This document shows positions 1 through 64,000 of a stretch of DNA of 64,000 bases, in pieces (position 1 is the first letter of the stretch; each line of letters opens with the position of its first letter). The DNA comes from Claveliimonas bilis (GTDB lineage Bacteria; Bacillota; Clostridia; Lachnospirales; Lachnospiraceae). The notes below the pieces were generated by a model. That model worked only from the letters and a program-made list of their open reading frames with translations. It had not been told where the DNA came from and did not search any database. The stretch spans positions 1 through 64,000 of the forward strand of contig NZ_AP027742.1 in assembly GCF_030296775.1 (NCBI RefSeq), given 5' to 3'. Position numbers and translations under genes: made by a program.

Positions 1-2
1 CT

Positions 3-746
3 CTTTTAAAAGAAGGCGGTTATCCGACAGACTATCTCGATCTTCATTATACCTGCCCCGACTGCCGCGATACCGGCTATATCGGCACACGGAAGTGCCA
101 TTGTTTTCAGAAAGCAGTGATCGACCTGCTCTATACGCAGTCCAATCTTCAGGGTATCCTGAAAAAGGAGAATTTTGACACCTGCTCTCTGGAATACTAT
201 TCGGGAAGCCACATTGATCCCCTGACAGGGCGTTCCTCTCTGGAAGCCATGCAGATTGCCCTTCGGTCCTGCCATGAATTTGTAGATACTTTTTCATCTG
301 AATTTCGGAATCTGCTTCTTTACGGCGATACGGGAGTCGGAAAATCTTTTCTCTCCCATTGCATCGCAAAAGAGCTGCTTGATCAATCTTTTTCCGTAAT
401 TTACTTTACAGCAGCCCGACTTTTTGATATCTTTGCTAAGAACACGTTTCACCGTGAAGAAGAAGCCGAGATGGATTATGAACACATTTACAACTGTGAT
501 CTGCTGATCATTGACGATCTGGGAACAGAAATGAGCAACCGCTTTACAGTATCACAGCTGTTTGTCTGCCTGAACGAAAGGATTTTGCGGCAGAAATCTA
601 CTCTGATCTCCACAAATCTTGCCCTGGAGGATCTGAAAAATATTTATTCGGAACGGATTTTTTCAAGAATTACCAGTTCTTATACCGTTCTTCGACTGAC
701 CGGTGACGATATTCGCATACAGAAAAAACTGATGAACAGAATATAA
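3..746 (+). CDS. DnaI/DnaC-like helicase loader ATPase (5' end outside window)
   Basis: AAA+ ATPase of the DnaC/DnaI type, which loads the replicative helicase. The frame is open from base 3 with no start codon, so the gene begins before the window; the GTG at 117 is internal. A cysteine cluster (CPDC then CHC, bases about 54-104) looks like the zinc-binding segment of DnaI-like loaders. Walker A is GDTGVGKS (about 323-348), Walker B is LLIIDDLGTE (about 502-531), and a sensor-1-like ISTNL follows. It ends 21 bp before prs, on the same strand. The family is clear; whether it is the main chromosomal loader cannot be settled without the N-terminus and upstream neighbours. Confidence 0.85.
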   Translation, partial: LLKEGGYPTDYLDLHYTCPDCRDTGYIGTRKCHCFQKAVIDLLYTQSNLQGILKKENFDTCSLEYYSGSHIDPLTGRSSLEAMQIALRSCHEFVDTFSSEFRNLLLYGDTGVGKSFLSHCIAKELLDQSFSVIYFTAARLFDIFAKNTFHREEEAEMDYEHIYNCDLLIIDDLGTEMSNRFTVSQLFVCLNERILRQKSTLISTNLALEDLKNIYSERIFSRITSSYTVLRLTGDDIRIQKKLMNRI

Positions 747-767
747 TTTTAGGAGGTACTGTAACTT

Positions 768-1952
768 ATGCTGCGCCGCACTGAACGAAACTTGGAAAAC
801 ATTCCCGTTGGAGCACTTGGGATCATTGCCCTTGACGGGTGCGAGGAAATGGGAAACCGGGTAAACGATTATCTGGTGAAATGGAGAAGAGAGGACGGAC
901 ATATCCACAAAAACGACGTCGTTTTCAGCGGGTATGAAAGAGATAATTATCTGATCAACGCAAAGGTTCCCCGCTTCGGATCCGGAGAAGCCAAGGGTAT
1001 CATCGGAGAATCCGTACGCGGAAAAGATATTTATCTTATGGTAGATGTCTGCAACTACAGCCTGACCTATTCTCTGTCCGGACACACAAACCACATGTCC
1101 CCGGACGATCACTTTCAGAATCTGAAAAGAATCATTGCCGCCATCGGAGGCAAGGGCCGGCGCCTTAACGTGATCATGCCTTTCCTTTACGAAAGCCGCC
1201 AGCACAAGAGAAGCAGCCGTGAATCCCTGGACTGCGCTCTCGCGCTTCAGGAACTGGTACGCATGGGCGTGGACAATATCATCACTTTCGACGCTCATGA
1301 TCCCCGTGTACAGAATGCGATCCCTTTAAGCGGATTTGAAACTGTCCGCCCGACTTATCAGTTTGTAAAGGGACTTCTGCGACATGTAAAAGATCTTCAG
1401 ATCGACAGCCAGCACATGATGGCCATCAGCCCTGATGAAGGAGCAACAGGACGCGCCGTGTATCTTGCCAACGTGCTGAACCTTGATATGGGTATGTTCT
1501 ACAAACGCCGTGATTACACCCGTATCGTAAACGGACGCAATCCGATTGTTGCCCACGAATTTCTGGGGTCTTCTGTGGAAGGAAAAGACGTCATCATTCT
1601 GGATGATATGATCTCCTCCGGAGACAGTATCCTGGATGTTGCCCGCCAGCTGAAACAGAGGAAGGCAAAACGGATTTATGCCGCTGCTACCTTCGGCTTA
1701 TTTACAAACGGTATGGAAAAATTTGACCAGGCCTATGAAGAAGGGATCATAAACGGAATCCTTACAACAAATCTTATTTACCAGACGCCTGAGCTTCTTT
1801 CCCGTCCGTACTATATCAACTGTGATATGAGCAAGTATATTGCGCTTATGATCGATACGCTGAACCACGACGGTTCTATCAGCAGCATTCTGAATCCTGT
1901 TGACCGCATCCAGAATGTTGTCGACAAATACCGCCGCGGCGAAGAAATCTAA
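768..1952 (+). CDS. prs: Ribose-phosphate pyrophosphokinase (PRPP synthetase), long form
   Basis: Makes PRPP from ribose-5-phosphate and ATP for nucleotide, histidine and tryptophan synthesis. The PRPP loop is VIILDDMISSGDSIL (residues about 270-284); a conserved DEGATGRAV segment and TFDAHDP near residue 170 also fit the family. At 394 residues it is about 80 longer than the classical enzyme, with an N-terminal extension and insertions. The start is supported by AGGAGG at 751-756 ahead of the ATG. A strong hairpin terminator follows at 1988. It probably shares a transcript with the upstream helicase loader (21-bp gap). Confidence 0.88.
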   Translation: MLRRTERNLENIPVGALGIIALDGCEEMGNRVNDYLVKWRREDGHIHKNDVVFSGYERDNYLINAKVPRFGSGEAKGIIGESVRGKDIYLMVDVCNYSLTYSLSGHTNHMSPDDHFQNLKRIIAAIGGKGRRLNVIMPFLYESRQHKRSSRESLDCALALQELVRMGVDNIITFDAHDPRVQNAIPLSGFETVRPTYQFVKGLLRHVKDLQIDSQHMMAISPDEGATGRAVYLANVLNLDMGMFYKRRDYTRIVNGRNPIVAHEFLGSSVEGKDVIILDDMISSGDSILDVARQLKQRKAKRIYAAATFGLFTNGMEKFDQAYEEGIINGILTTNLIYQTPELLSRPYYINCDMSKYIALMIDTLNHDGSISSILNPVDRIQNVVDKYRRGEEI

Positions 1953-1965
1953 TATTTAAAATATA

Positions 1966-3234
1966 TTATTTTTTCTGAAGCTTTTTAGGGTGAGTGTACA
2001 CACTTTGTATGCTCACTCTTTTTTGATTATATCCATCCAGGAAACTGCCGATCTTTCTGACCGCATCAGAAAGCACCTCTTTGTCCGGCAGCATGACGAT
2101 CCGGAAATGATCAGGAGCATTCCAGTCAAACCCGCTTCCCGGAACGAGAAGGATATTTGTTGCATACAGAAGGTCCCTGGCAAATTTCTTATCATCTGTG
2201 ATCTGGAATTTCCGGATATCCAATTTGGGAAAAATGTAAAACGCACCGCTGTTTTTTACAAAGGAAAGTCCGTTGATCTTTTTCAACTCATCTATTGTAG
2301 CTTTCCGCTGCTCATAAATCCTCCCGCCCGGTCTTACCATAGCTGCCGGAGTTTCCATATCCTCAAGGGCAGCCGGAATTACCATCTGACCCAATGTATT
2401 CGCGCATAGCCGCATAGAGGTAAGCTTAACGACTCCCTTCCTATATTCTTCTGTCAAATGGCGGGGGCCGCTTATCACCATCCAGCCGCAGCGGTATCCG
2501 CAGAGACAGTGGGATTTTGACAATCCATTCATAGTAACTACCGGAATATCTTCCGCCAGAGAAGCCAGGGAAATATGGGTGAGATCATCCATCACCAATC
2601 TGTCGTAAATCTCATCTACAAAGAGGATCAGATGAAATTCCCTTGCGATCTGGGCCAGCTGCCTTAAGACTTCTTCCGGATAAAGCGCTCCGGTAGGATT
2701 GTTAGGATTGATCACAACTAAAGCTTTTGTTTTCGGCGTGATCTTTGAGCGAATATCAGCCATGTCCGGATACCATTTTGACTGCTCATCACACAGATAG
2801 AAAACCGGCTTTCCGCCTGCCAGGTACACCGAATTTCCCCACAGTGAATAGCTGGGAGCCGGCACAAGCACTTCATCATTGTCATTCAGAAGAGGCGGCA
2901 GTGCAAAGGATACCACCTCGCTGACTCCATTTCCGATAAAGACATCCTCCGGTGTAATTCCTTTGATTCCCTTCTTCCTTTCATATTCACAGATCGCTTC
3001 CCGGGATTTCTTCATTCCCTGAAAATCACAATATCCCACTCCCTCTTCCAGATGTCCGGTCAGAGCGTTTTTAATGCTTTCCGGAAGCCCAAAGCCAAAA
3101 GCGGCCGGATTTCCCGTATTGAGTTTCAGCACCGGGATACCTTCCTCCTGCATTTTCATTGCTTCCACAAAAAGCGGGCCTCTGATATCGGAATGTACGT
3201 TGCTCATCTTTTCTGCCATTTTATAATTTTCCAT
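1966..3234 (-). CDS. PLP-dependent aminotransferase, class I/II
   Basis: A fold-type I aminotransferase of the AspC/AlaT-like group (about 422 residues), which moves amino groups between amino acids and 2-oxo acids through PLP. Visible motifs are NPNNPTGALY, a DEIYDRL segment, and the PLP-lysine region NGLSKSHCLCGYRCGW. An in-frame ATG lies 42 bases upstream, but the ATG at 3234 is preceded by GGAGG at a 7-base spacing and begins a normal family N-terminus, so I place the start there. It is divergent from a LysR regulator across about 170 bp. The last 20 or so residues are encoded through the prs terminator hairpin. Substrate not determined; alanine or aspartate is most likely. Confidence 0.85.
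   Translation of the reverse strand: MENYKMAEKMSNVHSDIRGPLFVEAMKMQEEGIPVLKLNTGNPAAFGFGLPESIKNALTGHLEEGVGYCDFQGMKKSREAICEYERKKGIKGITPEDVFIGNGVSEVVSFALPPLLNDNDEVLVPAPSYSLWGNSVYLAGGKPVFYLCDEQSKWYPDMADIRSKITPKTKALVVINPNNPTGALYPEEVLRQLAQIAREFHLILFVDEIYDRLVMDDLTHISLASLAEDIPVVTMNGLSKSHCLCGYRCGWMVISGPRHLTEEYRKGVVKLTSMRLCANTLGQMVIPAALEDMETPAAMVRPGGRIYEQRKATIDELKKINGLSFVKNSGAFYIFPKLDIRKFQITDDKKFARDLLYATNILLVPGSGFDWNAPDHFRIVMLPDKEVLSDAVRKIGSFLDGYNQKRVSIQSVYTHPKKLQKK
1988..2024 (+). terminator. Rho-independent terminator after prs
   Basis: A 12-bp stem (1988-1999 with 2007-2018, three G-U pairs), a 7-nt loop and six T's. It lies inside the 3' coding end of the convergent aminotransferase gene, so the hairpin also encodes part of that protein's tail. 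Confidence 0.85.
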
Positions 3235-3293
3235 AATACTGCCTCCTATGTATGATCCACTTTTTTGTCCGAACAAACTTTTTATTTGCCTTT

Positions 3294-3322
3294 ATTATAT
3301 AAACCCGCTATAATATATTCAA
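3294..3322 (-). promoter_or_regulatory. Sigma-A-type promoter for the aminotransferase
   Basis: On the minus strand: TTGAAT (3322-3317), a 17-bp spacer, TATAAT (3299-3294). Downstream of the expected start lies a dyad, TTTGT-CCGA-ACAAA (3264-3277), which could be an operator. The divergent LysR gene makes reciprocal control plausible, but no regulator site is proven. Confidence 0.7.
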
Positions 3323-3403
3323 ATATCTATAATTATATATATGTTATATAGTTTTGACTATAATATCAGCATCGTTTTGCCGTGGATCCCAAAGGAGGAC
3401 GGA

Positions 3404-4393
3404 ATGTTTACCTGGAAAAAGTATGTGTACGAAGTGTACCGCGAAAGAAGTTTTACAAAAGCGGCGCAGAATCTCTATATCAGTCAGCCATCCTTAAGCG
3501 CCCGCATCCGAAAGATAGAAGAGAGTATCGGTGTGCCTCTGTTTGACCGCAGCACCTCGCCCCTGCAGCTGACAGAAGCCGGCAAGGTCTATATCGAAGC
3601 AGCGGAAGAAATTTTTAAGATCGAACAACGTGTGGAAAATGATATGAATCATTTGAACAATCTGGAAACCGGACATTTATCCCTGGGCGGAAGCAACCTT
3701 TTCTCCGCCTACATCCTGCCCCCGCTTGTAACAAAATTCAAGCAGCGGTTCCCTCATGTGAATATCCGGCTGACGGAAGGAAACACAGCACAGCTGGAAG
3801 AACTTCTCGGCAACAACTCCCTGGATTTCGTAATTGACAACTATCACTATGACCACCTTTTATATGACCGGGAATTATACTGCAGTGAAAACATCCTTCT
3901 GGCTGTCCCGAAAAATGCCAATATAAATAGAGAGCTGTCCAGATATCAGCTCTCCTATGATGATGTGAAAAATCAGACATATCTCCGCCCGGAACATCCG
4001 GCAGTTCCTCTCAAGGCTTTCTCGGATCTGCCTTTTATTATGCTTTCTCCCGGCAACGACACAAGAAGCCGCGGTGAACGTTTATGCCAGAAAGCAGGCT
4101 TTTCACCAAATATCATTCTGGAGCTTGAGCAGCAGTCCACTGCATATATGGCGGCTTCTACCCAGCTTGGGGCAACCTTTATCAGCGATATACTGGTCCG
4201 TCAGCTTCCCTCTTTTGAAACATTAGTCTACTATAAGCTGGAAGGCGATGCCGCCAGACGGCAAGTGTATTTTTATTATAAAACCCACAAATTTAAGACT
4301 CGGGTCATGGAAGAATTCATTACGTTAATACATGAACAGAATGATCGATCCTCTCATGTTGCAGGATCTCTTCCTCCCGTTTCTGGCAGGTAA
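3404..4393 (+). CDS. LysR-family transcriptional regulator
   Basis: N-terminal winged helix-turn-helix typical of LysR (TKAAQNLYISQPSLSARI, residues about 18-35), then a substrate-binding domain; about 329 residues. I chose the ATG at 3404 because AAAGGAGG sits five bases upstream and the HTH then begins at the normal distance; a longer in-frame start at 3341 has no ribosome-binding site. It is divergent from the aminotransferase, so that gene is its likeliest target. Its 3' end overlaps the convergent yhaN gene by 74 bp, and no terminator separates them. The inducer is unknown. Confidence 0.85.
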   Translation: MFTWKKYVYEVYRERSFTKAAQNLYISQPSLSARIRKIEESIGVPLFDRSTSPLQLTEAGKVYIEAAEEIFKIEQRVENDMNHLNNLETGHLSLGGSNLFSAYILPPLVTKFKQRFPHVNIRLTEGNTAQLEELLGNNSLDFVIDNYHYDHLLYDRELYCSENILLAVPKNANINRELSRYQLSYDDVKNQTYLRPEHPAVPLKAFSDLPFIMLSPGNDTRSRGERLCQKAGFSPNIILELEQQSTAYMAASTQLGATFISDILVRQLPSFETLVYYKLEGDAARRQVYFYYKTHKFKTRVMEEFITLIHEQNDRSSHVAGSLPPVSGR

Positions 4394-5864
4394 AGATCAG
4401 AATCTGCCTGTCCTGCCGCGCCAGCCATTGCAGTGTATTTTTCAGACGGCTTTCATCATAAAAAGCGAAGGTATCATCTAAAACCACCGGGTATACTTCT
4501 TCATACAGCAGATTTGCCGCCGACATCCTGAGCGCAAAATAGACCTGCTCCAGTGTGCCCGCGCTGACATGTTCTGCCGGGATTTTTCTTCCTTCACACA
4601 GAAAACTTAAGCGCAGATCTTCTTCCGTGATCAGTCTTGTATATTTTCCGCCCGTCACGCTGCTTATCACATCAGACGCTGTGCGGTTCAGATCCTGCTG
4701 AAGCTGTCCCTGCATCTTACCGGACACTTCCAACAGCCGCTGGGAAGCCAGCAAGACAGCTGCCTTTTTTTCTTCCAGTCTCTTATAAGACTGGTCAAAT
4801 TCCTCCAGTTCGGCCAGCTGTTCCTGAAGATTTTCATACTGGATACGCTTTTCTTCTTTCTCATTAAAAAACAACGTCCTCTCCCAGAGGAGCTTCTCAC
4901 GGGAAGACAGCTCTTCTTCAGGTGTGATCTCTTCCAGCATAAGCTCCGGAGGGGTTTTCTGCCTTTTCTTCCCTTCTTTCAGACGATTCCAACTGTAAAT
5001 TCCGCCGATCAGTGCAATAATGATTGCCACCAGATAGTTCCATGGCCGTGCGATCAGCACGAAAGCCCCTACTATGACAAGTAAAATCCCCGCCACTTCC
5101 AGAGGATGGATCCTCCATTTGTTCGGGCGGATATCATCCAGGACACGGCGGTTTTCTTTTTCCTTCTCTTCCGCTTCTTTTCTCTCCAGCGCTTCATCTA
5201 TCCGCTCCAGTTCTTCATCCAGTCGGTGCACATCCCGCCATATGTAGGAAGATTCCTGTTCCAGCTTTTCCCTTTGTCTCTGCTTTTTCTCCAGCTTCTC
5301 CTTCATCTGACGATCCAGCTGTTTCTTCTGTTCGTCCAGGGCATTCCTTGCCGCTGTTAAATTGAGCTCGCTGTCGCCTGTCACATAATAATTCGTAGCA
5401 TAATCTTTCAGGCGGGCCGCCAGATTCCGGCCTGTACGCGCCCCTGCCTGCCCTATATACAGCGTATCCGAATATCCTTCCGGATCAAGTTCCGGAAGCA
5501 GCATCATAAGATCGCCCTGTTCCAACGAAAATTCTTCTCCGTCATCAAGACAGACAAGGGACGCCCGTTTGGAATATTTATCAAAGCTCCTCTCCAGGTG
5601 AAACCGCTTTTTCCCGCACTCAAATTCCATTGCCCCTGCATAATATCCCGGATTTTCCCACGGCTCATAGCGGGAAAATGTATCATTTGCTGCCGCCCTT
5701 CCCCGGCCTCTCTCCATACCAAAAAGCATACTCTTGATAAATGTGTGAATCGTTGTCTTTCCCGACTCATTTTCTCCGTAAAAGAGCTGTATCCCATCAT
5801 TAAGCTCCAGGACCTCGTTCTGAAATTTTCCAAAATTTTGCAGCTCCAGCTTAAGAATCTTCAT
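4320..5864 (-). CDS. yhaN: YhaN-like SMC/Rad50-type ATPase
   Basis: An ABC-type DNA-repair ATPase that partners a YhaO/SbcD nuclease. The N-terminus is the family's MKILKLELQNFGKF, followed by Walker A GENESGKTT (residues about 30-38). Coiled coil surrounds two hydrophobic segments (about 255-295), as in Gram-positive YhaN, which suggests membrane attachment. The signature-like region SAGTLEQVYFALRM and Walker B VVLDDTFAFYDE are near the C-terminus. At 514 residues it is shorter than typical YhaN, with reduced coiled coil. It starts 14 bp inside the yhaO end, indicating coupled translation. Confidence 0.8.
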   Translation of the reverse strand: MKILKLELQNFGKFQNEVLELNDGIQLFYGENESGKTTIHTFIKSMLFGMERGRGRAAANDTFSRYEPWENPGYYAGAMEFECGKKRFHLERSFDKYSKRASLVCLDDGEEFSLEQGDLMMLLPELDPEGYSDTLYIGQAGARTGRNLAARLKDYATNYYVTGDSELNLTAARNALDEQKKQLDRQMKEKLEKKQRQREKLEQESSYIWRDVHRLDEELERIDEALERKEAEEKEKENRRVLDDIRPNKWRIHPLEVAGILLVIVGAFVLIARPWNYLVAIIIALIGGIYSWNRLKEGKKRQKTPPELMLEEITPEEELSSREKLLWERTLFFNEKEEKRIQYENLQEQLAELEEFDQSYKRLEEKKAAVLLASQRLLEVSGKMQGQLQQDLNRTASDVISSVTGGKYTRLITEEDLRLSFLCEGRKIPAEHVSAGTLEQVYFALRMSAANLLYEEVYPVVLDDTFAFYDESRLKNTLQWLARQDRQILIFTCQKREEEILQHERIDHSVHVLT

Positions 5865-6921
5865 AACTCTCCCCTTTTGTCTCCATCAGCGCAAGTACCC
5901 CGGCACACAGCGCTTCATATTCCATACTGTCTTTTTCAGCATTTGCAAAGCTTGCGATATAACTTCCCAGCAAATTGTCCTTATTTTTTTCATATAGTTT
6001 TTCAAAGTCATAAGCCGGCTTTGTCTCATCTGTAATTTCTGCAATATTTCCATATACATCCATCTGAGTCAGGTCAAACCGGATCTCCGGATCACGATAT
6101 CCTTTTAAAAGAAACTTATAAATGTTCTCTTTCCCGTTTTCTTCTATGGTTTTCTGAATCACGTTTCTTAAAGAAAATCCACTCATTTCCACCTTCACAT
6201 TCAAAGCAAGATGAACATATTCCCTCGTTGCAAACGGGACAAATGTAAAGCGGCACCCCTCTTTTGTTATCTCCCCTCTGATATATCCATGCTTTCCCGT
6301 ATCATTGATATCCGTAGGTTCCAGCGCTCCTGCATAAGCCGCTTTTCCCGGAATCAGACACGTTGGCTTGTGAATATGGCCAAGGGCCGTGTAGTCATAG
6401 CCTAATTTTTCTATCTTAGCCTTGTCAATGGGAAGATGCTCTTTATCCCCTCCATGGAGCAAAAGGATCTCATAATCCATTTCTCCCGAAGGCAAAGCTT
6501 TGTCATACAATGTTTCCGTAATCTTGCGCTCATGATAACTGCATCCGCAGACAGATGTTTTCAGCTTGGGAATCTGAACTTCAGATGGCTCCTTTCCTGC
6601 CAGCATATGAACATTCGGTTCCCAGTCAAAACGTCCGTAGTAAGCTCCCGGCTTGATATAATCATGGTTGCCGGCGATCATTACCACTTCTGTATAGGAG
6701 AGGGAGCCAAACATGTCGTTCACCTCTTTCAGTTCCCTTAAAAGCGGCTGCCGGTGAAAGAGGTCGCCGGCAATCAGGAGAAGATCTGTTTTCTCCTCCT
6801 CACATATCATGATTATCTTTCGAAATGTCTCCCAGATTTCGGTGTCCCGCTTTTCGCTGTAAGCCTTTCCTGCCTCTGGACGAACTCCTAAATGTACGTC
6901 TGCGATGTGAATGAATTTCAA
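5851..6921 (-). CDS. yhaO: YhaO-like DNA exonuclease, SbcD/Mre11-type metallophosphoesterase
   Basis: A calcineurin-like nuclease with the phosphoesterase motifs IADVHLG, LLIAGDLFH, AGNHD and GHIH; it should act with YhaN in end processing or repair. The natural N-terminus is LKFIHIADVH, read from a TTG at 6921 with GGAGG upstream. A longer ATG frame begins at 7014, but its added residues are low-complexity Lys/Arg and not family-like. With the TTG start the gene overlaps the kinase gene upstream by 122 bp in another frame, an unusually long overlap. Confidence 0.8.
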   Translation of the reverse strand: MKFIHIADVHLGVRPEAGKAYSEKRDTEIWETFRKIIMICEEEKTDLLLIAGDLFHRQPLLRELKEVNDMFGSLSYTEVVMIAGNHDYIKPGAYYGRFDWEPNVHMLAGKEPSEVQIPKLKTSVCGCSYHERKITETLYDKALPSGEMDYEILLLHGGDKEHLPIDKAKIEKLGYDYTALGHIHKPTCLIPGKAAYAGALEPTDINDTGKHGYIRGEITKEGCRFTFVPFATREYVHLALNVKVEMSGFSLRNVIQKTIEENGKENIYKFLLKGYRDPEIRFDLTQMDVYGNIAEITDETKPAYDFEKLYEKNKDNLLGSYIASFANAEKDSMEYEALCAGVLALMETKGESYEDS

Positions 6922-8065
6922 TTTCTTCTTTCTCCTCCTGCTTGTTTCTGGATGGAAGCAGCACAATAAATTGTGTTTGTTCATCGTCACTCTTTGCCAT
7001 GATCCTGCCTCCATGGAGTTCTACGATTTCTTTGGCAATGGCAAGCCCCAAGCCTGCCCCTCCTGTTTCACTGGATCTGGAATCATCCAGCCGGTAGAAT
7101 TTTTCAAATATTGTCTGCAGCTTTGTGCCTGGAATCCGTTCCCCCTGATTGGAAAAAATGATCTCAATATCATTTTTCTTCTTATGCGCCTCTATACGGA
7201 TTTTTGTTCCTGCATAGCAGTAGGCAATTGCATTTCTTAAAATATTATCAAATACCCGGGCAAGCTTGTCCGGATCTCCATATATATTCAGATTGTCCTC
7301 TGCCTCTACTTCGCAGGTCAGATCCTTTTCCTGCAGGACCGCATAGAGTTCATCCGCAATCTGTTCCAGCATCATGGATAGATTTACTTCTACCGGCTCC
7401 AGCTCAATATCCTGGAGATTAAATTTTGTAATATCAAAAAATTCGTTGATCAGTTCTCCCAGACGAATCGCTTTTTCCAGAGAAATATGGGTATATTTTT
7501 CTCTTTCCTCCCGGGGCATATCAGGATGCGCCTCCAGCATAGCAAGATAAGCCACAATGGATGTAAGGGGTGTTTTCAGATCGTGGGCAAGAAACAAAAC
7601 CAGGTCATTCTTCTTCTTTTCTCCTTCAATTGCTTCCAATTCCTGACGCTTCAGCGTCGCCTTGATTTCATTGAGACGGATCTCAATAGGTTTAAGCTCC
7701 GTGATCAGATGGATCGGCTCTGTAGATTCTGAAATAATGTTTTCAATTCCATCCCCTACCTGATCCAGGTATTTCGTCATCTTTGACAGCGCCACATAAA
7801 AGAAAAGCGCAAAAAGAAGAAGGAAGCCCAGGATCATAAAAAATACCTTATTATCTCCCAACAGACGCCAATATAAATCAATGGCGGTCTGTTCTTCCAC
7901 ATCAAATGCGACCAGCACCTTTACAAACGTCGTTGCAAAGCTGTCATTGTACACGCCGTCGATCACATAATTCAGAAGAAAGCCGCCAACTAATACAGTC
8001 AGCGCCGTTACAAGCACTGTCTGAAGCAGAATACTGAATTTTAATTTACGATAATTATTCTTCAA
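6800..8065 (-). CDS. Sensor histidine kinase, VanS-like
   Basis: A membrane sensor kinase of 421 residues: TM1 (about 12-33), a short external loop, TM2 (about 73-95), a HisKA domain with phospho-acceptor His in FLAHDLKTPLTSI, N box DNILRNAIAY and G boxes GGAGLGLAIAKEI. It resembles VanS-type kinases. The family domain ends near residue 375; the remaining 45 or so residues are basic, of unknown meaning, and run into yhaO coding sequence. It overlaps its response regulator by 11 bp. No D-Ala-D-Lac or D-Ala-D-Ser ligase genes are nearby, so a resistance role is not supported. Confidence 0.88.
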   Translation of the reverse strand: MKNNYRKLKFSILLQTVLVTALTVLVGGFLLNYVIDGVYNDSFATTFVKVLVAFDVEEQTAIDLYWRLLGDNKVFFMILGFLLLFALFFYVALSKMTKYLDQVGDGIENIISESTEPIHLITELKPIEIRLNEIKATLKRQELEAIEGEKKKNDLVLFLAHDLKTPLTSIVAYLAMLEAHPDMPREEREKYTHISLEKAIRLGELINEFFDITKFNLQDIELEPVEVNLSMMLEQIADELYAVLQEKDLTCEVEAEDNLNIYGDPDKLARVFDNILRNAIAYCYAGTKIRIEAHKKKNDIEIIFSNQGERIPGTKLQTIFEKFYRLDDSRSSETGGAGLGLAIAKEIVELHGGRIMAKSDDEQTQFIVLLPSRNKQEEKEEIEIHSHRRRTFRSSSRGRKGLQRKAGHRNLGDISKDNHDM

Positions 8066-8750
8066 CTTTATAACCTACTCCCCATACTGTCTTGATAAAG
8101 TCTGAAGTTCCGGTCGGTACACTCATTTTCTCCCGCAGGTGACGGATATGTACCATAACCGTATTGTTGCTGTTTTTATAATACTGCTCATGCCATACTT
8201 TCTCAAAAAGTTCCTCTGAGCTGATCACCTTTCCCCTGTTCTCACACAGAAGCCACAAAATATCAAACTCAATGGGAGTCAGAGTAAGCGGCACTTCATT
8301 ATAAACACATTCATGGGAAGTCCGGTTCAGCACAAGTCCGCCGAAATCTATAATGTCTCCCTGTTCCTTGCCTCCGTCGTTATACTGTGTATAACGCCTA
8401 AGCTGTGCTTTCACGCGGGCGATCAGCTCCAGCGGGTTAAAAGGCTTGGGGATATAGTCATCCGCTCCCATAGTCAGTCCGGTGATCTTGTCCATATACT
8501 CTGTTTTCGCCGTCAACATGATCACCGGAAATGTATATTTCTCCCGGATCCTTTTCAGGATCTCAAAACCGTCGATATCCGGAAGCATGACATCCAGAAT
8601 AGCCAGATCGATCTTCTTTTCAAAAATGCAGTCCAGCGCATCCTGCCCAGTGTAAAACTTGTACACCGTATACTGGTCATTTTGCAGATATAATTCAATT
8701 ACATCCGCAATTTCCCGCTCATCATCCACTACTAATATATTCATACTCAT
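8055..8750 (-). CDS. Response regulator, OmpR/VanR-like
   Basis: A receiver domain (acidic pocket VVDDER, phospho-acceptor Asp in LAILDVMLPD, Lys in IPKPF) followed by an OmpR-type winged helix ending TVWGVGYKVEE; 231 residues. GAAGGAGG precedes the start. It lies 27 bp downstream of asnS with no visible terminator and overlaps the kinase, so asnS, regulator, kinase, yhaO and yhaN may share a transcript. Closest in style to VanR regulators; target genes unknown. Confidence 0.9.
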   Translation of the reverse strand: MSMNILVVDDEREIADVIELYLQNDQYTVYKFYTGQDALDCIFEKKIDLAILDVMLPDIDGFEILKRIREKYTFPVIMLTAKTEYMDKITGLTMGADDYIPKPFNPLELIARVKAQLRRYTQYNDGGKEQGDIIDFGGLVLNRTSHECVYNEVPLTLTPIEFDILWLLCENRGKVISSEELFEKVWHEQYYKNSNNTVMVHIRHLREKMSVPTGTSDFIKTVWGVGYKVEE

Positions 8751-8777
8751 ACGAACCTCCTTCGGCTCTGTCCCTCT

Positions 8778-10175
8778 TTACAGTTCACAGTTGTTTACTG
8801 TTCTTGGGAATGGGATCACATCTCTGATATTGCTCATTCCCGTCAAGTACATAATACATCTTTCAAAGCCAAGTCCAAATCCGGAGTGCCTTGTAGAACC
8901 ATATTTCCGAAGATCCATATAAAATCCGTAATCTTCTTCCTTCAGTCCCAGCTCCTTCATGCGGGCAGCCAGCTTATCATAATCATCTTCCCTCTGGCTT
9001 CCTCCGATGATCTCCCCGATTCCCGGAACAAGACAGTCTACTGCTGCAACCGTTTTATTATCATCATTCATCTTCATATAGAAAGCCTTGATATCCTTCG
9101 GATAGTCCGTTACAAATACCGGACGCTTGTAAACTTCCTCTGTCAGATAACGTTCATGTTCTGTCTGAAGGTCTGCTCCCCAGGATACTTTATATTCAAA
9201 TTTATCATTGTTCTTTTCCAGTATTTCAATCGCTTCTGTATAAGTCACTCTCGCGAAGTCAGAAGAAACGACATTATTCAGACGGTCAAGAAGTCCTTTA
9301 TCTACAAAAGAATTGAAGAAATTCATCTCTTCCGGCGCATTTTCCAACACATAGCTGATCACGTATTTCAGCATGGATTCTGCAAGAGCCATATTATCAT
9401 CAAGATCTGCAAAGGCCATCTCAGGCTCGATCATCCAGAACTCTGCCGCATGTCTTGTGGTATTGGAATTTTCCGCACGGAACGTGGGTCCGAACGTATA
9501 AATATTCCGGAAAGCCTGGGCGTAAGTCTCTCCGTTTAACTGACCGCTGACTGTAAGGTTTGTCTCTTTGTTAAAGAAATCCTGGGAATAGTCCACCGTA
9601 CCGTCCGGATTCTTTGGAACGTTTTCCATATCCAATGTGGTTACACGGAACATTTCCCCTGCTCCTTCGCAATCGCTTCCTGTGATCAGAGGAGTGTGCA
9701 CATAGACAAATCCTCTCTCCTGGAAAAATTTGTGGATCGCATAGGCGGTCAGGGATCTTACCCGGAATACAGCCTGGAATGTATTCGTTCTCGGCCGGAG
9801 ATGGGCAATCGTCCTTAAGAACTCAAAACTGTGGCGTTTCTTCTGCAGCGGATAATCCGGCGCGGAAGCTCCTTCCACTGTCACTTCCTCTGCCTGGATC
9901 TCAAAAGGCTGCTTTGCCTGCGGCGTTGCCACAAGCGTTCCTTTTACAATGATCGCCGCCCCTACATTAAGTTTGGAAATCTCTGCAAAATTTTCCATTT
10001 TATCGTGGTACACAACCTGCAGCGGTTCAAAAAAGGAACCGTCGTTTACAACAATAAACCCAAACGTCTTGGAATCCCGGATGCTCCGTACCCAGCCGCC
10101 TATGGTGACTTCTTTATCCAAATAATCTTCTCTGTTTTTATACAGCTCTTTGATCGTTGTCAGTTTCATATCCAT
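8778..10175 (-). CDS. asnS: Asparaginyl-tRNA synthetase
   Basis: Class IIb aminoacyl-tRNA synthetase, 465 residues. The N-terminal OB-fold anticodon-binding domain (about 16-105) includes [18 protein letters not shown]. The catalytic domain has the motif 2 region [21 protein letters not shown] and the motif 3 stretch [15 protein letters not shown]. The motif 2 pattern separates it from AspRS and LysRS. Two start codons are possible, ATG at 10175 and ATG at 10169; AAAGGAG fits the second better by spacing. An extended -10 promoter lies just upstream. Confidence 0.95.
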
Positions 10176-10217
10176 TTACTCCTTTAAATTTCCCTTTGCT
10201 TTTTGCACGTTTCCCCC

Positions 10218-10246
10218 ATTATAGCATACTGTTTGGTGTTGTGCCA
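10218..10246 (-). promoter_or_regulatory. Promoter for asnS
   Basis: Minus strand: an extended -10, TGCTATAAT (TATAAT at 10223-10218), with a weak -35 TGGCAC (10246-10241) at 17-bp spacing, about 45 bp before asnS. No T-box is visible here, unlike metG in this window. Confidence 0.65.
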
Positions 10247-10293
10247 CACCGGGAAGTTAAAAAAGGGGTTAGCATATAAAGTTTCATAAAACC

Positions 10294-10322
10294 TTGCACG
10301 CCCCGGTCAAATATGCTATATT
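10294..10322 (+). promoter_or_regulatory. Promoter of antisense RNA, toxin copy A
   Basis: TTGCAC (10294-10299), a 17-bp spacer, TATATT (10317-10322). It drives a short plus-strand RNA towards the 3' end of the minus-strand toxin gene. Confidence 0.6.
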
Positions 10323-10328
10323 AAAGAC

Positions 10329-10423
10329 ACAAAAGGAACAACCGCCCACAAGGGGTTGACCTCACAAAATGGTAAATAGAAATGCCACCCTGATACCAGC
10401 CAAAGTTCCGGGGTGGTTTTTCT
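10329..10423 (+). ncRNA. Predicted antisense antitoxin RNA, type I system copy A
   Basis: A short transcript predicted from the promoter at 10294-10322 to a hairpin (CCACCC 10385-10390 with GGGTGG 10411-10416) followed by TTTTTCT. It has no sensible reading frame. It converges on the 3' end of the holin-like toxin gene, as in TxpA/RatA-type pairs. The 5' hairpin and a GTTGACCTC stretch are shared with the equivalent RNA at copy B (49687-49809), which supports function. The exact ends are inferred. Confidence 0.55.
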
Positions 10424-10435
10424 ATGCTGAAAACA

Positions 10436-10528
10436 TTACTTCATAAACGTAAATACGAATGTCAGTAATGCTAAAATGAACATTCCAAAAGCCATTAAAT
10501 CTTTAAAATCAAACGGTTTTTCATCCAT
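10436..10528 (-). CDS. Putative holin-like type I toxin peptide, copy A
   Basis: A 30-residue peptide beginning MDEKPFDFKDLMAFGMF, then a single hydrophobic helix (about 11-29) and a terminal Lys, the pattern of small Gram-positive type I toxins (TxpA-like / putative holin-like toxin family). Copy B at 49581 is about 80 percent identical. A purine-rich ribosome-binding site (GGGGGTGG) sits directly after a short hairpin (palindrome 10541-10554), which could mask initiation. It has its own promoter, and a convergent RNA at the 3' end. Proposed action: membrane depolarisation when the antisense RNA is lost. Confidence 0.7.
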   Translation of the reverse strand: MDEKPFDFKDLMAFGMFILALLTFVFTFMK

Positions 10529-10595
10529 CAGCACCACCCCCATTCTATGTAGAATAGAGGTCAAGCCACCCTGTAACACGGTTGTTCCTGTTCAC

Positions 10596-10624
10596 ATAAT
10601 ACCACAATGGCAACAGGCAGACAA
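10596..10624 (-). promoter_or_regulatory. Promoter of toxin copy A
   Basis: Minus strand: TTGTCT (10624-10619), a 17-bp spacer, TATTAT (10601-10596). The untranslated leader of about 60 nt contains a stretch (GTTACAGGGTGGCTTG) almost identical to the leader of copy B. Confidence 0.6.
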
Positions 10625-10685
10625 CCTCCTCCGCTACGGAGTAGAGTACTTTTTTATTTCATTGTGGGTAAATTGCGGGTACAGC

Positions 10686-10714
10686 TTGAATTTTAGCTCT
10701 ACACATGCTATACT
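10686..10714 (+). promoter_or_regulatory. Promoter for queT leader
   Basis: TTGAAT (10686-10691), a 17-bp spacer, TATACT (10709-10714). It predicts a leader of about 160 nt before queT, long enough for the structured element described next. A hairpin (10742-10748 with 10756-10762) opens this leader. Confidence 0.65.
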
Positions 10715-10785
10715 ACTTCACGTTGCAAAGCCCATTACACACAGGCTGTCACTGGCAGCCTGCTCTGTACGCTAAGGCGAAAACC

Positions 10786-10870
10786 AAGGTCTATCGGGCT
10801 TGCCGCCGATTCCCGGCGTTAAATGAATCGAGTGTTCGAGACCTTCCACTCGTAAAACAAAACTAAAGGA
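10786..10870 (+). promoter_or_regulatory. Candidate preQ1 riboswitch upstream of queT
   Basis: A 6-bp stem CGAGTG/CACTCG (10829-10834 with 10847-10852) encloses a 12-nt loop TTCGAGACCTTC and is followed by an A-rich tail that runs into the Shine-Dalgarno AAGGAG (10866-10871). Stem, 12-nt loop and A-rich tail match the layout of class I preQ1 riboswitches, and the loop CCTT can pair with AAGG of the ribosome site. An upstream strand AAGGTCT (10786-10792) is perfectly complementary to AGACCTT in the loop (10839-10845), giving a second pseudoknot-like option. Position before queT fits queuosine-precursor sensing. The class is not certain. Confidence 0.6.
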
Positions 10871-10881
10871 GAGAACAGAAT

Positions 10882-11382
10882 ATGAGAAACAAAAACGCAG
10901 CATTTTTAACCCAGGCGGCCATGATCGCCGCTATCTATGTTGTCCTGACGTATGTCTTTGCACCGATTTCCTTCGGAGAAATTCAGGTGCGAATTGCGGA
11001 GGCGCTTACGATTCTTCCACTGTTTACCCCAGCAGCGGTTCCCGGTCTGTTTATCGGATGTCTGGTGGGAAATATCATTGGAGGCGCACTGCTGCCCGAT
11101 ATTGTTTTCGGAAGCATTGCCACACTGATCGGTGCCATCTGCACCTATCTGCTCAGGAATCAGAAACCGGTATTCGGAACCATCCCGCCGATGGTATCCA
11201 ACACGATCATTGTGCCTTTTGTTTTAAAATACGCATACGGCGTCGCCCTTCCCATCCCGTTTCTTATGGTTACGGTGGGCGTTGGTGAGATTATTTCCTG
11301 CGGTATTCTGGGTATGATTGTCTATTATGCACTCAATCGCTATAAGGGAACTTTGTTTTCCCGGCCTGCTGCTTTAAAATAA
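10882..11382 (+). CDS. queT: QueT-family queuosine precursor transporter
   Basis: A 166-residue membrane protein of the QueT family (S component of an ECF-type vitamin transporter), predicted to import preQ1 or preQ0 for tRNA modification. About five hydrophobic helices and the conserved FGEIQVRIAEALTILP segment near residue 33 are visible. AAAGGAGAG lies 11 bases before the ATG. It is monocistronic, with its own promoter, a preQ1-like leader and a strong terminator. The transporter would use a shared ECF energising module encoded elsewhere. Confidence 0.88.
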   Translation: MRNKNAAFLTQAAMIAAIYVVLTYVFAPISFGEIQVRIAEALTILPLFTPAAVPGLFIGCLVGNIIGGALLPDIVFGSIATLIGAICTYLLRNQKPVFGTIPPMVSNTIIVPFVLKYAYGVALPIPFLMVTVGVGEIISCGILGMIVYYALNRYKGTLFSRPAALK

Positions 11383-11450
11383 GGAGGGATACCTCAAATC
11401 TCATCAGAGCAAAAGGTATTCTTAAATAGGGTATCATTATCTTACTTAAT

Positions 11451-11484
11451 AGAAAGAGGAGGTTTTTCAAAACCCCCTCTTTCT
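11451..11484. terminator. Bidirectional terminator between queT and the GGDEF gene
   Basis: A 16-bp stem with one mismatch (11451-11466 with 11469-11484) and a 2-nt loop, followed by A/T-rich sequence on both sides. It closes queT on the plus strand and the long exopolysaccharide/c-di-GMP transcription unit on the minus strand. Confidence 0.8.
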
Positions 11485-11485
11485 A

Positions 11486-12835
11486 TTATATTTCCCGTAT
11501 CTCGCATCGACCTTTTCCGCTCTGTTTGATTTCATATAAAATACCATCTGCAGCCTTATATATACTGGAAAAAGATCTGGGCTCCATGCTGTATATTCCG
11601 CCTACTGATACAGATGTGCTTACAGACGGACACCTGTTCTTTGCCTCCTCAACATAATCTTTTATAATCTTTTCAACCTTATTTTGAATTGCCTCTTTAT
11701 TAAAACAAGGCTGTGCATAGACCGCAAATTCATCACCGCCCAACCGAATAGCTATGTCTGTCTTTCGAAATGTCTCCCGCAGCTGTTTTGCAAAGAAGCG
11801 AAGCATCTTATCTCCGGTTCCATGACCATACATATCATTCACACTTTTAAAATTATCCAGATCGATCATTAGAAAGATATATGGTGCATCACTGTTATTC
11901 ATCTTGGCTGTTACGGTAGCCTCCCCGCCTTTCCGATTATATATTCCAGTGAGAAAGTCCCGATTGGATTCTTCAATGAGGTTTTTCTTCACCCTGACGC
12001 TCTCGGAAATATCTACGAGAACGCTGATGATCGCTGAACGTCCATCTTCTGCTATAATCTTTCGCCCTATATCATACACCCACAAACTGGAGCCGTCTTT
12101 TTTCTTCACGCGATATTCGATGGCATATTGTTTTTCCTGTTTTAAGCAGTCCAGAACATGCTTTTCTACCATATGGGCATCATCTTCATGAATAGAATTA
12201 ATGACCAGTCCTTCTGTCTCTTCTACAAATTCATTGTATGTGTATCCCATCATTTCCAGCATCGTATCGTTTACTACATAAAGTGGAAATCCGTCCTCAA
12301 TATATCCTCCGATCACTCCTCCCGGCATCATCTGGCAGATAATGTCCAACAGTTCATGTTGGGCTGTCTCATTGAGTTTTTCTGTCTTTTCTGAAAAAAA
12401 GCGCAGCGGAAAAAATTCTCCGCTTTCCTGATATGAGCTGGCTTCCGACATATGGAGAGCGGTCGCTAAAAATTCTTCCCCCACTCTCCGGAATCCTCCG
12501 GTAAAACGGGTAAGGTAGCGGATCTCTTCCTCGCTTCCATTTAATCTGACGGCAGTCTCTACCTTACAAAGACATTCCCAGCTGTTCTCCCCTGTCTGCT
12601 TTTCCTGATAATCCATAATTTTGTACTGAATCGGATCCGGTATACCCTTAATTTCTTCCTCAAGCAGCCTGGCAAATTCTTCTTTATTCGTCGCTGTTTC
12701 CTCATCGCCGGTTCCCAAAGAATACAGGTCGTCTGCAACTATTGACAGGGTTTTTGCAATGTTCCTCTCTTTCAGATAACAGTCAAAGAACCGGGTAAGA
12801 ACAGGATAGATCACTTTCTTTTCTACCATCTCCAC
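11486..12835 (-). CDS. PAS-GGDEF diguanylate cyclase
   Basis: Predicted c-di-GMP synthase, 449 residues, cytosolic. The N-terminal region (about 1-130) looks like an NTF2/SnoaL-type fold, followed by a PAS domain (about 165-280, with GGYIEDGFPLYVVNDTMLEM) and a C-terminal GGDEF domain. The active site RLGGDEFAV is intact and an RKTD I-site sits five residues before it, so both catalysis and product inhibition are expected. Translation probably starts at the GTG (12835) or the ATG two codons later; AGGAGG precedes both. It is the last gene of the long transcription unit encoding the Pel-like machinery. Confidence 0.88.
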   Translation of the reverse strand: MEMVEKKVIYPVLTRFFDCYLKERNIAKTLSIVADDLYSLGTGDEETATNKEEFARLLEEEIKGIPDPIQYKIMDYQEKQTGENSWECLCKVETAVRLNGSEEEIRYLTRFTGGFRRVGEEFLATALHMSEASSYQESGEFFPLRFFSEKTEKLNETAQHELLDIICQMMPGGVIGGYIEDGFPLYVVNDTMLEMMGYTYNEFVEETEGLVINSIHEDDAHMVEKHVLDCLKQEKQYAIEYRVKKKDGSSLWVYDIGRKIIAEDGRSAIISVLVDISESVRVKKNLIEESNRDFLTGIYNRKGGEATVTAKMNNSDAPYIFLMIDLDNFKSVNDMYGHGTGDKMLRFFAKQLRETFRKTDIAIRLGGDEFAVYAQPCFNKEAIQNKVEKIIKDYVEEAKNRCPSVSTSVSVGGIYSMEPRSFSSIYKAADGILYEIKQSGKGRCEIREI

Positions 12836-12881
12836 ACGACCTCCTTTTCTATTCTTTCCAAAATTTTACAATAAAAACACG

Positions 12882-13973
12882 CTACTGATACAGCCTGCGC
12901 AGAGGTTTTTCCGCCTGCATGAAACACTTCAGAAGTTTCGGATTAAACACTCCGCACTCTCCGTCCCGGATCATCCGAAGCGCTTCTTCCACCTCAATAG
13001 CTCCTTTGTACACCCGTTTGCTCACTAGTGCATCGTAAACATCCGCCAGAGAAACAATCTGAGCCCACATGGAAATTTCATCTCCTTTCAGGCCATCAGG
13101 ATATCCCCTGCCGTCCCATCTCTCATGGTGATGTTCTGCAATATCATATGCATACTGAAACATCTGGTGCTCCATAATATGCGGAATCTTTTTTAAAAGC
13201 TGGGCGCCCTGAGTTGTATGGGTTTTCATAATCTCATACTCTTCCGGAGTCAGTCTGCCCGGTTTATTCAAAATAGCATCGGGAATCGCTATCTTACCCA
13301 CATCATGCATGATAGCAGCCATCGCAATCTGTCTGATCTCTTCTTCCTTCAGTCCTTCTCCCAACTCTGTATTTCGCAGAAGATATTCCGTAATATCATG
13401 AATCCGATGTACATGTTCTCCGGATTCTCCGCTTCGAAATTCAATGGCGGTAGACAATGCTTCCACCATTCCCATATTGAGCAGAATAATCTGCTCCGCC
13501 TGTTTTAAAAGCTCACTCTGCTGCTCCTCCACCTTACTGCTAAGCCTCTTCCTCGCGCGGAAAAGCTCTATAACAGAATCAATACGTCTTCTTACTACAT
13601 AGGGGATAACAGGCTTATGGATAACATCCATTACTCCCAGTGAATACGCCGTTTTCAAAATCCTGTCATCTGCTTCAGCAGTGATCAGAAACACTGGTAT
13701 TTCCGTCTGAGTCCCTTTTTCATTCAGGATCTTCAACACTTCTATTCCATCCATAACAGGCATGACCACATCCAGCAAAACCGCACAGTAACGTTCTGTC
13801 TGTGCAAACAATTTTTCCAATCCAATCCTGCCATTTTCTGCCTCTTCCACACAATACCCGGAAGAAAAAATATTTTCCAGAATTGCCCTGTTTATTTCAT
13901 CATCATCCACGATCAGTATTGTGTTATTTCTATTTACTGTCTCTTCTCTGTCCTTGCTGCTGTCCTTTTTCAT
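12882..13973 (-). CDS. Response regulator with HD-GYP domain (predicted c-di-GMP phosphodiesterase)
   Basis: An N-terminal receiver (VDDDEIN, phospho-Asp in VLLDVVMPVMDG, Lys in VIHKPV), a short coiled linker, then an HD-GYP domain with MHDVGKIAIPD, a HHHERWDGRGYPDGLKGDE segment and LADVYDAL. All HD-GYP signature residues are present, so it should hydrolyse c-di-GMP when signalled. I chose the ATG at 13973 (GGAGGG upstream); an upstream in-frame ATG at 14036 overlaps the kinase gene and has a non-family N-terminus. It lies directly after a hybrid kinase, its probable partner. Confidence 0.9.
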   Translation of the reverse strand: MKKDSSKDREETVNRNNTILIVDDDEINRAILENIFSSGYCVEEAENGRIGLEKLFAQTERYCAVLLDVVMPVMDGIEVLKILNEKGTQTEIPVFLITAEADDRILKTAYSLGVMDVIHKPVIPYVVRRRIDSVIELFRARKRLSSKVEEQQSELLKQAEQIILLNMGMVEALSTAIEFRSGESGEHVHRIHDITEYLLRNTELGEGLKEEEIRQIAMAAIMHDVGKIAIPDAILNKPGRLTPEEYEIMKTHTTQGAQLLKKIPHIMEHQMFQYAYDIAEHHHERWDGRGYPDGLKGDEISMWAQIVSLADVYDALVSKRVYKGAIEVEEALRMIRDGECGVFNPKLLKCFMQAEKPLRRLYQ

Positions 13974-14032
13974 CGTCCACCCTCCTGACCTGGTATCTCT
14001 TTTTCTATTTTTCCCCGGAAGCTGCTTCCCAT

Positions 14033-16531
14033 TCAATTTTTAAGCAGCTTCTCCATCGTTTCTTTTAATATCTGGAAATCAATCGGTTTGGAAACATGTG
14101 CGTTCATCCCCGCTTTCTGCGTGGAGACAATATCCTCTGCAAAGGCGTTTGCCGTCACTGCAATAATAGGAATGGTCCCTCCGTCTTTTTTCTCTGAACA
14201 GCGGATTGCAGCAGCAGCTTCGCATCCATCCATCACAGGCATCTGCATATCCATTAAAATGATGTCAAAATAGCCTGTCGGTTTTCTCTCAAACAGCTCC
14301 ACTGCCTCTTTCCCGTTCCAGGCTTCCTCCGACTCCATACCGAAACTTTTCAGAATTTCCTGTGCAATCTCCATATTGATCATATTATCCTCGGCAATAA
14401 GCACCTTCTTTCCTTCCAGGAAAGCTTCTTCGTTTCCGCCTTTTTCTTTTGCTTCCTCCTGCGGAAGAACCTGCTCTTCACTGATCTGGCAAGGGATCAT
14501 TATTTCAAATTCCGTTCCCTCTCCCAGCTCACTTTCCACTTCTATGGTCCCTCCCATCTTATGCACCAGTTCATGCACAATGGGCATTCCAAGCCCTGTC
14601 CCGGCGACATTCGCTGCCCCGAACTGCACTTCCCTTTCAAAAGGCAGATACAATTTTTTCAGAAATTCCCGGCTCATACCTGCACCATTATCCTGAATGC
14701 GGAAATGGTACTTGCGATATTTGCTGTTGCTGTCTTTTTCCTCTGTTACTGTCATCTCCACTTTTCCATCGTCCGCAGTAAACTTAAAGGCATTTGACAA
14801 AATATTATTTAAAATCTGCTGAATCTTTCCCCAATCTCCTCTGATATAGATGTCTTCTATATCGATATGGGTCAGGAATTGCTTTTCTGTTTCTTCCGTC
14901 TGTAGCCGGAAAATTTCTGCAAGTTCCTTCAGATTTTCCTTTATCCGAAAACTCTCGCTTCGAAGTTCCAGCTTCCCTTCTTCCATCCGGGAAATATCCA
15001 GTATTTCATTAATCAGTTCCAGGAGCTGATTTCCAAGCTGTCCGATCCTGCTTAGCGTCTCCGCTGTCTTATCTGCATCCTCGGTATGATTCTTTGCAAG
15101 TTTTGCCATACCGATGATTCCATTAAGCGGAGTTCTCATATCATGGGACATTTGGGAGAAAAACATATTTTTGCTCTTTGCCATGCTGTCTACCGAATCC
15201 AGAGAATCTTTTAAAAGCTCCAGCATGGACAGATCATGTTCCTTAGCCTCATTAATATCCCTGAAACCAAGTACCACTGTTCCCTTCTGCAAAGATTCAT
15301 CATAAAGCATTTGAACATGCACCCATCGGTATTCCCCGTTGAAAAGTCTTTTGAAATCTCCTCCAAAATCCCGGATCCGTTTTTGCACCAGTTTTTCCAT
15401 GTTTTCTGTAGAAAAGGTATTCAAAAATTCTTCATAATCTTCTTTTCTTATCAGCTCCTTCATGATATCCAGAAGCTGGCTGTATTCCCCTTTCTGCAGG
15501 AGCCTGTTCCTCACATAGTCAGACCCTTTCAGCATCGTATACTGTCCGCTTTTCAGATCAATCTGATAAAGTGCGTAATAAGAATTCCCCAGCACACCTA
15601 CGATCTCATTGTAAACTTTCGCTTTCCTGCTTGTCCGGTAATCGGCTACTGCAAAAATGATCACAGACACAACAAAAATTCCCATAATTCCCAGAAATAC
15701 ATTCCAGGCTCCTTCATAGGATTCCAGCAAAGTGTCATAAGGAATCGTAACGACCGAATACCATCCTGAATCCAGCTTGTAATAATATACGCCTCTCTTG
15801 ACACCGTCCACTCCTATAATATAAGAATCATAAGTATCAAATTCTCCTTTCAGGATTCCTGCAAAAATTTCATCAAATTTCTCCTGAAGATCTTCATGGC
15901 TTTTCACAGTAAGATTGTATTTCAGAAGCTCTCCTTTTGAATCTGACAGAAAATAGTTCGTCCCTTCCGGAAGGCGCTGTTTTCTCTCCTGTTCCAGCTG
16001 ATGGTCCGGATAAAGATCCACTGCCACCACGTCCTCTGTTCCCTTAATCTGTTTTGCCAGGGTCACCACGGTCTTATTCAGCCGCACATCGATATAAGCA
16101 TCTGTATAAATAGTCTCCCCATCCGCTTCTATCGCCTGCTGATACCACTGTGTCCCCAGTGGATCAAATGTTTCATCTCCTTCCCAATAAGTAGCTGCAT
16201 AAATTTTCCCATCTACAGATACATAGGCCTCCACATCATCAAGCCCCATCACCTCATCTGCAAATTTCAGATATTGCTGGATCAGCTTCTCATAACTGTC
16301 CGTTCGGTTTTCCGGTCTCAACTGATATTCCAGCGTTTCCAGCACAGTTTCGTACTGATTTGTAACAGCCACCTCATTCAATGCATATACATGAGCTGTT
16401 TCGCTTCCCATTGTTTCTGCGCTGTCAAGAACTGCTGCACTCATCCTCTGTATAGCAACAGGGATAACCAATATGAGAATAAGCATTGAAAGGAAGAGAT
16501 AGCCATATCGCTTTTTACGCTTTTTCTCCAT
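14033..16531 (-). CDS. Hybrid sensor histidine kinase with extracellular Cache-like domain
   Basis: 832 residues: TM1 (about 9-27), a large extracellular region resembling a double Cache sensor, TM2 (about 278-298), a PAS-like segment (about 315-435), HisKA with His in MSHDMRTPLNGIIGM, an HATPase domain (NILSNAFKF; GTGLGMPIV), and a C-terminal receiver (AEDNMIN; Asp in ILMDMQMPVMDG; Lys in VSKPID). There is no HPt domain. It overlaps the upstream DivIVA-like gene by 17 bp, and the HD-GYP regulator follows, so it probably links an external signal to c-di-GMP breakdown. Ligand unknown. Confidence 0.9.
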   Translation of the reverse strand: MEKKRKKRYGYLFLSMLILILVIPVAIQRMSAAVLDSAETMGSETAHVYALNEVAVTNQYETVLETLEYQLRPENRTDSYEKLIQQYLKFADEVMGLDDVEAYVSVDGKIYAATYWEGDETFDPLGTQWYQQAIEADGETIYTDAYIDVRLNKTVVTLAKQIKGTEDVVAVDLYPDHQLEQERKQRLPEGTNYFLSDSKGELLKYNLTVKSHEDLQEKFDEIFAGILKGEFDTYDSYIIGVDGVKRGVYYYKLDSGWYSVVTIPYDTLLESYEGAWNVFLGIMGIFVVSVIIFAVADYRTSRKAKVYNEIVGVLGNSYYALYQIDLKSGQYTMLKGSDYVRNRLLQKGEYSQLLDIMKELIRKEDYEEFLNTFSTENMEKLVQKRIRDFGGDFKRLFNGEYRWVHVQMLYDESLQKGTVVLGFRDINEAKEHDLSMLELLKDSLDSVDSMAKSKNMFFSQMSHDMRTPLNGIIGMAKLAKNHTEDADKTAETLSRIGQLGNQLLELINEILDISRMEEGKLELRSESFRIKENLKELAEIFRLQTEETEKQFLTHIDIEDIYIRGDWGKIQQILNNILSNAFKFTADDGKVEMTVTEEKDSNSKYRKYHFRIQDNGAGMSREFLKKLYLPFEREVQFGAANVAGTGLGMPIVHELVHKMGGTIEVESELGEGTEFEIMIPCQISEEQVLPQEEAKEKGGNEEAFLEGKKVLIAEDNMINMEIAQEILKSFGMESEEAWNGKEAVELFERKPTGYFDIILMDMQMPVMDGCEAAAAIRCSEKKDGGTIPIIAVTANAFAEDIVSTQKAGMNAHVSKPIDFQILKETMEKLLKN

Positions 16532-17363
16532 CCTTCTTTATTCCATTCTCCAGTTTTATTGATTCTTTCACACCTTCCTGCCCTAGAAGTGCATTGGCAT
16601 GACGGTATTTTCTGGCATTTTCCAACTCACGGTAATGCTCTCCCTCCCAGTAATCATCCAGGCGCACCGGCATATTCTGCACCATTTTCATCATCCTGGA
16701 ATTAATATTAAACAGCCCCTGCTGCGCACTTTCAATCTCTTTTATATACTGTTCGATCTTATATTTCGCCGCGATAAGCTGAATCCCTTTTTCTTCCAGC
16801 TGAGCATTGATCCTTGCCGCAATGATATCCTTCTGTTTCTCTGTTTCAACCTTTGCTGTTTCGATCATCTCTTCTGCCCGCTTCTTCGCTTCCTCCTCAA
16901 TGGCTTCTGCATTGCGGTTGGCATCATCCATAATCTTGGAAACTGTTTCATAATCAAAAAATCCGCCATCCTGATTTTTCTTCAGATTTTCCAGCTCTTT
17001 TTCCTGCTGGGCCATTCTCTCCTTTAACGCAGCATTTTCTTCCTGAAGGACTTTGTATTCGCCCTCCGGCATATCCTGATCTGCTCTTTCCGACTGATCC
17101 TTTGCTTCCTCCAGCAGCCGGTGCAGTCTGTCGTTTTCTTCCTGGAGCTTAGCAGTCTCTTCCTGAAGTTTTGGCACTTCCAAGTCCACCTGCTCTGCCT
17201 TTTCCTGACTGTCCTCCATCTTTCTTAACAGATCTGCTTTTTCCTTTTGATGAAGCACTTTTACAGATTCTATTTCATGCTCCAGTGTCTTAATATACTC
17301 CTCTACATCTGTTTTGTTAAAACCTCCGAACAGTGATGTCCGGAACATTCCATTGCCAGCCAT
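16515..17363 (-). CDS. DivIVA-like coiled-coil protein
   Basis: 282 residues. The N-terminus (FRTSLFGGFNKTDVEEYI) matches the membrane-curvature-binding DivIVA/GpsB domain, followed by long coiled coil rich in Glu/Lys/Gln (about 35-215) and a short tail. DivIVA proteins mark poles and division sites and recruit wall or secretion machinery. AAAGGAGG supports the ATG. The position inside the Pel-like/CotH/VTC gene set, directly before the sensor kinase, suggests a scaffold that places the machinery or the signalling protein. That role is inference. Confidence 0.75.
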   Translation of the reverse strand: MAGNGMFRTSLFGGFNKTDVEEYIKTLEHEIESVKVLHQKEKADLLRKMEDSQEKAEQVDLEVPKLQEETAKLQEENDRLHRLLEEAKDQSERADQDMPEGEYKVLQEENAALKERMAQQEKELENLKKNQDGGFFDYETVSKIMDDANRNAEAIEEEAKKRAEEMIETAKVETEKQKDIIAARINAQLEEKGIQLIAAKYKIEQYIKEIESAQQGLFNINSRMMKMVQNMPVRLDDYWEGEHYRELENARKYRHANALLGQEGVKESIKLENGIKKDGEKA

Positions 17364-17396
17364 ATCATTTTCCTCCTTTATCTGTTTATGTTTCCT

Positions 17397-18776
17397 CTAT
17401 TCATAAGTGTATATGATCTGAACATTATCTGTCTGTCTTCCTTCCATAGCAAGAAGAATATGTTCCTCCTCATCCGGATCCGTGATTCCTATGCCTATTT
17501 GATATCCCTGCCGAAATTCATCTGTAAACGGGATATGGTTTGTTGTCTCAACTGTCTCTCCCGGCACCAGATCTGACAGATTGATCTCTATATTTTCCCA
17601 GTATTTCAGTTCCCCGTCAGAATTGTATACATACATAGTGACAGGCCAGTCCCAGTACAACGGCGCAAGACCTGAATTTTCCCATGTCATCGTCACTTCC
17701 AGCTCTCCGTCACGGAAAGAATATTGGGTACTTAAACGTGAAATGTAATAGCGGTATCCCAGCTCTTCCCGGATACTCTCTGCTACACTTCCATCTTTCA
17801 GATCTCCTTCCGGGCATTTGGGACCGATAAAAGTCGTATGAGAATCCCGGATCATCTCCAAAGTCTCTGAAAGCCGGTCTGACAAAAGCTCTTCCATAGT
17901 ATATTCGCTGGTAAACTCTCCTCCGCTTGGCGCCTTCTCCCAGAAATCTTCCATCGGTTCATACTCCAGTGCTTTTCCGGAGGTTTCAAAACTTCCTCCA
18001 TTTTGGATCCAGTCCAGCCACTCTTCCGTATCACTTTCACTTCCGATCATGTCATTGTAAAGCCCCAGATCTCCATCTGCCGCCATCACAAAATTTCTTC
18101 TCATCAGAAGCCTTGCATTATGAAAGTTATCGGAATAATCCAGCACATAATCCCAGCATACTTCTGCATCGGGAAGCGGCTCAAGACCTTCATCCGTATT
18201 GGTATGCCATTCTCCCCAATGTCCCAGACTTCCAAGTTCCACATAAGCCACGAAGTCATCTTTATTACAGTACTTTGCAAGCGCCTGAATTGCCAGGGCA
18301 TGACGCTCTCTGAAAAATTCATTGGAATAATCCGGAGAATAGCCCGCTCCATACTCTGTACTGTAAAATTCTCCGTCTCTCGTCTTCTCGTACAGCCATT
18401 CCGGAATATCTTTATGTCCCTCTTCACCGGGAATATCACAGATAAACCGAAGCACGGCATGCTTATTCTGGCTCTTCCATTCCTCAATATGGAACAGCTC
18501 TTCCAGCGCTTCTGTGTCATATTCTCCCTGTGACGGTTCCCACATACTCCATGTCACGCCAATGTATACCAGCTGCGAGTCCTGGCACTCCTCTTCATTG
18601 TCCGCCGATGGCGCATACCCGGTAAGAGGATTGTTAAGAGGCTCATCAGTTTCCTTAAAGGATACAGTATGATTCAACTGATATCGGTAAGGTACGATAT
18701 AGATCAGCAGCGCGGCAATGGCAACGGCAAGTACAGCCATCATGATATACGGAACCTTCGAGTTTCTTCTTCCCAT
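17397..18776 (-). CDS. DUF4832-type, TIM-barrel glycoside-hydrolase-like exported protein
   Basis: 459 residues with one N-terminal membrane anchor (about 10-27). The body begins with the family's NPLTGYAPSADNEE, then a barrel-like region with TWSMWEPSQGEYD, CDIPGEEGHKDIPEW, and YVELGSLGHWGEWHT, ending in an Ig-like beta domain (about 355-459). The Trp/Glu/Gly-His-Trp pattern is that of the DUF4874/DUF4832 pair, related to glycoside hydrolases. In an operon with a Pel-like synthase it could trim or bind the exported polymer, but no activity is established for this family to my knowledge. Confidence 0.7.
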   Translation of the reverse strand: MGRRNSKVPYIMMAVLAVAIAALLIYIVPYRYQLNHTVSFKETDEPLNNPLTGYAPSADNEEECQDSQLVYIGVTWSMWEPSQGEYDTEALEELFHIEEWKSQNKHAVLRFICDIPGEEGHKDIPEWLYEKTRDGEFYSTEYGAGYSPDYSNEFFRERHALAIQALAKYCNKDDFVAYVELGSLGHWGEWHTNTDEGLEPLPDAEVCWDYVLDYSDNFHNARLLMRRNFVMAADGDLGLYNDMIGSESDTEEWLDWIQNGGSFETSGKALEYEPMEDFWEKAPSGGEFTSEYTMEELLSDRLSETLEMIRDSHTTFIGPKCPEGDLKDGSVAESIREELGYRYYISRLSTQYSFRDGELEVTMTWENSGLAPLYWDWPVTMYVYNSDGELKYWENIEINLSDLVPGETVETTNHIPFTDEFRQGYQIGIGITDPDEEEHILLAMEGRQTDNVQIIYTYE

Positions 18777-18785
18777 ATCATTCTC

Positions 18786-19469
18786 CTATCCGTGATACTC
18801 TCCATTGTACTGGATCAGCGATACGTCCCGTACACCCTCTACTGCCTGGATCTGCTCCATAAAAAGAGTGTTGTTGTTTCTGCAGACAAGCTCGATGGTC
18901 AGTTCTGTCAGCTCTCCGCGGATCGTCTTGGATTTCAGCTGATGCTTCATCTTGTTTAGTATTCTCAGTATCTCATCCCCTGCAAGTTCTGACTCATAAT
19001 GAGCTACCAGTATAAAAATCGTTCCTTTTTTCCTGCGGTTATAAAACAAGTGCACTACAGCCACCATAATAAGCATCGTAGCAATCGCCAGCACATACAG
19101 TCCGGCTCCCAGCGTGATTCCCACAGAAATAGACCAGAACAGATACAAAAGATCCATGGGATCCTTGATCGCAGTACGATACCGGACGATAGACAACGCA
19201 CCGACCATACCAAGGGAGATCACGATATTGCTGCTGATAGCCAGCGTCAGCATGCAGCTTAGTACCGTCATCCCCACCAGAGTCACCGCAAAGGAACTGG
19301 AAAATACAACTCCTCCGAAATAATGACCGTAAATTTTATAAATAAAGATTCCCAGTATTACGGCCAGCAGCATTGCAATAACTGCCTTTGTCATAAAATC
19401 AGCAGTCAGACCCTGGCCGTCCATAAAGGACTCCCAGACTGAGTTTTTAAAATAATCTCTTATATTCAT
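18786..19469 (-). CDS. DUF4956 membrane protein
   Basis: 227 residues: four to five hydrophobic helices between about 28 and 140 with the conserved GMVGALSIVRYRTAIKDP segment, then a soluble ferredoxin-like C-terminal domain. DUF4956 genes regularly sit beside VTC-domain and CotH genes in Gram-positive bacteria, exactly as here: it overlaps the VTC gene by an ATGA and ends 10 bp before the DUF4832 gene. Biochemical role unknown; a membrane partner of the VTC protein is a reasonable guess. Confidence 0.8.
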   Translation of the reverse strand: MNIRDYFKNSVWESFMDGQGLTADFMTKAVIAMLLAVILGIFIYKIYGHYFGGVVFSSSFAVTLVGMTVLSCMLTLAISSNIVISLGMVGALSIVRYRTAIKDPMDLLYLFWSISVGITLGAGLYVLAIATMLIMVAVVHLFYNRRKKGTIFILVAHYESELAGDEILRILNKMKHQLKSKTIRGELTELTIELVCRNNNTLFMEQIQAVEGVRDVSLIQYNGEYHG

Positions 19470-20221
19470 CTTTTGCCCCTCCTGTTTGTTTTGGATATTC
19501 CTGCCAGCATATCCGTTCTGTGGAATGCTCTGTCATAGCATAATGTGTATTTTGAAATCGCGGAAAACTCCTGCCCGTCAAGAGGCAAAAGCTCTTTGAT
19601 GAGTTCGGGGATCATTTCTGTAAATTTCACTTCCAGAACCATCATATTCTCATCCAGCACCGAGGTAACCGGAAGGAACGGATCGAAAATATCATAATCA
19701 AAGGCCCCTGCCCGTACATCTCTGTCAAAGGTAATTCTTACATCACCTTCCGGTCGGATCAAAGGTTCTCTTTCGTAGTCTACGACTACTTTGGGTCTTT
19801 GCAGTTTCACTGTACACTCATAGTAAAATTCCCTGCACAAAGGCTGTTCACTGGAAAGGAGAAATTCGTAATCCCCTTCCAGTATCTTTCTGTATTCCTC
19901 TTTTGTAAGGGATGCGGAATCTTTATGAATGTAACTGCCCCACTTTTTCTTCCGCTCCAGCTTGATACTGGAATCACTGTAGTTATAAATCCGGATCCGC
20001 CATTTCTGCCGATCTACGACACCCATGATCTTCTCCTCATATGCCGAATCCCAATAATCGTCAAAATACAGACTGCGAATCGTGTACTGTCCGCCTTCAG
20101 CGTGGGCATCCCGCTCCATAAATGGAAGCAGACGCCTTTTCAAAAGCTCTCCTTCCCACAGAGAAATATAATATTTCCACTCATTCCGGTAAACCGGCTG
20201 TCTCATTCTCAATCCTGCCAT
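19466..20221 (-). CDS. VTC-domain protein (polyphosphate polymerase-like)
   Basis: 251 residues forming a complete VTC tunnel domain: RNEWKYYI (about 12-19), YTIRSLYFDD, WRIRIYNYSD, IKLERKKK, VVVDYEREP, RITFDRDVRAG and the late glutamate in LEVKFTE. These basic and acidic residues match those that bind polyphosphate and metal in yeast Vtc4 and related triphosphate-tunnel enzymes, so catalysis is plausible. An alternative start at 20206 (AGGA six bases upstream) gives MRQPVYRNEWKYY and may be the true one. No SPX domain. Gene order CotH - VTC - DUF4956 is a recurring module. Confidence 0.82.
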   Translation of the reverse strand: MAGLRMRQPVYRNEWKYYISLWEGELLKRRLLPFMERDAHAEGGQYTIRSLYFDDYWDSAYEEKIMGVVDRQKWRIRIYNYSDSSIKLERKKKWGSYIHKDSASLTKEEYRKILEGDYEFLLSSEQPLCREFYYECTVKLQRPKVVVDYEREPLIRPEGDVRITFDRDVRAGAFDYDIFDPFLPVTSVLDENMMVLEVKFTEMIPELIKELLPLDGQEFSAISKYTLCYDRAFHRTDMLAGISKTNRRGKR

Positions 20222-20227
20222 CGTTCA

Positions 20228-21988
20228 TCAATCCTCGCTGTAGCTGACGGCAGAAATACTGCCGTCCTGCTGTACGTAAAAACAAAGAGTACTGTAGGCT
20301 TTGCTTCCCGCCTCTGTCTGATAATATTCATAGGCGTCCTGGGAAACATCATTTGAACCGGTTGCCCGTACCCGAACAAAATACTGTCCCGGAGAAAGTG
20401 ATCCGGCATCCACTCTCGTTTCCCCGGTCTGTTCGCTTACCATACAGTCAGAAAATGTATAGTCTCTGGAAAGCTCCACAGAATAAGTGATGTCACCGCC
20501 GCCTTCCTGATAGGATTCCTCCCACTGAAGGACAGTGCTGTCTCCCTGCTTTACCGGTTCCAGAATATGGAACGGCCATGCGGAGGCCATACTGCTTGTG
20601 TATTCCTCATAGTTCGTCTTGATCTCCTCCGCCATACTCTGAACAAGGATGTTATAATTTTCTTCATTCACTCTGGCATACGTCTGATCAGGCAGGGAAT
20701 ATACATAGTCCTCTGTCGCTTTTTGCAGATCATCTATCTTTTCCTGTACATTTTCTTCTGTCAGATAGTTCTCATAGAGATCCTGCACCGCACTGTCCAG
20801 ATTCTGTCTGCAGGATGGGTCTTTTAAGATTCTCTCAAACAGGACCGTATCTGAAAAAGTAAAAATTCCTTTATTCCAGGATCTCTGGTAAGTCTCATCC
20901 TCCATGGCCTCATAGCCTTCTTTCAAAATCCCGTCGTTATCCCAGGAAATGAAATACCATTTATCGACGCCCCTTGGACTGTACAGGTAATAATTTCCGT
21001 CCAATACATCTTTATTTCCCATTAAAATGTGAAATGCCATCCAATAGTAAAGATTATCCTTGTCAAAATACTGTTCCACTACATCGCTGATTTCATTATC
21101 TGTGTCATTCACTGCATCAAGAAGGGCGATAAGAGTATCGTGTTCTTCTGATCCATCCACCTCCAGATACTGTTCAAATGCATCTTTATCGTAATTTGCA
21201 TCTGTAGCCAGCATAATTACGTCTTCATGCCTTTGCTAGTCAAAATTTCCCACCTGGTAAAGTGCGCCGTCATTGTCAAATCCGTGATTTTTCAGGTATG
21301 TTTTATTGATCTGTTCCACCTGGGTGTAAAGCCCGTAATCCTGGAACAATCCGTCCTCTCCCTCTGTCTTATCTTTCACATAAAGGTGAACCAGCTGTGT
21401 TCTGGCGCCGATCATTTCCGGAATCTCCTGGATCAAAGAATATGCCAGTTTATTTTTGAATCGGACAGGATCTCCGGAATGTTTATTCAGTGAAATTGTC
21501 TTTTGTCCATTATAATCACCATCGCCGTCCTTGATCTTGATCCGGTAGCTCTTCTGCTGCTGCCGGGAAGCGCCCTCCCCTCTAAGCTGCACCGTAGCGT
21601 TGGCAGTCCGGTCACTGTAGCCGAATTCTCCTTCCACCGGGCCGGCTTCATCGCCGACCTGAAGCACAGCCTCACATTTGTATGGAGTAATGGAATGTTC
21701 CTCATAGTAATACAAAGGATAACTGTTGATCTCTGTCCAGGTATGATCTGTATCATCTTCTTCATTTCCCTGTCCTACTGTCAGATACATGGTCACAACT
21801 TCATTATTTTCTTCCTCATATAACGACTTATTATCCTGAAGCTCATAATCTGAAGAACTCTGTCCCGTCGTTTCATACGTTTCATCGGCGCTTACCAGTG
21901 TCCCGCTGTCGCCGCTGCCGGCGGCGCATCCGGCAAGCAGCGCCGGCAAAAGCAGCAGGCTTAGGATTTGCCCTGTCTTTTTTCTCAT
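20228..21988 (-). pseudogene. CotH-kinase lipoprotein gene interrupted by one in-frame TAG
   Basis: Two same-frame pieces of a CotH-family protein are separated only by a TAG codon at 21238-21236. The first piece (250 residues) has a lipoprotein signal ending LLAGC and the N-lobe (MYLTVGQGN, LRGEGASRQQQKSYRI, SLNKHSGDPVRFKNKLAY); the second continues with FHILMGNKDV, YLYSPRGVDKWYFISWDND (metal-binding WDND) and a C-terminal Fn3-like domain. Aligned with the CotH half of the neighbouring PelG fusion, nothing is missing: the stop replaces one residue. Everything else looks conserved, so it is a recent nonsense mutation, a sequencing error, or read-through. Only the CotH in the PelG fusion is intact here. 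Confidence 0.8.
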
Positions 21989-22024
21989 ATTCTTCCTCCT
22001 TGTACCGCAACAATTGCCATAGGC

Positions 22025-25000
22025 TTATACGTCCGCATTGTCCACATTGGTTATAGTTCCGTCAGCCTGCACCACAAATGCTTTCGTTCCGTACGCTTTT
22101 CCTCCTCCATCTTCTCGGGAGTAATAGTCATAGCAGTCCTGCACATAACCGGACTCATTGACCGCCTGCACCTTCAGATAATACTGTCCGGCCGGAAGCA
22201 TGTCAAAGCTGACCTCCGGAAGCTGCAGACCATCCGCCTGATAGATCACATCCGTATAGTCACAGTCCCGCGCCAGCACAACGCGGTACGTAATATCTTC
22301 TCCATCCGTATCGTAGGATGCATCCCACAGTACGTTGATCTTTCCATCTTCCACTGTTGGCGTTCCCACATAGAAAGGCCACGGTTTTTCCAGGCTTTCC
22401 TGATAATACTGATAATTCAATTTAATCTCACCCGGCAGGGCAGCAACCAGCTGATCATAGACAGCCTGGTCTTCTTCTACGGCGTATTCCACATCCGGAC
22501 TGCTATAGATATAAGGCTTTACTACACTGCTGTACTGATTTATCATAGACGTCATTTTTTCTGTCGCCAGGTAATTGGTATAGAGATCCTCCACAGCATT
22601 TGTCAGCATATCCCGATATTCATCCTCCTGGAAAATACGGTTAAATAGAATTACGTGAAGGAACTGAGTGATTCCTCTTTCCCAGGAAAGTCCTTCCGAA
22701 TAATTACTCTGCTCATACTGCGTCCTTGAAAGGGCTGCATCATTATCCCATGAAATAAAATACCATTTATCTGAATTCTGAGGACTGTACAAATAATAGT
22801 TTCGGGATCCTACATCGTAATTTCCGATTAAAATGTGAAACGCCATCCAATAGCAAATATTATCCATATCGAAATGCTGTTCCACAATTTCTTCTATCGG
22901 AACCGAGTAATCATTGACCTTTTCCAGCAGTTCCAAAAGCTTTGTATGATCGTCATTCCCCTTGATCTCCAAATATTCTTCGAAGGCTTTCTCATCATAA
23001 TCTTCATCTGTTTTCAGCTTCAATTCGTCATATTGATACCACTCAAAGAAATTAATTTTATATAAATAACCTTTGTTATCAAGTCCGTGTGTTTTCAAAT
23101 ATGTTTTATTAATCTGTTCTACCTGAGTATATAATCCATAGTCGGTAAATGTACCGTTTCCCCCCTCTGTAGTATCCTTCACATAAAGGCGCACAAACTG
23201 TGTTCTCGCACTCATCATCTGGGGAATATCCTTCATCAGATCATAGGCGAGCTTATTTTTAAAACGATAGACATCTCCTACATGTTTATTGAGGGCGATC
23301 GTTCTTTGTCCTCTCCATTCACCCATGCCATCCTTAATACGAATTTTATAATTTTTCTGATCCCGTCTGGATGAGGACTGTCCCCGTATCTGTACTGTAG
23401 CGTTGGGCGAAGTCTCGCCATTTCCGAATTCATCCCCGATCTGAAGGAGGGCTTCACAATTGTAGCGGTCCAGATTATTGTCCTCATAATAATAGTTATC
23501 CAGACTGTTGATCTCTGTCCAGGTATGGTTCGTGTGATCTGCCGCATTTCCTTCCGATACAGTCAGATACATGGTTACCACAGAAGTCTCATCATCATCC
23601 GCATATACTGCCTTATTATCCTGAAGAGTCTCCTCGGATTCTTCCAGCTCTTCCTTTTCTACCGGATCACCTTTTGTCTCCTGGGTATCTTCCGCTGCCG
23701 CTTCTACATCGCTTCCGGTACTGCCGGAAACGGCACCCGTATCTGCACTGCAGCCATTCAGGAGAAACACAAGGGCAAGCATGGCTGCTCCCGCCATTTT
23801 CCGCCGTTTCTTTTTCCACTTTTCCTTGGGTGCATTGGCCTTCTTTTCATCTCTGGCATCCAGGCGATCACACAGCCTTGCAAAAAATCCTTTTTCCATG
23901 TTCGGCACAAAAGCCTTCCTGCACAGGAGGAAATAGGGGAGCCTCCTTGTATACCATTCCAGCCTCAGCCAGACAATAAAGTAAAATACAATACCGCCCA
24001 GCAGAAAGCCCAGGCCAAAGAAGTTGACAGAGCCAAATAAAATCTGCAGGATCGTGGCAACCACGCTGACTGCAGCAAAGGCCATCGTGCCAAGAAGCGC
24101 ACCTGTGTAGTCCTCAAAATAGAGGAGAATCAGCATAATGGAATTACTGATCGCATAAATTCCATATCCTGTACACAAAAACCGGAAAATTCCAATAGAT
24201 GTATCCGTAAATCCAAGTGAGAGCCACTCCAATACATAACTCCCGAATACAACGAACAGAATCGTTGAAATAAGCTGCTTATGTCCGCTGAAAGTCAATT
24301 CCTGCTTCAGAATGGTCAGCATCTCCGTTTCTGCCTGTTCAATATCCCTGATAGAGCCGTTGTCATTGAACAGGCTGTAATAATTCCGATAAGACGGATA
24401 AAAACGAACTTCCACAGAAGTCACAAAATTAATGGTCGTGATCAAAATGGAGAAAAACGCAAACAGCGCCGGAACATCATGTGCCGGTGCCCCGTAAAAC
24501 AGCCCCTCAACCTGAATCTGCAAAGGTCCGAAATACATGATCACAAGATGGGCAAACAACCCGATATTGATAAAACCTCCTGTAAAAGCAAGCGATTTAT
24601 AACGGTCAAACCAACGCAGGAATGTATATTTGCTTCCCTCACTTTTAGGGAAATAGTCAAGAAGCAGTTTATAATACCATACCATCAGCGTGCCATAGGC
24701 AATAATAATACACAGCATCAGACTCACAATACTGACCCATCCGATAACGACAAGGATAAGAGCGCACAGGAATCCCAGCATCAGGGAAATGGTAAATGCA
24801 AGCACGATTCCTTTATAGTCCTTAAGAGCTGTCAGGTAAACCATTTCCATCCACACTACGATCAGAATGAGGGAAAACCACAGACACAGGATCTGATAGA
24901 TCAGGGGCACTCCTGAAAACCAAAGAAAAACTCCGTAAAGAACGGCTCCTGCCACAAGCATAATAGAACAGCTTCCGTAAAGAGAAGGCATGATCTTATC

Positions 25001-25291
25001 CAGCTTTTCCTCATAGAGCATGTCAGATACATAGCGGGTCGTAACCATGTTGAACCAGCTGGTGATACTAAGGGAAACTAACAGACTGTAAGTAAGCATA
25101 CAGTTCATCAATTCCCTGTCATGGGCTTCCATTCCTGCCAGCCTGGCTGTCAGACTGACACCCGCCAGCATGATAACACCCAGGATCATAGGCCCTGCAC
25201 AAATAATTCCCGCATATCCGTATGCCCTGCAAAGCGAGAAGAATCCTCGTTTACTGAATAATCTTTTTAAGCTGAAACCGATTCCTGCCAT
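22025..25291 (-). CDS. pelG: PelG-like exopolysaccharide transporter fused to a CotH-kinase lipoprotein
   Basis: 1088 residues. Residues 1 to about 460 are a PelG/Wzx-like polysaccharide transporter starting MAGIGFSLKRLFSKRGFF, with about 12 membrane helices. A basic linker (about 475-500) leads to a hydrophobic stretch and lipobox, MLALVFLLNGCSADTG (about 502-517), then an acidic linker and a complete CotH domain (MYLTVSEGN, QIRGQSSSRRDQKNY, LNKHVGDVYRFKNKLAY, FHILIGNYDV, WYFISWDND) and Fn3-like end. The frame is unbroken. Internal initiation at the ATG before AGAAMLALVF could release a separate lipoprotein, but only a weak ribosome site (AAGGAAAAG) is there. It overlaps pelF by 25 bp. Confidence 0.82.
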   Translation of the reverse strand: MAGIGFSLKRLFSKRGFFSLCRAYGYAGIICAGPMILGVIMLAGVSLTARLAGMEAHDRELMNCMLTYSLLVSLSITSWFNMVTTRYVSDMLYEEKLDKIMPSLYGSCSIMLVAGAVLYGVFLWFSGVPLIYQILCLWFSLILIVVWMEMVYLTALKDYKGIVLAFTISLMLGFLCALILVVIGWVSIVSLMLCIIIAYGTLMVWYYKLLLDYFPKSEGSKYTFLRWFDRYKSLAFTGGFINIGLFAHLVIMYFGPLQIQVEGLFYGAPAHDVPALFAFFSILITTINFVTSVEVRFYPSYRNYYSLFNDNGSIRDIEQAETEMLTILKQELTFSGHKQLISTILFVVFGSYVLEWLSLGFTDTSIGIFRFLCTGYGIYAISNSIMLILLYFEDYTGALLGTMAFAAVSVVATILQILFGSVNFFGLGFLLGGIVFYFIVWLRLEWYTRRLPYFLLCRKAFVPNMEKGFFARLCDRLDARDEKKANAPKEKWKKKRRKMAGAAMLALVFLLNGCSADTGAVSGSTGSDVEAAAEDTQETKGDPVEKEELEESEETLQDNKAVYADDDETSVVTMYLTVSEGNAADHTNHTWTEINSLDNYYYEDNNLDRYNCEALLQIGDEFGNGETSPNATVQIRGQSSSRRDQKNYKIRIKDGMGEWRGQRTIALNKHVGDVYRFKNKLAYDLMKDIPQMMSARTQFVRLYVKDTTEGGNGTFTDYGLYTQVEQINKTYLKTHGLDNKGYLYKINFFEWYQYDELKLKTDEDYDEKAFEEYLEIKGNDDHTKLLELLEKVNDYSVPIEEIVEQHFDMDNICYWMAFHILIGNYDVGSRNYYLYSPQNSDKWYFISWDNDAALSRTQYEQSNYSEGLSWERGITQFLHVILFNRIFQEDEYRDMLTNAVEDLYTNYLATEKMTSMINQYSSVVKPYIYSSPDVEYAVEEDQAVYDQLVAALPGEIKLNYQYYQESLEKPWPFYVGTPTVEDGKINVLWDASYDTDGEDITYRVVLARDCDYTDVIYQADGLQLPEVSFDMLPAGQYYLKVQAVNESGYVQDCYDYYSREDGGGKAYGTKAFVVQADGTITNVDNADV

Positions 25292-26691
25292 CTTCTAAAC
25301 ACCTCATCATATGCTTCCTGATAGTTGCGTATCATATCTTCATGCCGAAAGTATTTTTCTACCCTCTTTCTCCCGATCTGTCCCATCTGATAACGTTCCT
25401 CTGTATGGGTACACATCATTTCCAGTGCATCACAGAGCGCTTCCCTGTACATGGGCGGCACGCAGTAGCCCGCCACTCCCAGGTCGTCTCCCTCCATCCC
25501 GTTTATCAGCTGTTTGCAGCATCCCACATCTGTTACAACGCAGGGTCTTCCTGCAGCGAACGATTCCAGAACAGCCAGCGGCTGTCCTTCTGAAATACTG
25601 CTAAGGACGGTAAAATCAAATTTTTCCATATATTCCAGAATATTGACTGTCCCAAGGAAATATGCATCGGCAAGCCCCAGCTGTTCCTTCAGGTCATAAC
25701 ACTCTTTCGCATACTCTTCATCGTCCTCGGGTCCTGCAATATAAAGTCTCACATTCGAAATCCTGCTTCGCAGATCCGCAAATGCATAGAGAAGGGTCTT
25801 AACATCTTTAATCGGGGAAATCCGAAGAACCGCCCCAATATCTACATATCCATTATCCTTTTTCGGCCTCATGGAGGAAAACCTCTCGTAATGAATCCCA
25901 TTGGTAATGTATCTGCAAAGCTCCGGGACGCATCCCATCTCAATCTGTGTTTCCCTTGCTTTATCAAAGAGACTGGTGATCATAGAAGCCTTGCCATATG
26001 CCGCACCCGACAACATATAGAAAAAACGCACCCAAAATCTTTTAAATGCCGGTATAACCCATTTTGCACGGATGATCTCTTCCTCTCTCTCCCGGGTATA
26101 GATTCCGTGCTCTGTAATCTCATAGGGCACACCATTGACATAACTTCCAAGCCTCGCGAGCACTCCGCTGTAACCTGTGGCAATGGCGTGATAAATATCC
26201 GCCTTGGGCACATCTGACTGCAAAATATAGAGCACCGGAAGAAGCATAGATCTGACTGTATGAAAAAGATCCGAAAAACTGGTATAAGGGTACTCTTCAT
26301 GACAGATTTTCATAAGGATTTCCAGGAAATCCTCACTCATCAAAAATGCCACCGGAGATACCTTATTGTCATGATACATGCGGAACAAAGTTTCCCAGTC
26401 AGGCTCCCTGCAGTTTACAAATTCCCGGAGCGCTTCCAGCTCCTCTTCTTTAAACTTGTATTTTTCTTTTACAAAAGGCATGGTAAGAGCGTCATTTAAA
26501 AAGATTTCCCTGATCTCTACAACATTGTCAGGAAGCTCATATTTAAACTTTCCCTGATCTTTGGAATCAGCACCTACCGCCCAAACTACAAATTCATGCT
26601 GGGGCATGGCCTTCATATATTGGTGAACCCAGGTAGATACCCCTCCTGTCACATAGGGATAGCACCCTTCCAGTATTACACAGATCCTCAT
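25267..26691 (-). CDS. pelF: PelF-like GT4 glycosyltransferase
   Basis: 474 residues, cytosolic, GT-B fold. The N-terminus MRICVILEGCYPYVTGGVS with TWVHQY is the hallmark of PelF, the UDP-sugar polymerase of Pel systems. The donor-site motif EGQPLAVLESFAAGRPCVV (about 388-406) carries the retaining GT4 glutamates. It starts with an ATGA overlap on the preceding DUF2194 gene and overlaps pelG, so it is translationally coupled. Pel polymer in Pseudomonas is GalNAc-rich; the sugar here cannot be read from sequence. Confidence 0.88.
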   Translation of the reverse strand: MRICVILEGCYPYVTGGVSTWVHQYMKAMPQHEFVVWAVGADSKDQGKFKYELPDNVVEIREIFLNDALTMPFVKEKYKFKEEELEALREFVNCREPDWETLFRMYHDNKVSPVAFLMSEDFLEILMKICHEEYPYTSFSDLFHTVRSMLLPVLYILQSDVPKADIYHAIATGYSGVLARLGSYVNGVPYEITEHGIYTREREEEIIRAKWVIPAFKRFWVRFFYMLSGAAYGKASMITSLFDKARETQIEMGCVPELCRYITNGIHYERFSSMRPKKDNGYVDIGAVLRISPIKDVKTLLYAFADLRSRISNVRLYIAGPEDDEEYAKECYDLKEQLGLADAYFLGTVNILEYMEKFDFTVLSSISEGQPLAVLESFAAGRPCVVTDVGCCKQLINGMEGDDLGVAGYCVPPMYREALCDALEMMCTHTEERYQMGQIGRKRVEKYFRHEDMIRNYQEAYDEVFRRWQESVSA

Positions 26692-28607
26692 TTTGCATCC
26701 TTTCTTTGAATCGTAACCGTATCCTGCTCTGCTTCCAGAAGATACAGATTCCCGCTCAGCTTCGTCAGGCTTCCGCCTTTCACCGACTCTTCATCCGGTG
26801 TCCACTCGTTAAAACGGATCATCAGCCAGGCTTCATCCTGAAAATTCGACAGCTGGATTTCCAGACCGTCTTTTGTCTCGATCTCTTCTGATCCTAAATA
26901 ATAAAATCTCTGCACTGCGCCTGCCATTTCAGATCCTGTCATCCGTCGGATGTCCGGCGCCGCCTCTTCCTGCCATTTTTCATAATCGTTCAGATTTTCC
27001 ACCATGGCAGGCCAGCCAAGATCAGCTCCCGCATCCGGATTCAGCACATCTGTAGGAGAGATAGAATGGGAAACCACATAGTGAAAATTCAGCTCCGAAA
27101 AAGCGCTCAGCTTCATATCTTCACTGATTTCTCCTCCGGATGTTATGCGGGGCGTCATGATCATCCCGTCTTCGTCTACTTCGTATTCCTGCTCCTTCGC
27201 ATATCCGCCGCTGAAATAGTCCGCCGCCACGGCTGCGATATCCGGCAGAGTATCTTTTATCGCATCCAGTCCGTCCTCTGACCAGATATTGGAAGGAGGC
27301 GTATAGACCTGCATCGTTTCACTGTCAATAATTCCTTTCTGAAATTCCTCCACTTCCTTAAGACCTGCTGCCATGTCCGATTTATTGTTCCAGTATTTCA
27401 GACCCAGATCCTTCTCATAATCCAGCTCTTCCGTCTCCTCTCCGGTCTCCTCTTCTGTTCCCTCCCGGGTCCCGATATCGCTGGTTTCCAGGCAAAGAGG
27501 CTGCTGGTTATATCCGAAAAGGCCCAGTTCTCCGTCCAGTTCCATTAAAGTAGATGCAAAATACTGATACCGGTTGGAGGAAGCCTTTGACTCAAAAGGC
27601 GCTTCTACATCATTATCATTGTTCTCCTGTATCGTTCCTGTATAGGAAATGCCGTATTCTTCCGCCAGACTGATAAGGTCATTCCACCATTCTCTGACAT
27701 AAAAAGAATACATATCCATATTGTCCCCATACTCCTTTGTAATGTAGGAGTTCTTTTCTTTTGGAAGGGGGAAAGGAAAACCATCTATATAAAACGCCGA
27801 ACTGTTAATAACAGGCCATACACAGTACTCTGACAGAAGACTGTAAGCTGCCGCGTAAATTCCTCTGCAGTTTTTTTCATAATGCCCCAGGTTCACAACA
27901 ACCACATGCCCTTCCCTGCGGTCCGTCTCCCACAAAAGGGGCACTTCTCTTTCATCCGCCGACACCATATGAACTTCGCAGGATTCTCCAAGGGAGACCG
28001 TAAGCGCGGACTGATAAGGATATTCGATGGCATACTCTGTCTGTTCTCCGGTAATCATAAAATCATCTTTGATCCGGATTCCACTGACTTCATAGTAGGC
28101 GGAACCCAGGTTTTCCACGCCGATCCTCGGACTCATAAAACTGTACACACTGCCGGTTTCCGGAACCTGCGGCATCAGAAGGTTGCCGCCTTTCTCCATC
28201 CAGCTTACCACTTCCAGTATGACACTGCTGTGTTCCTGAAAGTTTGTAAATCCCGTAATGACAATCTGGTATTGATCAGGATCCGGCATCTCTTCCTTGC
28301 TAAGATCTGTCTCAGTATACTCTACCTTCATGTCGTGAAGGATCTGCGTCATCTGATCATAAAAGACGGCAGAATTTTCATCTGTACTGTCCCACAGGTA
28401 AAGGCAGTCCGGATTCTCCTCCTGCGTTTCCTCTCCACTGTAACCAAGTTTTGTAAAACTGTTATCCTCCAGAATGGAAAGGCCGGATTCCCCGCCTCCT
28501 GTCCTTGTCACCATCCAGCCATACTGTCCAAGCAGAGCAACCGCAATCAATATAAATACAATTAATACAATAATAACCGAAATATAGCGTTTCTGCTTTT
28601 TGTTCAT
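26688..28607 (-). CDS. DUF2194 protein, degenerate deacetylase-like paralogue
   Basis: 639 residues with an N-terminal anchor (about 8-28). The layout matches the upstream DUF2194 protein: a flavodoxin/Rossmann-like first half, then a polysaccharide-deacetylase-like barrel. The metal-binding positions have changed: FYIDGFPFP instead of FYIDDFPSP, and GLFGYNQQPLCL instead of GFHGYNHMPLCL, so one Asp and both His are gone. An acidic insert (about 375-395) is also unique to this copy. It is probably a non-catalytic partner of its paralogue or a polymer-binding subunit. Position equals that of the deacetylase gene in described Gram-positive Pel clusters. Confidence 0.75.
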   Translation of the reverse strand: MNKKQKRYISVIIVLIVFILIAVALLGQYGWMVTRTGGGESGLSILEDNSFTKLGYSGEETQEENPDCLYLWDSTDENSAVFYDQMTQILHDMKVEYTETDLSKEEMPDPDQYQIVITGFTNFQEHSSVILEVVSWMEKGGNLLMPQVPETGSVYSFMSPRIGVENLGSAYYEVSGIRIKDDFMITGEQTEYAIEYPYQSALTVSLGESCEVHMVSADEREVPLLWETDRREGHVVVVNLGHYEKNCRGIYAAAYSLLSEYCVWPVINSSAFYIDGFPFPLPKEKNSYITKEYGDNMDMYSFYVREWWNDLISLAEEYGISYTGTIQENNDNDVEAPFESKASSNRYQYFASTLMELDGELGLFGYNQQPLCLETSDIGTREGTEEETGEETEELDYEKDLGLKYWNNKSDMAAGLKEVEEFQKGIIDSETMQVYTPPSNIWSEDGLDAIKDTLPDIAAVAADYFSGGYAKEQEYEVDEDGMIMTPRITSGGEISEDMKLSAFSELNFHYVVSHSISPTDVLNPDAGADLGWPAMVENLNDYEKWQEEAAPDIRRMTGSEMAGAVQRFYYLGSEEIETKDGLEIQLSNFQDEAWLMIRFNEWTPDEESVKGGSLTKLSGNLYLLEAEQDTVTIQRKDAK

Positions 28608-28640
28608 CCTGCTTCCTTTCTCTGTACCCTTCTGTCTTCC

Positions 28641-30482
28641 TTACTGCCCAATTACAATTTCTATCTCATCATCCTGTGCTTCCAGAAGATAAAGTCCTTC
28701 TGCCACTTCCGTAAGACTCCCTCCTGTCACTTCTCCCGGCGTTCCCTCATTGATCCGGACCATAAGCCAGGCTTCATCCCTGAAATTTGCCAGATGAAGT
28801 TTTAATCTTCCGTCTGTATAGTCCCGTTCCACTTCCAGATTGTCGTAAATCTGCACTGCCGCCGCCAGTTCGCTGCCGGTCAGATTGCGGATGTCCGACG
28901 CCGATGTATACAGCCATTCGGTATAGTCTGAGATCCTTTGATACATTTCCTCCCATCCAAGAGCCGCTCCCCTGTCCTCGTCCAGGGTATCGTCCGGATG
29001 CTGGAAATGAGTGTTTACATAGTGGAAATTCAGTTCCGAGAATGCTATAAGCTGGGTATAATCATCCATAATATATCCAGATATGATACGGGGCGTCTCG
29101 ATCATCCCGTCCTCCGCCACCTCAAATTCCTGTTCGTATGCCACTTCGTCCAATCCGCCGATATAGACACTGGCAACGGCCTTGATCCCGTCCACATCCT
29201 CCTTCAGCATGGTTCTGCCTTCCTCGGAAAGGATATTGGAGGGCGGGACATAAACCTGGAACTTCTCTTTAGGGAACATCTCTTCACAGAAGCTTTTCAG
29301 CTCCTGGATAGAGGCCAGCATATCCTCATAACTGTGCCACAGCCGGTAGGACTCATATCCGTCTCCGTAATCGAATCCAAGAAGACACAGCGGCATGTGA
29401 TTGTACCCATGGAAGCCGATCTCCCCTCCCTGATCAAGAAGCATATTTCCAAAATATCGGTAGCGCTGTGTATCATTATTGCGCTCATAGGGCTGCTCCA
29501 CATCGTCAGAATACTGCTCGATCACAAGTCCTGTGTAGCGGATGCCGTATTCCTCCGCCAGATTATATACATCATTCCACCATACCTGTGTATAAAATTC
29601 CGAGATCGTCATCCCGTAATCCCGCTTAATATATTTGCTCTCCCCTCCGGGAACCGGAGATGGGAAATCATCAATATAAAACGTAGAACCGTTGATCACC
29701 GGCCATGCGCATGTTTCTTCCAGCAGGCTGTAAGCTGTGGAGTAGAACCCCCGGTATGCCTTTTCCACAATTCCGATATTGCAGAATACAGCCTCTCCTT
29801 CTCCCTGCTTTGTCTTCCAGATCAGAGGAACCAGATTTTCATCTGTAGATTCCATATAGACCTCTGCGTTATCATCCAGGGATACTGACAGGGATGACTC
29901 AAAGGGATCCGTAATTACGTATTCCTTGTCCCCGCCTATCATAAAGGGCCGGGTCATCCGAAGACCGGACGTTACGACGTAGTCATTTCCCAGTCTTTCA
30001 ATTCCGAAGTCTTTTGCAAATACCTGAAAGCTTCCGTTGATCTCCGGGGGATAGAGGGCCATCAGACTTCCCCCTGCTTCCAGCCAGTCCCGAAGCTTCA
30101 GAAGTGTCTCATCCAAAATATTCCAGCGAGTCACCGACAGAACAACAGTCTCATAATCTTCCAGGTCATGCCGGTTCGCCTCTTCCCCCTGCACTGTTTC
30201 ATAGGGAATTCTCATCTGGCTTAAGATATCTTCCATAAGCTCCAGTCCCTGTCTGCCCGTATCATCATCTTCCCAGATAATAAGGCACTCCGGATCCTGG
30301 TCCAAAGTCACCAGATCAAGGCTGTCCTGTTCTACAGGTTCCAGCTCTCTTTCCTGTTCCTCATAAGGGACATTCCACTGCACAAAGCACAGCACGCCTA
30401 CCAGCAATAAAAAGACTACAATCACTGTCTGCAGTTTTCGGAAACGGAAAATGCCTCCCTTTTGCCGCTTTCTTCTTTTCAA
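28641..30482 (-). CDS. DUF2194 polysaccharide deacetylase-like protein (PelA-like)
   Basis: 613 residues, one N-terminal transmembrane anchor (about 16-34) and an external body. It combines a Rossmann-like half (LIIWEDDDTGRQGLELMED) with a deacetylase-like barrel that keeps the metal motif: Asp-Asp in FYIDDFPSP and His pair in GFHGYNHMPLCL. PelA-type deacetylases remove acetyl groups from the polymer as it is exported. It overlaps the PelE-like gene by 4 bp. Whether it also holds the PelA hydrolase activity cannot be judged; I do not see that domain clearly. Confidence 0.78.
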   Translation of the reverse strand: MKRRKRQKGGIFRFRKLQTVIVVFLLLVGVLCFVQWNVPYEEQERELEPVEQDSLDLVTLDQDPECLIIWEDDDTGRQGLELMEDILSQMRIPYETVQGEEANRHDLEDYETVVLSVTRWNILDETLLKLRDWLEAGGSLMALYPPEINGSFQVFAKDFGIERLGNDYVVTSGLRMTRPFMIGGDKEYVITDPFESSLSVSLDDNAEVYMESTDENLVPLIWKTKQGEGEAVFCNIGIVEKAYRGFYSTAYSLLEETCAWPVINGSTFYIDDFPSPVPGGESKYIKRDYGMTISEFYTQVWWNDVYNLAEEYGIRYTGLVIEQYSDDVEQPYERNNDTQRYRYFGNMLLDQGGEIGFHGYNHMPLCLLGFDYGDGYESYRLWHSYEDMLASIQELKSFCEEMFPKEKFQVYVPPSNILSEEGRTMLKEDVDGIKAVASVYIGGLDEVAYEQEFEVAEDGMIETPRIISGYIMDDYTQLIAFSELNFHYVNTHFQHPDDTLDEDRGAALGWEEMYQRISDYTEWLYTSASDIRNLTGSELAAAVQIYDNLEVERDYTDGRLKLHLANFRDEAWLMVRINEGTPGEVTGGSLTEVAEGLYLLEAQDDEIEIVIGQ

Positions 30483-31390
30483 ATACTATTCCTTCCTTCT
30501 TCCTGCCAGAACCTGATCTGACTCCTTCCCTCCGGCGTGAGATAAATATTTTTTCTGGTAATTGTCTCTAATATCTGTTCAATCCCCCTGCGGCTCTGTA
30601 CCGCAGAATAGTATTGTATCATCAGCAGATAGCCCGCTTCATTTCTGTCCCATTCCCGCATGATATGCTCAATCTCCTGACGGGCTTCATCATATTCTCC
30701 AATCCTTAAATCGGTAACCGCTTTTTCTCTCCACAGAGGCAGACGGTCAGGATGATTCTTAAGCTTTTTCTCCAGCATGCCGCTGTAAGAACGAAGTTTT
30801 AAGATCCTTTCATTTCCCTCCGCAATTCCGCTTTCCAGATACTGATCTAAAAGCTTCAGATAACGGTCTGTAATGTCGTCATTGTCCGGATCATTTTCCA
30901 ATTCCCAGTCCAGCTCCTGAAACTGAAGATCGTATTCCTTCTGCAGCTCTGCAAGAGCTGTGACCGCATAATGAACAACCTCTGTATCATCATTTGTTCG
31001 GGCTTCTTTCAGCTGCTTTACATAGTCATCGGGATTGGCATACATGACTTCCATCATCAGCTCTCGTCTGGTGAGAGGATCATTGATAAGAAGCGCTTCC
31101 TCCAGAGGTACGACCCGATCTTCGATAGGATCTTCTTCCATCAGGATGCTTCGGTGGATCGCATCATTGATCTTCAGTTTTTCAATTCCCACTTCTTCAT
31201 ATATATCCTGCCGTCCTCTGGTCCGTATCTCCAGAAAAAGGAGTGCCAAAAGCCCCCACAGGGGAACCAGACATACGATCGGCATAAACTGCCGCGGCGT
31301 TTTTAAAAGCGATATCCTCATAAGAAGATATACGAGGATACACAGAATGATATGAATGATTAAAAATATAATTATCACAGATTCTCCCAT
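30479..31390 (-). CDS. pelE: PelE-like membrane protein with helical repeats
   Basis: 303 residues. Two hydrophobic helices open the protein (about 4-25 and 37-55), followed by a cytosolic alpha-helical region (about 75-300) with tetratricopeptide-like pairs (for example EYDEARQEIEHIM near 225). This architecture and the place between pelD and the DUF2194 genes match PelE, which holds the synthase complex together with PelD, PelF and PelG. Sequence identity in this family is low, so the call leans on order and topology. Confidence 0.7.
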   Translation of the reverse strand: MGESVIIIFLIIHIILCILVYLLMRISLLKTPRQFMPIVCLVPLWGLLALLFLEIRTRGRQDIYEEVGIEKLKINDAIHRSILMEEDPIEDRVVPLEEALLINDPLTRRELMMEVMYANPDDYVKQLKEARTNDDTEVVHYAVTALAELQKEYDLQFQELDWELENDPDNDDITDRYLKLLDQYLESGIAEGNERILKLRSYSGMLEKKLKNHPDRLPLWREKAVTDLRIGEYDEARQEIEHIMREWDRNEAGYLLMIQYYSAVQSRRGIEQILETITRKNIYLTPEGRSQIRFWQEEGRNSI

Positions 31391-31393
31391 CCT

Positions 31394-33523
31394 TTATCCG
31401 ACCGCTTCCACAATCTGATATTTCATGCCTTTTCCGTTTAAACGGTCTCCTACAATACGGAAATTCTCCCGGTTCATCTGCACAAGCAGAAGATAAATAT
31501 TGCCATCTTCATCCGTTCCCAATACATCGCTGGCACGTATCATACCGGATAACTGATCGCTGACTCTTTCTTTATCTTTATCTTTAAACCGGATCAGCAC
31601 ATGATCCGCCACACCGGCCTCTTTCATGGATTCCTGCACTTCCAAAAGCTGGCGGAGCCTTTCCGGATAAGCAATATGCGTCCTTGGATCATACATCTTG
31701 CTTTCTGCCAGCTCTTCATATTCCAACGCTCTTAGGAAAGACGTCTGCACCAGTCCGCACATAATCTGGAAAATATTCATATAATGCATACCGTACTGTT
31801 CTACATCCGCCTCCTGAATTGTAATAAGGAGTACCATCGTTCCTTCTTTGAAAATTCCGCATGCATACATGGGCATTCCGGGAACCATATCTGTATTCTT
31901 CCACACCTGCCCTTTTTTCACCGTGTCATACAGCTGGCTGTAATCCTCAATACGAATAGATTTTGTCAGCTTTGTCAGCAAACTGTTGGAACATACCGCC
32001 AGACGGCCGAATTTCTGCCAGGAATCTAATGTATAAATGGCAATTGTATGGTTTTCCAGAATATCTTCGAGTACCTTAACTCCTTCAAAAAAGATCCGCT
32101 CCGGATATTCACTGTCCAGTTTCTGCACTGCATCAAAAATTTTGCCAAAACTGTCCTTAAATCCCAGAATCTGTTTTTTATACTCTCCTTTATTTTCCAC
32201 AGCCCCGTGGTAAACATCACTTAAAAACAGATATTTGTCCCGCAGCAGGGAATATTCTCTTCGCACAAATGCCAGCGCATCGTCTTTTTTATTGGAAATA
32301 TAGCCGGTAATGGAACCCGCCATCAGATAAACAACAAATGGAATCCAGTTTTCAATATTATAGAAGAGAATGGTTCCATTCATTCCCATAAGCGCATATT
32401 CCCGTATCAGTACCAGACATTCCAGAACTGCTGCCACAAGACCTGTGCGCATTCCATAAATTGTTCCCATGATGATAATATAGAAAAGTCTTACGTCTAC
32501 AAATTTAAAATAGATTGATTCTGATGTGTAATGACTGATAATTTCCGCAATGATAAATACCAGCACGAGCTCTACATATTTAAGAGCACCTTTCCCTGCC
32601 CTGGCAAAAAGAGACATGATCTTTCCTGCAAGTCCGGATTTCTGTGTCATGACTTCATTGACAAAGGTTCTGTAATATGTACCTATATTTTCCATCGCGT
32701 TATCCATAGGGATAAACCCGTATTTTCTCCTCAGCTCTTTTGGATAAGACGGTATTTCTGCCACAAACGGATAGTTCTCGTATACGATTTTTGCATCCGG
32801 GACCGCAATTTTCAACATATCTTCCAGGTCGCCATAAGTATAATGATATCCGCTTACCGCATAATAAATGCCACTGTCATCCTCTGTTTCTTCTGTCAGC
32901 TGGAACATCAGCTCCACCAGATCGTCCAGCGTAAGGAAATTAAGCGGATCCTCCCTGTGGTAAGGAAGCATCACTTTTTCCTCTTCATACATGCTGCGGA
33001 AAATGTGTCCCAGGAAATTTTTGTCATTGATACGGTCAGCCAGATAAGGCAGTCGGATCATAACCGTCGGCATTTTACTTCTCTCCATAAAATACTGACA
33101 CATCTCTTCCATCTGTCCTGCTCCGAAACAGCGGCTGGAATAGTAATCCTTCTTTAACAGCTCACCTTGTTTCCCATAACTAGCCATATAATTCTGACTG
33201 TCCACCGTCGAAAAAACAACCAGCTTATCCACCCGCGAACGGCTGCATTCCAGCATAACCTGCTCCAGCTGCTGTGTTTCGCCAAAGAGACCATTTCCCC
33301 CGTCTGTATACCCGCTCACATAGTAAATGGTCTGGAAGCTATATACATCAAACAACTGACGGAACTTTTCCTCTGTCGGTGATGTCTTATATGCTGTTAT
33401 ATGTTTCTGGTTTCCTGATACTGCCGAAGGTCCCGCGATCACCACACGATACTCTTCCGCCAGACGGAGAAGGGCATCTTCCGTAAACAGCTCAGTGCAC
33501 CCGCAAATCAATATCTCTGTCAT
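31394..33523 (-). CDS. pelD: PelD-like c-di-GMP receptor with N-terminal SDR domain
   Basis: About 709 residues. The N-terminal third is an extended SDR/NmrA-like Rossmann domain (start MTEILICGC; later VVFSTVDSQNYMASYGKQ). About four membrane helices follow (about 315-425), then a GAF-like domain (about 455-600) and a C-terminal degenerate GGDEF. The catalytic motif is lost (EDGNI in place of GGDEF), but an I-site-type RASD remains five residues ahead, the arrangement that binds c-di-GMP in PelD. I chose ATG 33523 because AAAGGAG sits four bases upstream. It is the first gene of the cluster, behind a consensus promoter. Confidence 0.8.
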   Translation of the reverse strand: MTEILICGCTELFTEDALLRLAEEYRVVIAGPSAVSGNQKHITAYKTSPTEEKFRQLFDVYSFQTIYYVSGYTDGGNGLFGETQQLEQVMLECSRSRVDKLVVFSTVDSQNYMASYGKQGELLKKDYYSSRCFGAGQMEEMCQYFMERSKMPTVMIRLPYLADRINDKNFLGHIFRSMYEEEKVMLPYHREDPLNFLTLDDLVELMFQLTEETEDDSGIYYAVSGYHYTYGDLEDMLKIAVPDAKIVYENYPFVAEIPSYPKELRRKYGFIPMDNAMENIGTYYRTFVNEVMTQKSGLAGKIMSLFARAGKGALKYVELVLVFIIAEIISHYTSESIYFKFVDVRLFYIIIMGTIYGMRTGLVAAVLECLVLIREYALMGMNGTILFYNIENWIPFVVYLMAGSITGYISNKKDDALAFVRREYSLLRDKYLFLSDVYHGAVENKGEYKKQILGFKDSFGKIFDAVQKLDSEYPERIFFEGVKVLEDILENHTIAIYTLDSWQKFGRLAVCSNSLLTKLTKSIRIEDYSQLYDTVKKGQVWKNTDMVPGMPMYACGIFKEGTMVLLITIQEADVEQYGMHYMNIFQIMCGLVQTSFLRALEYEELAESKMYDPRTHIAYPERLRQLLEVQESMKEAGVADHVLIRFKDKDKERVSDQLSGMIRASDVLGTDEDGNIYLLLVQMNRENFRIVGDRLNGKGMKYQIVEAVG

Positions 33524-33537
33524 AATTCTCCTTTTGC

Positions 33538-33552
33538 ATACCTTCAAGGTAT
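33538..33552. promoter_or_regulatory. 15-bp perfect palindrome between pel promoter and pelD ribosome site
   Basis: ATACCTT-C-AAGGTAT (33538-33552), a perfect 7-bp dyad with a 1-bp centre, lying between the predicted start of transcription and the pelD Shine-Dalgarno. Well placed for a repressor operator; too short a loop for a good RNA hairpin. Confidence 0.45.
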
Positions 33553-33569
33553 TCTTTTTCTTTTATACC

Positions 33570-33598
33570 ATTATAGTTGTGTTTTTGGTGATATTCAA
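33570..33598 (-). promoter_or_regulatory. Promoter of the Pel-like operon
   Basis: Minus strand: TTGAAT (33598-33593), a 17-bp spacer, TATAAT (33575-33570), about 50 bp before pelD. This is the only strong promoter I found ahead of the 22-kb run of same-strand genes ending at 11486. Confidence 0.75.
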
Positions 33599-33653
33599 TA
33601 TCTTTTTGGTGAAGGAAGTGTGAATTGAGACTTTACTGACAGAAAGATTTCAG

Positions 33654-33714
33654 AAATAAAAAACTGCCGAAACGTCCGTCAATTTCTCTCCGGCCACTTC
33701 GGCAATTTCTTCTG
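33654..33714 (-). terminator. Terminator after the 809-residue protein gene
   Basis: Minus strand: stem TGCCGAA/TTCGGCA (33714-33708 with 33671-33665), a long partly paired loop, then TTTTTTATTT. It separates this gene from the Pel-like operon. Confidence 0.7.
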
Positions 33715-33750
33715 TATTATATTTTTATGTAACGCTGTCGCAGCAGCGGT

Positions 33751-36180
33751 TTACGGAATGCAGCTCACAAACGCGCGTCCTGTCCCTGCAAGCGCAGCGT
33801 CCATCTGCTCATAAGAGATGGCGCTTCGGCTGCCTGAAGCTGTATCAATGTAAGTAACATAGGTCTGATCATATCCGATCAGGATAACCGAACTTCCCTC
33901 TCCCGTCATTCCTACCACAGGGATGCCCCGGCTGACAAAATACAGCATTTCTTCTGTTGTGCATCCGGACAGATCCAGCACGTTTTCACCGATCGTCTGT
34001 CTGACCGCATCCATTGCTCCTGTTCCTCCATTCAGCAGCTCCCGCAGAGTATTGATAACATCATCTTTTCCGGTAATGAGATAGTTAAGACTCCGGTTCC
34101 CTCTCTCCCAGACATAACTTTGCCCGGCAGAAATGACAACGCCGCTCACCTCGTCCGCTTTCAAAACCGCATCATTTGCGCTGCCATAAACTCCCTGGAG
34201 ACACCCCGTTCCATATACGTAATAGGCGTCCCGGCTTTCCTTTTCCTCAAACTCTATCTCTGTGGGCTGTTCATATAATACCTGTTTCGGTTTAAGAACT
34301 TTAGGCTCCAGATCAGAAATACCATCCACAAATGTAAGGCGCATCTGGGTTTCTTTTAATTCTGTCACATAAGACTCGAGAGAAATATTGCTTTCCTTTC
34401 TCTCTTCATTGCTCGTAATCTGACTGGACGCAATACCTGTGTAAATATTTCCGTTTTTCACTACCCGTTCCAGATTGATCATTCCGTCGCTTATTTCGGC
34501 TCCCGACACGAAATCACTGTCCGATTCATATGTCTTAACTACCTCATTGTCTGAATCACGTATCTCTACTTTATACATAGGAATCGTCGTTTCACCGGAT
34601 ACATTTTGTCCTATGTCTGATGTTCTCGCCTTTCCACATACAAAATCTTCATTGACGAATCCAAGGGGCAGAATACATTCTCCCTCCTGACACTCCACTG
34701 TACGATCCTTTCCGCTTTCCAGATCTTTTACAACAATCTCAGTTGCCTGCTCCAATGTTCCATTAGACTGATATGCCAAAAGATGTCCGTCCTCTGATGT
34801 TACGTACTGCCGGTCTGTCAGATTTTCCACCAGAGTAGCTGTCTCTTTTTTCTCCATATCTGTTTCATAAAGTGTACCGCCTGTGAGTACGTAAAGCATT
34901 TCCCGGGCTACACTGTAGTAAACCATATTGCCAGACTCCTGGGCTGTCACTGCCGCTGATTTTGTACTGGGAATGAAAGCTTTCTCATCAATACTGTTCT
35001 TTTCCGAGTCATAGAAGTAAACTGCAGTTCCCACTTCCCCTTCATGGCTTCCACGGTTCATATATCCGCATACCGCAAAGGTTACATTACCTGATTTATC
35101 CATGGAAAGGAGATTGATCTCATGTTCATCTGTCAGATTTCTTATATCAGCGCTTTCCGAATCCATGAAACTGAACAAAAGGGACATCTCATCGCTGTCC
35201 TGATTGTAATACCACAGTTCATTTGCCTGTATGAACGCCGTTCTCACTCCGTCATTGCTTACAAGATACTGTACATCCGGGTCTGTAATTCCCAGCAGGA
35301 TTCCATTTTCACTTAGCACGGTCTGTTCCGGATTGAAAATCTGATCCATCGTCCGGTCATAATTCAGCAGATACATGGTCCCGGCCACGTTCCGCACCCG
35401 GAAGAACTCATCTACTGTGTAAAGGTCCGTCTCATTTTCTTCCCCTTTGCAGCGCACTTCATATTCCAGAAGCACAGAGGTGTACGTTTCATTTGCTTCC
35501 ACGATTTTCCAGCGTTCCGTTCCCTCCACTGCCGGTTCCAGCCCTCCCCAGGAAACATGGTCGTAATCAGAATTAATATTTACATGGTAAAAACTTGTCA
35601 CCGCCTCTCCCGAAGGTTCCAGGGCCGCTCCTACTCCTACGTTTTCTACTTTTCCCATCGCATTATTGTGATAGTTATACACATATTCCAGACAGGCGGA
35701 CATGGAAAAATCAGCCGAATCCGCCACTCTCGTATAATAATAGATTTCCCGGTCATCCACAGAAAGGGCCAGGATCATAAGACGTTCTTCTGACAGTATA
35801 CCGTCCTCAAATTCTATCGTTACCGTCTTTTCCGGATCATTATATGTATTTTCGCCCAGCTTTTCCTTGCCGTCCAGCGTATACACCGCGCAGTTTGCAG
35901 ACTGGATCCGGCTTTCATAGGATTCGATATGCATTTCCAGCTTATTTCCACTGACCGGGGTAATGCTGTCCCTCATAGTGGACAGATCCATTTCCTTTTT
36001 ATAGCCGTTCAGATAATTCACTTCATACCCTTCACAGGAAAAAGAAACTGACGGGAGTGTTGCCCCGCCAAGATCTGCTGTCATGTTATTATTTCCCCTG
36101 TTCGTAAGGTAGCTGAACAAAATCACAGCAGCAATAAAAACCGCTGTCAGAATCCCCGCATTGATCAGGTGTTTCTTCAT
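33751..36180 (-). CDS. Membrane-anchored protein with beta-rich body and C39-like C-terminal domain
   Basis: 809 residues, not recognised as a named family. One N-terminal transmembrane helix (about 7-26); the rest is extracellular and beta-rich, with propeller-like repeats in the middle (about 290-520). The last 130 residues resemble a papain-like C39 peptidase fold: LDLSGCTTEEMLYFVSRGIP, then SSVILIGYDQ and YIDTASG. The position usually holding the catalytic His (GHxxVxxGY) is Ser here, so it may be inactive. It follows the methyltransferase gene by 8 bp and has its own terminator. Role unknown; a cell-surface sensor or binding protein is possible. Confidence 0.6.
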   Translation of the reverse strand: MKKHLINAGILTAVFIAAVILFSYLTNRGNNNMTADLGGATLPSVSFSCEGYEVNYLNGYKKEMDLSTMRDSITPVSGNKLEMHIESYESRIQSANCAVYTLDGKEKLGENTYNDPEKTVTIEFEDGILSEERLMILALSVDDREIYYYTRVADSADFSMSACLEYVYNYHNNAMGKVENVGVGAALEPSGEAVTSFYHVNINSDYDHVSWGGLEPAVEGTERWKIVEANETYTSVLLEYEVRCKGEENETDLYTVDEFFRVRNVAGTMYLLNYDRTMDQIFNPEQTVLSENGILLGITDPDVQYLVSNDGVRTAFIQANELWYYNQDSDEMSLLFSFMDSESADIRNLTDEHEINLLSMDKSGNVTFAVCGYMNRGSHEGEVGTAVYFYDSEKNSIDEKAFIPSTKSAAVTAQESGNMVYYSVAREMLYVLTGGTLYETDMEKKETATLVENLTDRQYVTSEDGHLLAYQSNGTLEQATEIVVKDLESGKDRTVECQEGECILPLGFVNEDFVCGKARTSDIGQNVSGETTIPMYKVEIRDSDNEVVKTYESDSDFVSGAEISDGMINLERVVKNGNIYTGIASSQITSNEERKESNISLESYVTELKETQMRLTFVDGISDLEPKVLKPKQVLYEQPTEIEFEEKESRDAYYVYGTGCLQGVYGSANDAVLKADEVSGVVISAGQSYVWERGNRSLNYLITGKDDVINTLRELLNGGTGAMDAVRQTIGENVLDLSGCTTEEMLYFVSRGIPVVGMTGEGSSVILIGYDQTYVTYIDTASGSRSAISYEQMDAALAGTGRAFVSCIP

Positions 36181-36188
36181 TGCTATTA

Positions 36189-37349
36189 CTACTCCTTCAT
36201 TTCTACTCCATGTACTGTTTCCAGCAGATGTTTCAAGGTCGGAGACACATGAAGCGCCTCTTCACATCTTTCCACTGCCTCCATACTCTGTCTCTGTCCG
36301 TTCTTTATTCCGCGGATCAGAATATTTTTCGGGGTATGCTCCATATCGATAAATTCCAAAATCTGGGTTTCATACCCTTGCCCTTCCAGGTATTCCGCGC
36401 GCAGCGCATCCGTAATCAAGGCCGCCATTCTCTCCTTAATCAGCCCGTATTTCAGAACAGGTTTCAGGATATCATTTTGAATCTGACCGTTCAGTTCATG
36501 CTGACAGCAGGGAACAGACAGAATAACTTTTGCATTCCACTCCACTGCCTTCGCCAGAGCAAAATCGGTTGCCGTGTCGCAGGCATGAAGTGTAACAACC
36601 ATATCCACCGCATTTACCCCTGTATAGTCCGCAATATTGCCTTCGAGGAACTTCAGCTTCTGATAGCCGTATTTTTTACTCAGTTCATTACAGCGGCGAA
36701 TGACATCTGCTTTCAGATCCATACCGATGATCCGTATATCATAGCCCTTCAGCTCATGGAGATAATAATAGATCGCAAACGTCAGATAGGATTTTCCGCA
36801 TCCGAAGTCCAGAATGGTGATCTCTCTGTCCCCCGGAAGCTGCGGCAGCACATCCTCAATAAATTCCAGAAATCGATTAATCTGACGAAATTTGTCAAAA
36901 CGGGATTTTATAATCTTTCCCTCTTCCGTCATAACGCCAAGATCTACAAGAAACGGAATCTTCGTTCCCTCTTTAAGAATATATCGCTTCTTCCTGTCAT
37001 GAGAAAAGTCCACTTCCTTCACCGTACCGGTCTGAGCTTTTTTCTTTATTGTAACCTTCCCTTTCTTGCTTACTAATATAGAAAAAAAGAACCGTCTCGT
37101 TTCCATCTGCATCTGCTTCATTTCTTCCATATACTGCATCAACTCTTCACAAGTCTCTTCTGCGTTCAAATTCCTGTGAAAAGCCTGGGTGCCTTTCTGC
37201 TCCTCCAACTGAAAGAAAAGCATGCCGCCTTTCATCAGAGGGCGCACCCGCACCTTACTGACGTGCCCTTTTTGGCGCGGATTGCTCAATACCGCTGTGA
37301 TAAAATCTGTATTTAAATTGTCCTTGAATAATTGTCTTAAATTTTCCAT
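36189..37349 (-). CDS. Class I SAM-dependent methyltransferase (Methyltransf_32-like)
   Basis: About 386 residues. An N-terminal domain of unknown type (1-165) precedes a Rossmann methyltransferase domain with SAM motif ILDFGCGKSYLTFAI, IIGMDLKADVI, TLHACDTATDFAL and VPCCQHELNGQ. The ACDT and PCCQHE motifs are typical of the Methyltransf_32 group, whose bacterial substrates are unknown to me. An ATG at 37355 is in frame, but the -10 box TATAAT abuts it, so the transcript should begin at the second ATG (37349), giving a leaderless message. Confidence 0.8.
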   Translation of the reverse strand: MENLRQLFKDNLNTDFITAVLSNPRQKGHVSKVRVRPLMKGGMLFFQLEEQKGTQAFHRNLNAEETCEELMQYMEEMKQMQMETRRFFFSILVSKKGKVTIKKKAQTGTVKEVDFSHDRKKRYILKEGTKIPFLVDLGVMTEEGKIIKSRFDKFRQINRFLEFIEDVLPQLPGDREITILDFGCGKSYLTFAIYYYLHELKGYDIRIIGMDLKADVIRRCNELSKKYGYQKLKFLEGNIADYTGVNAVDMVVTLHACDTATDFALAKAVEWNAKVILSVPCCQHELNGQIQNDILKPVLKYGLIKERMAALITDALRAEYLEGQGYETQILEFIDMEHTPKNILIRGIKNGQRQSMEAVERCEEALHVSPTLKHLLETVHGVEMKE

Positions 37350-37355
37350 AGCCAT

Positions 37356-37384
37356 ATTATAGCGTAATTCAACAAATGTGTAAA
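37356..37384 (-). promoter_or_regulatory. Promoter directly at the methyltransferase start codon
   Basis: Minus strand: TTTACA (37384-37379), a 17-bp spacer, TATAAT (37361-37356). The predicted +1 falls at 37349-37350, the A of the ATG at 37349. No Shine-Dalgarno precedes the gene. Confidence 0.7.
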
Positions 37385-37390
37385 TGTATC

Positions 37391-37433
37391 AAATTGGGAC
37401 GTAGTAAAGTTTAAGTTTACTACGTCCCAATTT
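37391..37433. terminator. 18-bp perfect hairpin after the sensor kinase gene
   Basis: AAATTGGGACGTAGTAAA (37391-37408) pairs perfectly with 37416-37433, with a 7-nt loop. The stem ends in TTT on both strands, without a longer T-run. It most likely terminates the two-component operon just before the methyltransferase promoter. Confidence 0.7.
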
Positions 37434-37459
37434 AACATTAGTGGTGTCCTTTTTTGCAA

Positions 37460-40045
37460 TTAGCCCTGGGTTTTTTTGACTTCCGGGAAGGTGATCGTTA
37501 CTTTGAACAAATCTCCGTCCAGATACAGGTCAAACGTTCCTCCCTGCATGGTCGTCAATGACTTGGCTATGGAAAGACCAAGTCCGCTTCCTTCTGTGCT
37601 TCTGGAAACATCGCCTCTGATGAAACGTTCTGTCAGTTCATCCGCTCTGATATTCAAAGGCTGTTCAGATATATTTTTCAAGGAGAACACGACCGTCTGA
37701 TCTGACACACTCAGATCTGCATAGATTCTTGTCCCTTCCATTGCATATTTTGCCGCATTGTTATAAATATTTTCCAGTACTCTCCACATTCTGCGGCCGT
37801 CAACCCGAATAATAACCGGTTCTTTCGGAATACTGAGTACTTCTGTTAAACGTCTTTTACGGAATTTTTCTTCAAATTCTCCGCTGGTCTGCTGGATCAT
37901 TTCTGTCAGATTGATATCCATATATTCCAGGGAAATATTTCCGGAGCTGACCTTGGATGCCTCCACTACATCCTCTGTCAATGTTTTCAGCCTCTGTGCC
38001 TTCGCCTCCAGAATATCCAGATACCCCCGGATCTTAGGATCCGTAAAGTTTTCTCTCTTCAGAAGATCCACATAATTGATAATGGACGTAAGAGGTGTCT
38101 TGATATCATGGGATACATTTGTAATAAGGTCTGTCTTAAGGCGTTCATTTTTCATGCTGGCCTCCACTGCTGCATCCAGTCCTTCTCCTATTGTATTAAT
38201 TTTCTCTGCGATCTCTCTTTGTCCTCCTTTCAGCCCTTCCAAAGGGATTTTGTAGTCAACCTCACCTTTTGCAATCCTCTCTATTCCCCGGCCGATCTTG
38301 TGTCTTCCCACTGCCTGATAGACCATATAAACAGCACCAGCCAGATCTGCAATGACCATTAAAAGGACCACCGGTCCGGATGCTGTCCCAATGCCCAGAA
38401 TATTCAGGAATGCAATTCCTGCCAGTACCAGCACGGTTCTCCATATTTCGCCCATGTGCCGTACCACTTTTCCAAACACCTGCACCAGCCACTTCAATAT
38501 ACTGTTTTTCCAGAGCGTTCTCGCCTTGATGCGGCGGACCAGGCTTAAATATGCTGTCATAAAGATCATGCAGCTTAAGAGGGCTATGATACTTACCAGC
38601 ACAATATCCGAAGCAGTAACATTCAGCACTGCAGCATAAGAGTTCTCACTATAGGCTTCCACTGTCGAATACGACGATGAATAAGAGTAAATATCCGTAA
38701 TCAAATATATGATGAATACCCACACACCTACGGAGATCACTGCCATAAGTTCTGTTTTTATACGGTCCAGTAAATTCAGATGTATCTCCTGATCTTCCGG
38801 CGTCCGTCCCGCCACGATCGTAAGCCAGACAAATGCAGCAATAATTCCGATCACTGACAGGATTCCCATAACAAGCATTCCCGTGATCTGCGGTCCGTAC
38901 TCCTCATAAAGCACATTTTGACTGTAGTAACTATCCTGGACCGGAAAATCGGTATCTACATTGACTGCATAAACAAAATCATCCTTTTTGCCGCACATTT
39001 CCGAGATCACATGTGTCCACTCATTCGCATCTGCCCCGTTGATATTTGACTGAAAATCCGCAAGCTTTGGTTCTACCAATGCGAAACGTCCGCTGCTTGT
39101 CAATTTCTGAAGATTCTCCTCCAGCTTACCGTAATCCTTATATTCTTCTTTATTTGTATATATGGTTTTATCAGCGGTATCAGCATACAAATAGGTCAGA
39201 TTGGTGTTTCCTTCTGTCCAGAAATTTCCCATTTCTTCATAATTGACCATGTCGCTTCTGATGGTGCCAATACTTGCATCAAGCAGATAAAACGCCTCCT
39301 GCAGCTTCCCGTTCCATTCTGGATTGTTATTGACAACTTCCAGGATATTTTGGGCTCCCACCGGAGCATATGCCTCATCTATCCAGTACCCGTCATAATT
39401 CCAGAATGTCCGGTACTGGATCTGGTTATTTCTGTCAATAAGCGCTTCTGACGACCATCCGGTAGCGCCTTTGTAAAACGACCCGTCCCGCAGCCATTCC
39501 AGCACATCTTCCTGCGTCACTGTGGTTTCCGAATCTTCCACAAAGGAAAGAGAGCCGTTTTCAATCAATTCACGAAATTCATCGTAATAAAAATATTGAT
39601 ATCCGCCGCCCTGCTTTTCACAGACGATGATCGAATTATACCCCCCCTCTTCCGAGGTGGCGATCTCTCCATTCTCCCTGCGGATTCCCCAGTCATTCAA
39701 CTCACCCAGGCGGTATGCAAGACCGTTTTTGTTCTCTCCGCTTATTGTCGAATGATCCGACAGTTCCCTGATATCTACAATTTTATTTTCATCCAGCTTT
39801 CCATTTGTCTCCAGCTGTTCCTTTTCCATAAGTATAGCCAGCGCATTCTGTGAATCCGCGAGCACTTCTCTTCCAAATCCCTGGGACTCTTCATAATTTT
39901 CCACATTTTTTTCTGAAAGAATATCCTGTGTGATTCCCGGATATGCCGCCAACCACACGAAACTGACAGCCGCCAGGATAACCAGTACATGTTGGATCAC
40001 CAGAAGAATCCCTTTCAACGGCGCTGATTTGTACCAGTTTTTCAT
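37460..40045 (-). CDS. Large sensor histidine kinase
   Basis: 861 residues: TM1 (about 13-33), an extracellular region of about 350 residues without a recognised fold, a multi-helix membrane part (TM segments near 392-412, 440-460, 490-515, 540-560 and 570-590), a HAMP-like linker, HisKA with His in NVSHDIKTPLTSI, and HATPase (NIYNNAAKY; EGSGLGLSIAKSL). Five or more membrane helices is unusual for a classical kinase. It lies 12 bp after its response regulator. Signal unknown; the Tyr/Asn/Gln-rich external part suggests an envelope or peptide cue. Confidence 0.9.
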   Translation of the reverse strand: MKNWYKSAPLKGILLVIQHVLVILAAVSFVWLAAYPGITQDILSEKNVENYEESQGFGREVLADSQNALAILMEKEQLETNGKLDENKIVDIRELSDHSTISGENKNGLAYRLGELNDWGIRRENGEIATSEEGGYNSIIVCEKQGGGYQYFYYDEFRELIENGSLSFVEDSETTVTQEDVLEWLRDGSFYKGATGWSSEALIDRNNQIQYRTFWNYDGYWIDEAYAPVGAQNILEVVNNNPEWNGKLQEAFYLLDASIGTIRSDMVNYEEMGNFWTEGNTNLTYLYADTADKTIYTNKEEYKDYGKLEENLQKLTSSGRFALVEPKLADFQSNINGADANEWTHVISEMCGKKDDFVYAVNVDTDFPVQDSYYSQNVLYEEYGPQITGMLVMGILSVIGIIAAFVWLTIVAGRTPEDQEIHLNLLDRIKTELMAVISVGVWVFIIYLITDIYSYSSSYSTVEAYSENSYAAVLNVTASDIVLVSIIALLSCMIFMTAYLSLVRRIKARTLWKNSILKWLVQVFGKVVRHMGEIWRTVLVLAGIAFLNILGIGTASGPVVLLMVIADLAGAVYMVYQAVGRHKIGRGIERIAKGEVDYKIPLEGLKGGQREIAEKINTIGEGLDAAVEASMKNERLKTDLITNVSHDIKTPLTSIINYVDLLKRENFTDPKIRGYLDILEAKAQRLKTLTEDVVEASKVSSGNISLEYMDINLTEMIQQTSGEFEEKFRKRRLTEVLSIPKEPVIIRVDGRRMWRVLENIYNNAAKYAMEGTRIYADLSVSDQTVVFSLKNISEQPLNIRADELTERFIRGDVSRSTEGSGLGLSIAKSLTTMQGGTFDLYLDGDLFKVTITFPEVKKTQG

Positions 40046-40057
40046 AATAGCTCCCTC

Positions 40058-40753
40058 CTAAAGTTTTTCTATCTTATAGCCGACTCCCCATACGACTTTT
40101 AAATACCGGGGCTCTTTTGGATTAATTTCAATTTTCTCCCGGATATGCCGGATATGCACCGCTACTGTATTATCCGCCCCGATTGCATCCTCGTTCCATA
40201 TACTTTCATAAATCTGTTCAATAGAAAAGACTTTTCCCTGGTTTTTAACAAGAAGCAATAAAATATTATATTCGATAGGTGTCAATTTTACCGTTTCCCC
40301 GTCCACGGTAACCTCCTTGAGGTCATCGTTGATAGCCAAACCTCCTGTTGTGTATATCGCTTCATTTTCATTTTTTACTGTGCTCCCAAGGCTGGTGTAG
40401 CGGCGAAGCTGAGATTTCACTCTCGCCACCAGTTCCAGTGGATTAAACGGCTTTGTCACATAATCATCTGCCCCTACATTCAGTCCCAGTATTTTATCCG
40501 CATCCTCCGATTTCGCCGAAAGAATAATAATGGGAATATTATTTTCCTCTCTGATTTTAAGAGTTGCTCTGATCCCATCCAGCCTTGGCATCATGACATC
40601 GATCACCAGAAGGTCTATCGGCGTTTCTTTCAATACCTTTAATGCCTCTTGTCCGTCATATGCCTTTACTACTTCATATCCTTCCTGAGTCAGATATATT
40701 TCAATTGCCTCCACTATTTCTTTGTCATCATCACATACCAATATTTTTGACAT
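40058..40753 (-). CDS. Response regulator, OmpR family
   Basis: Receiver with CDDDKE, phospho-Asp in LLVIDVMMPRLDG and Lys in VTKPF, and an OmpR-type winged helix with AVHIRHIREK and WGVGYKIEKL. Start at 40753 (MSKILVCDDD) because GGGAGG lies eight bases upstream; GTG and ATG codons at 40762 and 40759 overlap the ribosome site itself. Partner is the adjacent large kinase. Target genes unknown. Confidence 0.9.
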   Translation of the reverse strand: MSKILVCDDDKEIVEAIEIYLTQEGYEVVKAYDGQEALKVLKETPIDLLVIDVMMPRLDGIRATLKIREENNIPIIILSAKSEDADKILGLNVGADDYVTKPFNPLELVARVKSQLRRYTSLGSTVKNENEAIYTTGGLAINDDLKEVTVDGETVKLTPIEYNILLLLVKNQGKVFSIEQIYESIWNEDAIGADNTVAVHIRHIREKIEINPKEPRYLKVVWGVGYKIEKL

Positions 40754-40771
40754 TTTCATCACCTCCCTTAT

Positions 40772-40800
40772 ATATTACAAGAATAGCAGGTAATTTTTAA
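40772..40800 (-). promoter_or_regulatory. Promoter of the second two-component operon
   Basis: Minus strand: TTAAAA (40800-40795), a 17-bp spacer, TAATAT (40777-40772), close upstream of the response regulator. Confidence 0.5.
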
Positions 40801-40841
40801 GAGGGAGTTTGGGAAATTCTTAAGATATTATGAACATAGAA

Positions 40842-40866
40842 ACAGCGCCGCTCCATAGCAGCGCCG
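40842..40866 (-). terminator. Terminator after the GH25 gene
   Basis: Minus strand: a 9-bp stem with two G-U pairs and loop ATGG, followed by TTTCTATGTT. Confidence 0.6.
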
Positions 40867-40869
40867 TTT

Positions 40870-41478
40870 TTAATAAGCCATATTTTCATTCACATCCCCT
40901 TTGATCCCTCTCATCCTCCCTTTGTTCGTATATTGCCATATTACAGTCTTTTCTGAATGGGATTCCCCTTCATACTGTGCATACCAAAGAGCATACTTTT
41001 TCTGCAGACTTTCATCAAACATCCGGTCAAGAAAATCCTTATTACTATAATACATAGGCCGATATCCCAGCTCCTCTATCCGTCTGCAGAAGGCTTCCGC
41101 CATCTCTGTCGCCAGTATTTTTGTAACAGCAATTCCCTTTGTCTCCACATATTTTACAGAGTCTTTATCAAAAACAAAGGAAACCGGGTAGGATAACTTA
41201 TACTCTTCTATTGTTTCTATGCAAAATTCCGCCTCTTTCCGTGCCATCCGGGGCGTCCAGGCATAAGAAGACCAGTATACTCCAAAGGGAATTTTCTCTC
41301 TGGCGCACCCTTCTGCATTTTTCCGGAACTGTACATCCATACTTCCCGCCCCATATCCGGACCGCAGCATCGCAAACTGGACGCCTTCTTTTTTCACTTG
41401 TTCCCAGTTAATGTTTCCCTGCATTTCGCCCACATCAATACCATATATTCCCACAACCGTTTCCCCATACGATCCCAT
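40870..41478 (-). CDS. GH25 muramidase-like protein
   Basis: 202 residues, only the GH25 lysozyme-type barrel: GIDVGEMQGNINWEQVK (first catalytic-site Asp), AMLRSGYG, GVYWSSYAW, and WQYTNKGRMRGI. In the usual D-x-E catalytic pair the sequence reads FVFDKDSV, Asp instead of Glu, so activity may be altered. There is no signal peptide or binding domain. No Shine-Dalgarno precedes the ATG, so the start is uncertain. It is divergent from the Spo0A-like gene, sharing an upstream region that holds 0A boxes; a sporulation-linked cell-wall role is possible. Confidence 0.75.
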   Translation of the reverse strand: MGSYGETVVGIYGIDVGEMQGNINWEQVKKEGVQFAMLRSGYGAGSMDVQFRKNAEGCAREKIPFGVYWSSYAWTPRMARKEAEFCIETIEEYKLSYPVSFVFDKDSVKYVETKGIAVTKILATEMAEAFCRRIEELGYRPMYYSNKDFLDRMFDESLQKKYALWYAQYEGESHSEKTVIWQYTNKGRMRGIKGDVNENMAY

Positions 41479-41530
41479 TTACTAATAATATATTGTACTT
41501 TTTTCAAAACGTTCCCTCGATTTCTTATTT

Positions 41531-41563
41531 TGTCGAATTATATCGAATAATGTCGTCTATAAT
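41531..41563 (+). promoter_or_regulatory. Three phased 0A-box-like sites and a -10 element
   Basis: TGTCGAA (41531), TATCGAA (41541) and TGTCGTC (41551) repeat at exactly 10-bp spacing, one DNA turn apart. The first matches the Spo0A box consensus TGTCGAA. A -10 box TATAAT (41558-41563) follows with no good -35, as expected for an activator-dependent promoter. Expected +1 is about 41570, the A of the ATG. Confidence 0.65.
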
Positions 41564-41569
41564 AAAAAT

Positions 41570-41971
41570 ATGGTAACTTTCAGTTATGATAAATTAAGGA
41601 ATCCCGTCTGCAAGAAGGGAGTTATAGTTATCGAACAAATGGAAGCAATTCAATATTTAGTTCGTTCTCTTGGAATCGGTGCTACATATCGAGGTTATCG
41701 ATATCTGGTCATTGCAATTGATCTTTGTCTCCGGGATGAAGACTACCTGCTTGGAATCAGTAAGGTGCTTTATCCCAAAATCGCGGAAATCTGCCACACA
41801 AGCGTGGGAAGTGTAGAGCGCGATCTCCGCACAGTTATCAATGTCTGCTGGGAGAGGGGAAACAGGAGTCTGCTAACGACTATTTCTCCCTGTCCCCTGC
41901 TTAGCAAGCCTACAACCGGAGAATTTGTAGATATCCTGACCGGTCACTTGAGAGGGACTCTGGTTTCCTGA
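41570..41971 (+). CDS. Stand-alone Spo0A-type DNA-binding domain protein
   Basis: 133 residues, essentially only the Spo0A effector domain: YLVRSLGIGATYRGYRYLV, then DEDYLLGISKVLYPKIAEI, and the recognition part TSVGSVERDLRTVINVCWERGN. The receiver domain that normally controls Spo0A is absent, so DNA binding would not depend on phosphorylation. The start is uncertain: ATG 41570 would be leaderless; ATG 41639 (MEAIQYLV) begins the domain but has a distant GGGAG. Upstream 0A boxes suggest control by Spo0A or by itself. A hairpin terminator follows at 42025. Confidence 0.8.
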   Translation: MVTFSYDKLRNPVCKKGVIVIEQMEAIQYLVRSLGIGATYRGYRYLVIAIDLCLRDEDYLLGISKVLYPKIAEICHTSVGSVERDLRTVINVCWERGNRSLLTTISPCPLLSKPTTGEFVDILTGHLRGTLVS

Positions 41972-42024
41972 ATCCCATCCTACTTTTCTTTCCCAATGTC
42001 TGCAAAACAGCTGAAACATAAAAG

Positions 42025-42060
42025 AAGCCGGGAATGCTGAACTTTCAGCACTCTCGGCTT
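42025..42060. terminator. Bidirectional terminator between the Spo0A-like gene and the tRNA genes
   Basis: Stem AAGCCG/CGGCTT (42025-42030 with 42055-42060) extended by TGCTGAA/TTCAGCA, followed by T-rich sequence on both strands. It closes the Spo0A-like gene and the tRNA-Gly pair. Confidence 0.75.
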
Positions 42061-42067
42061 ATCTTTA

Positions 42068-42138
42068 AGCAGATAACGGGAGTCGAACCCGCCTTTCCAG
42101 CTTGGGAAGCTAGCGTCATACCGATAGACTATATCTGC
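42068..42138 (-). tRNA. tRNA-Gly (anticodon CCC)
   Basis: 71-nt cloverleaf: acceptor GCAGATA/TATCTGC, anticodon stem CTAGC/GCTGG with loop TTCCCAA, T arm GCGGGTTCGACTCCCGT. CCA is not encoded. The CCC isoacceptor reads GGG only. Confidence 0.9.
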
Positions 42139-42193
42139 ATATATATCAGTATAACATCTTCTGGGAAAAAATCAAGAATACGGCATAAAAATA

Positions 42194-42264
42194 AGCGGGT
42201 GATGGGAATCGAACCCACGTATCCAGCTTGGAAGGCTGGTGTTCTACCATTGAACTACACCCGC
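42194..42264 (-). tRNA. tRNA-Gly (anticodon TCC)
   Basis: 71-nt cloverleaf: acceptor GCGGGTG/CACCCGC, D arm TAGTTCAATGGTAGAA, anticodon stem CCAGC/GCTGG with loop CTTCCAA, T arm GTGGGTTCGATTCCCAT. It lies 55 bp upstream of the CCC gene in the direction of transcription; both may come from one transcript. Confidence 0.95.
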
Positions 42265-42498
42265 GAACAAGAGATATATTATCATATAATTTTAAAAATT
42301 GCAAGAGGAAAATTAAAATTTCTTCGGGCTTGATTTTGCTGTGTTATCTGCTATAATTAGAATAAATATTTCTTAATTCGACTCATATATTTGCAGTTTA
42401 TTGGAATTTTCTTAATTCTTAAGGTTGTTTTAAGAAAATTTCTTTTTCTTTTATAGATTTAACATACTTTGGACATATTTATAGATTATACTATGTTC

Positions 42499-42655
42499 AG
42501 ATAGTTGAACAGGAGTCAACTATCTCCCCCTCATAAAGTAAGACACCAGGGCTTGTAGTCCTTTGGTGTTGCACTTTACTCTCATTCCTTTAGATAACTA
42601 TAACAACAACGGAAACCCGGTAGCCGTAAGGTTAGCGGGTTTCCGCTGTTTTAGT
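42499..42655 (+). ncRNA. Candidate structured small RNA in the 42.3-42.66 kb gap
   Basis: No conventional gene lies between 42265 and 42664. The gap has a consensus-like promoter (TTGGAC 42469-42474, 17 bp, TATGTT 42492-42497), then three hairpins in a row: a perfect 10-bp stem (42499-42508 with 42516-42525), a longer imperfect one (about 42536-42582), and a terminator-like perfect 10-bp stem (42610-42619 with 42636-42645) followed by CTGTTTTAG. A 21-codon minus-strand frame (42585 to 42520) also exists but has no usable ribosome site. The last hairpin can equally terminate the hydrolase gene on the minus strand. Confidence 0.4.
42610..42645 (-). terminator. Terminator after the alpha/beta hydrolase gene
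   Basis: Perfect 10-bp stem CGGAAACCCG/CGGGTTTCCG extended inward by TAGCC/GGTTA, followed on the minus strand by TTGTTGTTAT. Confidence 0.6.
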
Positions 42656-42663
42656 CTGCTCTT

Positions 42664-43593
42664 TTATCCCGAAAGGTTCCTTTCCATCCACTGATACAGC
42701 TCTTCATAAACCACTCTTCGATCCTGTTCATTCAAAATCTCATGACGGTCATTTTCATAGAGTCTGATCTCGGCATTCTTCATGCCGGCCTTAAGATAAG
42801 ATTCATATACCTTTTTTACATCTTTCCCAAAACCACCTACCGGGTCTTTTTCTCCAGACACAAATAATAAAGGCAGATTTTTCGGCATTTTCTTCATGTT
42901 ACTCCTTTTTGTCAGCTCTTTCATGCCTTCAAACATCTGGTGGTATCCATTTACAGTAAATACAAAACTGCAAAGAGGATCTGCTTCATATCTGCCTCTG
43001 ATTTCCGGATCCGATGTCACCCATTCTTGCTTACTTTCGCAAGGTTCAAACTTTTTATTATAACTTCCTATCCCCAGTGCGTTGATCAAATTGCTGCGAA
43101 AATTCCATCCCTTTACACCGGCAATGATCCTGCAGAGCATCTGCCCCAAATTCAAAACAGCCGCACTCTTATGCCCTGTTCCCATTATAATTGCGCCGGC
43201 CAGTCCGTTTCCATATGTAAAAAGATACTGTCTTACCAAAAAGGATCCCATGCTATGCCCCATCATAAAATAAGGAACGCCTGGATATGTCTGCTCCGTG
43301 CGTTCCCTTAATCTGTGGATATCTGCGATCACACAACGGTTCCCATCTGTTTCATGGAAAAATCCATATTTTTCTTCCGAAGAAACGGATTTTCCATGTC
43401 CCAAATGATCGTTGCCGGTTACATACCAGCCTTTTTCGGTAAGCCAGGAAGCAAATTCATCGTATCGGTCTATATACTCTACCATGCCGTGACTGATCTG
43501 GAGTATTGCCCGAACCTCACCCTCCGGTATCCATTCCACTGCGTGAATCTGGGTTTCTCCGTCAGCCGAAGGGTAGTAAAACTCTTTTTTCAT
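42664..43593 (-). CDS. Alpha/beta hydrolase, monoacylglycerol-lipase-like
   Basis: A serine hydrolase of the Hydrolase_4/S33 type, 309 residues, cytosolic. Nucleophile elbow GHSMGS, acid in VSGEKDPVG and His in YENDRHEIL make a complete triad; ISHGMVEYIDRYDEFA and NDHLGHGKS are family hallmarks. The start at 43593 follows AGGAGG at eight bases; an in-frame ATG at 43617 has no ribosome site. Likely substrates are monoacylglycerols or lysophospholipids. It follows the citrate synthase gene by 34 bp and probably shares its transcript. Confidence 0.85.
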   Translation of the reverse strand: MKKEFYYPSADGETQIHAVEWIPEGEVRAILQISHGMVEYIDRYDEFASWLTEKGWYVTGNDHLGHGKSVSSEEKYGFFHETDGNRCVIADIHRLRERTEQTYPGVPYFMMGHSMGSFLVRQYLFTYGNGLAGAIIMGTGHKSAAVLNLGQMLCRIIAGVKGWNFRSNLINALGIGSYNKKFEPCESKQEWVTSDPEIRGRYEADPLCSFVFTVNGYHQMFEGMKELTKRSNMKKMPKNLPLLFVSGEKDPVGGFGKDVKKVYESYLKAGMKNAEIRLYENDRHEILNEQDRRVVYEELYQWMERNLSG

Positions 43594-43627
43594 GAGATTT
43601 TCCTCCTGGAAATTCACTGTTTCACTT

Positions 43628-45004
43628 TTATCTGTCTTCCATCTTGATGTATTCCCTGTGCGGAGCCAGTGCTTTGTATGCCGGTCGTATGATCTTATCT
43701 ACATTTTTCAGCTCTTCCAGACGATGCGCGCTCCATCCTACAATACGCGCCGCCGCAAAGATCGGCGTATAAAGAGCACTTGGAAGTCCCAGCATGCTGT
43801 ATACAAGTCCGCTGTAAAAGTCAACATTCGCATTTACTCCTTTGTAGATCCGGCGCTTTTCGCCGATAATTTCCGGAGCCATATGCTCTACCATTTCATA
43901 AAGTGCATACTCTTTTTCAAATCCTTTTTCTACTGCCAGCTGCTTCACAAATTTTTTAAAAATATCTGCACGCGGGTCAGAAATGGAGTAAACTGCATGT
44001 CCCATTCCATAAATCAGTCCTTTTTGGTCAAAGACTTTTTTATCCAGAAGATCGCACAGATACTGTCTGACAGCATCTCTATCTTCCCAGTCGCTGACGG
44101 TCTTTTTCATATCTTCAAACATCTGTGTTACTTTGATATTTGCTCCGCCATGTTTCGGTCCTTTCAAAGAAGCCATTGCTGCTGCGATCGTTGAGTATGT
44201 GTCGGTTCCTGAAGAGGTTACAACGTGTGTAGTAAAAGTAGAATTATTACCGCCGCCGTGATCCATATGGAGAACCAGAGCCATGTCTAAAATTTTAGCC
44301 TCCAGTTTCGTGTATTTCCGATCTTCCCGCAGCATCATCAAAATATTTTCAGCTGTGGACAGCTCCGGTTTTGGCGCATAGATAAACAAGTCTTCACCCA
44401 TACGGTAATTGTATGCGTGATAACCGTAAACCATCATCATCGGGAACTGACTGATCAGATTCAGACACTGTCTCAATACATTGGAAATTGACGTATCATC
44501 TGCTTTTGCATCATAGGAATACATATTCAGAATAGACCGTGAAAGACTGTTCATCATATCTCTGCTTGGAGCTTTCATAATGACATCTCTCACAAAATTG
44601 GGAGGAAGCGTTCTTCTCTCAACCAATGTCTCATGAAATTTCTCCAACTCCTGACTTGTAGGAAGTTCTCCAAAGAGAAGAAGGTATGTAATTTCTTCAA
44701 ATCCAAAGTGCTCCGCTTCCAGAAATCCCTTTACCAGGTCTTTAATATTGTAACCGCGGTAATAAAGATTTCCTTCACAGGGAACTTCTTCTCCGTTTAC
44801 TATTTTCTTTGCACAAATATCGGAAACATTAGTAAGTCCCGCCAGGACGCCTTTTCCGTTTAAATCTCGAAGCCCTCTCTTTACCTCATATTTTGTGTAA
44901 AGCTCTTTGTCAATCGCATTCTTTTCTTCACATAGTTCAGCCAGGTGTTCAATCTCCGGCGTAATTTCAAATAATGCTCTTGCTGCAGGATAACGTTTTT
45001 CCAT
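43628..45004 (-). CDS. gltA: Citrate synthase
   Basis: Condenses acetyl-CoA and oxaloacetate to citrate; 458 residues. Catalytic residues are seen in HMDHGGGNNSTFTTH, the KGPKHGGANIKV region and GMGHAVYSISDPRA (catalytic Asp). The N-terminal 70 residues before GLRDLNGKGVLAGLTNV form an extension typical of clostridial forms. In organisms of this kind it feeds glutamate synthesis through a partial TCA branch. Citrate rather than 2-methylcitrate synthase is the simpler reading, as no prp genes are nearby. Confidence 0.92.
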   Translation of the reverse strand: MEKRYPAARALFEITPEIEHLAELCEEKNAIDKELYTKYEVKRGLRDLNGKGVLAGLTNVSDICAKKIVNGEEVPCEGNLYYRGYNIKDLVKGFLEAEHFGFEEITYLLLFGELPTSQELEKFHETLVERRTLPPNFVRDVIMKAPSRDMMNSLSRSILNMYSYDAKADDTSISNVLRQCLNLISQFPMMMVYGYHAYNYRMGEDLFIYAPKPELSTAENILMMLREDRKYTKLEAKILDMALVLHMDHGGGNNSTFTTHVVTSSGTDTYSTIAAAMASLKGPKHGGANIKVTQMFEDMKKTVSDWEDRDAVRQYLCDLLDKKVFDQKGLIYGMGHAVYSISDPRADIFKKFVKQLAVEKGFEKEYALYEMVEHMAPEIIGEKRRIYKGVNANVDFYSGLVYSMLGLPSALYTPIFAAARIVGWSAHRLEELKNVDKIIRPAYKALAPHREYIKMEDR

Positions 45005-45045
45005 GAGCGCATTCTCCTTTCTGTCTCAATTCATAAATTTACAGG

Positions 45046-45921
45046 TTACTCATTTATCTTGTGATAAATGCTATTACTGAGCATCGCAAACTCTTCCAGC
45101 GTCAATGCCTCTCCCCGGATCCCCGGCCCTTTGCCGAGTTCTTCGATGCATTCTGCAATTACTTCTCTGGAAAGATTCAGCTCTGCTGAGTTTTTCAATC
45201 CATTCGCCAATGTTTTTCTTCTCTGATTGAAGGACGCCCGGATAATCCCAAACATCAGCTTCTCATCCTCCACATGTACAGGAGGTTCCTGATGTACCGT
45301 AAGCCGTATGACTGCCGATCCTACTTTTGGTCTTGGCATAAAACAGTTGGGCGGAACATTTGCCACAATATACGGCTTGGCGTAATACTGCACTGCCAGA
45401 GACAATGCGCCGTAATCCTTGGTTCCGGGACCGACCTGCATGCGGTCTGCCACCTCTTTCTGCACCATAACCGTGATGCTTTCCAATGGAACATGCTTTT
45501 CAAATAATCCCATAATAATGGGCGTCGTAATATAATATGGAAGATTTGCCACTACTTTGATGGGCCTTCCTCCATTTTCTTTCAAAACCAGATCATTAAG
45601 ATCAAGCTTAAGAACATCTTCATTAATAATTGTTACATTCTGGTACTCTTTCAGGGTATCTTCAAGAACAGGTATCAAAGACTTGTCGATTTCTACTGCC
45701 GTAACCTTCCCTGCAGATTCTGCAAGATACTGTGTCATCGTCCCGATTCCGGGACCTATCTCCAGCACAAAATCATCCTTTGTGATTTCTGCTGCTGCTA
45801 TGATTTTGTCAAGCACATGAGTATCTATAAGAAAATTTTGTCCGAATTTTTTTTGAAATGAAAAATTATATTTTTTTAATATCTCAATGGTATTCTGCGG
45901 ATTTCCAAGAGTTGCTCCCAA
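45046..45921 (-). CDS. rsmA: 16S rRNA (adenine-N6) dimethyltransferase
   Basis: KsgA/RsmA: dimethylates A1518/A1519 in 16S rRNA late in 30S assembly. 291 residues with KKFGQNFLIDTHVL, SAM site VLEIGPGIGTMTQYL, and the catalytic NLPYYITTPI. The start is a TTG at 45921 with GGAGG seven bases upstream. The order metG - tatD - rsmA is a common Gram-positive arrangement; here it lies 35 bp after tatD. Confidence 0.95.
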   Translation of the reverse strand: MGATLGNPQNTIEILKKYNFSFQKKFGQNFLIDTHVLDKIIAAAEITKDDFVLEIGPGIGTMTQYLAESAGKVTAVEIDKSLIPVLEDTLKEYQNVTIINEDVLKLDLNDLVLKENGGRPIKVVANLPYYITTPIIMGLFEKHVPLESITVMVQKEVADRMQVGPGTKDYGALSLAVQYYAKPYIVANVPPNCFMPRPKVGSAVIRLTVHQEPPVHVEDEKLMFGIIRASFNQRRKTLANGLKNSAELNLSREVIAECIEELGKGPGIRGEALTLEEFAMLSNSIYHKINE

Positions 45922-45955
45922 TCCCCCACCTCCTTTATTTTTCTCCCCTCACTCC

Positions 45956-46720
45956 TTACAGCCTGTACAGATTTCTTGCATTTTTCTCTGTCTCTTCTAT
46001 CACGTCACTGGCAGAAATCCCCTTTATACGGGCAATCTCTTCTGCCACATAGGTCAGATTCAGGGAATGATTTCTCTTTCCTCGGTTCGGCACCGGCGCA
46101 AGATACGGACAATCTGTTTCCAGTACGATCGAAGAGAGCGGCACAGCCTCCGCAACCTCCTTCAGCTTTCTTCCGTTTTTAAATGTCACCACGCCTCCGA
46201 TACCGATGTAGTAGCCCATTTTCACATATTCCAGGGCAATCTCCCGGGAATAGGAAAAACAGTGGATCACACCGCCAATGTCTCTGCCATGCTCTTTCAT
46301 AATGCGCAGCGTATCGGCAGCTGCATCCCTGCTGTGAATAATAACCGGAAGATCCATATCCTTTGCCAGCTGAAGCTGACGGATAAACCATTTCTGCTGA
46401 ATTTCCTCCGGCTCTTCCTTCCAGTAATAATCAAGTCCGATCTCTCCTACTGCCAACGCCTTCTCATCCTCAAGAAGCTCCTGCATTTTCTGTATCTTCT
46501 CTTCATCCAGACATCCCACATGATCAGGATGTACACCGATCGCTGCATACACAAACGGATATTGACGGGCCAGGCCAAGCACATTCTCACAGGAGTCAAA
46601 GGATGCGCTTACATTCATGATCGTGCCGACTCCTCCGGCTTCCATGGACGAAAGCAGTTCTTCTCTGTCCGGATTAAATTGTTCATCATCATAATGTGCA
46701 TGGGTATCAAAAATCATCAT
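45956..46720 (-). CDS. tatD: TatD-family metal-dependent hydrolase (DNase)
   Basis: 254 residues with THAHYDDEQF (metal His pair), GEIGLDYYW (bridging Glu), PVIIHSRDA, HCFSYS and LETDCPYLAP. It probably acts as a 3'-5' exonuclease in DNA quality control. It has its own extended -10 promoter and is separated from metG by a terminator. No clear Shine-Dalgarno precedes the double ATG. Confidence 0.92.
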   Translation of the reverse strand: MMIFDTHAHYDDEQFNPDREELLSSMEAGGVGTIMNVSASFDSCENVLGLARQYPFVYAAIGVHPDHVGCLDEEKIQKMQELLEDEKALAVGEIGLDYYWKEEPEEIQQKWFIRQLQLAKDMDLPVIIHSRDAAADTLRIMKEHGRDIGGVIHCFSYSREIALEYVKMGYYIGIGGVVTFKNGRKLKEVAEAVPLSSIVLETDCPYLAPVPNRGKRNHSLNLTYVAEEIARIKGISASDVIEETEKNARNLYRL

Positions 46721-46773
46721 ATTTTCTGTCTACTCTCGTTTTTCAAAATGATTGCTCTAAAAAGAGTAGAACA

Positions 46774-46779
46774 ATTATA
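46774..46779 (-). promoter_or_regulatory. Extended -10 promoter of tatD-rsmA
   Basis: Minus strand TGGTATAAT (TATAAT at 46779-46774), an extended -10 with a poor -35 (ATGAAT). It lies 54 bp upstream of tatD. Confidence 0.6.
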
Positions 46780-46835
46780 CCATAAAACTGTTTAAATTCA
46801 TATTACGGGAAAATTAAATTTTTATGAATGAACAT

Positions 46836-46876
46836 AAAAGAGGGCCGGGATTTCAATGAATCCTCCGCCCTCTTTT
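46836..46876 (-). terminator. Terminator after metG
   Basis: Stem AAAAGAGGGC/GCCCTCTTTT with an inner GGAT/ATCC helix, followed on the minus strand by ATGTTCATTC after the closing TTTT. It separates metG from tatD. Confidence 0.7.
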
Positions 46877-46916
46877 ACAGCCGCCTTATTCTTTTTTGAA
46901 ATTATTTCGTCCTCGA

Positions 46917-48818
46917 CTAGCAGATTTCAGCCCCGGCCGGCATATCTTTCTCCGGCGTCATCAGGGCCAGGTTGCCGTCTGCATCCTCGGCGCACAGCAG
47001 CATACCTTCTGATAATACTCCCGCCAGTTTTGCCGGTTTAAGATTTACAAGAACCATAACTTTCTTTCCAACCATTTCTTCCGGAGTATAGTGCGCCTTA
47101 ATTCCGGATACGATCTGCTTGATCTCGCTTCCTACTCTCACTTTGGAACAAAGCAGTTTCTTTGATTTCGGCACCGCCTCACATTCCAGGATTTCACCCA
47201 CCTGGAACTGCATTTTTCCGAAATCATCAAATGTGATCTCCGGCTTTGCTTCTATATCGATCACATTTTCCACTTTTTCTTCTTCCTCTTTTACCGGAGG
47301 ATGAAGCTCTTCTACTTTTTTCATTACTTCTTCCAGGTCAAGTCTCTGGAACAGGATTTCCGGTTTCTCTGTCACTTTTCCATCGCCAAGCTGTGCAAGG
47401 ATCTTCTCTGATGTCTCAGGCATAAACGGTTCCAGCGCCCGTGCGCCTGCCTTGATGCTCTCCTGCAGATTGTAAAGCACTGTTTCCAGGCGGTCTGCCC
47501 TGGCCTCATCTTTAGCCAGCGCCCACGGCATTGTCTCATCAATGTATTTATTGCAGCGTTTAAACAGGGTAAAAATCTCGGTAATCGCATCTGCCACTCT
47601 CAAGCTGTCCATCTTTTCTTCCACTGCCTTTGGCATGTTCTCTTTAACCGCTTTCAAATCCTGGTCTACTTCTTCTGCCACGCCTTTGTCTGTCACTGTT
47701 CCGCCAAAATATTTGTTTGTCATGGAAATGGTACGGTTTACCAGATTTCCCAGTGTATTGGCAAGATCAGAGTTCATTCTTTCCACCATCAGCTCCCAGG
47801 AAATCACTCCGTCGTTTTCAAACGGCATTTCATGAAGCACAAAGTAACGCACAGCATCTACTCCGAAGAAATCTACCAGCTCGTCTGCATACAGTACATT
47901 TCCCTTGGATTTACTCATTTTTCCATCGCCCTGAAGCAGCCACGGATGTCCGAAGATCTGCTTCGGCAAAGGCAGATCCAGCGCCATCAGGAAGATCGGC
48001 CAGTAAATAGTATGGAAACGGATAATGTCCTTGCCGATCAGGTGGAGATCCGCCGGCCAGTCTTTCTTAAACTGCTCAGTGCTCTCTCCGTCACAGTCGT
48101 ATCCGATTCCGGTAATGTAGTTTGTCAGGGCATCCAGCCATACATAAACCACATGATCCGGGTCGAAATCTACCGGGATTCCCCATTTAAAGGAAGTTCT
48201 GGATACACAAAGATCCTGCAGTCCCGGAAGAAGGAAATTGTTCATCATCTCATTTTTTCTGGAAACCGGCTGGATAAATTCAGGATGGCTGTTAATGTGC
48301 TCGATAAGACGGTCTGCATATTTGCTCATCTTAAAGAAATACGCCTCTTCCTTTGCCGGCTGTACCTCACGTCCACAGTCCGGACATTTGCCGTCTACAA
48401 GCTGGGACTCTGTAAAAAAGGACTCACAGGGCGTACAGTACATTCCTTCATAGTACCCTTTGTAAATATCGCCTTTTTCATATAATTTCTTAAAAATCTT
48501 CTGTACCTGCCTCTCATGGTCCGCGTCCGTTGTACGGATAAACTTATCATAAGAAGTATTCATCAAATCCCAGATTCTCTTAATTTCTCCGGCTACATTG
48601 TCCACAAATTCTTTGGGGGTAACTCCTGCTTCCTCTGCCTTCAGCTCAATTTTCTGTCCATGTTCGTCGGTTCCTGTCTGGAAAAATACATCGTATCCCT
48701 GGCTCCTTTTGTATCTTGCGATCGCATCTGCCAGTACGATCTCATAAGTGTTGCCGATATGCGGTTTGCCTGATGTATAGGCAATCGCTGTCGTCATATA
48801 AAATTTCTGTTTTTCCAT
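46917..48818 (-). CDS. metG: Methionyl-tRNA synthetase
   Basis: 633 residues. Class I signature GKPHIGN (HIGH region), a zinc knuckle CTPCESFFTESQLVDGKCPDC, KMSKSKGN (KMSKS loop), a helical anticodon-binding domain and a C-terminal EMAP/Trbp-like tRNA-binding domain (about 530-633). AAGGAG lies upstream of the ATG. Expression is set by the T-box leader at 49038-49400. A GC-rich palindromic element sits between the T-box terminator and the ribosome site. Confidence 0.96.
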   Translation of the reverse strand: MEKQKFYMTTAIAYTSGKPHIGNTYEIVLADAIARYKRSQGYDVFFQTGTDEHGQKIELKAEEAGVTPKEFVDNVAGEIKRIWDLMNTSYDKFIRTTDADHERQVQKIFKKLYEKGDIYKGYYEGMYCTPCESFFTESQLVDGKCPDCGREVQPAKEEAYFFKMSKYADRLIEHINSHPEFIQPVSRKNEMMNNFLLPGLQDLCVSRTSFKWGIPVDFDPDHVVYVWLDALTNYITGIGYDCDGESTEQFKKDWPADLHLIGKDIIRFHTIYWPIFLMALDLPLPKQIFGHPWLLQGDGKMSKSKGNVLYADELVDFFGVDAVRYFVLHEMPFENDGVISWELMVERMNSDLANTLGNLVNRTISMTNKYFGGTVTDKGVAEEVDQDLKAVKENMPKAVEEKMDSLRVADAITEIFTLFKRCNKYIDETMPWALAKDEARADRLETVLYNLQESIKAGARALEPFMPETSEKILAQLGDGKVTEKPEILFQRLDLEEVMKKVEELHPPVKEEEEKVENVIDIEAKPEITFDDFGKMQFQVGEILECEAVPKSKKLLCSKVRVGSEIKQIVSGIKAHYTPEEMVGKKVMVLVNLKPAKLAGVLSEGMLLCAEDADGNLALMTPEKDMPAGAEIC

Positions 48819-48910
48819 TTCACTTTCTCTCCTTTTCTCTTCCTTTTACAGCTTTTCTAAAAATAAAGTAATTCATTTGCCCGGCAATGAAGTTTCCCGA
48901 CAAAGAACAA

Positions 48911-49034
48911 AGAGTTCCGCTTGCGGAACTCTCGCGCCGAGCGCGGTCGCCTTAGCGGCAAAATTCCACTTCGCGCAAGTGCGCATCCTGCGGAGCGTTT
49001 TATTTAATAGGAAAGAAATTTCCCATTAAATAAA
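48911..49034. repeat. GC-rich palindromic intergenic element in the metG leader
   Basis: Three inverted repeats in 124 bp: AGAGTTCCGC/GCGGAACTCT (48911-48920 with 48923-48932), a GC-rich block with overlapping short dyads (48933-48997), and TTTATTTAAT+GGAAA with its complement (48999-49014 with 49019-49034). Composition is unlike the A/T-rich flanks. It looks like a REP/MITE-type repeat inserted between the T-box terminator and metG; no second full copy is in the window. Confidence 0.5.
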
Positions 49035-49037
49035 AAA

Positions 49038-49400
49038 GTCTCCTTTGGCTCTGTAAAGAACCAAAGAAGACGAGCATAGCCGTGTTACCACTTCTTTTCA
49101 TCCCTGCCTCACGGCAGAAATCTCATCAGGTGCCATAAAAGACATCTGTCCGCTGTAAAGGGCGGACCCATCGCAGCCTGCGCTGAACATAGAATCGCTG
49201 CTTACATCCTGCAAGCAACTGTCCAACGGTCGGTGCGCCGCTCAGAAGCCATCTTCCTTCTGCTTTCATTTATTCCTTCTCAGCTTTGCGGCGGTTTTCT
49301 TCAGAAATATACTCTTTCCAAAGTCTTCCGCACAGGAATTTCTCTGTAAAACTTCTCCAGAAGTACTCTCTTCATCACTGCGTTTTCTTTGTTTAATCGT
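49038..49400 (-). promoter_or_regulatory. T-box riboswitch leader of metG (tRNA-Met sensing)
   Basis: A 360-nt minus-strand leader. Near its 5' end is an AGAGA-type stem I motif; the T-box core GTGGTAACACGGC lies at 49092-49078, and a terminator hairpin (49072-49058 with 49050-49038) followed by TTTTTT ends it. A candidate Met specifier ATG is at 49269-49267. Uncharged tRNA-Met should favour the antiterminator and metG expression. The T-box core departs slightly from TGGTACCGCG. Confidence 0.85.
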
Positions 49401-49407
49401 ATCTAAA

Positions 49408-49436
49408 ATCCTAGCATAGGTACTCTGAAATGTCAA
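49408..49436 (-). promoter_or_regulatory. Promoter of the metG T-box leader
   Basis: Minus strand: TTGACA (49436-49431), a 17-bp spacer, TAGGAT (49413-49408); the -35 is a perfect consensus. Confidence 0.8.
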
Positions 49437-49482
49437 GGATTACACTCACCGCACACTAGTTTACATTTTTCGTTATTTTTGA

Positions 49483-49511
49483 TTGTCCGCCCGTCTGCAT
49501 TATATTATACT
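49483..49511 (+). promoter_or_regulatory. Promoter of toxin copy B
   Basis: TTGTCC (49483-49488), a 17-bp spacer, TATACT (49506-49511). The leader shares GTTACAGGGTGGCTTG and the ATTCTACATAGAAT hairpin with copy A. Confidence 0.65.
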
Positions 49512-49580
49512 GTACAAACGGAGTAATCGTGTTACAGGGTGGCTTGGCCTTCATTCTACATAGAATGGGGGGTGATGCTG

Positions 49581-49673
49581 ATGGACAAAAAACCATTTTA
49601 CTTTAAAGATCTTATAGCCTTTGGAATGTTCATCCTGGCATTACTGACATTCGTTTTTACGTTTATCAAGTAG
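49581..49673 (+). CDS. Putative holin-like type I toxin peptide, copy B
   Basis: 30 residues: MDKKPFYFKDLIAFGMF, then a hydrophobic helix rich in Leu/Phe ending Ile-Lys. It differs from copy A (10436-10528) at six positions, all compatible with a membrane helix. GGGGGG lies eight bases before the ATG, directly after a 6-bp hairpin. An ATG two codons upstream is too close to the ribosome site. It has its own promoter and a convergent antisense RNA. It lies in inverted orientation to copy A. Confidence 0.72.
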   Translation: MDKKPFYFKDLIAFGMFILALLTFVFTFIK

Positions 49674-49686
49674 TGCTTTAAACATA

Positions 49687-49809
49687 GAAAAACCACCCTC
49701 TAAACTTTGAGCGGTTTCAGGGTGGTAATTCTATTACAATCTTGTTACCGTCAGGTAGGCTTATCATCAACCAGAGGTCAACCACTTTATGGCGGTTGCC
49801 CCCTTTTCT
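49687..49809 (-). ncRNA. Predicted antisense antitoxin RNA, type I system copy B
   Basis: A minus-strand transcript from the promoter at 49844-49816 to hairpin ACCACCCT/AGGGTGGT (49726-49719 with 49699-49692) followed by TTTTTCT. It shares a 5' CAACCGCC...GTGGTTG hairpin and GTTGACCTC with the copy A RNA. It overlaps the 3' untranslated part of the toxin message. Ends are predicted, not measured. Confidence 0.55.
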
Positions 49810-49815
49810 GTTTTT

Positions 49816-49844
49816 ACTATATCATATCCCCCGGTCAGCCGCAA
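49816..49844 (-). promoter_or_regulatory. Promoter of antisense RNA, copy B
   Basis: Minus strand: TTGCGG (49844-49839), a 17-bp spacer, TATAGT (49821-49816), only four bases after the jetC stop codon. Confidence 0.6.
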
Positions 49845-49847
49845 GGC

Positions 49848-52800
49848 TTAACTTGTCCCTTTCGTAAGTTCGGCAAACTCTCCCTTTTCAAATTCCATAA
49901 TGGAAATGCTCTGTTTATCCGGGTTTGCATAAACAAAGGTTTTATCCACATTTTCCAGGTAATTCTGGATCTTGTCGTTTGTCGCACTGATGATAGCCTG
50001 GAAGCCAAGTCCCCGGATCAGTTCGATACAGGTAGCCACCTTCTCGGCATCCATTTTAGAAAATGCCTCATCCAGAATAACCAGGCGGATGGTTGGATTG
50101 CGCCGGCCCCGCCTCCCTTCATCCAGGCGGTACATTTGAGCAAAGCTTGCCAGAAGCGCTACATAAAGCGGATTCTGCCCTTCTCCTCCGGAGTTTTTCC
50201 GTATCATTTTTCCAAGCCCGATATGCATATCTTTCTCGCCCCTGACAATCTGCTGCATATCAAAGGAAAGATAGGTTCGGTAGTCAGAATATTTCTTCAT
50301 ATTCCGTTTTGCCTCCTCCATCTCTTCCGGAGTAGCGTGTTCCGGCGGAATGAAAATCTGGATCAGCTCATTTACCACATCTCCATAACGGTCCTCGTGC
50401 TCCATAGTGAAAAGATCCATCTGGCTGTCCATAGCGTCAGGGAGCTGCGCCGGATTGATTTCCAGGGAATCGTCCATAAACATTTTGTAATATACACCGT
50501 CCGGCCCTTTATTCGGCCCGATGACAAACCGGTATTTATCTTTTCCGAAATCCAGCCGGCTGATGACGCGGTTCAGTTCATCCTGCCTCTGGTAGGCTTC
50601 TTTAATGGCGCTTCGTATTTTATAGACGAAATCCTCCTTAAAGTGGCGCACTGCCGCCTGTGCCTGCTGGGCTGCCTTTTTCTGATATTCTTCCAGATGG
50701 TCGCATTTCAGTCTGTCAAGAAGCTCTGCGTATTCTTTGTTGTCCTCTGTTCCGACGGAAAAGCTTCTGTGGGGATACTGCCTTAAATATTCGCTTCTTG
50801 CATCTACAAGTTCCTGATATCTTTCTTCCCTTTCTGACTGACAGCTCTGCACCTCTCTCTGGCAAAGTCCCCGCAGATACTCATAATTACTGCTTCGCTT
50901 TTCTGCCAGATAACGCTGAAAACTTTCAGCATGACGGCTGTCTTCCAAAAAGGCTGCCTCTTTCTCCTTAAGCTGACTGCTGATATCCAGATACTGTACA
51001 TCTGCCTGACGGATCCGGCTCTCCCGGCCCCAGATTTCTTTTCGTATCTGTTCCAGGTTCTTCTCGTTCAAAACCTGCTGCTCCTTGAGCCTTTCTTTTT
51101 CCTCTTCCAGCTGTCCCACATTTCCACCCTGCATCTTTTCCAGGCGGGCCAGAAGTTCTTCTCTTTCTGCTTCTTTTTTGCGGATCGTGGAAATATCTGC
51201 CATCATATGAAGATAATCCGCTGCCGGACGTTCCAGATATTCCATGGAAAGGAGCGTACGGATATCCTCCATATCCTCTTCCAGAGGCAGCCTTCTCTTT
51301 TCCAGCTGCTCCTTCCTCTCTTCCAGCTGTTTCCGTCTTCTCCTTAAACTGTTTTCTCCGATATAAGCTCTTCTCGTATAATTTTCCGGATTGATATGCT
51401 GAACACGATATCCTTTGTAAAGAATGCAATCTGGTGTTGCAGAAATTTTATAATTTCTTAATTCATTAATAGATTTACACTTTATAATATTCCCCAGAAG
51501 GAAATTTATATATGCCTGTGCATATTCTTCTTTTGCTTTCACTTCCTCGGCCAGTGAGCTCTTCTGTACCGGGTGTTCATTCTCCATCAGCTTTTTCGTA
51601 TCAACCACTGCTGCCCGGCAAAACTTTTTCTTATCCATGGATTCATAAATCTCTATGGCCTCCCCGGCATATTCCGGTTCTACCATAAGCGCTGTCTTAT
51701 GGTTCCCCAGGCAGCCTTCCACTGCAGCATGCCATGTCTCATCTTCTACTTCCAGCAGATCCGCAAGAATCTGAACATGAACAAATTTCCCTGCCCTCTT
51801 TTGCAGCTCGCTTCGGATATAGTATCTCGCCTCCTCGATTTCCAGAGGGTAATGCTTCTTCCCCTGTTTCAGATCTGACGCCTCTTCCCCCAGAAGCTTT
51901 AACTTCTGCTTCACATCCCGCAGCTGACTTCCAATATCCGCTTTTTCCTCCTCGGCTTCCTGGCGGATTTCTTTCAGATTATTTTGGATCCGTTCCAGTT
52001 CTTCTTCCGTAATCTTAAAACTGCAGAATTTTCCGATATCCTGAAGTGTCTGGCTGGATACGCGGTCCTGACTTTTCCACTTTCCCATACTTTCAGCCAG
52101 TTTTATCAGGTCTGTTCTGCTCTTTTCCAGATGTTCAAGGAAGGCATTCGTTTCTTTGATCTGACCTTTGATCTCCTCATATCCCGTCTGGGCGATCTTT
52201 ACAATGACATCTTCATACTCTTTTTGGATTTCCCGGATCTTTGCAGCCACGCTTTCCTCTGTCTTCTTTTGCTGTTCGGTCTCCTGAATGGCTGTCTCCT
52301 TGCGGTCCTTAATTTCCTGCAGTCTTGCTTCAAGCTGCAAAATCTCCAGCCGGCCGGCACGATAGCTCCATGATTCCTCTTCCAGACACTTATCCTTATG
52401 AGATTCGAAATTTTCTTCGATCTTTGTCAACCATTTTATTTCTCCCAGTATAGATTCTATTCTGCTTCGCATTCTTCCATACTGGAGAACACTCTCCTGC
52501 ATTCCTTCAATCTCAATATCCTGCTCCATGCAGATATATTCCTTCACAAAATCCTCCAGCCGGATATTCATGCGGAACGGAATCGCCCTCTTGAAAAGCC
52601 GGGGAAATTTCTCTATATCAAGTCCGCCGAGATAGACATCATAGAGCTGACGGCGGAACCGTTCATTGCTGGGACCACAGTAATAATTCTCCTGTGAAAA
52701 ATTCCTCTGCAGATATTCCCGTATCTCATGGGTAGACAGCACTCTTCCCTCTCCTCTGTAGGCATTTGGCAAAATGCCTCCCCGATGCCAGAAAAAGAGC

Positions 52801-53201
52801 CTGTTTATATCATTGGAGGCAGTTTCCACATCAAATACGACTCCCACACACTCCTCCTCTTTTGTGGAACTGTTAGTAAATTCCAGGACGATTGTGGTGG
52901 AAAAGTTTTTGTTTCTCAGATATTCTGATTCATTATTTTCACTGATATTTACCATCCCGCGCAGGTATTCGATCAGATTCCGGTCGGAGTCGTCTGCTGC
53001 CGCCTTGTTGAAAAATCCTCTGCCGTCCGTATTTGCGTACAGCACGATCTGAAGCGCATCGATAACTGTAGATTTCCCGCTGCCTGAGTGTCCTGTAAAA
53101 AAGTTAATGCCTTCATTTAAAGTGAGAATCTTCCTGTCAATATAATGCCAATTATTCAGACAGATCTTCGATAGTATTTTGAATGGCTGTTTCTTCTCCA
53201 C
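49848..53201 (-). CDS. jetC: JetC/MksB-like SMC-family ATPase (Wadjet/Mks)
   Basis: 1117 residues. Walker A in TGHSGSGKSTVIDALQIVL (residues about 35-53), long coiled coils on both sides of a small hinge (about 450-620), and C-terminal signature SGGEGQNPLYVALLASF and Walker B RLVILDEAFSKMD. This is the motor of Wadjet/MksB condensins, which extrude loops on plasmids or chromosomes. It starts with a GTG 50 bp inside jetB, with GAGGAGG upstream. In Wadjet a jetD nuclease gene normally completes the operon; none is present here. Confidence 0.85.
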   Translation of the reverse strand: MEKKQPFKILSKICLNNWHYIDRKILTLNEGINFFTGHSGSGKSTVIDALQIVLYANTDGRGFFNKAAADDSDRNLIEYLRGMVNISENNESEYLRNKNFSTTIVLEFTNSSTKEEECVGVVFDVETASNDINRLFFWHRGGILPNAYRGEGRVLSTHEIREYLQRNFSQENYYCGPSNERFRRQLYDVYLGGLDIEKFPRLFKRAIPFRMNIRLEDFVKEYICMEQDIEIEGMQESVLQYGRMRSRIESILGEIKWLTKIEENFESHKDKCLEEESWSYRAGRLEILQLEARLQEIKDRKETAIQETEQQKKTEESVAAKIREIQKEYEDVIVKIAQTGYEEIKGQIKETNAFLEHLEKSRTDLIKLAESMGKWKSQDRVSSQTLQDIGKFCSFKITEEELERIQNNLKEIRQEAEEEKADIGSQLRDVKQKLKLLGEEASDLKQGKKHYPLEIEEARYYIRSELQKRAGKFVHVQILADLLEVEDETWHAAVEGCLGNHKTALMVEPEYAGEAIEIYESMDKKKFCRAAVVDTKKLMENEHPVQKSSLAEEVKAKEEYAQAYINFLLGNIIKCKSINELRNYKISATPDCILYKGYRVQHINPENYTRRAYIGENSLRRRRKQLEERKEQLEKRRLPLEEDMEDIRTLLSMEYLERPAADYLHMMADISTIRKKEAEREELLARLEKMQGGNVGQLEEEKERLKEQQVLNEKNLEQIRKEIWGRESRIRQADVQYLDISSQLKEKEAAFLEDSRHAESFQRYLAEKRSSNYEYLRGLCQREVQSCQSEREERYQELVDARSEYLRQYPHRSFSVGTEDNKEYAELLDRLKCDHLEEYQKKAAQQAQAAVRHFKEDFVYKIRSAIKEAYQRQDELNRVISRLDFGKDKYRFVIGPNKGPDGVYYKMFMDDSLEINPAQLPDAMDSQMDLFTMEHEDRYGDVVNELIQIFIPPEHATPEEMEEAKRNMKKYSDYRTYLSFDMQQIVRGEKDMHIGLGKMIRKNSGGEGQNPLYVALLASFAQMYRLDEGRRGRRNPTIRLVILDEAFSKMDAEKVATCIELIRGLGFQAIISATNDKIQNYLENVDKTFVYANPDKQSISIMEFEKGEFAELTKGTS

Positions 53202-53796
53202 TGTTTTCCTCCTCGCTAAAACTTTCCAGCAGTTCTCGGATATGATCTCCCGAAAGCACCAGATTGACTGTAGGATAAATGATCATCCTCGTATTTTCGT
53301 TCAATTCCTCTAAAATGTCCAGCGGCTCCACAATCTGATACTTTTTCAGAAGCGCTATGGTCCTCCTCATCTCTGTGGGAGATGGGATGCTCTTGATCAC
53401 ACGAAACGCCCCTGCTTTCTGATTGATCTCACCTGCCGTCGCCACTATACGGGTACTGGACGCTGCCTGCGCCATCTGCTCATCATAGATCAGCTTCAGG
53501 ATCAGCAGATACACTGTGGCAAGCCTTGGAAGCTTCTCGCCCCACAGCGTTTCTCCCTGTATGTAAATAATCCCGTCATGCACATTTTCTTCCAGAGAAA
53601 TTCCGGCGACTGCAAAATAGTCTTTCAGAAATTCCAGATGCGTGCTGCATGTTCTATACTCCTTTGTATACTGGTATTTCTCTGTCCGTCTGTCGTATCT
53701 TCTCTCCAGAAGGTAGGTCTGACGGTACAGAAGCTGGATCGCCTCCCGGATCGCCTCCCTCTCCTGGTCTGTCAGCTCTTCTATATATGTTATCAT
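53152..53796 (-). CDS. jetB: JetB/MksE-like protein (DUF4194)
   Basis: 214 residues, predicted mostly winged-helix and helical: REAIREAIQLLYRQTYLLER near the start and RRTIALLKKYQIVEPLDI later. This is the kite-type subunit that bridges JetA dimers to the SMC motor. It starts by ATGA overlap with jetA (AAGGAG upstream) and overlaps jetC by 50 bp, so the three proteins are made together. The call leans on context as well as sequence. Confidence 0.8.
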   Translation of the reverse strand: MITYIEELTDQEREAIREAIQLLYRQTYLLERRYDRRTEKYQYTKEYRTCSTHLEFLKDYFAVAGISLEENVHDGIIYIQGETLWGEKLPRLATVYLLILKLIYDEQMAQAASSTRIVATAGEINQKAGAFRVIKSIPSPTEMRRTIALLKKYQIVEPLDILEELNENTRMIIYPTVNLVLSGDHIRELLESFSEEENSGEETAIQNTIEDLSE

Positions 53797-55121
53797 AATC
53801 TTCTCCTTACAAATGTCAGTTTCGGACAGCGGTATTTCCCTTTCACTACCTGTCCTTCTTCCTCAATCACCTGATATCTGCTGCTGTTTCTTATACTGTA
53901 ATCGTATGCCAGTATGATCTTCTCAAAATCCGAGTCATCCCGGATCTCTATGTTTTCCAGGCACATTTTTTCCTCTTCCATATGGGATTCAATAAATTCT
54001 TCTATCTGCTCCCGGCTGTAACGGGTATGGATCCGGTTCAGCTTCAGCACTTCTCCCCGGGAAAGCTCCTCTTTTTCCTCTTCTCTCTCCATCTGGCTGA
54101 TGAAATCCTTTCGTCCTTTCCGCCTCTTGTACAGAGATTTATCCGACAGCATTTCCAACAGAGAAAGATTCATCTTCTCCCCGACTCTTGCAAGTTTCTC
54201 CTCCCCGTTCTCATCATTTCCTATCTGATTCAAAAGCTGCACCACAAGCCCTTTTGTATCTGTCTGTCCGCTCAGCAGATAATTCAGTCTTGTCACTGTA
54301 GCGCGGATATACTTTGTATGCTCTCTATCCATATTGGAGATCCGCCGCTCCATATCATCAAAACTTCTCTCGATCCGGTTCAGTATTTCCAGACCCTCTT
54401 CTCCGATCCTGTCTATAGTTTCTTCATTATCTCTTATTTTTTCCAGACATTCTTTAATATCCATCTTGTAAAGATAAAAATTATCGCTTGTTTTCAGAAT
54501 GTGATACTTCCTGCTGACCGCCTCCTCTACATAACCTTCCAGATGCTCTTCAAGAAGCTGTCCGTAATTTTGCTGTTCCAGAAGCCGTCCGAAAAACCGA
54601 TCCATATTGTGGAGCATGTCCTGGAGAACTTTATTCAGTTTTCTCGTATTGACAAGCGCCGACCGCAGCATTCCTGTATTCAGCCTGGGATTATTCTGGA
54701 AAGAATAGAGGGTCGCATACACATTTTGAATGTATAGATCCGTCTCATCCATCCCTTCCCGGGTCATCTGTTCAAACGCTTCAATAAACACTGCCGCATA
54801 GTCCGGTATGACAATGTTTGTTACAAAGCTTCCGTAATCCTCCGATTTTTTCAGCCACTGGAATCGTACAAGCCAGTTCAGGATGCGGGCCGCCGGCGTT
54901 TCCAACATATCAAGTTCACTCTCTGATTCTTCCATTTCCAGACGGATCTTTTTGCTGGCAAAATAGTCACTCAATATCTGAAGGCAGGCATCCCTGCTTA
55001 AAAAATAATTATTATACTCATATTCTTCATTGATCTGAAGCAAAGCTTCCATATATATTTCCCTGTTTCTGGAACGAAACAGGCTCCAGAACGAGTCTGG
55101 AATCTCATATACAAATTTCAT
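53793..55121 (-). CDS. jetA: JetA/MksF-like kleisin (Wadjet JetA family, DUF5716)
   Basis: 442 residues beginning MKFVYEIPDSFWSLFRSRNRE, followed by a helical, charged body with predicted coiled coil (about 200-280) and a basic C-terminal end (KLTFVRRRL). This is the kleisin subunit of Wadjet type systems in clostridia. AAAAAGGAG precedes the ATG. It is first of jetA-jetB-jetC. Upstream lies an inverted-repeat element and a divergent DUF885 gene. Confidence 0.82.
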   Translation of the reverse strand: MKFVYEIPDSFWSLFRSRNREIYMEALLQINEEYEYNNYFLSRDACLQILSDYFASKKIRLEMEESESELDMLETPAARILNWLVRFQWLKKSEDYGSFVTNIVIPDYAAVFIEAFEQMTREGMDETDLYIQNVYATLYSFQNNPRLNTGMLRSALVNTRKLNKVLQDMLHNMDRFFGRLLEQQNYGQLLEEHLEGYVEEAVSRKYHILKTSDNFYLYKMDIKECLEKIRDNEETIDRIGEEGLEILNRIERSFDDMERRISNMDREHTKYIRATVTRLNYLLSGQTDTKGLVVQLLNQIGNDENGEEKLARVGEKMNLSLLEMLSDKSLYKRRKGRKDFISQMEREEEKEELSRGEVLKLNRIHTRYSREQIEEFIESHMEEEKMCLENIEIRDDSDFEKIILAYDYSIRNSSRYQVIEEEGQVVKGKYRCPKLTFVRRRL

Positions 55122-55237
55122 CTGTACTCCTTTTTATCTGTGCTGCGACGAATCCCGCCGTTGTCATGTTATCATGGAGATTTCTTTTTTTCAATCCCTT
55201 GGGCGCCATCTTCCGGGGAATCATTCCTTTTATCATT

Positions 55238-55304
55238 ATTCACAGCCCCACCCGCATGCGCACTCGCCCGGCTTACGCGCTTCAGTCCTGAAACGGCTGT
55301 GAAT
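55238..55304. repeat. Inverted repeat with GC-rich core between jetA and the DUF885 gene
   Basis: ATTCACAGCC (55238-55247) and its exact complement GGCTGTGAAT (55295-55304) flank a 47-bp GC-rich core with alternating CG steps. The core contains GTGCGCAT-like sequence also seen in the element at 48911. It looks like a small intergenic palindromic repeat, function unknown. Confidence 0.45.
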
Positions 55305-55355
55305 AGTTACTTTTCTTTCCGCATATTTATAGAGAAAAACCCTTAGGATTTTTAT

Positions 55356-57092
55356 ATGAAAAAAAAGCTTTCTGCTCTTCTTTGTCTGGCTCTTACAGCT
55401 GTTATTTCTCTGAACGCCTGTACCCGTCTATTTTCCCAGGATGAAAACGATGCTTTCCTTAAGTTTACTGCAGACCTCTTCCGTCAGGAAGTTTCATCCA
55501 GCGCCATCACCCTTCACTATACTCTGAAATATCCTGAAAAATATGGCGTTGAAAACACCCCCGTCACTCTGGGCGCCTATACAGCCGATCCGACGGCTCT
55601 AAGCGCTTCCTGCGAAAACACTCTGGCTGTCCTCGACAGTTTTCGCCGTCAGAAACTCTCACGGGAAAACCGGCTTACTTACGATGTATTGAGAAGCTAT
55701 CTGACAGAATCTCTGCATGCCGTGCCATTTGCACTGTACGAAGAGCCCTTAAGCCCCCTCACAGGAGTCCAGTCACAGCTCCCCATCCTTTTATCCGAAT
55801 ATCCCTTTTATTCTGACGAGGACATTGACAGTTACCTTGCTCTTATCAGCGACGTGCCTGAGCATTTTGCTTCCCTCATCGCATTTGAGAAAGAAAAATC
55901 AAAAGCCGGCCTTTTCATGTCTTCCCGCTGCGCTCAGGATATTATCGAAGAATGCAGTTCTTTTGCATCCATGGGTGACAGCCATTATTTATTTTCCTCC
56001 TTTCAGGAGCGGCTTGAAACTGTACCTGACCTTTCAAAACAGCAAAAGGAAGCCTACATATCCCAGCATCAAAAACTGGTAAATGAAAATATTTTCCCCT
56101 CCTACCGAAAGCTTTCTGCCGCAATGGCTGCTCTGAAAAATACAGGAAAGAATCAAAACGGTCTCTGTTACTATCCTAACGGGAAAGCCTACTATGAATA
56201 TATTGTCCGCCGGGATACCGGCTCCTCCCGGAGCGTTTCTGATCTGCAGGATCTTACAAAGTCCCAGATGGCAGAAGATCTTACTGCCATGCAGTCTGTT
56301 CTTATAAAAAGCAGCAAAACAGGTGAGTCCTCCGGCGGCAGCACAGTAAAACTGACTCTGGAAAATACTGATCCCCTTGTGATCCTTGACAGTCTGAAAG
56401 AAAAATGCTCCGGCGATTTTCCCGCCCTTCCTGACGTCAATATTCAGGTGAAGCAGGTGCAGGCAGAAATGGAGGACTATTTAAGCCCTGCCTTTTTCAT
56501 GGTCCCTGCCATAGACGACACAGATGACAATGTCATCTACATTAACGAAGGACATTTGCCCGATGATCTGACGCTCTACACGACTTTAGCCCATGAGGGT
56601 TACCCCGGCCATCTCTATCAAAATGTATACTACGCCTCCACAAATCCGGATCCCATCCGGAATCTGCTGGACTGGGGCGGCTATACGGAAGGGTGGGCAA
56701 CCTATGTGGAAATGATCAGTTATTACTATTCGGCGCTGGATACACAGCAGGCTGTTCTGGCACAGCGGAACGCCTCCGTGATCCTGGGACTTTACGCCCT
56801 GGCAGATATGGGGATCCATTACGACGGCTGGTCCCTTGCAGAGACAGTATCCTTTTTCCGCAACTTCGGGATCACCGATACCCAGACGATACAGGACATC
56901 TACGACCTTATTCTGGGAGATCCGGGAAACTATCTGAAATATTATATTGGCTATGTAGAATTTCTGGAACTGAAAAAAACAGCAATCAAAAAATGGGGAG
57001 ACTCTTTTACACAGGAACGTTTCCACAAAGCTGTCCTGGATACCGGACCTGCTCCCTTTGAGATTGTAGAAAAATATGCTTTAGGGGAATAA
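55356..57092 (+). CDS. DUF885 family lipoprotein, putative zinc carboxypeptidase
   Basis: 578 residues. Lipoprotein signal with a lipobox ending NAC (about 8-21), so likely anchored outside the membrane. The C-terminal half holds the metallopeptidase signature HEGYPGHLYQ (about residue 412) and the downstream glutamate in GGYTEGWATYVE. DUF885 proteins are distant relatives of M2/M32-like metalloproteases. AGGA lies seven bases before the ATG. It is monocistronic, with a terminator at 57106. Substrate unknown; peptide turnover is likely. Confidence 0.85.
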   Translation: MKKKLSALLCLALTAVISLNACTRLFSQDENDAFLKFTADLFRQEVSSSAITLHYTLKYPEKYGVENTPVTLGAYTADPTALSASCENTLAVLDSFRRQKLSRENRLTYDVLRSYLTESLHAVPFALYEEPLSPLTGVQSQLPILLSEYPFYSDEDIDSYLALISDVPEHFASLIAFEKEKSKAGLFMSSRCAQDIIEECSSFASMGDSHYLFSSFQERLETVPDLSKQQKEAYISQHQKLVNENIFPSYRKLSAAMAALKNTGKNQNGLCYYPNGKAYYEYIVRRDTGSSRSVSDLQDLTKSQMAEDLTAMQSVLIKSSKTGESSGGSTVKLTLENTDPLVILDSLKEKCSGDFPALPDVNIQVKQVQAEMEDYLSPAFFMVPAIDDTDDNVIYINEGHLPDDLTLYTTLAHEGYPGHLYQNVYYASTNPDPIRNLLDWGGYTEGWATYVEMISYYYSALDTQQAVLAQRNASVILGLYALADMGIHYDGWSLAETVSFFRNFGITDTQTIQDIYDLILGDPGNYLKYYIGYVEFLELKKTAIKKWGDSFTQERFHKAVLDTGPAPFEIVEKYALGE

Positions 57093-57105
57093 CAGCAAGA
57101 CAAAG

Positions 57106-57154
57106 AAAGAGGCGAAGAAGGGCTTTTCAAACGTTCCTCCTTCACCTCTTTTTT
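57106..57154. terminator. Bidirectional terminator between the DUF885 gene and spmB
   Basis: AAAGAGG-GAAG-AGG pairs with CCT-CTTC-CCTCTTT around a 13-nt loop, with TTTTTTG on the plus side and CTTTG on the minus side. It serves the convergent gene pair. Confidence 0.75.
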
Positions 57155-57156
57155 GT

Positions 57157-57684
57157 CTATACCATCCAGCCCGCAAGAACAACGCTGGCTGCCAGTCCGG
57201 CAAATGTGGCGATCAACGCCCCTTCCAGGGTATACCTGGTCTTTGTAATCTTCGCCGTCATGAAATAGACACTCATGGTATAAAAAATAGTTTCTGTACA
57301 GGACATACTGATGGATCCCATCAGTCCGATGAGAGAATCTGTCCCAAATTCTTCATAGAGATCCAATAAAAGCCCTGTTGCCGCAGAGGAAGAAAACATT
57401 TTTACGATAGTAAGGGGAACCAGTTCTCCCGGAAATCCGATATGTACCGTAAACTTCCCGATCAGTTCTGCAGCCATTTCAAGGAAACCGGATGATCGTA
57501 AAATTCCCACTGCGATCATCAGTGCAACCATTGTGGGCATGATCTTCAGCACGATTTTAAAGCCGCTGTTTGCGCCTTCTATAAAGGCATCATACACCGG
57601 TACCTTCCTGGAAACGCCAAACCATACAATCCCCACGATAAGCAGGGGAATGATCATGTTGGATACGATCATAAATACATCCAT
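57157..57684 (-). CDS. spmB: Spore maturation protein B
   Basis: 175 residues, about five membrane helices, with the nucleoside-recognition-domain (Gate) pattern: VYDAFIEGANSGFKIVLKIMP, FSSSAATGLLLDLYEEFG and SISMSCTETIFYTMSVYF. In Bacillus SpmA and SpmB help dehydrate the spore core. The start at 57684 (MDVFMIV) follows AAGGTGA; an in-frame ATG at 57702 is a poorer fit. The usual partner spmA is not next to it: the neighbour upstream is the divergent MATE gene. Confidence 0.85.
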   Translation of the reverse strand: MDVFMIVSNMIIPLLIVGIVWFGVSRKVPVYDAFIEGANSGFKIVLKIMPTMVALMIAVGILRSSGFLEMAAELIGKFTVHIGFPGELVPLTIVKMFSSSAATGLLLDLYEEFGTDSLIGLMGSISMSCTETIFYTMSVYFMTAKITKTRYTLEGALIATFAGLAASVVLAGWMV

Positions 57685-57732
57685 TCTTTCACCTTTTGCC
57701 AAGTTCTGTTTCTTTCATTATATGAAGGAACA

Positions 57733-57761
57733 TTGAAAACAATCTCCAAAAAGTCTATACT
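57733..57761 (+). promoter_or_regulatory. Promoter of the MATE transporter gene
   Basis: TTGAAA (57733-57738), a 17-bp spacer, TATACT (57756-57761). The leader before the first ATG is only about 19 nt. Confidence 0.65.
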
Positions 57762-57786
57762 AGAAAGCAGAATGAATCGATAAGGA

Positions 57787-59169
57787 ATGATAGCAACTAT
57801 GCAAAACTCAAGTGATTTCAGCAAAGGAAGTATTTCTGGAAACATTCTCCGCCTGGCTGTTCCCATGACTTTAGCTCAGCTCATTAACGTCCTGTACAAT
57901 GTGGTAGACCGCATCTATATCGGCCATATCCCCCATACTTCCACAGAAGCACTGACCGGTATCGGACTGACTCTTCCAGTCATTACAATCATCACTGCAT
58001 TTGCCAATCTGTTCGGCATGGGCGGCGCTCCCCTCTTTTCTATAGCCAGAGGATCCGGCGACGAGAAAAAGGCCGAAAAGATCATGGCAAACTCCTTTTC
58101 CATGCTCCTGATCAGCGGGATTCTCCTGGCTCTTCTTTGCTTTATATTTCGGCGCCCCCTCATGTATCTGTTCGGCGCCAGTGATGTCACCTACCCTTAT
58201 GCCGATGCTTATCTGTCCATTTACCTGTGCGGCACACTGTTTGTCATGGTAAGTCTTGGTATGAATAATTTTATCAACGCGCAGGGATTTGGCGTAATGG
58301 GAATGCTCACTGTTTCCATCGGAGCAGTCCTGAATCTGATTCTGGATCCGATTTTTATTTTTGTATTCCATATGGGTGTCCGTGGGGCTGCCCTTGCCAC
58401 TATTTTGTCGCAGTTCGTCTCCGCAGTATGGGTGTTCCGCTTTCTGACAGGGGAAAAAGCTGTGATCCGCCTCCCCCGCACTCTGGCGCGTCCACAGCTT
58501 TCTATCGTAAAAGATATTACAGGGCTTGGACTGTCCGGCTTTGTCATGTCCATTACCAACGGTTCTGTACAGATCATGTGCAACGCTATGCTGCAGCGCT
58601 GGGGCGGTGATCTCTATGTAGGCATCATGACTGTTATAAACTCTGTCCGCGAGATTATCACCATGCCTGTAAACGGGTTGACCAGCGGCGCGCAGCCTGT
58701 CATGAGTTTTAACTACGGAGCCGGGGAATACCGCCGGGTAAAAGCAGCAATCCGTTTTACTTCTGTCGCCTGTATTATCTTTTCCCTGGCAGCGTGGGCC
58801 CTTTTATTTTTCTTCCCGCACTTTTTTATTCATCTGTTCAACAGTGAACCGGAATTGCTGGAAAAGGGCGTTCCTGCTATGAGACTGTACTTTTTCGGAA
58901 TTTTCATGATGGCTTTGCAGTTTGCAGGTCAGTCTACCTTCGTTGCTCTGGGCAGATCAAAGCAGGCTGTCTTTTTCTCCCTGTTCCGAAAAGTTATTAT
59001 CGTGATCCCCCTTACCATTTTCCTCCCGGCAATCGGATTTGGCACCGACGGCGTATTTCTGGCAGAACCCGTGTCCAATTTTATCGGGGGAACAGCAAGC
59101 TTCGTTACAATGCTCCTTACCGTCTGGCCCCGGCTGAAAGAGACACCGACTGCAAAAGCGCCGGAATAG
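57787..59169 (+). CDS. MATE-family efflux transporter
   Basis: 460 residues, 12 predicted membrane helices in two six-helix halves. Family residues include LAVPMTLAQLINVLYNVVDRIYIG in helix 1, NLFGMGGAPLFSIARG, and PVNGLTSGAQPVMSFNYGA in the second half. It exports drugs or metabolites using Na+ or H+. Two starts are possible, 57787 and 57799; AAGGA is directly before the first, so the second is slightly better spaced. A hairpin terminator overlaps the last codons. Confidence 0.9.
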   Translation: MIATMQNSSDFSKGSISGNILRLAVPMTLAQLINVLYNVVDRIYIGHIPHTSTEALTGIGLTLPVITIITAFANLFGMGGAPLFSIARGSGDEKKAEKIMANSFSMLLISGILLALLCFIFRRPLMYLFGASDVTYPYADAYLSIYLCGTLFVMVSLGMNNFINAQGFGVMGMLTVSIGAVLNLILDPIFIFVFHMGVRGAALATILSQFVSAVWVFRFLTGEKAVIRLPRTLARPQLSIVKDITGLGLSGFVMSITNGSVQIMCNAMLQRWGGDLYVGIMTVINSVREIITMPVNGLTSGAQPVMSFNYGAGEYRRVKAAIRFTSVACIIFSLAAWALLFFFPHFFIHLFNSEPELLEKGVPAMRLYFFGIFMMALQFAGQSTFVALGRSKQAVFFSLFRKVIIVIPLTIFLPAIGFGTDGVFLAEPVSNFIGGTASFVTMLLTVWPRLKETPTAKAPE

Positions 59170-59193
59170 GATTCTTTCTATTCCGGCACTTTT
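59160..59193 (+). terminator. Terminator after the MATE gene
   Basis: Perfect 10-bp stem GCCGGAATAG/CTATTCCGGC (59160-59169 with 59178-59187), then ACTTTTG. The stem overlaps the stop codon. Confidence 0.7.
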
Positions 59194-59240
59194 GATGGCC
59201 GGTGCTTTTGATGTCTCATACTTCCAAAGACCGATATTTT

Positions 59241-60212
59241 TTACAAATGTATCGCATTCTCCCGAATCTCGTCCAAAATTTTCATTACTTTAAGACTTTC
59301 CTTCCTCGGCATTGTACTATTGTCTAGTTCTCCTTTATATACAGTCTCTTGAAAGGCAGCCGCTTCGTATTGATAACCATTCCCCTTTATTTCAAACACG
59401 TTTTTTTGACAGGGACGGTTCATATCAAAATTCTGACCGGGGGAGAAGCGGAATAATGTATCCGGCCTCCAGAAATACGGGATATAATATTCCCCTTTGT
59501 CTGTCATAATCCACATACTATTCTCTAATTTCTTTTCAATAGATACTGTCATTTCAACATCACACAGATCAGAAAAGTGCATGCTACAAAATGTTGTCAG
59601 ATCAACACCCTCTTCATTCACTCTCACCCAGCTTTGGATTTTTTTCGGGTCTTCTTCTAGAAGCCATTTTGCAAGATTAATCCCATAAACACCGATATCC
59701 ATCAATGCCCCTCCGCCCAGGTCAGCACTGAACAGCCGTTTCTTCGAGGGCTCTGCCTTTTCTCCAAAGCTGATTTTCATATGCTCTATTTTCCCAAATT
59801 CTCCCTTTTTTATCTTTTCTTTTAAGTAAACGTACAACGGAAGGAACCTGCTCCACATTGCTTCCATCAAAAGAGTTCCACTCTTTTCAGACAATTCCAG
59901 CAAACATTCCATTTGAGATGCATGCATTACAATAGGCTTCTCACATAAAACAGGCTTTTTCTTCTGCAGACACAGACAAATATTTTCAAAATGCCGAGGA
60001 TGGATCGTCCCTATATATATGGCGTCTATTTCTTCATCCTCCGCCAATTGCTCATAATCATTATAATATCGTTCTGCACTGATAGGCGATCCTGTATGAG
60101 AGGCAGATGCCACTGCTCCTATCCGTACGTCAGACAGATTCTTTAGTCCTTCCGCAAATTGGTGCGAAATAAAACCTCCCCCTATAATCCCCCATGTAAA
60201 CGGTTTTTTCAT
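59241..60212 (-). CDS. Gfo/Idh/MocA family oxidoreductase (1)
   Basis: 323 residues. NAD(P)-binding GIIGGGFISHQFAEGL at the N-terminus, CEKPIVMHASQME (catalytic Lys region), and GGGALMDIGVYGINLA in the C-terminal domain: a complete sugar dehydrogenase-type enzyme. It is the last gene of a carbohydrate operon and overlaps the AraC regulator by 4 bp. Substrate unknown; with a second Gfo enzyme and an isomerase it may oxidise an inositol- or sugar-like compound. Confidence 0.88.
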   Translation of the reverse strand: MKKPFTWGIIGGGFISHQFAEGLKNLSDVRIGAVASASHTGSPISAERYYNDYEQLAEDEEIDAIYIGTIHPRHFENICLCLQKKKPVLCEKPIVMHASQMECLLELSEKSGTLLMEAMWSRFLPLYVYLKEKIKKGEFGKIEHMKISFGEKAEPSKKRLFSADLGGGALMDIGVYGINLAKWLLEEDPKKIQSWVRVNEEGVDLTTFCSMHFSDLCDVEMTVSIEKKLENSMWIMTDKGEYYIPYFWRPDTLFRFSPGQNFDMNRPCQKNVFEIKGNGYQYEAAAFQETVYKGELDNSTMPRKESLKVMKILDEIRENAIHL

Positions 60213-61087
60213 TCCTTTCCCTTCCCCTCTTCCTTTCGGTAACTGCTCGGCGTCATCTGGTAGGTTTCTTTGAACAGACGGGTAAAATAATTCTGATCCC
60301 TGTACCCGATTCTTGATGCCACGTCACCAATACTAAGATTTGTATGGACCAGTAGCTTTTTCGCTTCCACCATTCTGACTTTATTTAAATATTCCATAAA
60401 AGTAATTTTCATATGTTTTTTAAACATTTTGCAAAAGTAGGAATAACTTAAAAAGACATAATCAGCTGCATCCGACGTAGTAATCGGATACATATAGTTT
60501 TCGCTCACATAGCGGAAAACTATATTCATACGCTCCTCATCACTTCTGTTTTCCCGGATTCCCTGCATCCTGACATCTTTTTCAAACTCCTCAGCTTTTC
60601 GATAATACCAGACGATCAGTTTATAAAAATCCGCCTTTAAGATCATTTCATATCCCACCTTCTTTTCTTCAACTTCCTTCAGCAGTTCGTAAAGAATGGG
60701 AAGAATGTCACTTTCCGACTCCAGATCTATATAGGCCGGGTATGGAACTTTGTGGTTTAGAAGCGCTGCGATATATTTCATCTCATGTCCAATCCCGCCC
60801 AGTGTATACAAAATATCCGCATCAAATTGAATACATAAGATTTTATGCTTCTCATGGTTGATAAAATCTGTATAATGCTCCTCCTTTGTATTAATAAAAA
60901 TCAATGTCCCCGGTTCTACAATCCTCTCTTTTCCATTTATAGACACCAGGACCCTGCCTTCTAAAATATAGAGTATCTCCAGATATTTATGCCAGTGAAG
61001 GGGAGATGAATATTCATGTACAAAAATTTTAAAAGACGCGCTATTGCTTTCACTTACAAAATATCTCTCTTCAATCCCTTCCTGCAT
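60209..61087 (-). CDS. AraC-family transcriptional regulator
   Basis: 292 residues: an N-terminal cupin-type sensor domain (SPLHWHKYLEILYILEG, about 30-46) and a C-terminal double helix-turn-helix (VFLSYSYFCKMFKKH; IGDVASRIGYRDQNYFTRLFK). It sits inside the sugar operon and is probably its local activator. The cupin domain presumably binds the sugar or its oxidised product. Confidence 0.9.
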   Translation of the reverse strand: MQEGIEERYFVSESNSASFKIFVHEYSSPLHWHKYLEILYILEGRVLVSINGKERIVEPGTLIFINTKEEHYTDFINHEKHKILCIQFDADILYTLGGIGHEMKYIAALLNHKVPYPAYIDLESESDILPILYELLKEVEEKKVGYEMILKADFYKLIVWYYRKAEEFEKDVRMQGIRENRSDEERMNIVFRYVSENYMYPITTSDAADYVFLSYSYFCKMFKKHMKITFMEYLNKVRMVEAKKLLVHTNLSIGDVASRIGYRDQNYFTRLFKETYQMTPSSYRKEEGKGKE

Positions 61088-61108
61088 AAATATCCTCCTC
61101 CCTTTTCA

Positions 61109-62026
61109 CTACAAGATTTTTTCCATAACTTTTTTTACAAATTGCTGCGCGTCCCCGATTACCTTTTCCGGTTCCATATAATGTGAAAGTTCAAAGGAGA
61201 CACTTCCATCAAATCCAACTTTTTTTAAAGAAGCAAATGTATCTTCCCAGTTATTAATTCCTCTTCCCGGCGGAAGTCCATAGTTTCCTATGCCGTCACC
61301 GTCGCGCATATGGACATGAAATATCTTTTTCCCCAGTTTTTCAATTACCATGGGAATGTACTCCCTCTGGATCATGTGCCATGCCACATCTAAATTAATC
61401 CCCAGAGCCGGATCCGATATCGAATCAAACATTCTTAGCATTGCATCGGAATTTCCTACAATTACATTAGCATGCCCTTCAATATTAAAACGCATGCCAT
61501 ACTTTTTACATATATCGACACACCTTTGTATTGTCTGTATATATTCCTTCCATATTATTTCCCCGTCGTAATCTTCCGGCATCTTCATATTCTGGGTCAG
61601 CTCTGCAAAAGCTCCGCCGCCAAGAAACGGCGACCAATAATTTGGAAGATACTGCACCTGACATTCATATCCGTTTACCCAGTTTGAAACCATATTGATC
61701 ATCCCGGTTCCCAACTCATATCCGATTTTTACCATTTTTTCAAAATTATTCAGAGCTTCTTCCCTTATTTCTTCATTGATACTGGACAGCCCCTGAGTCA
61801 GCTCTGTATATATTGCAAACTGTGAAAGCTCCATCCCGTATGAGGCTATCAAGTGGCGCAGTTCCCGGATTTTTTCATTTGTATAATAAACGTCTACATC
61901 CTTTTGATTATGGGCAATCAATTCAATCGTATCAAATCCCATCTTTCCAATCGTATGAATTGCTGGTTCATACGGCGCTTGATACTGCGGAGCTGTAAAG
62001 CACCACACTGCACATCCAAGCTTCAT
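61109..62026 (-). CDS. Sugar phosphate isomerase/epimerase-type TIM-barrel protein
   Basis: 305 residues, AP-endonuclease-2-like (xylose-isomerase-like) barrel: MGFDTIELIAHN near the N-terminus, MRFNIEGHANVIV (metal ligands), LGINLDVAWHM, and FHVHMRDGDG near the C-terminus. The family includes IolE, hydroxypyruvate isomerase and ketose 3-epimerases. It lies 14 bp after the Gfo (2) gene and 21 bp before the AraC gene. Probably acts on the same substrate as the two oxidoreductases. Confidence 0.85.
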   Translation of the reverse strand: MKLGCAVWCFTAPQYQAPYEPAIHTIGKMGFDTIELIAHNQKDVDVYYTNEKIRELRHLIASYGMELSQFAIYTELTQGLSSINEEIREEALNNFEKMVKIGYELGTGMINMVSNWVNGYECQVQYLPNYWSPFLGGGAFAELTQNMKMPEDYDGEIIWKEYIQTIQRCVDICKKYGMRFNIEGHANVIVGNSDAMLRMFDSISDPALGINLDVAWHMIQREYIPMVIEKLGKKIFHVHMRDGDGIGNYGLPPGRGINNWEDTFASLKKVGFDGSVSFELSHYMEPEKVIGDAQQFVKKVMEKIL

Positions 62027-62040
62027 TCCTATATTCCTCC

Positions 62041-63057
62041 TTATTCCAAATACTGTCTCTCCCCTGTTACTGCACTTTTATATGCCGCTAATATGGTTTC
62101 AACCGATTTTATTCCATCATATCCTGTAGTCATAGGCTTTCTGTGCTGTAAAATACAGTCGGCAAAATGTTTTTCCATAGCGAAAAATCCGTCTATTTCC
62201 TCATAAGGATAATCTGTCCACTGCAAATCACCCTTTTTGACAATCTGAAATCTCGGAGCATTATTTCTGTCCCACGTCACAAAAACAGTTCCTTTCTCTC
62301 CATATAATTCAAACTTGTCATAACACACGCCTTCCGGCGCAATGGTAGAAAAGCTCCAATGACCTTGCGCCATAATTCCATTCTGATAGGTAATATTCAC
62401 GATTGCATTTTTTTCCGGAATCCCCGTACCCGCCTCGTCTATCTGAGCGTCTATACATTTCACTTCTGATTGTGCCAGCCATCTCATCAGATCCAGATGA
62501 TGTGCCCCCATATCTGCAAGACATCCTCCTCCGGCCAACGACAGATCATGAAACCATTTTGTCTTAGGATAATAAAAGTCTCCGATTCCAGCATGAGACA
62601 TCTGTGTCTTTATCATCTTCAGCTTTCCTATTTCTCCTGATTCGATACATTTTTTCATCGCCTGACAATATCCGCGAAATCTCTCGAAAAATGCCGACTG
62701 CAAAATAACTTTATTTTCTGAAGCTACCTCGCACATTTCCTGTGCTTCCTCCAGTGTATTGGCGAAGGGTTTCTGTGTCAGAATGTGTTTTTTCGCCTTT
62801 GCCGCATCCACAACCACTTGCCTGTGCATAAAATTGGGAGTACAGTTATAGACTGCATCGATCAAATCTGTCTGCAACATTTCTTTATAATCTGTAAATA
62901 CATTTGGCACATTCAACTTCCTTGCAAACTCCCAGGCATTTTCCTCAATCACGTCGCACACAGCTGTCAGTTCTGTATTTTTCAACTGTTTAGCCGCAAT
63001 AGCTTGTCCTTCCGCAATTGTGCCGCATCCAATAATTCCTACTTTCAATTTTTTCAT
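62041..63057 (-). CDS. Gfo/Idh/MocA family oxidoreductase (2)
   Basis: 338 residues. Nucleotide site KVGIIGCGTIAEGQAIA; the usual EKP motif reads TQKPFANTLEEA (Gln for Glu but Lys kept); GGGCLADMGAHHLDLMRW in the second domain. It differs enough from the other Gfo enzyme in this operon to suggest a different step or substrate. It lies 15 bp after the ABC permease gene. Confidence 0.88.
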   Translation of the reverse strand: MKKLKVGIIGCGTIAEGQAIAAKQLKNTELTAVCDVIEENAWEFARKLNVPNVFTDYKEMLQTDLIDAVYNCTPNFMHRQVVVDAAKAKKHILTQKPFANTLEEAQEMCEVASENKVILQSAFFERFRGYCQAMKKCIESGEIGKLKMIKTQMSHAGIGDFYYPKTKWFHDLSLAGGGCLADMGAHHLDLMRWLAQSEVKCIDAQIDEAGTGIPEKNAIVNITYQNGIMAQGHWSFSTIAPEGVCYDKFELYGEKGTVFVTWDRNNAPRFQIVKKGDLQWTDYPYEEIDGFFAMEKHFADCILQHRKPMTTGYDGIKSVETILAAYKSAVTGERQYLE

Positions 63058-63072
63058 TGCTTTTCCTCACTC

Positions 63073-63957
63073 TTATTCTTTTAATGCTCCCATCGTAAGA
63101 CCTTGGGTAATATTTTTTTGAAAAATAATAGATATTGCCACCGGTATGACAGTGGCTATGCAGCCTGCTGCCATCATCATTCCATAATCAATACCGAATT
63201 TCGATGTAAATTCCGACAAAGCTACCGTTATCGTTTTATTTGACTGCGAGTTCATAAATATGAGCGCATACATAAATTCGTCCCACGCCATTAAAAACGC
63301 CAATATCCCGACCGCTGTAAGGCCTGGTCTTGCTATTGGAAGAATCACCCTTACATATGCTTCGAACCTCGAACATCCGTCCACCATTGCCGCTGCTTCT
63401 AGATCACGGGATATCGAACGGAAGTAGCCGCTCATCACCCATATGGTATATGTCATTGTAAAAGAAACGTAAAGCAGAATCAGGCAAATCATGTTGTCAA
63501 TAATTCCCATCTTCCGAAAGATCACATACAGCGGGATCAAAAGCGAGATAGTAGGAAGAAGCTGGAAGAAGAGAATCAAAAGCAGCAGTTTATCCCGAAA
63601 TCGAAATCTTAACCTGGCAAAAGCATATGCCGCCATACTTCCCACCGCCAAAGATATCACTGTGGTCACTCCGGACACAAAAATACTGTTAAACAGGGCC
63701 CTTTTAAAAACAGCGGCCGGAGAAGATACAATCGTCCCTTTGTTTAAAATTGTTTCAGAAAACATGATTTCCCGGTATCTGCTCCAGTCCGGGTGTTCCG
63801 GGAACCACGAAGCCGACAGATCCAGAAGATGCTTGGTAGGACTGATGCTGGAAATAAACATCCATATCAGCGGAAGAAGAGTCCATACAATAAACATAAT
63901 ACTCCCCGCCAGCAGTAATATTTTGCGGATGCTCCTTTTTGTCAGACTCCTTTTCAT
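63073..63957 (-). CDS. Carbohydrate ABC transporter permease (MalG-type)
   Basis: 294 residues, six membrane helices, with the EAA loop EAAAMVDGCSRFEAYVRVIL (about 190-209) that contacts the ATPase. GGGGGTGA precedes the ATG. This is the inner of two usual permeases of a CUT1 sugar importer; the partner permease and binding protein should lie just beyond the window. Position ahead of the isomerase and oxidoreductases says imported sugar is their substrate. Confidence 0.9.
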   Translation of the reverse strand: MKRSLTKRSIRKILLLAGSIMFIVWTLLPLIWMFISSISPTKHLLDLSASWFPEHPDWSRYREIMFSETILNKGTIVSSPAAVFKRALFNSIFVSGVTTVISLAVGSMAAYAFARLRFRFRDKLLLLILFFQLLPTISLLIPLYVIFRKMGIIDNMICLILLYVSFTMTYTIWVMSGYFRSISRDLEAAAMVDGCSRFEAYVRVILPIARPGLTAVGILAFLMAWDEFMYALIFMNSQSNKTITVALSEFTSKFGIDYGMMMAAGCIATVIPVAISIIFQKNITQGLTMGALKE

Positions 63958-63968
63958 ATATTCACCCC

Positions 63969-64000
63969 CTAGTATATATCATCTGATTTCAATACCTTCT
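63969..64000 (-). CDS. Probable C-terminal end of the partner sugar permease (partial)
   Basis: A minus-strand frame enters from beyond the window and ends KVLKSDDIY at a TAG (63971-63969), twelve bases before the MalG-type permease ATG. Position and spacing fit the first permease gene of the transporter, but ten residues are too few to identify it. Confidence 0.35.
   Translation of the reverse strand, partial: KVLKSDDIY

Follow-up and report, generated by a model that had tools for sequence, protein, structure and literature searches.

The window, a 64,000-nucleotide stretch of the Claveliimonas bilis (Lachnospiraceae) genome, carries 14 consecutive minus-strand genes running from 33523 to 11486, which correspond to 15 ORFs as one gene is split (Table 1). 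We observed that pelD, pelE, pelADA, pelF and pelG are all present in the canonical order. Judged by this gene content, the locus is a Gram-positive Pel operon. Members of the CotH, VTC, DUF4956 and DUF4832 families are contiguous with pelG.

Table 1. Genes and regulatory features of the pel locus, in the direction of transcription
Feature	Position	Strand	Remarks
Promoter TTGAAT-17-TATAAT	33570..33598	-	10/12 consensus matches
PelD, c-di-GMP receptor	31394..33523	-	N-terminal degenerate SDR/epimerase-like part, TM, degenerate GGDEF, RASD I-site
PelE, TPR-type scaffold	30479..31390	-	weak TPR matches, position, conservation
PelADA, active-type deacetylase	28641..30482	-	DUF2194, 535.8 bits; DD and HxxxH kept
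DUF2194b, pseudo-deacetylase paralogue of PelADA	26688..28607	-	metal Asp replaced by Gly, HxxxH lost
PelF glycosyltransferase	25267..26691	-	NF038011 PelF, 346.6 bits (cut-off 100)
PelG::CotH1 fusion	22025..25291	-	PelG 414.5 bits, CotH 248.8 bits
CotH2 lipoprotein gene	20228..21988	-	in-frame stop at 21236-21238, ahead of catalytic motifs
VTC-domain (polyphosphate-polymerase-like) protein	19466..20221	-	127.8 bits
DUF4956/MgtC-like membrane protein	18786..19469	-	40.6 bits
DUF4832 protein (glycoside-hydrolase-like by analogy)	17397..18776	-	73.3 bits
Coiled-coil protein	16515..17363	-	below Pfam DivIVA cut-off
Hybrid histidine kinase (dCache, HisKA, HATPase, REC)	14033..16531	-	17-bp overlap with coiled-coil gene
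REC-HD-GYP phosphodiesterase (predicted)	12882..14036	-	sole HD_5 match in genome
SnoaL-PAS-GGDEF diguanylate cyclase (predicted)	11486..12835	-	GGDEF motif and RxxD intact
Bidirectional terminator hairpin	11447..11488	.	19-pair stem, -26.6 kcal/mol, z -6.4

Operon layout and Pel core proteins

The sequence-only reading had described 14 tightly packed minus-strand genes behind a single promoter and ahead of a bidirectional terminator. This layout was borne out, with the corrections that the gaps range from -25 to +46 bp, that pelG and cotH1 are fused and that cotH2 is split. None of 200 shuffles gave a hairpin as good as that of the terminator. The further claim that no terminator separates the genes also held, as no gap contains a minus-strand terminator-like site among those detected by scans of the window. 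Promoter-like sites between 11000 and 30000 occur at chance frequency (39 observed against 34.4 +/- 6.2 expected), and therefore permit no judgement on internal promoters. The hairpin at 11447-11488 has no entry in the output of the consensus terminator scanner.

We named pelD and pelE by position, conservation and the RxxD motif (no curated model names either). In PelD the Epimerase and DUF4118 matches are weak and both below cut-off; its RxxD reads RASD, is aligned across relatives and is accompanied by EDGN at the GGDEF position. The intact motif agrees with the earlier assignment of PelD as a c-di-GMP receptor. The pelD start is most likely the ATG at 33523, which has an AAAGGAG-type site upstream, rather than the TTG at 33547. 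The combination of SDR and GGDEF parts in PelD is already present in the accessible part of PMC7112168, and the residues used to judge the PelADA active site were taken from the accessible part of PMC13254593.

The second DUF2194 protein, DUF2194b, is related to the solved structure 9zau. In proteins of this type the second Asp is Gly in 10 of 10 rows and a full HxxxH occurs in none of the 10, so that on its motifs DUF2194b is a pseudoenzyme. Nevertheless, 9 of the 10 rows exceed 620 aa, and this retained length in spite of inactive-type motifs suggests that it persists, probably in a binding role. The previously proposed order pelD-E-A-DA-F-G had recognized the Pel operon correctly, but 'A-DA' does not stand for two Pel genes: the published order is pelD-E-A(DA)-F-G, and the extra gene encodes this degenerate paralogue.

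The PelG::CotH1 fusion and its internal lipobox

PelG::CotH1 is the most unusual part of the operon. We observed that pelG and the first cotH form a single 1088-residue ORF, overlooked in the sequence-only reading, in which PelG (residues 1-453) is followed by a linker with an internal lipoprotein signal (about residues 489-514, lipobox Gly513-Cys514) and by a CotH kinase domain (633-962). Being internal, this signal lies away from the chain N-terminus, where the usual criterion for lipoproteins places it. Besides the window, the fused ORF was found in 11 genomes of 11 species in a scan for named fusions, which used two short peptide patterns from the fusion and is biased toward its relatives. 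All 11 fused ORFs have a lipobox ending in Gly-Cys behind a basic and hydrophobic stretch; the 5' truncated row L112 was missed by the lipobox pattern, but the junction alignment shows its lipobox to be present. Across the 108-residue junction (columns 455-562), G468, G513, C514 and E547 are the only positions invariant in all 11.

The PelG tree forces at least two changes of fusion state, the second in L115, where the lipobox is present too; the fusion thus appears to have arisen at least twice. In the CotH tree, 63 of the 72 rows were used and nine were left out. The Asp motifs of CotH, which we take to be catalytic, are retained in every listed first copy, and the window CotH carries them when aligned to the solved structure 5jd9. 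A PDB sequence search with PelG returned no relative. We rejected an assembly error as the source of the fusion, since 11 genomes have the ORF open, among them c-25, whose record NZ_AP024845.1 is complete. Separate production of CotH1 from an internal start was rejected as well: start codons do precede the lipobox and a few have a short Shine-Dalgarno-like match, but their position is never conserved, and no conserved internal start with such a site was found among the fused ORFs.

How would the fused product be handled? Our tentative reading, to which we give somewhat less than an even chance, is that PelG::CotH is a polyprotein that would be inserted into the membrane, lipidated at the internal lipobox and cut by Lsp into an exporter and an anchored secreted kinase, fixed in place and in a 1:1 ratio, an arrangement with at least two origins. 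The genome has two lspA-type matches, and literature searches showed no direct precedent for internal lipoprotein processing among the papers listed.

Alternatively, and with a likelihood that we also place a little short of even, the protein may remain a single chain in which the former signal peptide serves as a thirteenth TM helix tethering CotH to the exporter. Such a helix is suggested by the hydropathy of segment 499-517 (1.52, among the weakest segments listed) together with the 12-helix PelG model in the accessible part of PMC13254593, and the gene fusion per se favours lasting tethering. Anchoring alone can apparently suffice, as a lipobox-like Cys is missing altogether from 14 of the 61 rows of unfused CotH, several of which have a hydrophobic N-terminus instead; the pattern had scored 20 of the 61 as negative, the other six being five near-lipobox GC rows missed because it was overly strict (L117, one of L124, L136, L140 and G273) and one row cut by a contig end (L125). 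If a helix sufficed, however, the Cys would be expected to drift, yet Gly-Cys does not vary in any of the 11 fusions. The lipobox might be kept merely as part of a membrane anchor.

c-di-GMP enzymes and accessory genes

Both C. bilis genomes (2 of 2) have the kinase/HD-GYP/GGDEF tail, and it was found at none of the other loci examined, several of them cut off by the end of a contig. A c-di-GMP writer, eraser and receptor are physically linked here, as the sequence-only reading had it, but the loci examined do not support the tail as a conserved part of the operon. In the pel-bearing genomes G325, G211 and G266 the HD-GYP orthologues lie on contigs other than that of pel, accompanied by the kinase in two of the three; HD-GYP also occurs in G227 and G329, both absent from the PelG matches listed. 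We rejected the idea that kinase and HD-GYP together form a unit specific to pel, because orthologues are located elsewhere in relatives.

This distribution, with the tail confined to C. bilis among the loci examined, would fit signalling genes that are bystanders behind the operon and control c-di-GMP globally rather than Pel specifically. We consider that rather doubtful, though a serious alternative. The kinase gene overlaps its pel-side neighbour by 17 bp, leaving no space for a terminator, and the genome has just four GGDEF matches, one EAL and one HD-GYP. Other c-di-GMP enzymes also repeatedly adjoin such operons. Among 55 loci with a CotH/VTC-type module, six besides C. bilis have a c-di-GMP enzyme within 400 bp of the operon, on the same strand in 6 of 6, and 48 have none adjoining it (C. 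bilis being counted among the positives). Loci lacking the module gave 0 of 39, a weak control because their operon ends are poorly known (window queries miss many genes). The GGDEF, EAL and HD-GYP ORFs in these loci were found with custom-built profiles and may be incomplete; the counts come from sampled genomes, many of them draft bins with contigs ending near the operon, and in two of the 55 (L125, L129) the contig includes accessory genes but lacks PelG. The neighbour test was post hoc and assumed 950 genes per Mb, half on the same strand. Local recruitment of c-di-GMP enzymes to such pel operons thus seems to recur, which preserves the earlier link of these enzymes with pel in a general form, although conservation of the C. 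bilis tail itself was not supported. The repetition of differently built enzymes suggests selection for local control of PelD.

The label 'DivIVA-like' given earlier to the coiled-coil protein did not hold: it scores 17.4 bits against Pfam DivIVA PF05103 (cut-off 28). Of 10 proteins scanned, one passed this cut-off with 36.5 bits, the second of the coiled-coil proteins in G238. The gene is nonetheless found in 8 of 11 fusion loci. A PDB sequence search with the VTC protein found no relative. Recoding of the CotH2 stop was rejected, as the sister strain frame is uninterrupted and no sign of recoding was seen; the stop may be a sequencing error. Decay of the operon in this strain is improbable: the CotH2 stop, loss of WDxD from 5 of 16 rows of the CotH2 clade, the dead deacetylase copy and broken frames in Cuneatibacter point that way, but CotH1 and the core genes have open frames with motifs kept, strain c-25 (99.2% identical to the window over 23 kb) has an intact CotH2, and DUF2194b stays long although inactive.

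Proposed mechanism and comparison with known systems

Everything past gene content and motifs in the following account is what we infer. Binding of c-di-GMP to PelD would cause PelF to make Pel, a switch shown in B. cereus. PelG would export the polymer, and PelADA would deacetylate it outside the cell. In this clade the CotH1 kinase-like protein would form the C-terminal half of the PelG translation product. With its twelve helices, PelG would have a cytoplasmic C-terminus; CotH would reach the outside through the retained lipoprotein signal, which would act as a thirteenth membrane segment. The lipobox Cys would most likely be lipidated by Lgt, followed by either an Lsp cut, giving a free lipoprotein, or tethering; in both cases the kinase would be made 1:1 with the exporter and sit where the polymer emerges. 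Its probable role there would be to phosphorylate an extracellular component of the matrix or the machine and so to promote Pel output. The c-di-GMP enzymes encoded at the 3' end of the C. bilis operon would be co-transcribed local tuners recruited recently. Taken as a whole, this account of a c-di-GMP-gated Pel operon with an outside CotH made with PelG and recently recruited local tuners seems to us reasonably probable.

In the accessible parts of PMC7112168 and PMC12345266, the role of CotH, the polyphosphate-polymerase-like protein and DUF4956 in Gram-positive Pel is left open. A clade that joins CotH to the exporter suggests a site of action for CotH, the outer opening of PelG, and the fusion is a simple handle for testing its role. 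The conserved internal lipobox, if processed, would be an unusual route to a lipoprotein, and the polyprotein reading, if true, may describe a general means of bringing an extracellular enzyme to the point where a polysaccharide leaves its exporter.

Membrane proteins joined to an extracytoplasmic domain through an internal signal are known from Bradyrhizobium cytochrome b/c1 and from fused ABC permease/binding-protein transporters. The C. bilis protein differs in having a lipobox-type signal and in pairing a polysaccharide exporter with a CotH kinase. With pelDEADAFG of B. cereus ATCC 10987, as described in the accessible part of PMC7112168, the operon shares the core gene order, the PelD RxxD, PelADA, PelF and PelG; C. 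bilis adds an SDR-type PelD, the degenerate second DUF2194, the PelG-CotH fusion and in-operon c-di-GMP enzymes. The novelty claimed earlier for the CotH/VTC/DUF4956/DUF4832 combination was not upheld: the block was published in 2020 (PMC7112168, with a bifidobacterial DGC/PDE gene), and was partly tested in 2025 in Streptococcus intermedius, where, as far as the accessible part of PMC12345266 goes, CotH deletion lowers Pel without abolishing it. The PelG-CotH fusion may already be drawn in the S4/S5 figures of PMC7112168. The streptococcal/clostridial accessory group (S. intermedius SIR_1591-1594) of these two partly accessible papers has the same four families, contiguous and downstream of pelG, whereas C. 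bilis has CotH1 fused to PelG, a CotH2 paralogue, the coiled-coil gene and the HK/HD-GYP/GGDEF tail. Bifidobacterial pel loci, according to the text and S5 Fig legend of PMC7112168, so far as accessible, likewise combine a c-di-GMP enzyme beside pel with CotH, PPP and DUF4956; there one dual enzyme replaces DUF4832, whereas C. bilis has separate HD-GYP and GGDEF proteins and a kinase, and keeps DUF4832.

Layout of the operon and occurrence of pel loci

The genome containing the window is a single contig of 3.11 Mb, and the operon region (∼23 kb) shows 99.2% identity between the window and a same-species genome, C. bilis c-25 (G001). Between the promoter and the terminator hairpin we observed 14 minus-strand genes with intergenic gaps of −25 to +46 bp, in the 5′ to 3′ order pelD, pelE, pelADA, a second DUF2194 gene (product, DUF2194b), pelF, pelG::cotH1 (one ORF joining the exporter PelG to the first CotH kinase-like protein), cotH2 (split), VTC, DUF4956, DUF4832, a coiled-coil gene and, as a three-gene tail, those of a hybrid histidine kinase, a REC-HD-GYP and a SnoaL-PAS-GGDEF protein. 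Promoter-like sites within 11000–30000 occur at chance level; the top match inside the operon may mark an internal promoter or have arisen by chance.

Coordinates of the features (window positions unless a locus is named)
Feature	Position	Strand	Remarks
Promoter TTGAAT-17-TATAAT	33598-33570	minus	5′ limit of operon
DUF2194b	26688-28607		
Promoter-like match TTGACA-17-TATTAT	22206-22178		11/12; ∼190 bp before CotH2
In-frame TAG of CotH2	21236-21238		splits gene before catalytic motifs; frame intact in c-25
Terminator hairpin, 19-pair stem	11447-11488		3′ limit of operon; −26.6 kcal/mol, z −6.4
Strain-variable stretch (L038/L039)	8778-11486		3′ of operon; GGDEF gene to lysyl-tRNA synthetase gene ∼1.3 kb in window, ∼11 kb in c-25
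GGDEF gene directly upstream of VTC and DUF4956 genes	L185:7741-10821		118 and 86 bits; outside any pel locus seen
Unfused first CotH	L121:11382-13343		twin-arginine-like signal

Of 348 Lachnospiraceae genomes sampled, 59 had PelG above its cut-off; a sample spanning the class gave 15 of 391. Within the genus, 2 of 11 genomes have PelG, both C. bilis. After duplicates and the window were taken out, 94 loci remained, where PelG was seen in 92 (not in the stretches examined of L125 and L129), and CotH, VTC or DUF4956, by the queries used here, were present in 55 and absent from 39. In one locus, of Candidatus Fournierella (L141), the ORFs of PelD (1010 aa) and PelE (561 aa) are unusually long.

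The pelG::cotH1 fusion and its internal lipobox

The single 1088-aa ORF matches PelG over residues 1–453 (414.5 bits) and CotH over residues 633–962 (248.8 bits). PelG frames >1000 aa were found in five genomes of the Lachnospiraceae sample (G000, G001, G211, G266 and G325; four species), and in the window only among the 391 class-wide genomes. Among the 43 loci found in a scan of named genomes, 11 have the fused ORF (L106–L115 and L127; that of L112 is 5′-truncated). The coiled-coil gene accompanies 8 of these 11, being missing in L109, where the contig ends, and within the stretch examined in L112 and L115; the second DUF2194 gene is present in 6.

In the PelG tree (56 rows), ten fusion species and the window cluster together, with the unfused Cuneatibacter inside on a weakly supported fork, and the fused L115 is sister to the unfused L136. 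The well-supported branches require at least two changes of fusion state. The fusion probably originated by the joining of overlapping genes, since unfused relatives often have a cotH ORF starting before the end of pelG.

After PelG, a basic stretch is followed by a hydrophobic stretch and then a lipobox, which is LLNGC in the window and c-25, and FLSGC, LLTGC, AVTGC, GLTGC, GLSGC, AISGC, SLVGC, GLSGC, LVSGC and TLTGC in the other fusions. Across 11 aligned fusions the junction keeps Gly-Cys while its hydrophobic residues vary; only G468, G513, C514 and E547 are invariant over positions 455–562. As 41 of 61 unfused CotH rows carry a simple lipobox pattern and 5 a near-lipobox, with 1 cut and 14 having none, the motif is common in CotH but not fixed. 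Unlike most relatives, the unfused first CotH of L121 is without a lipobox.

No start codon with a Shine–Dalgarno-like site before the lipobox is conserved among the fusions, and CotH1 therefore has no other evident way of being made. The B. cereus PelG model has twelve helices, with the PelADA membrane helix docked on PelG (PMC13254593). The internal signal (hydropathy 1.52, one of the weakest listed segments) would thus be a thirteenth membrane segment, running inside to outside, and CotH1 would face outside. The lipobox Cys is probably lipidated. The genome has two lspA-type matches; that Lsp cleaves the fused chain is a guess, to which we give slightly less than an even chance. Two papers that name both PelG and CotH report no fusion of the two in the main text covered of PMC7112168 (‘fusion’ absent, ‘fused’ once, unrelated) or in the parts covered of PMC12345266; nor was one found in PMC7112194, where ‘CotH’ does not occur, in the 12 of 17 places covered.

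c-di-GMP genes in and beside pel operons

PelD keeps RASD and has EDGN at the GGDEF position. GGDEF and RxxD are intact in the PAS-GGDEF protein, as are the HD and GYP residues in the HD-GYP protein. Family matches in the whole genome are 4 GGDEF, 1 EAL and 1 HD_5.

The sequence-only reading had placed the c-di-GMP genes and the CotH/VTC module in one Pel unit that looked new. Across relatives the module recurred, in the 55 loci; the three-gene tail was found in no locus examined beyond the two C. bilis genomes, and is thus lineage-specific among these loci. In a third genome of the genus the HD-GYP match is weaker (48% identity). G266, G325 and G211, which carry the fusion, have HD-GYP orthologues (67–72% identity) on contigs other than that of pel; in G325 and G211 the kinase adjoins the orthologue, with a different GGDEF protein next. 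No HD-GYP was found on the pel contigs past the coiled-coil gene in 18.9 kb (G266) or 10.8 kb (G325). The G211 pel contig stops after pelG::cotH, and the surroundings of the HD-GYP gene in this genome showed no pel gene. HD-GYP is also present in G227 and G329, two genomes absent from the PelG matches in the Lachnospiraceae sample. For the GGDEF protein, matches at 1e-70 occur in 9 of 338 genomes; its closest family homologue (G045, 58%) forms a pair with a GGDEF-EAL gene. An SDR-domain gene occupying the pelD position follows ∼5 kb downstream of this pair, with argG on the opposite strand between them.

GGDEF and/or EAL ORFs lie ≤400 bp from the operon in 6 of 55 module loci (G204, G150, G112, G077, L107 and L127), all six on the same strand; 400 bp of flank was covered 5′ in 41 of the 55 and 3′ in 48. 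Across 22 genomes, GGDEF genes were same-strand neighbours three times (G204, G150 and G112), against ∼0.10 expected in a post hoc test assuming 950 genes per Mb, half on the same strand. Given these recurrent neighbours, local c-di-GMP enzymes seem to have been recruited repeatedly. The arrangement in L185 hints at c-di-GMP links of VTC/DUF4956 pairs outside pel loci as well.

Second copies and published Pel systems

In DUF2194b the metal Asp is Gly in 10/10 rows and a complete HxxxH is kept in none; PelADA has both in 49 of 50 rows, all but L122 (the window and c-25 count as two rows in each set). DUF2194b exceeds 620 aa in 9 of 10 rows, the Cuneatibacter row being broken. In that pel locus (L116, Cuneatibacter caecimuris) the frames of PelADA, DUF2194b and CotH2 are all broken. 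In B. cereus PelADA, the metal Asp/HxxxH residues belong to the catalytic site, and the sugar is bound by the N-terminal domain (PMC13254593). The simplest reading is that DUF2194b is a sugar-binding pseudoenzyme. The 16 CotH2 rows form a clade of their own, and WDxD has been lost in 5 of them (L111, L116, L120, L121 and L124); the motif is kept in 17/17 first copies of two-copy loci and in the single copies listed.

Gram-positive pelDEADAFG operons, with an SDR-extended clostridial PelD, were described by Whitfield et al. 2020 (PMC7112168). The same paper gives CotH, poly-phosphate polymerase, DUF4956 and DUF4832 as an accessory group directly adjoining pel in streptococci and clostridia, and a DGC/PDE gene in that of bifidobacteria. 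Since this block was already published, and partly tested in S. intermedius (PMC12345266), the claim of its novelty fails. In S. intermedius the four accessory genes are dispensable for Pel; Pel falls when the CotH gene is deleted and rises on loss of SIR_1592, which encodes a membrane MgtC/ACT protein equated by position with DUF4956; SIR_1591, taken as the DUF4832 counterpart, is an active glycoside hydrolase (PMC12345266). In Clostridium perfringens NELoc-2, a CotH gene comes after VTC-domain genes, an arrangement resembling the pel accessory set (PMC2879425).
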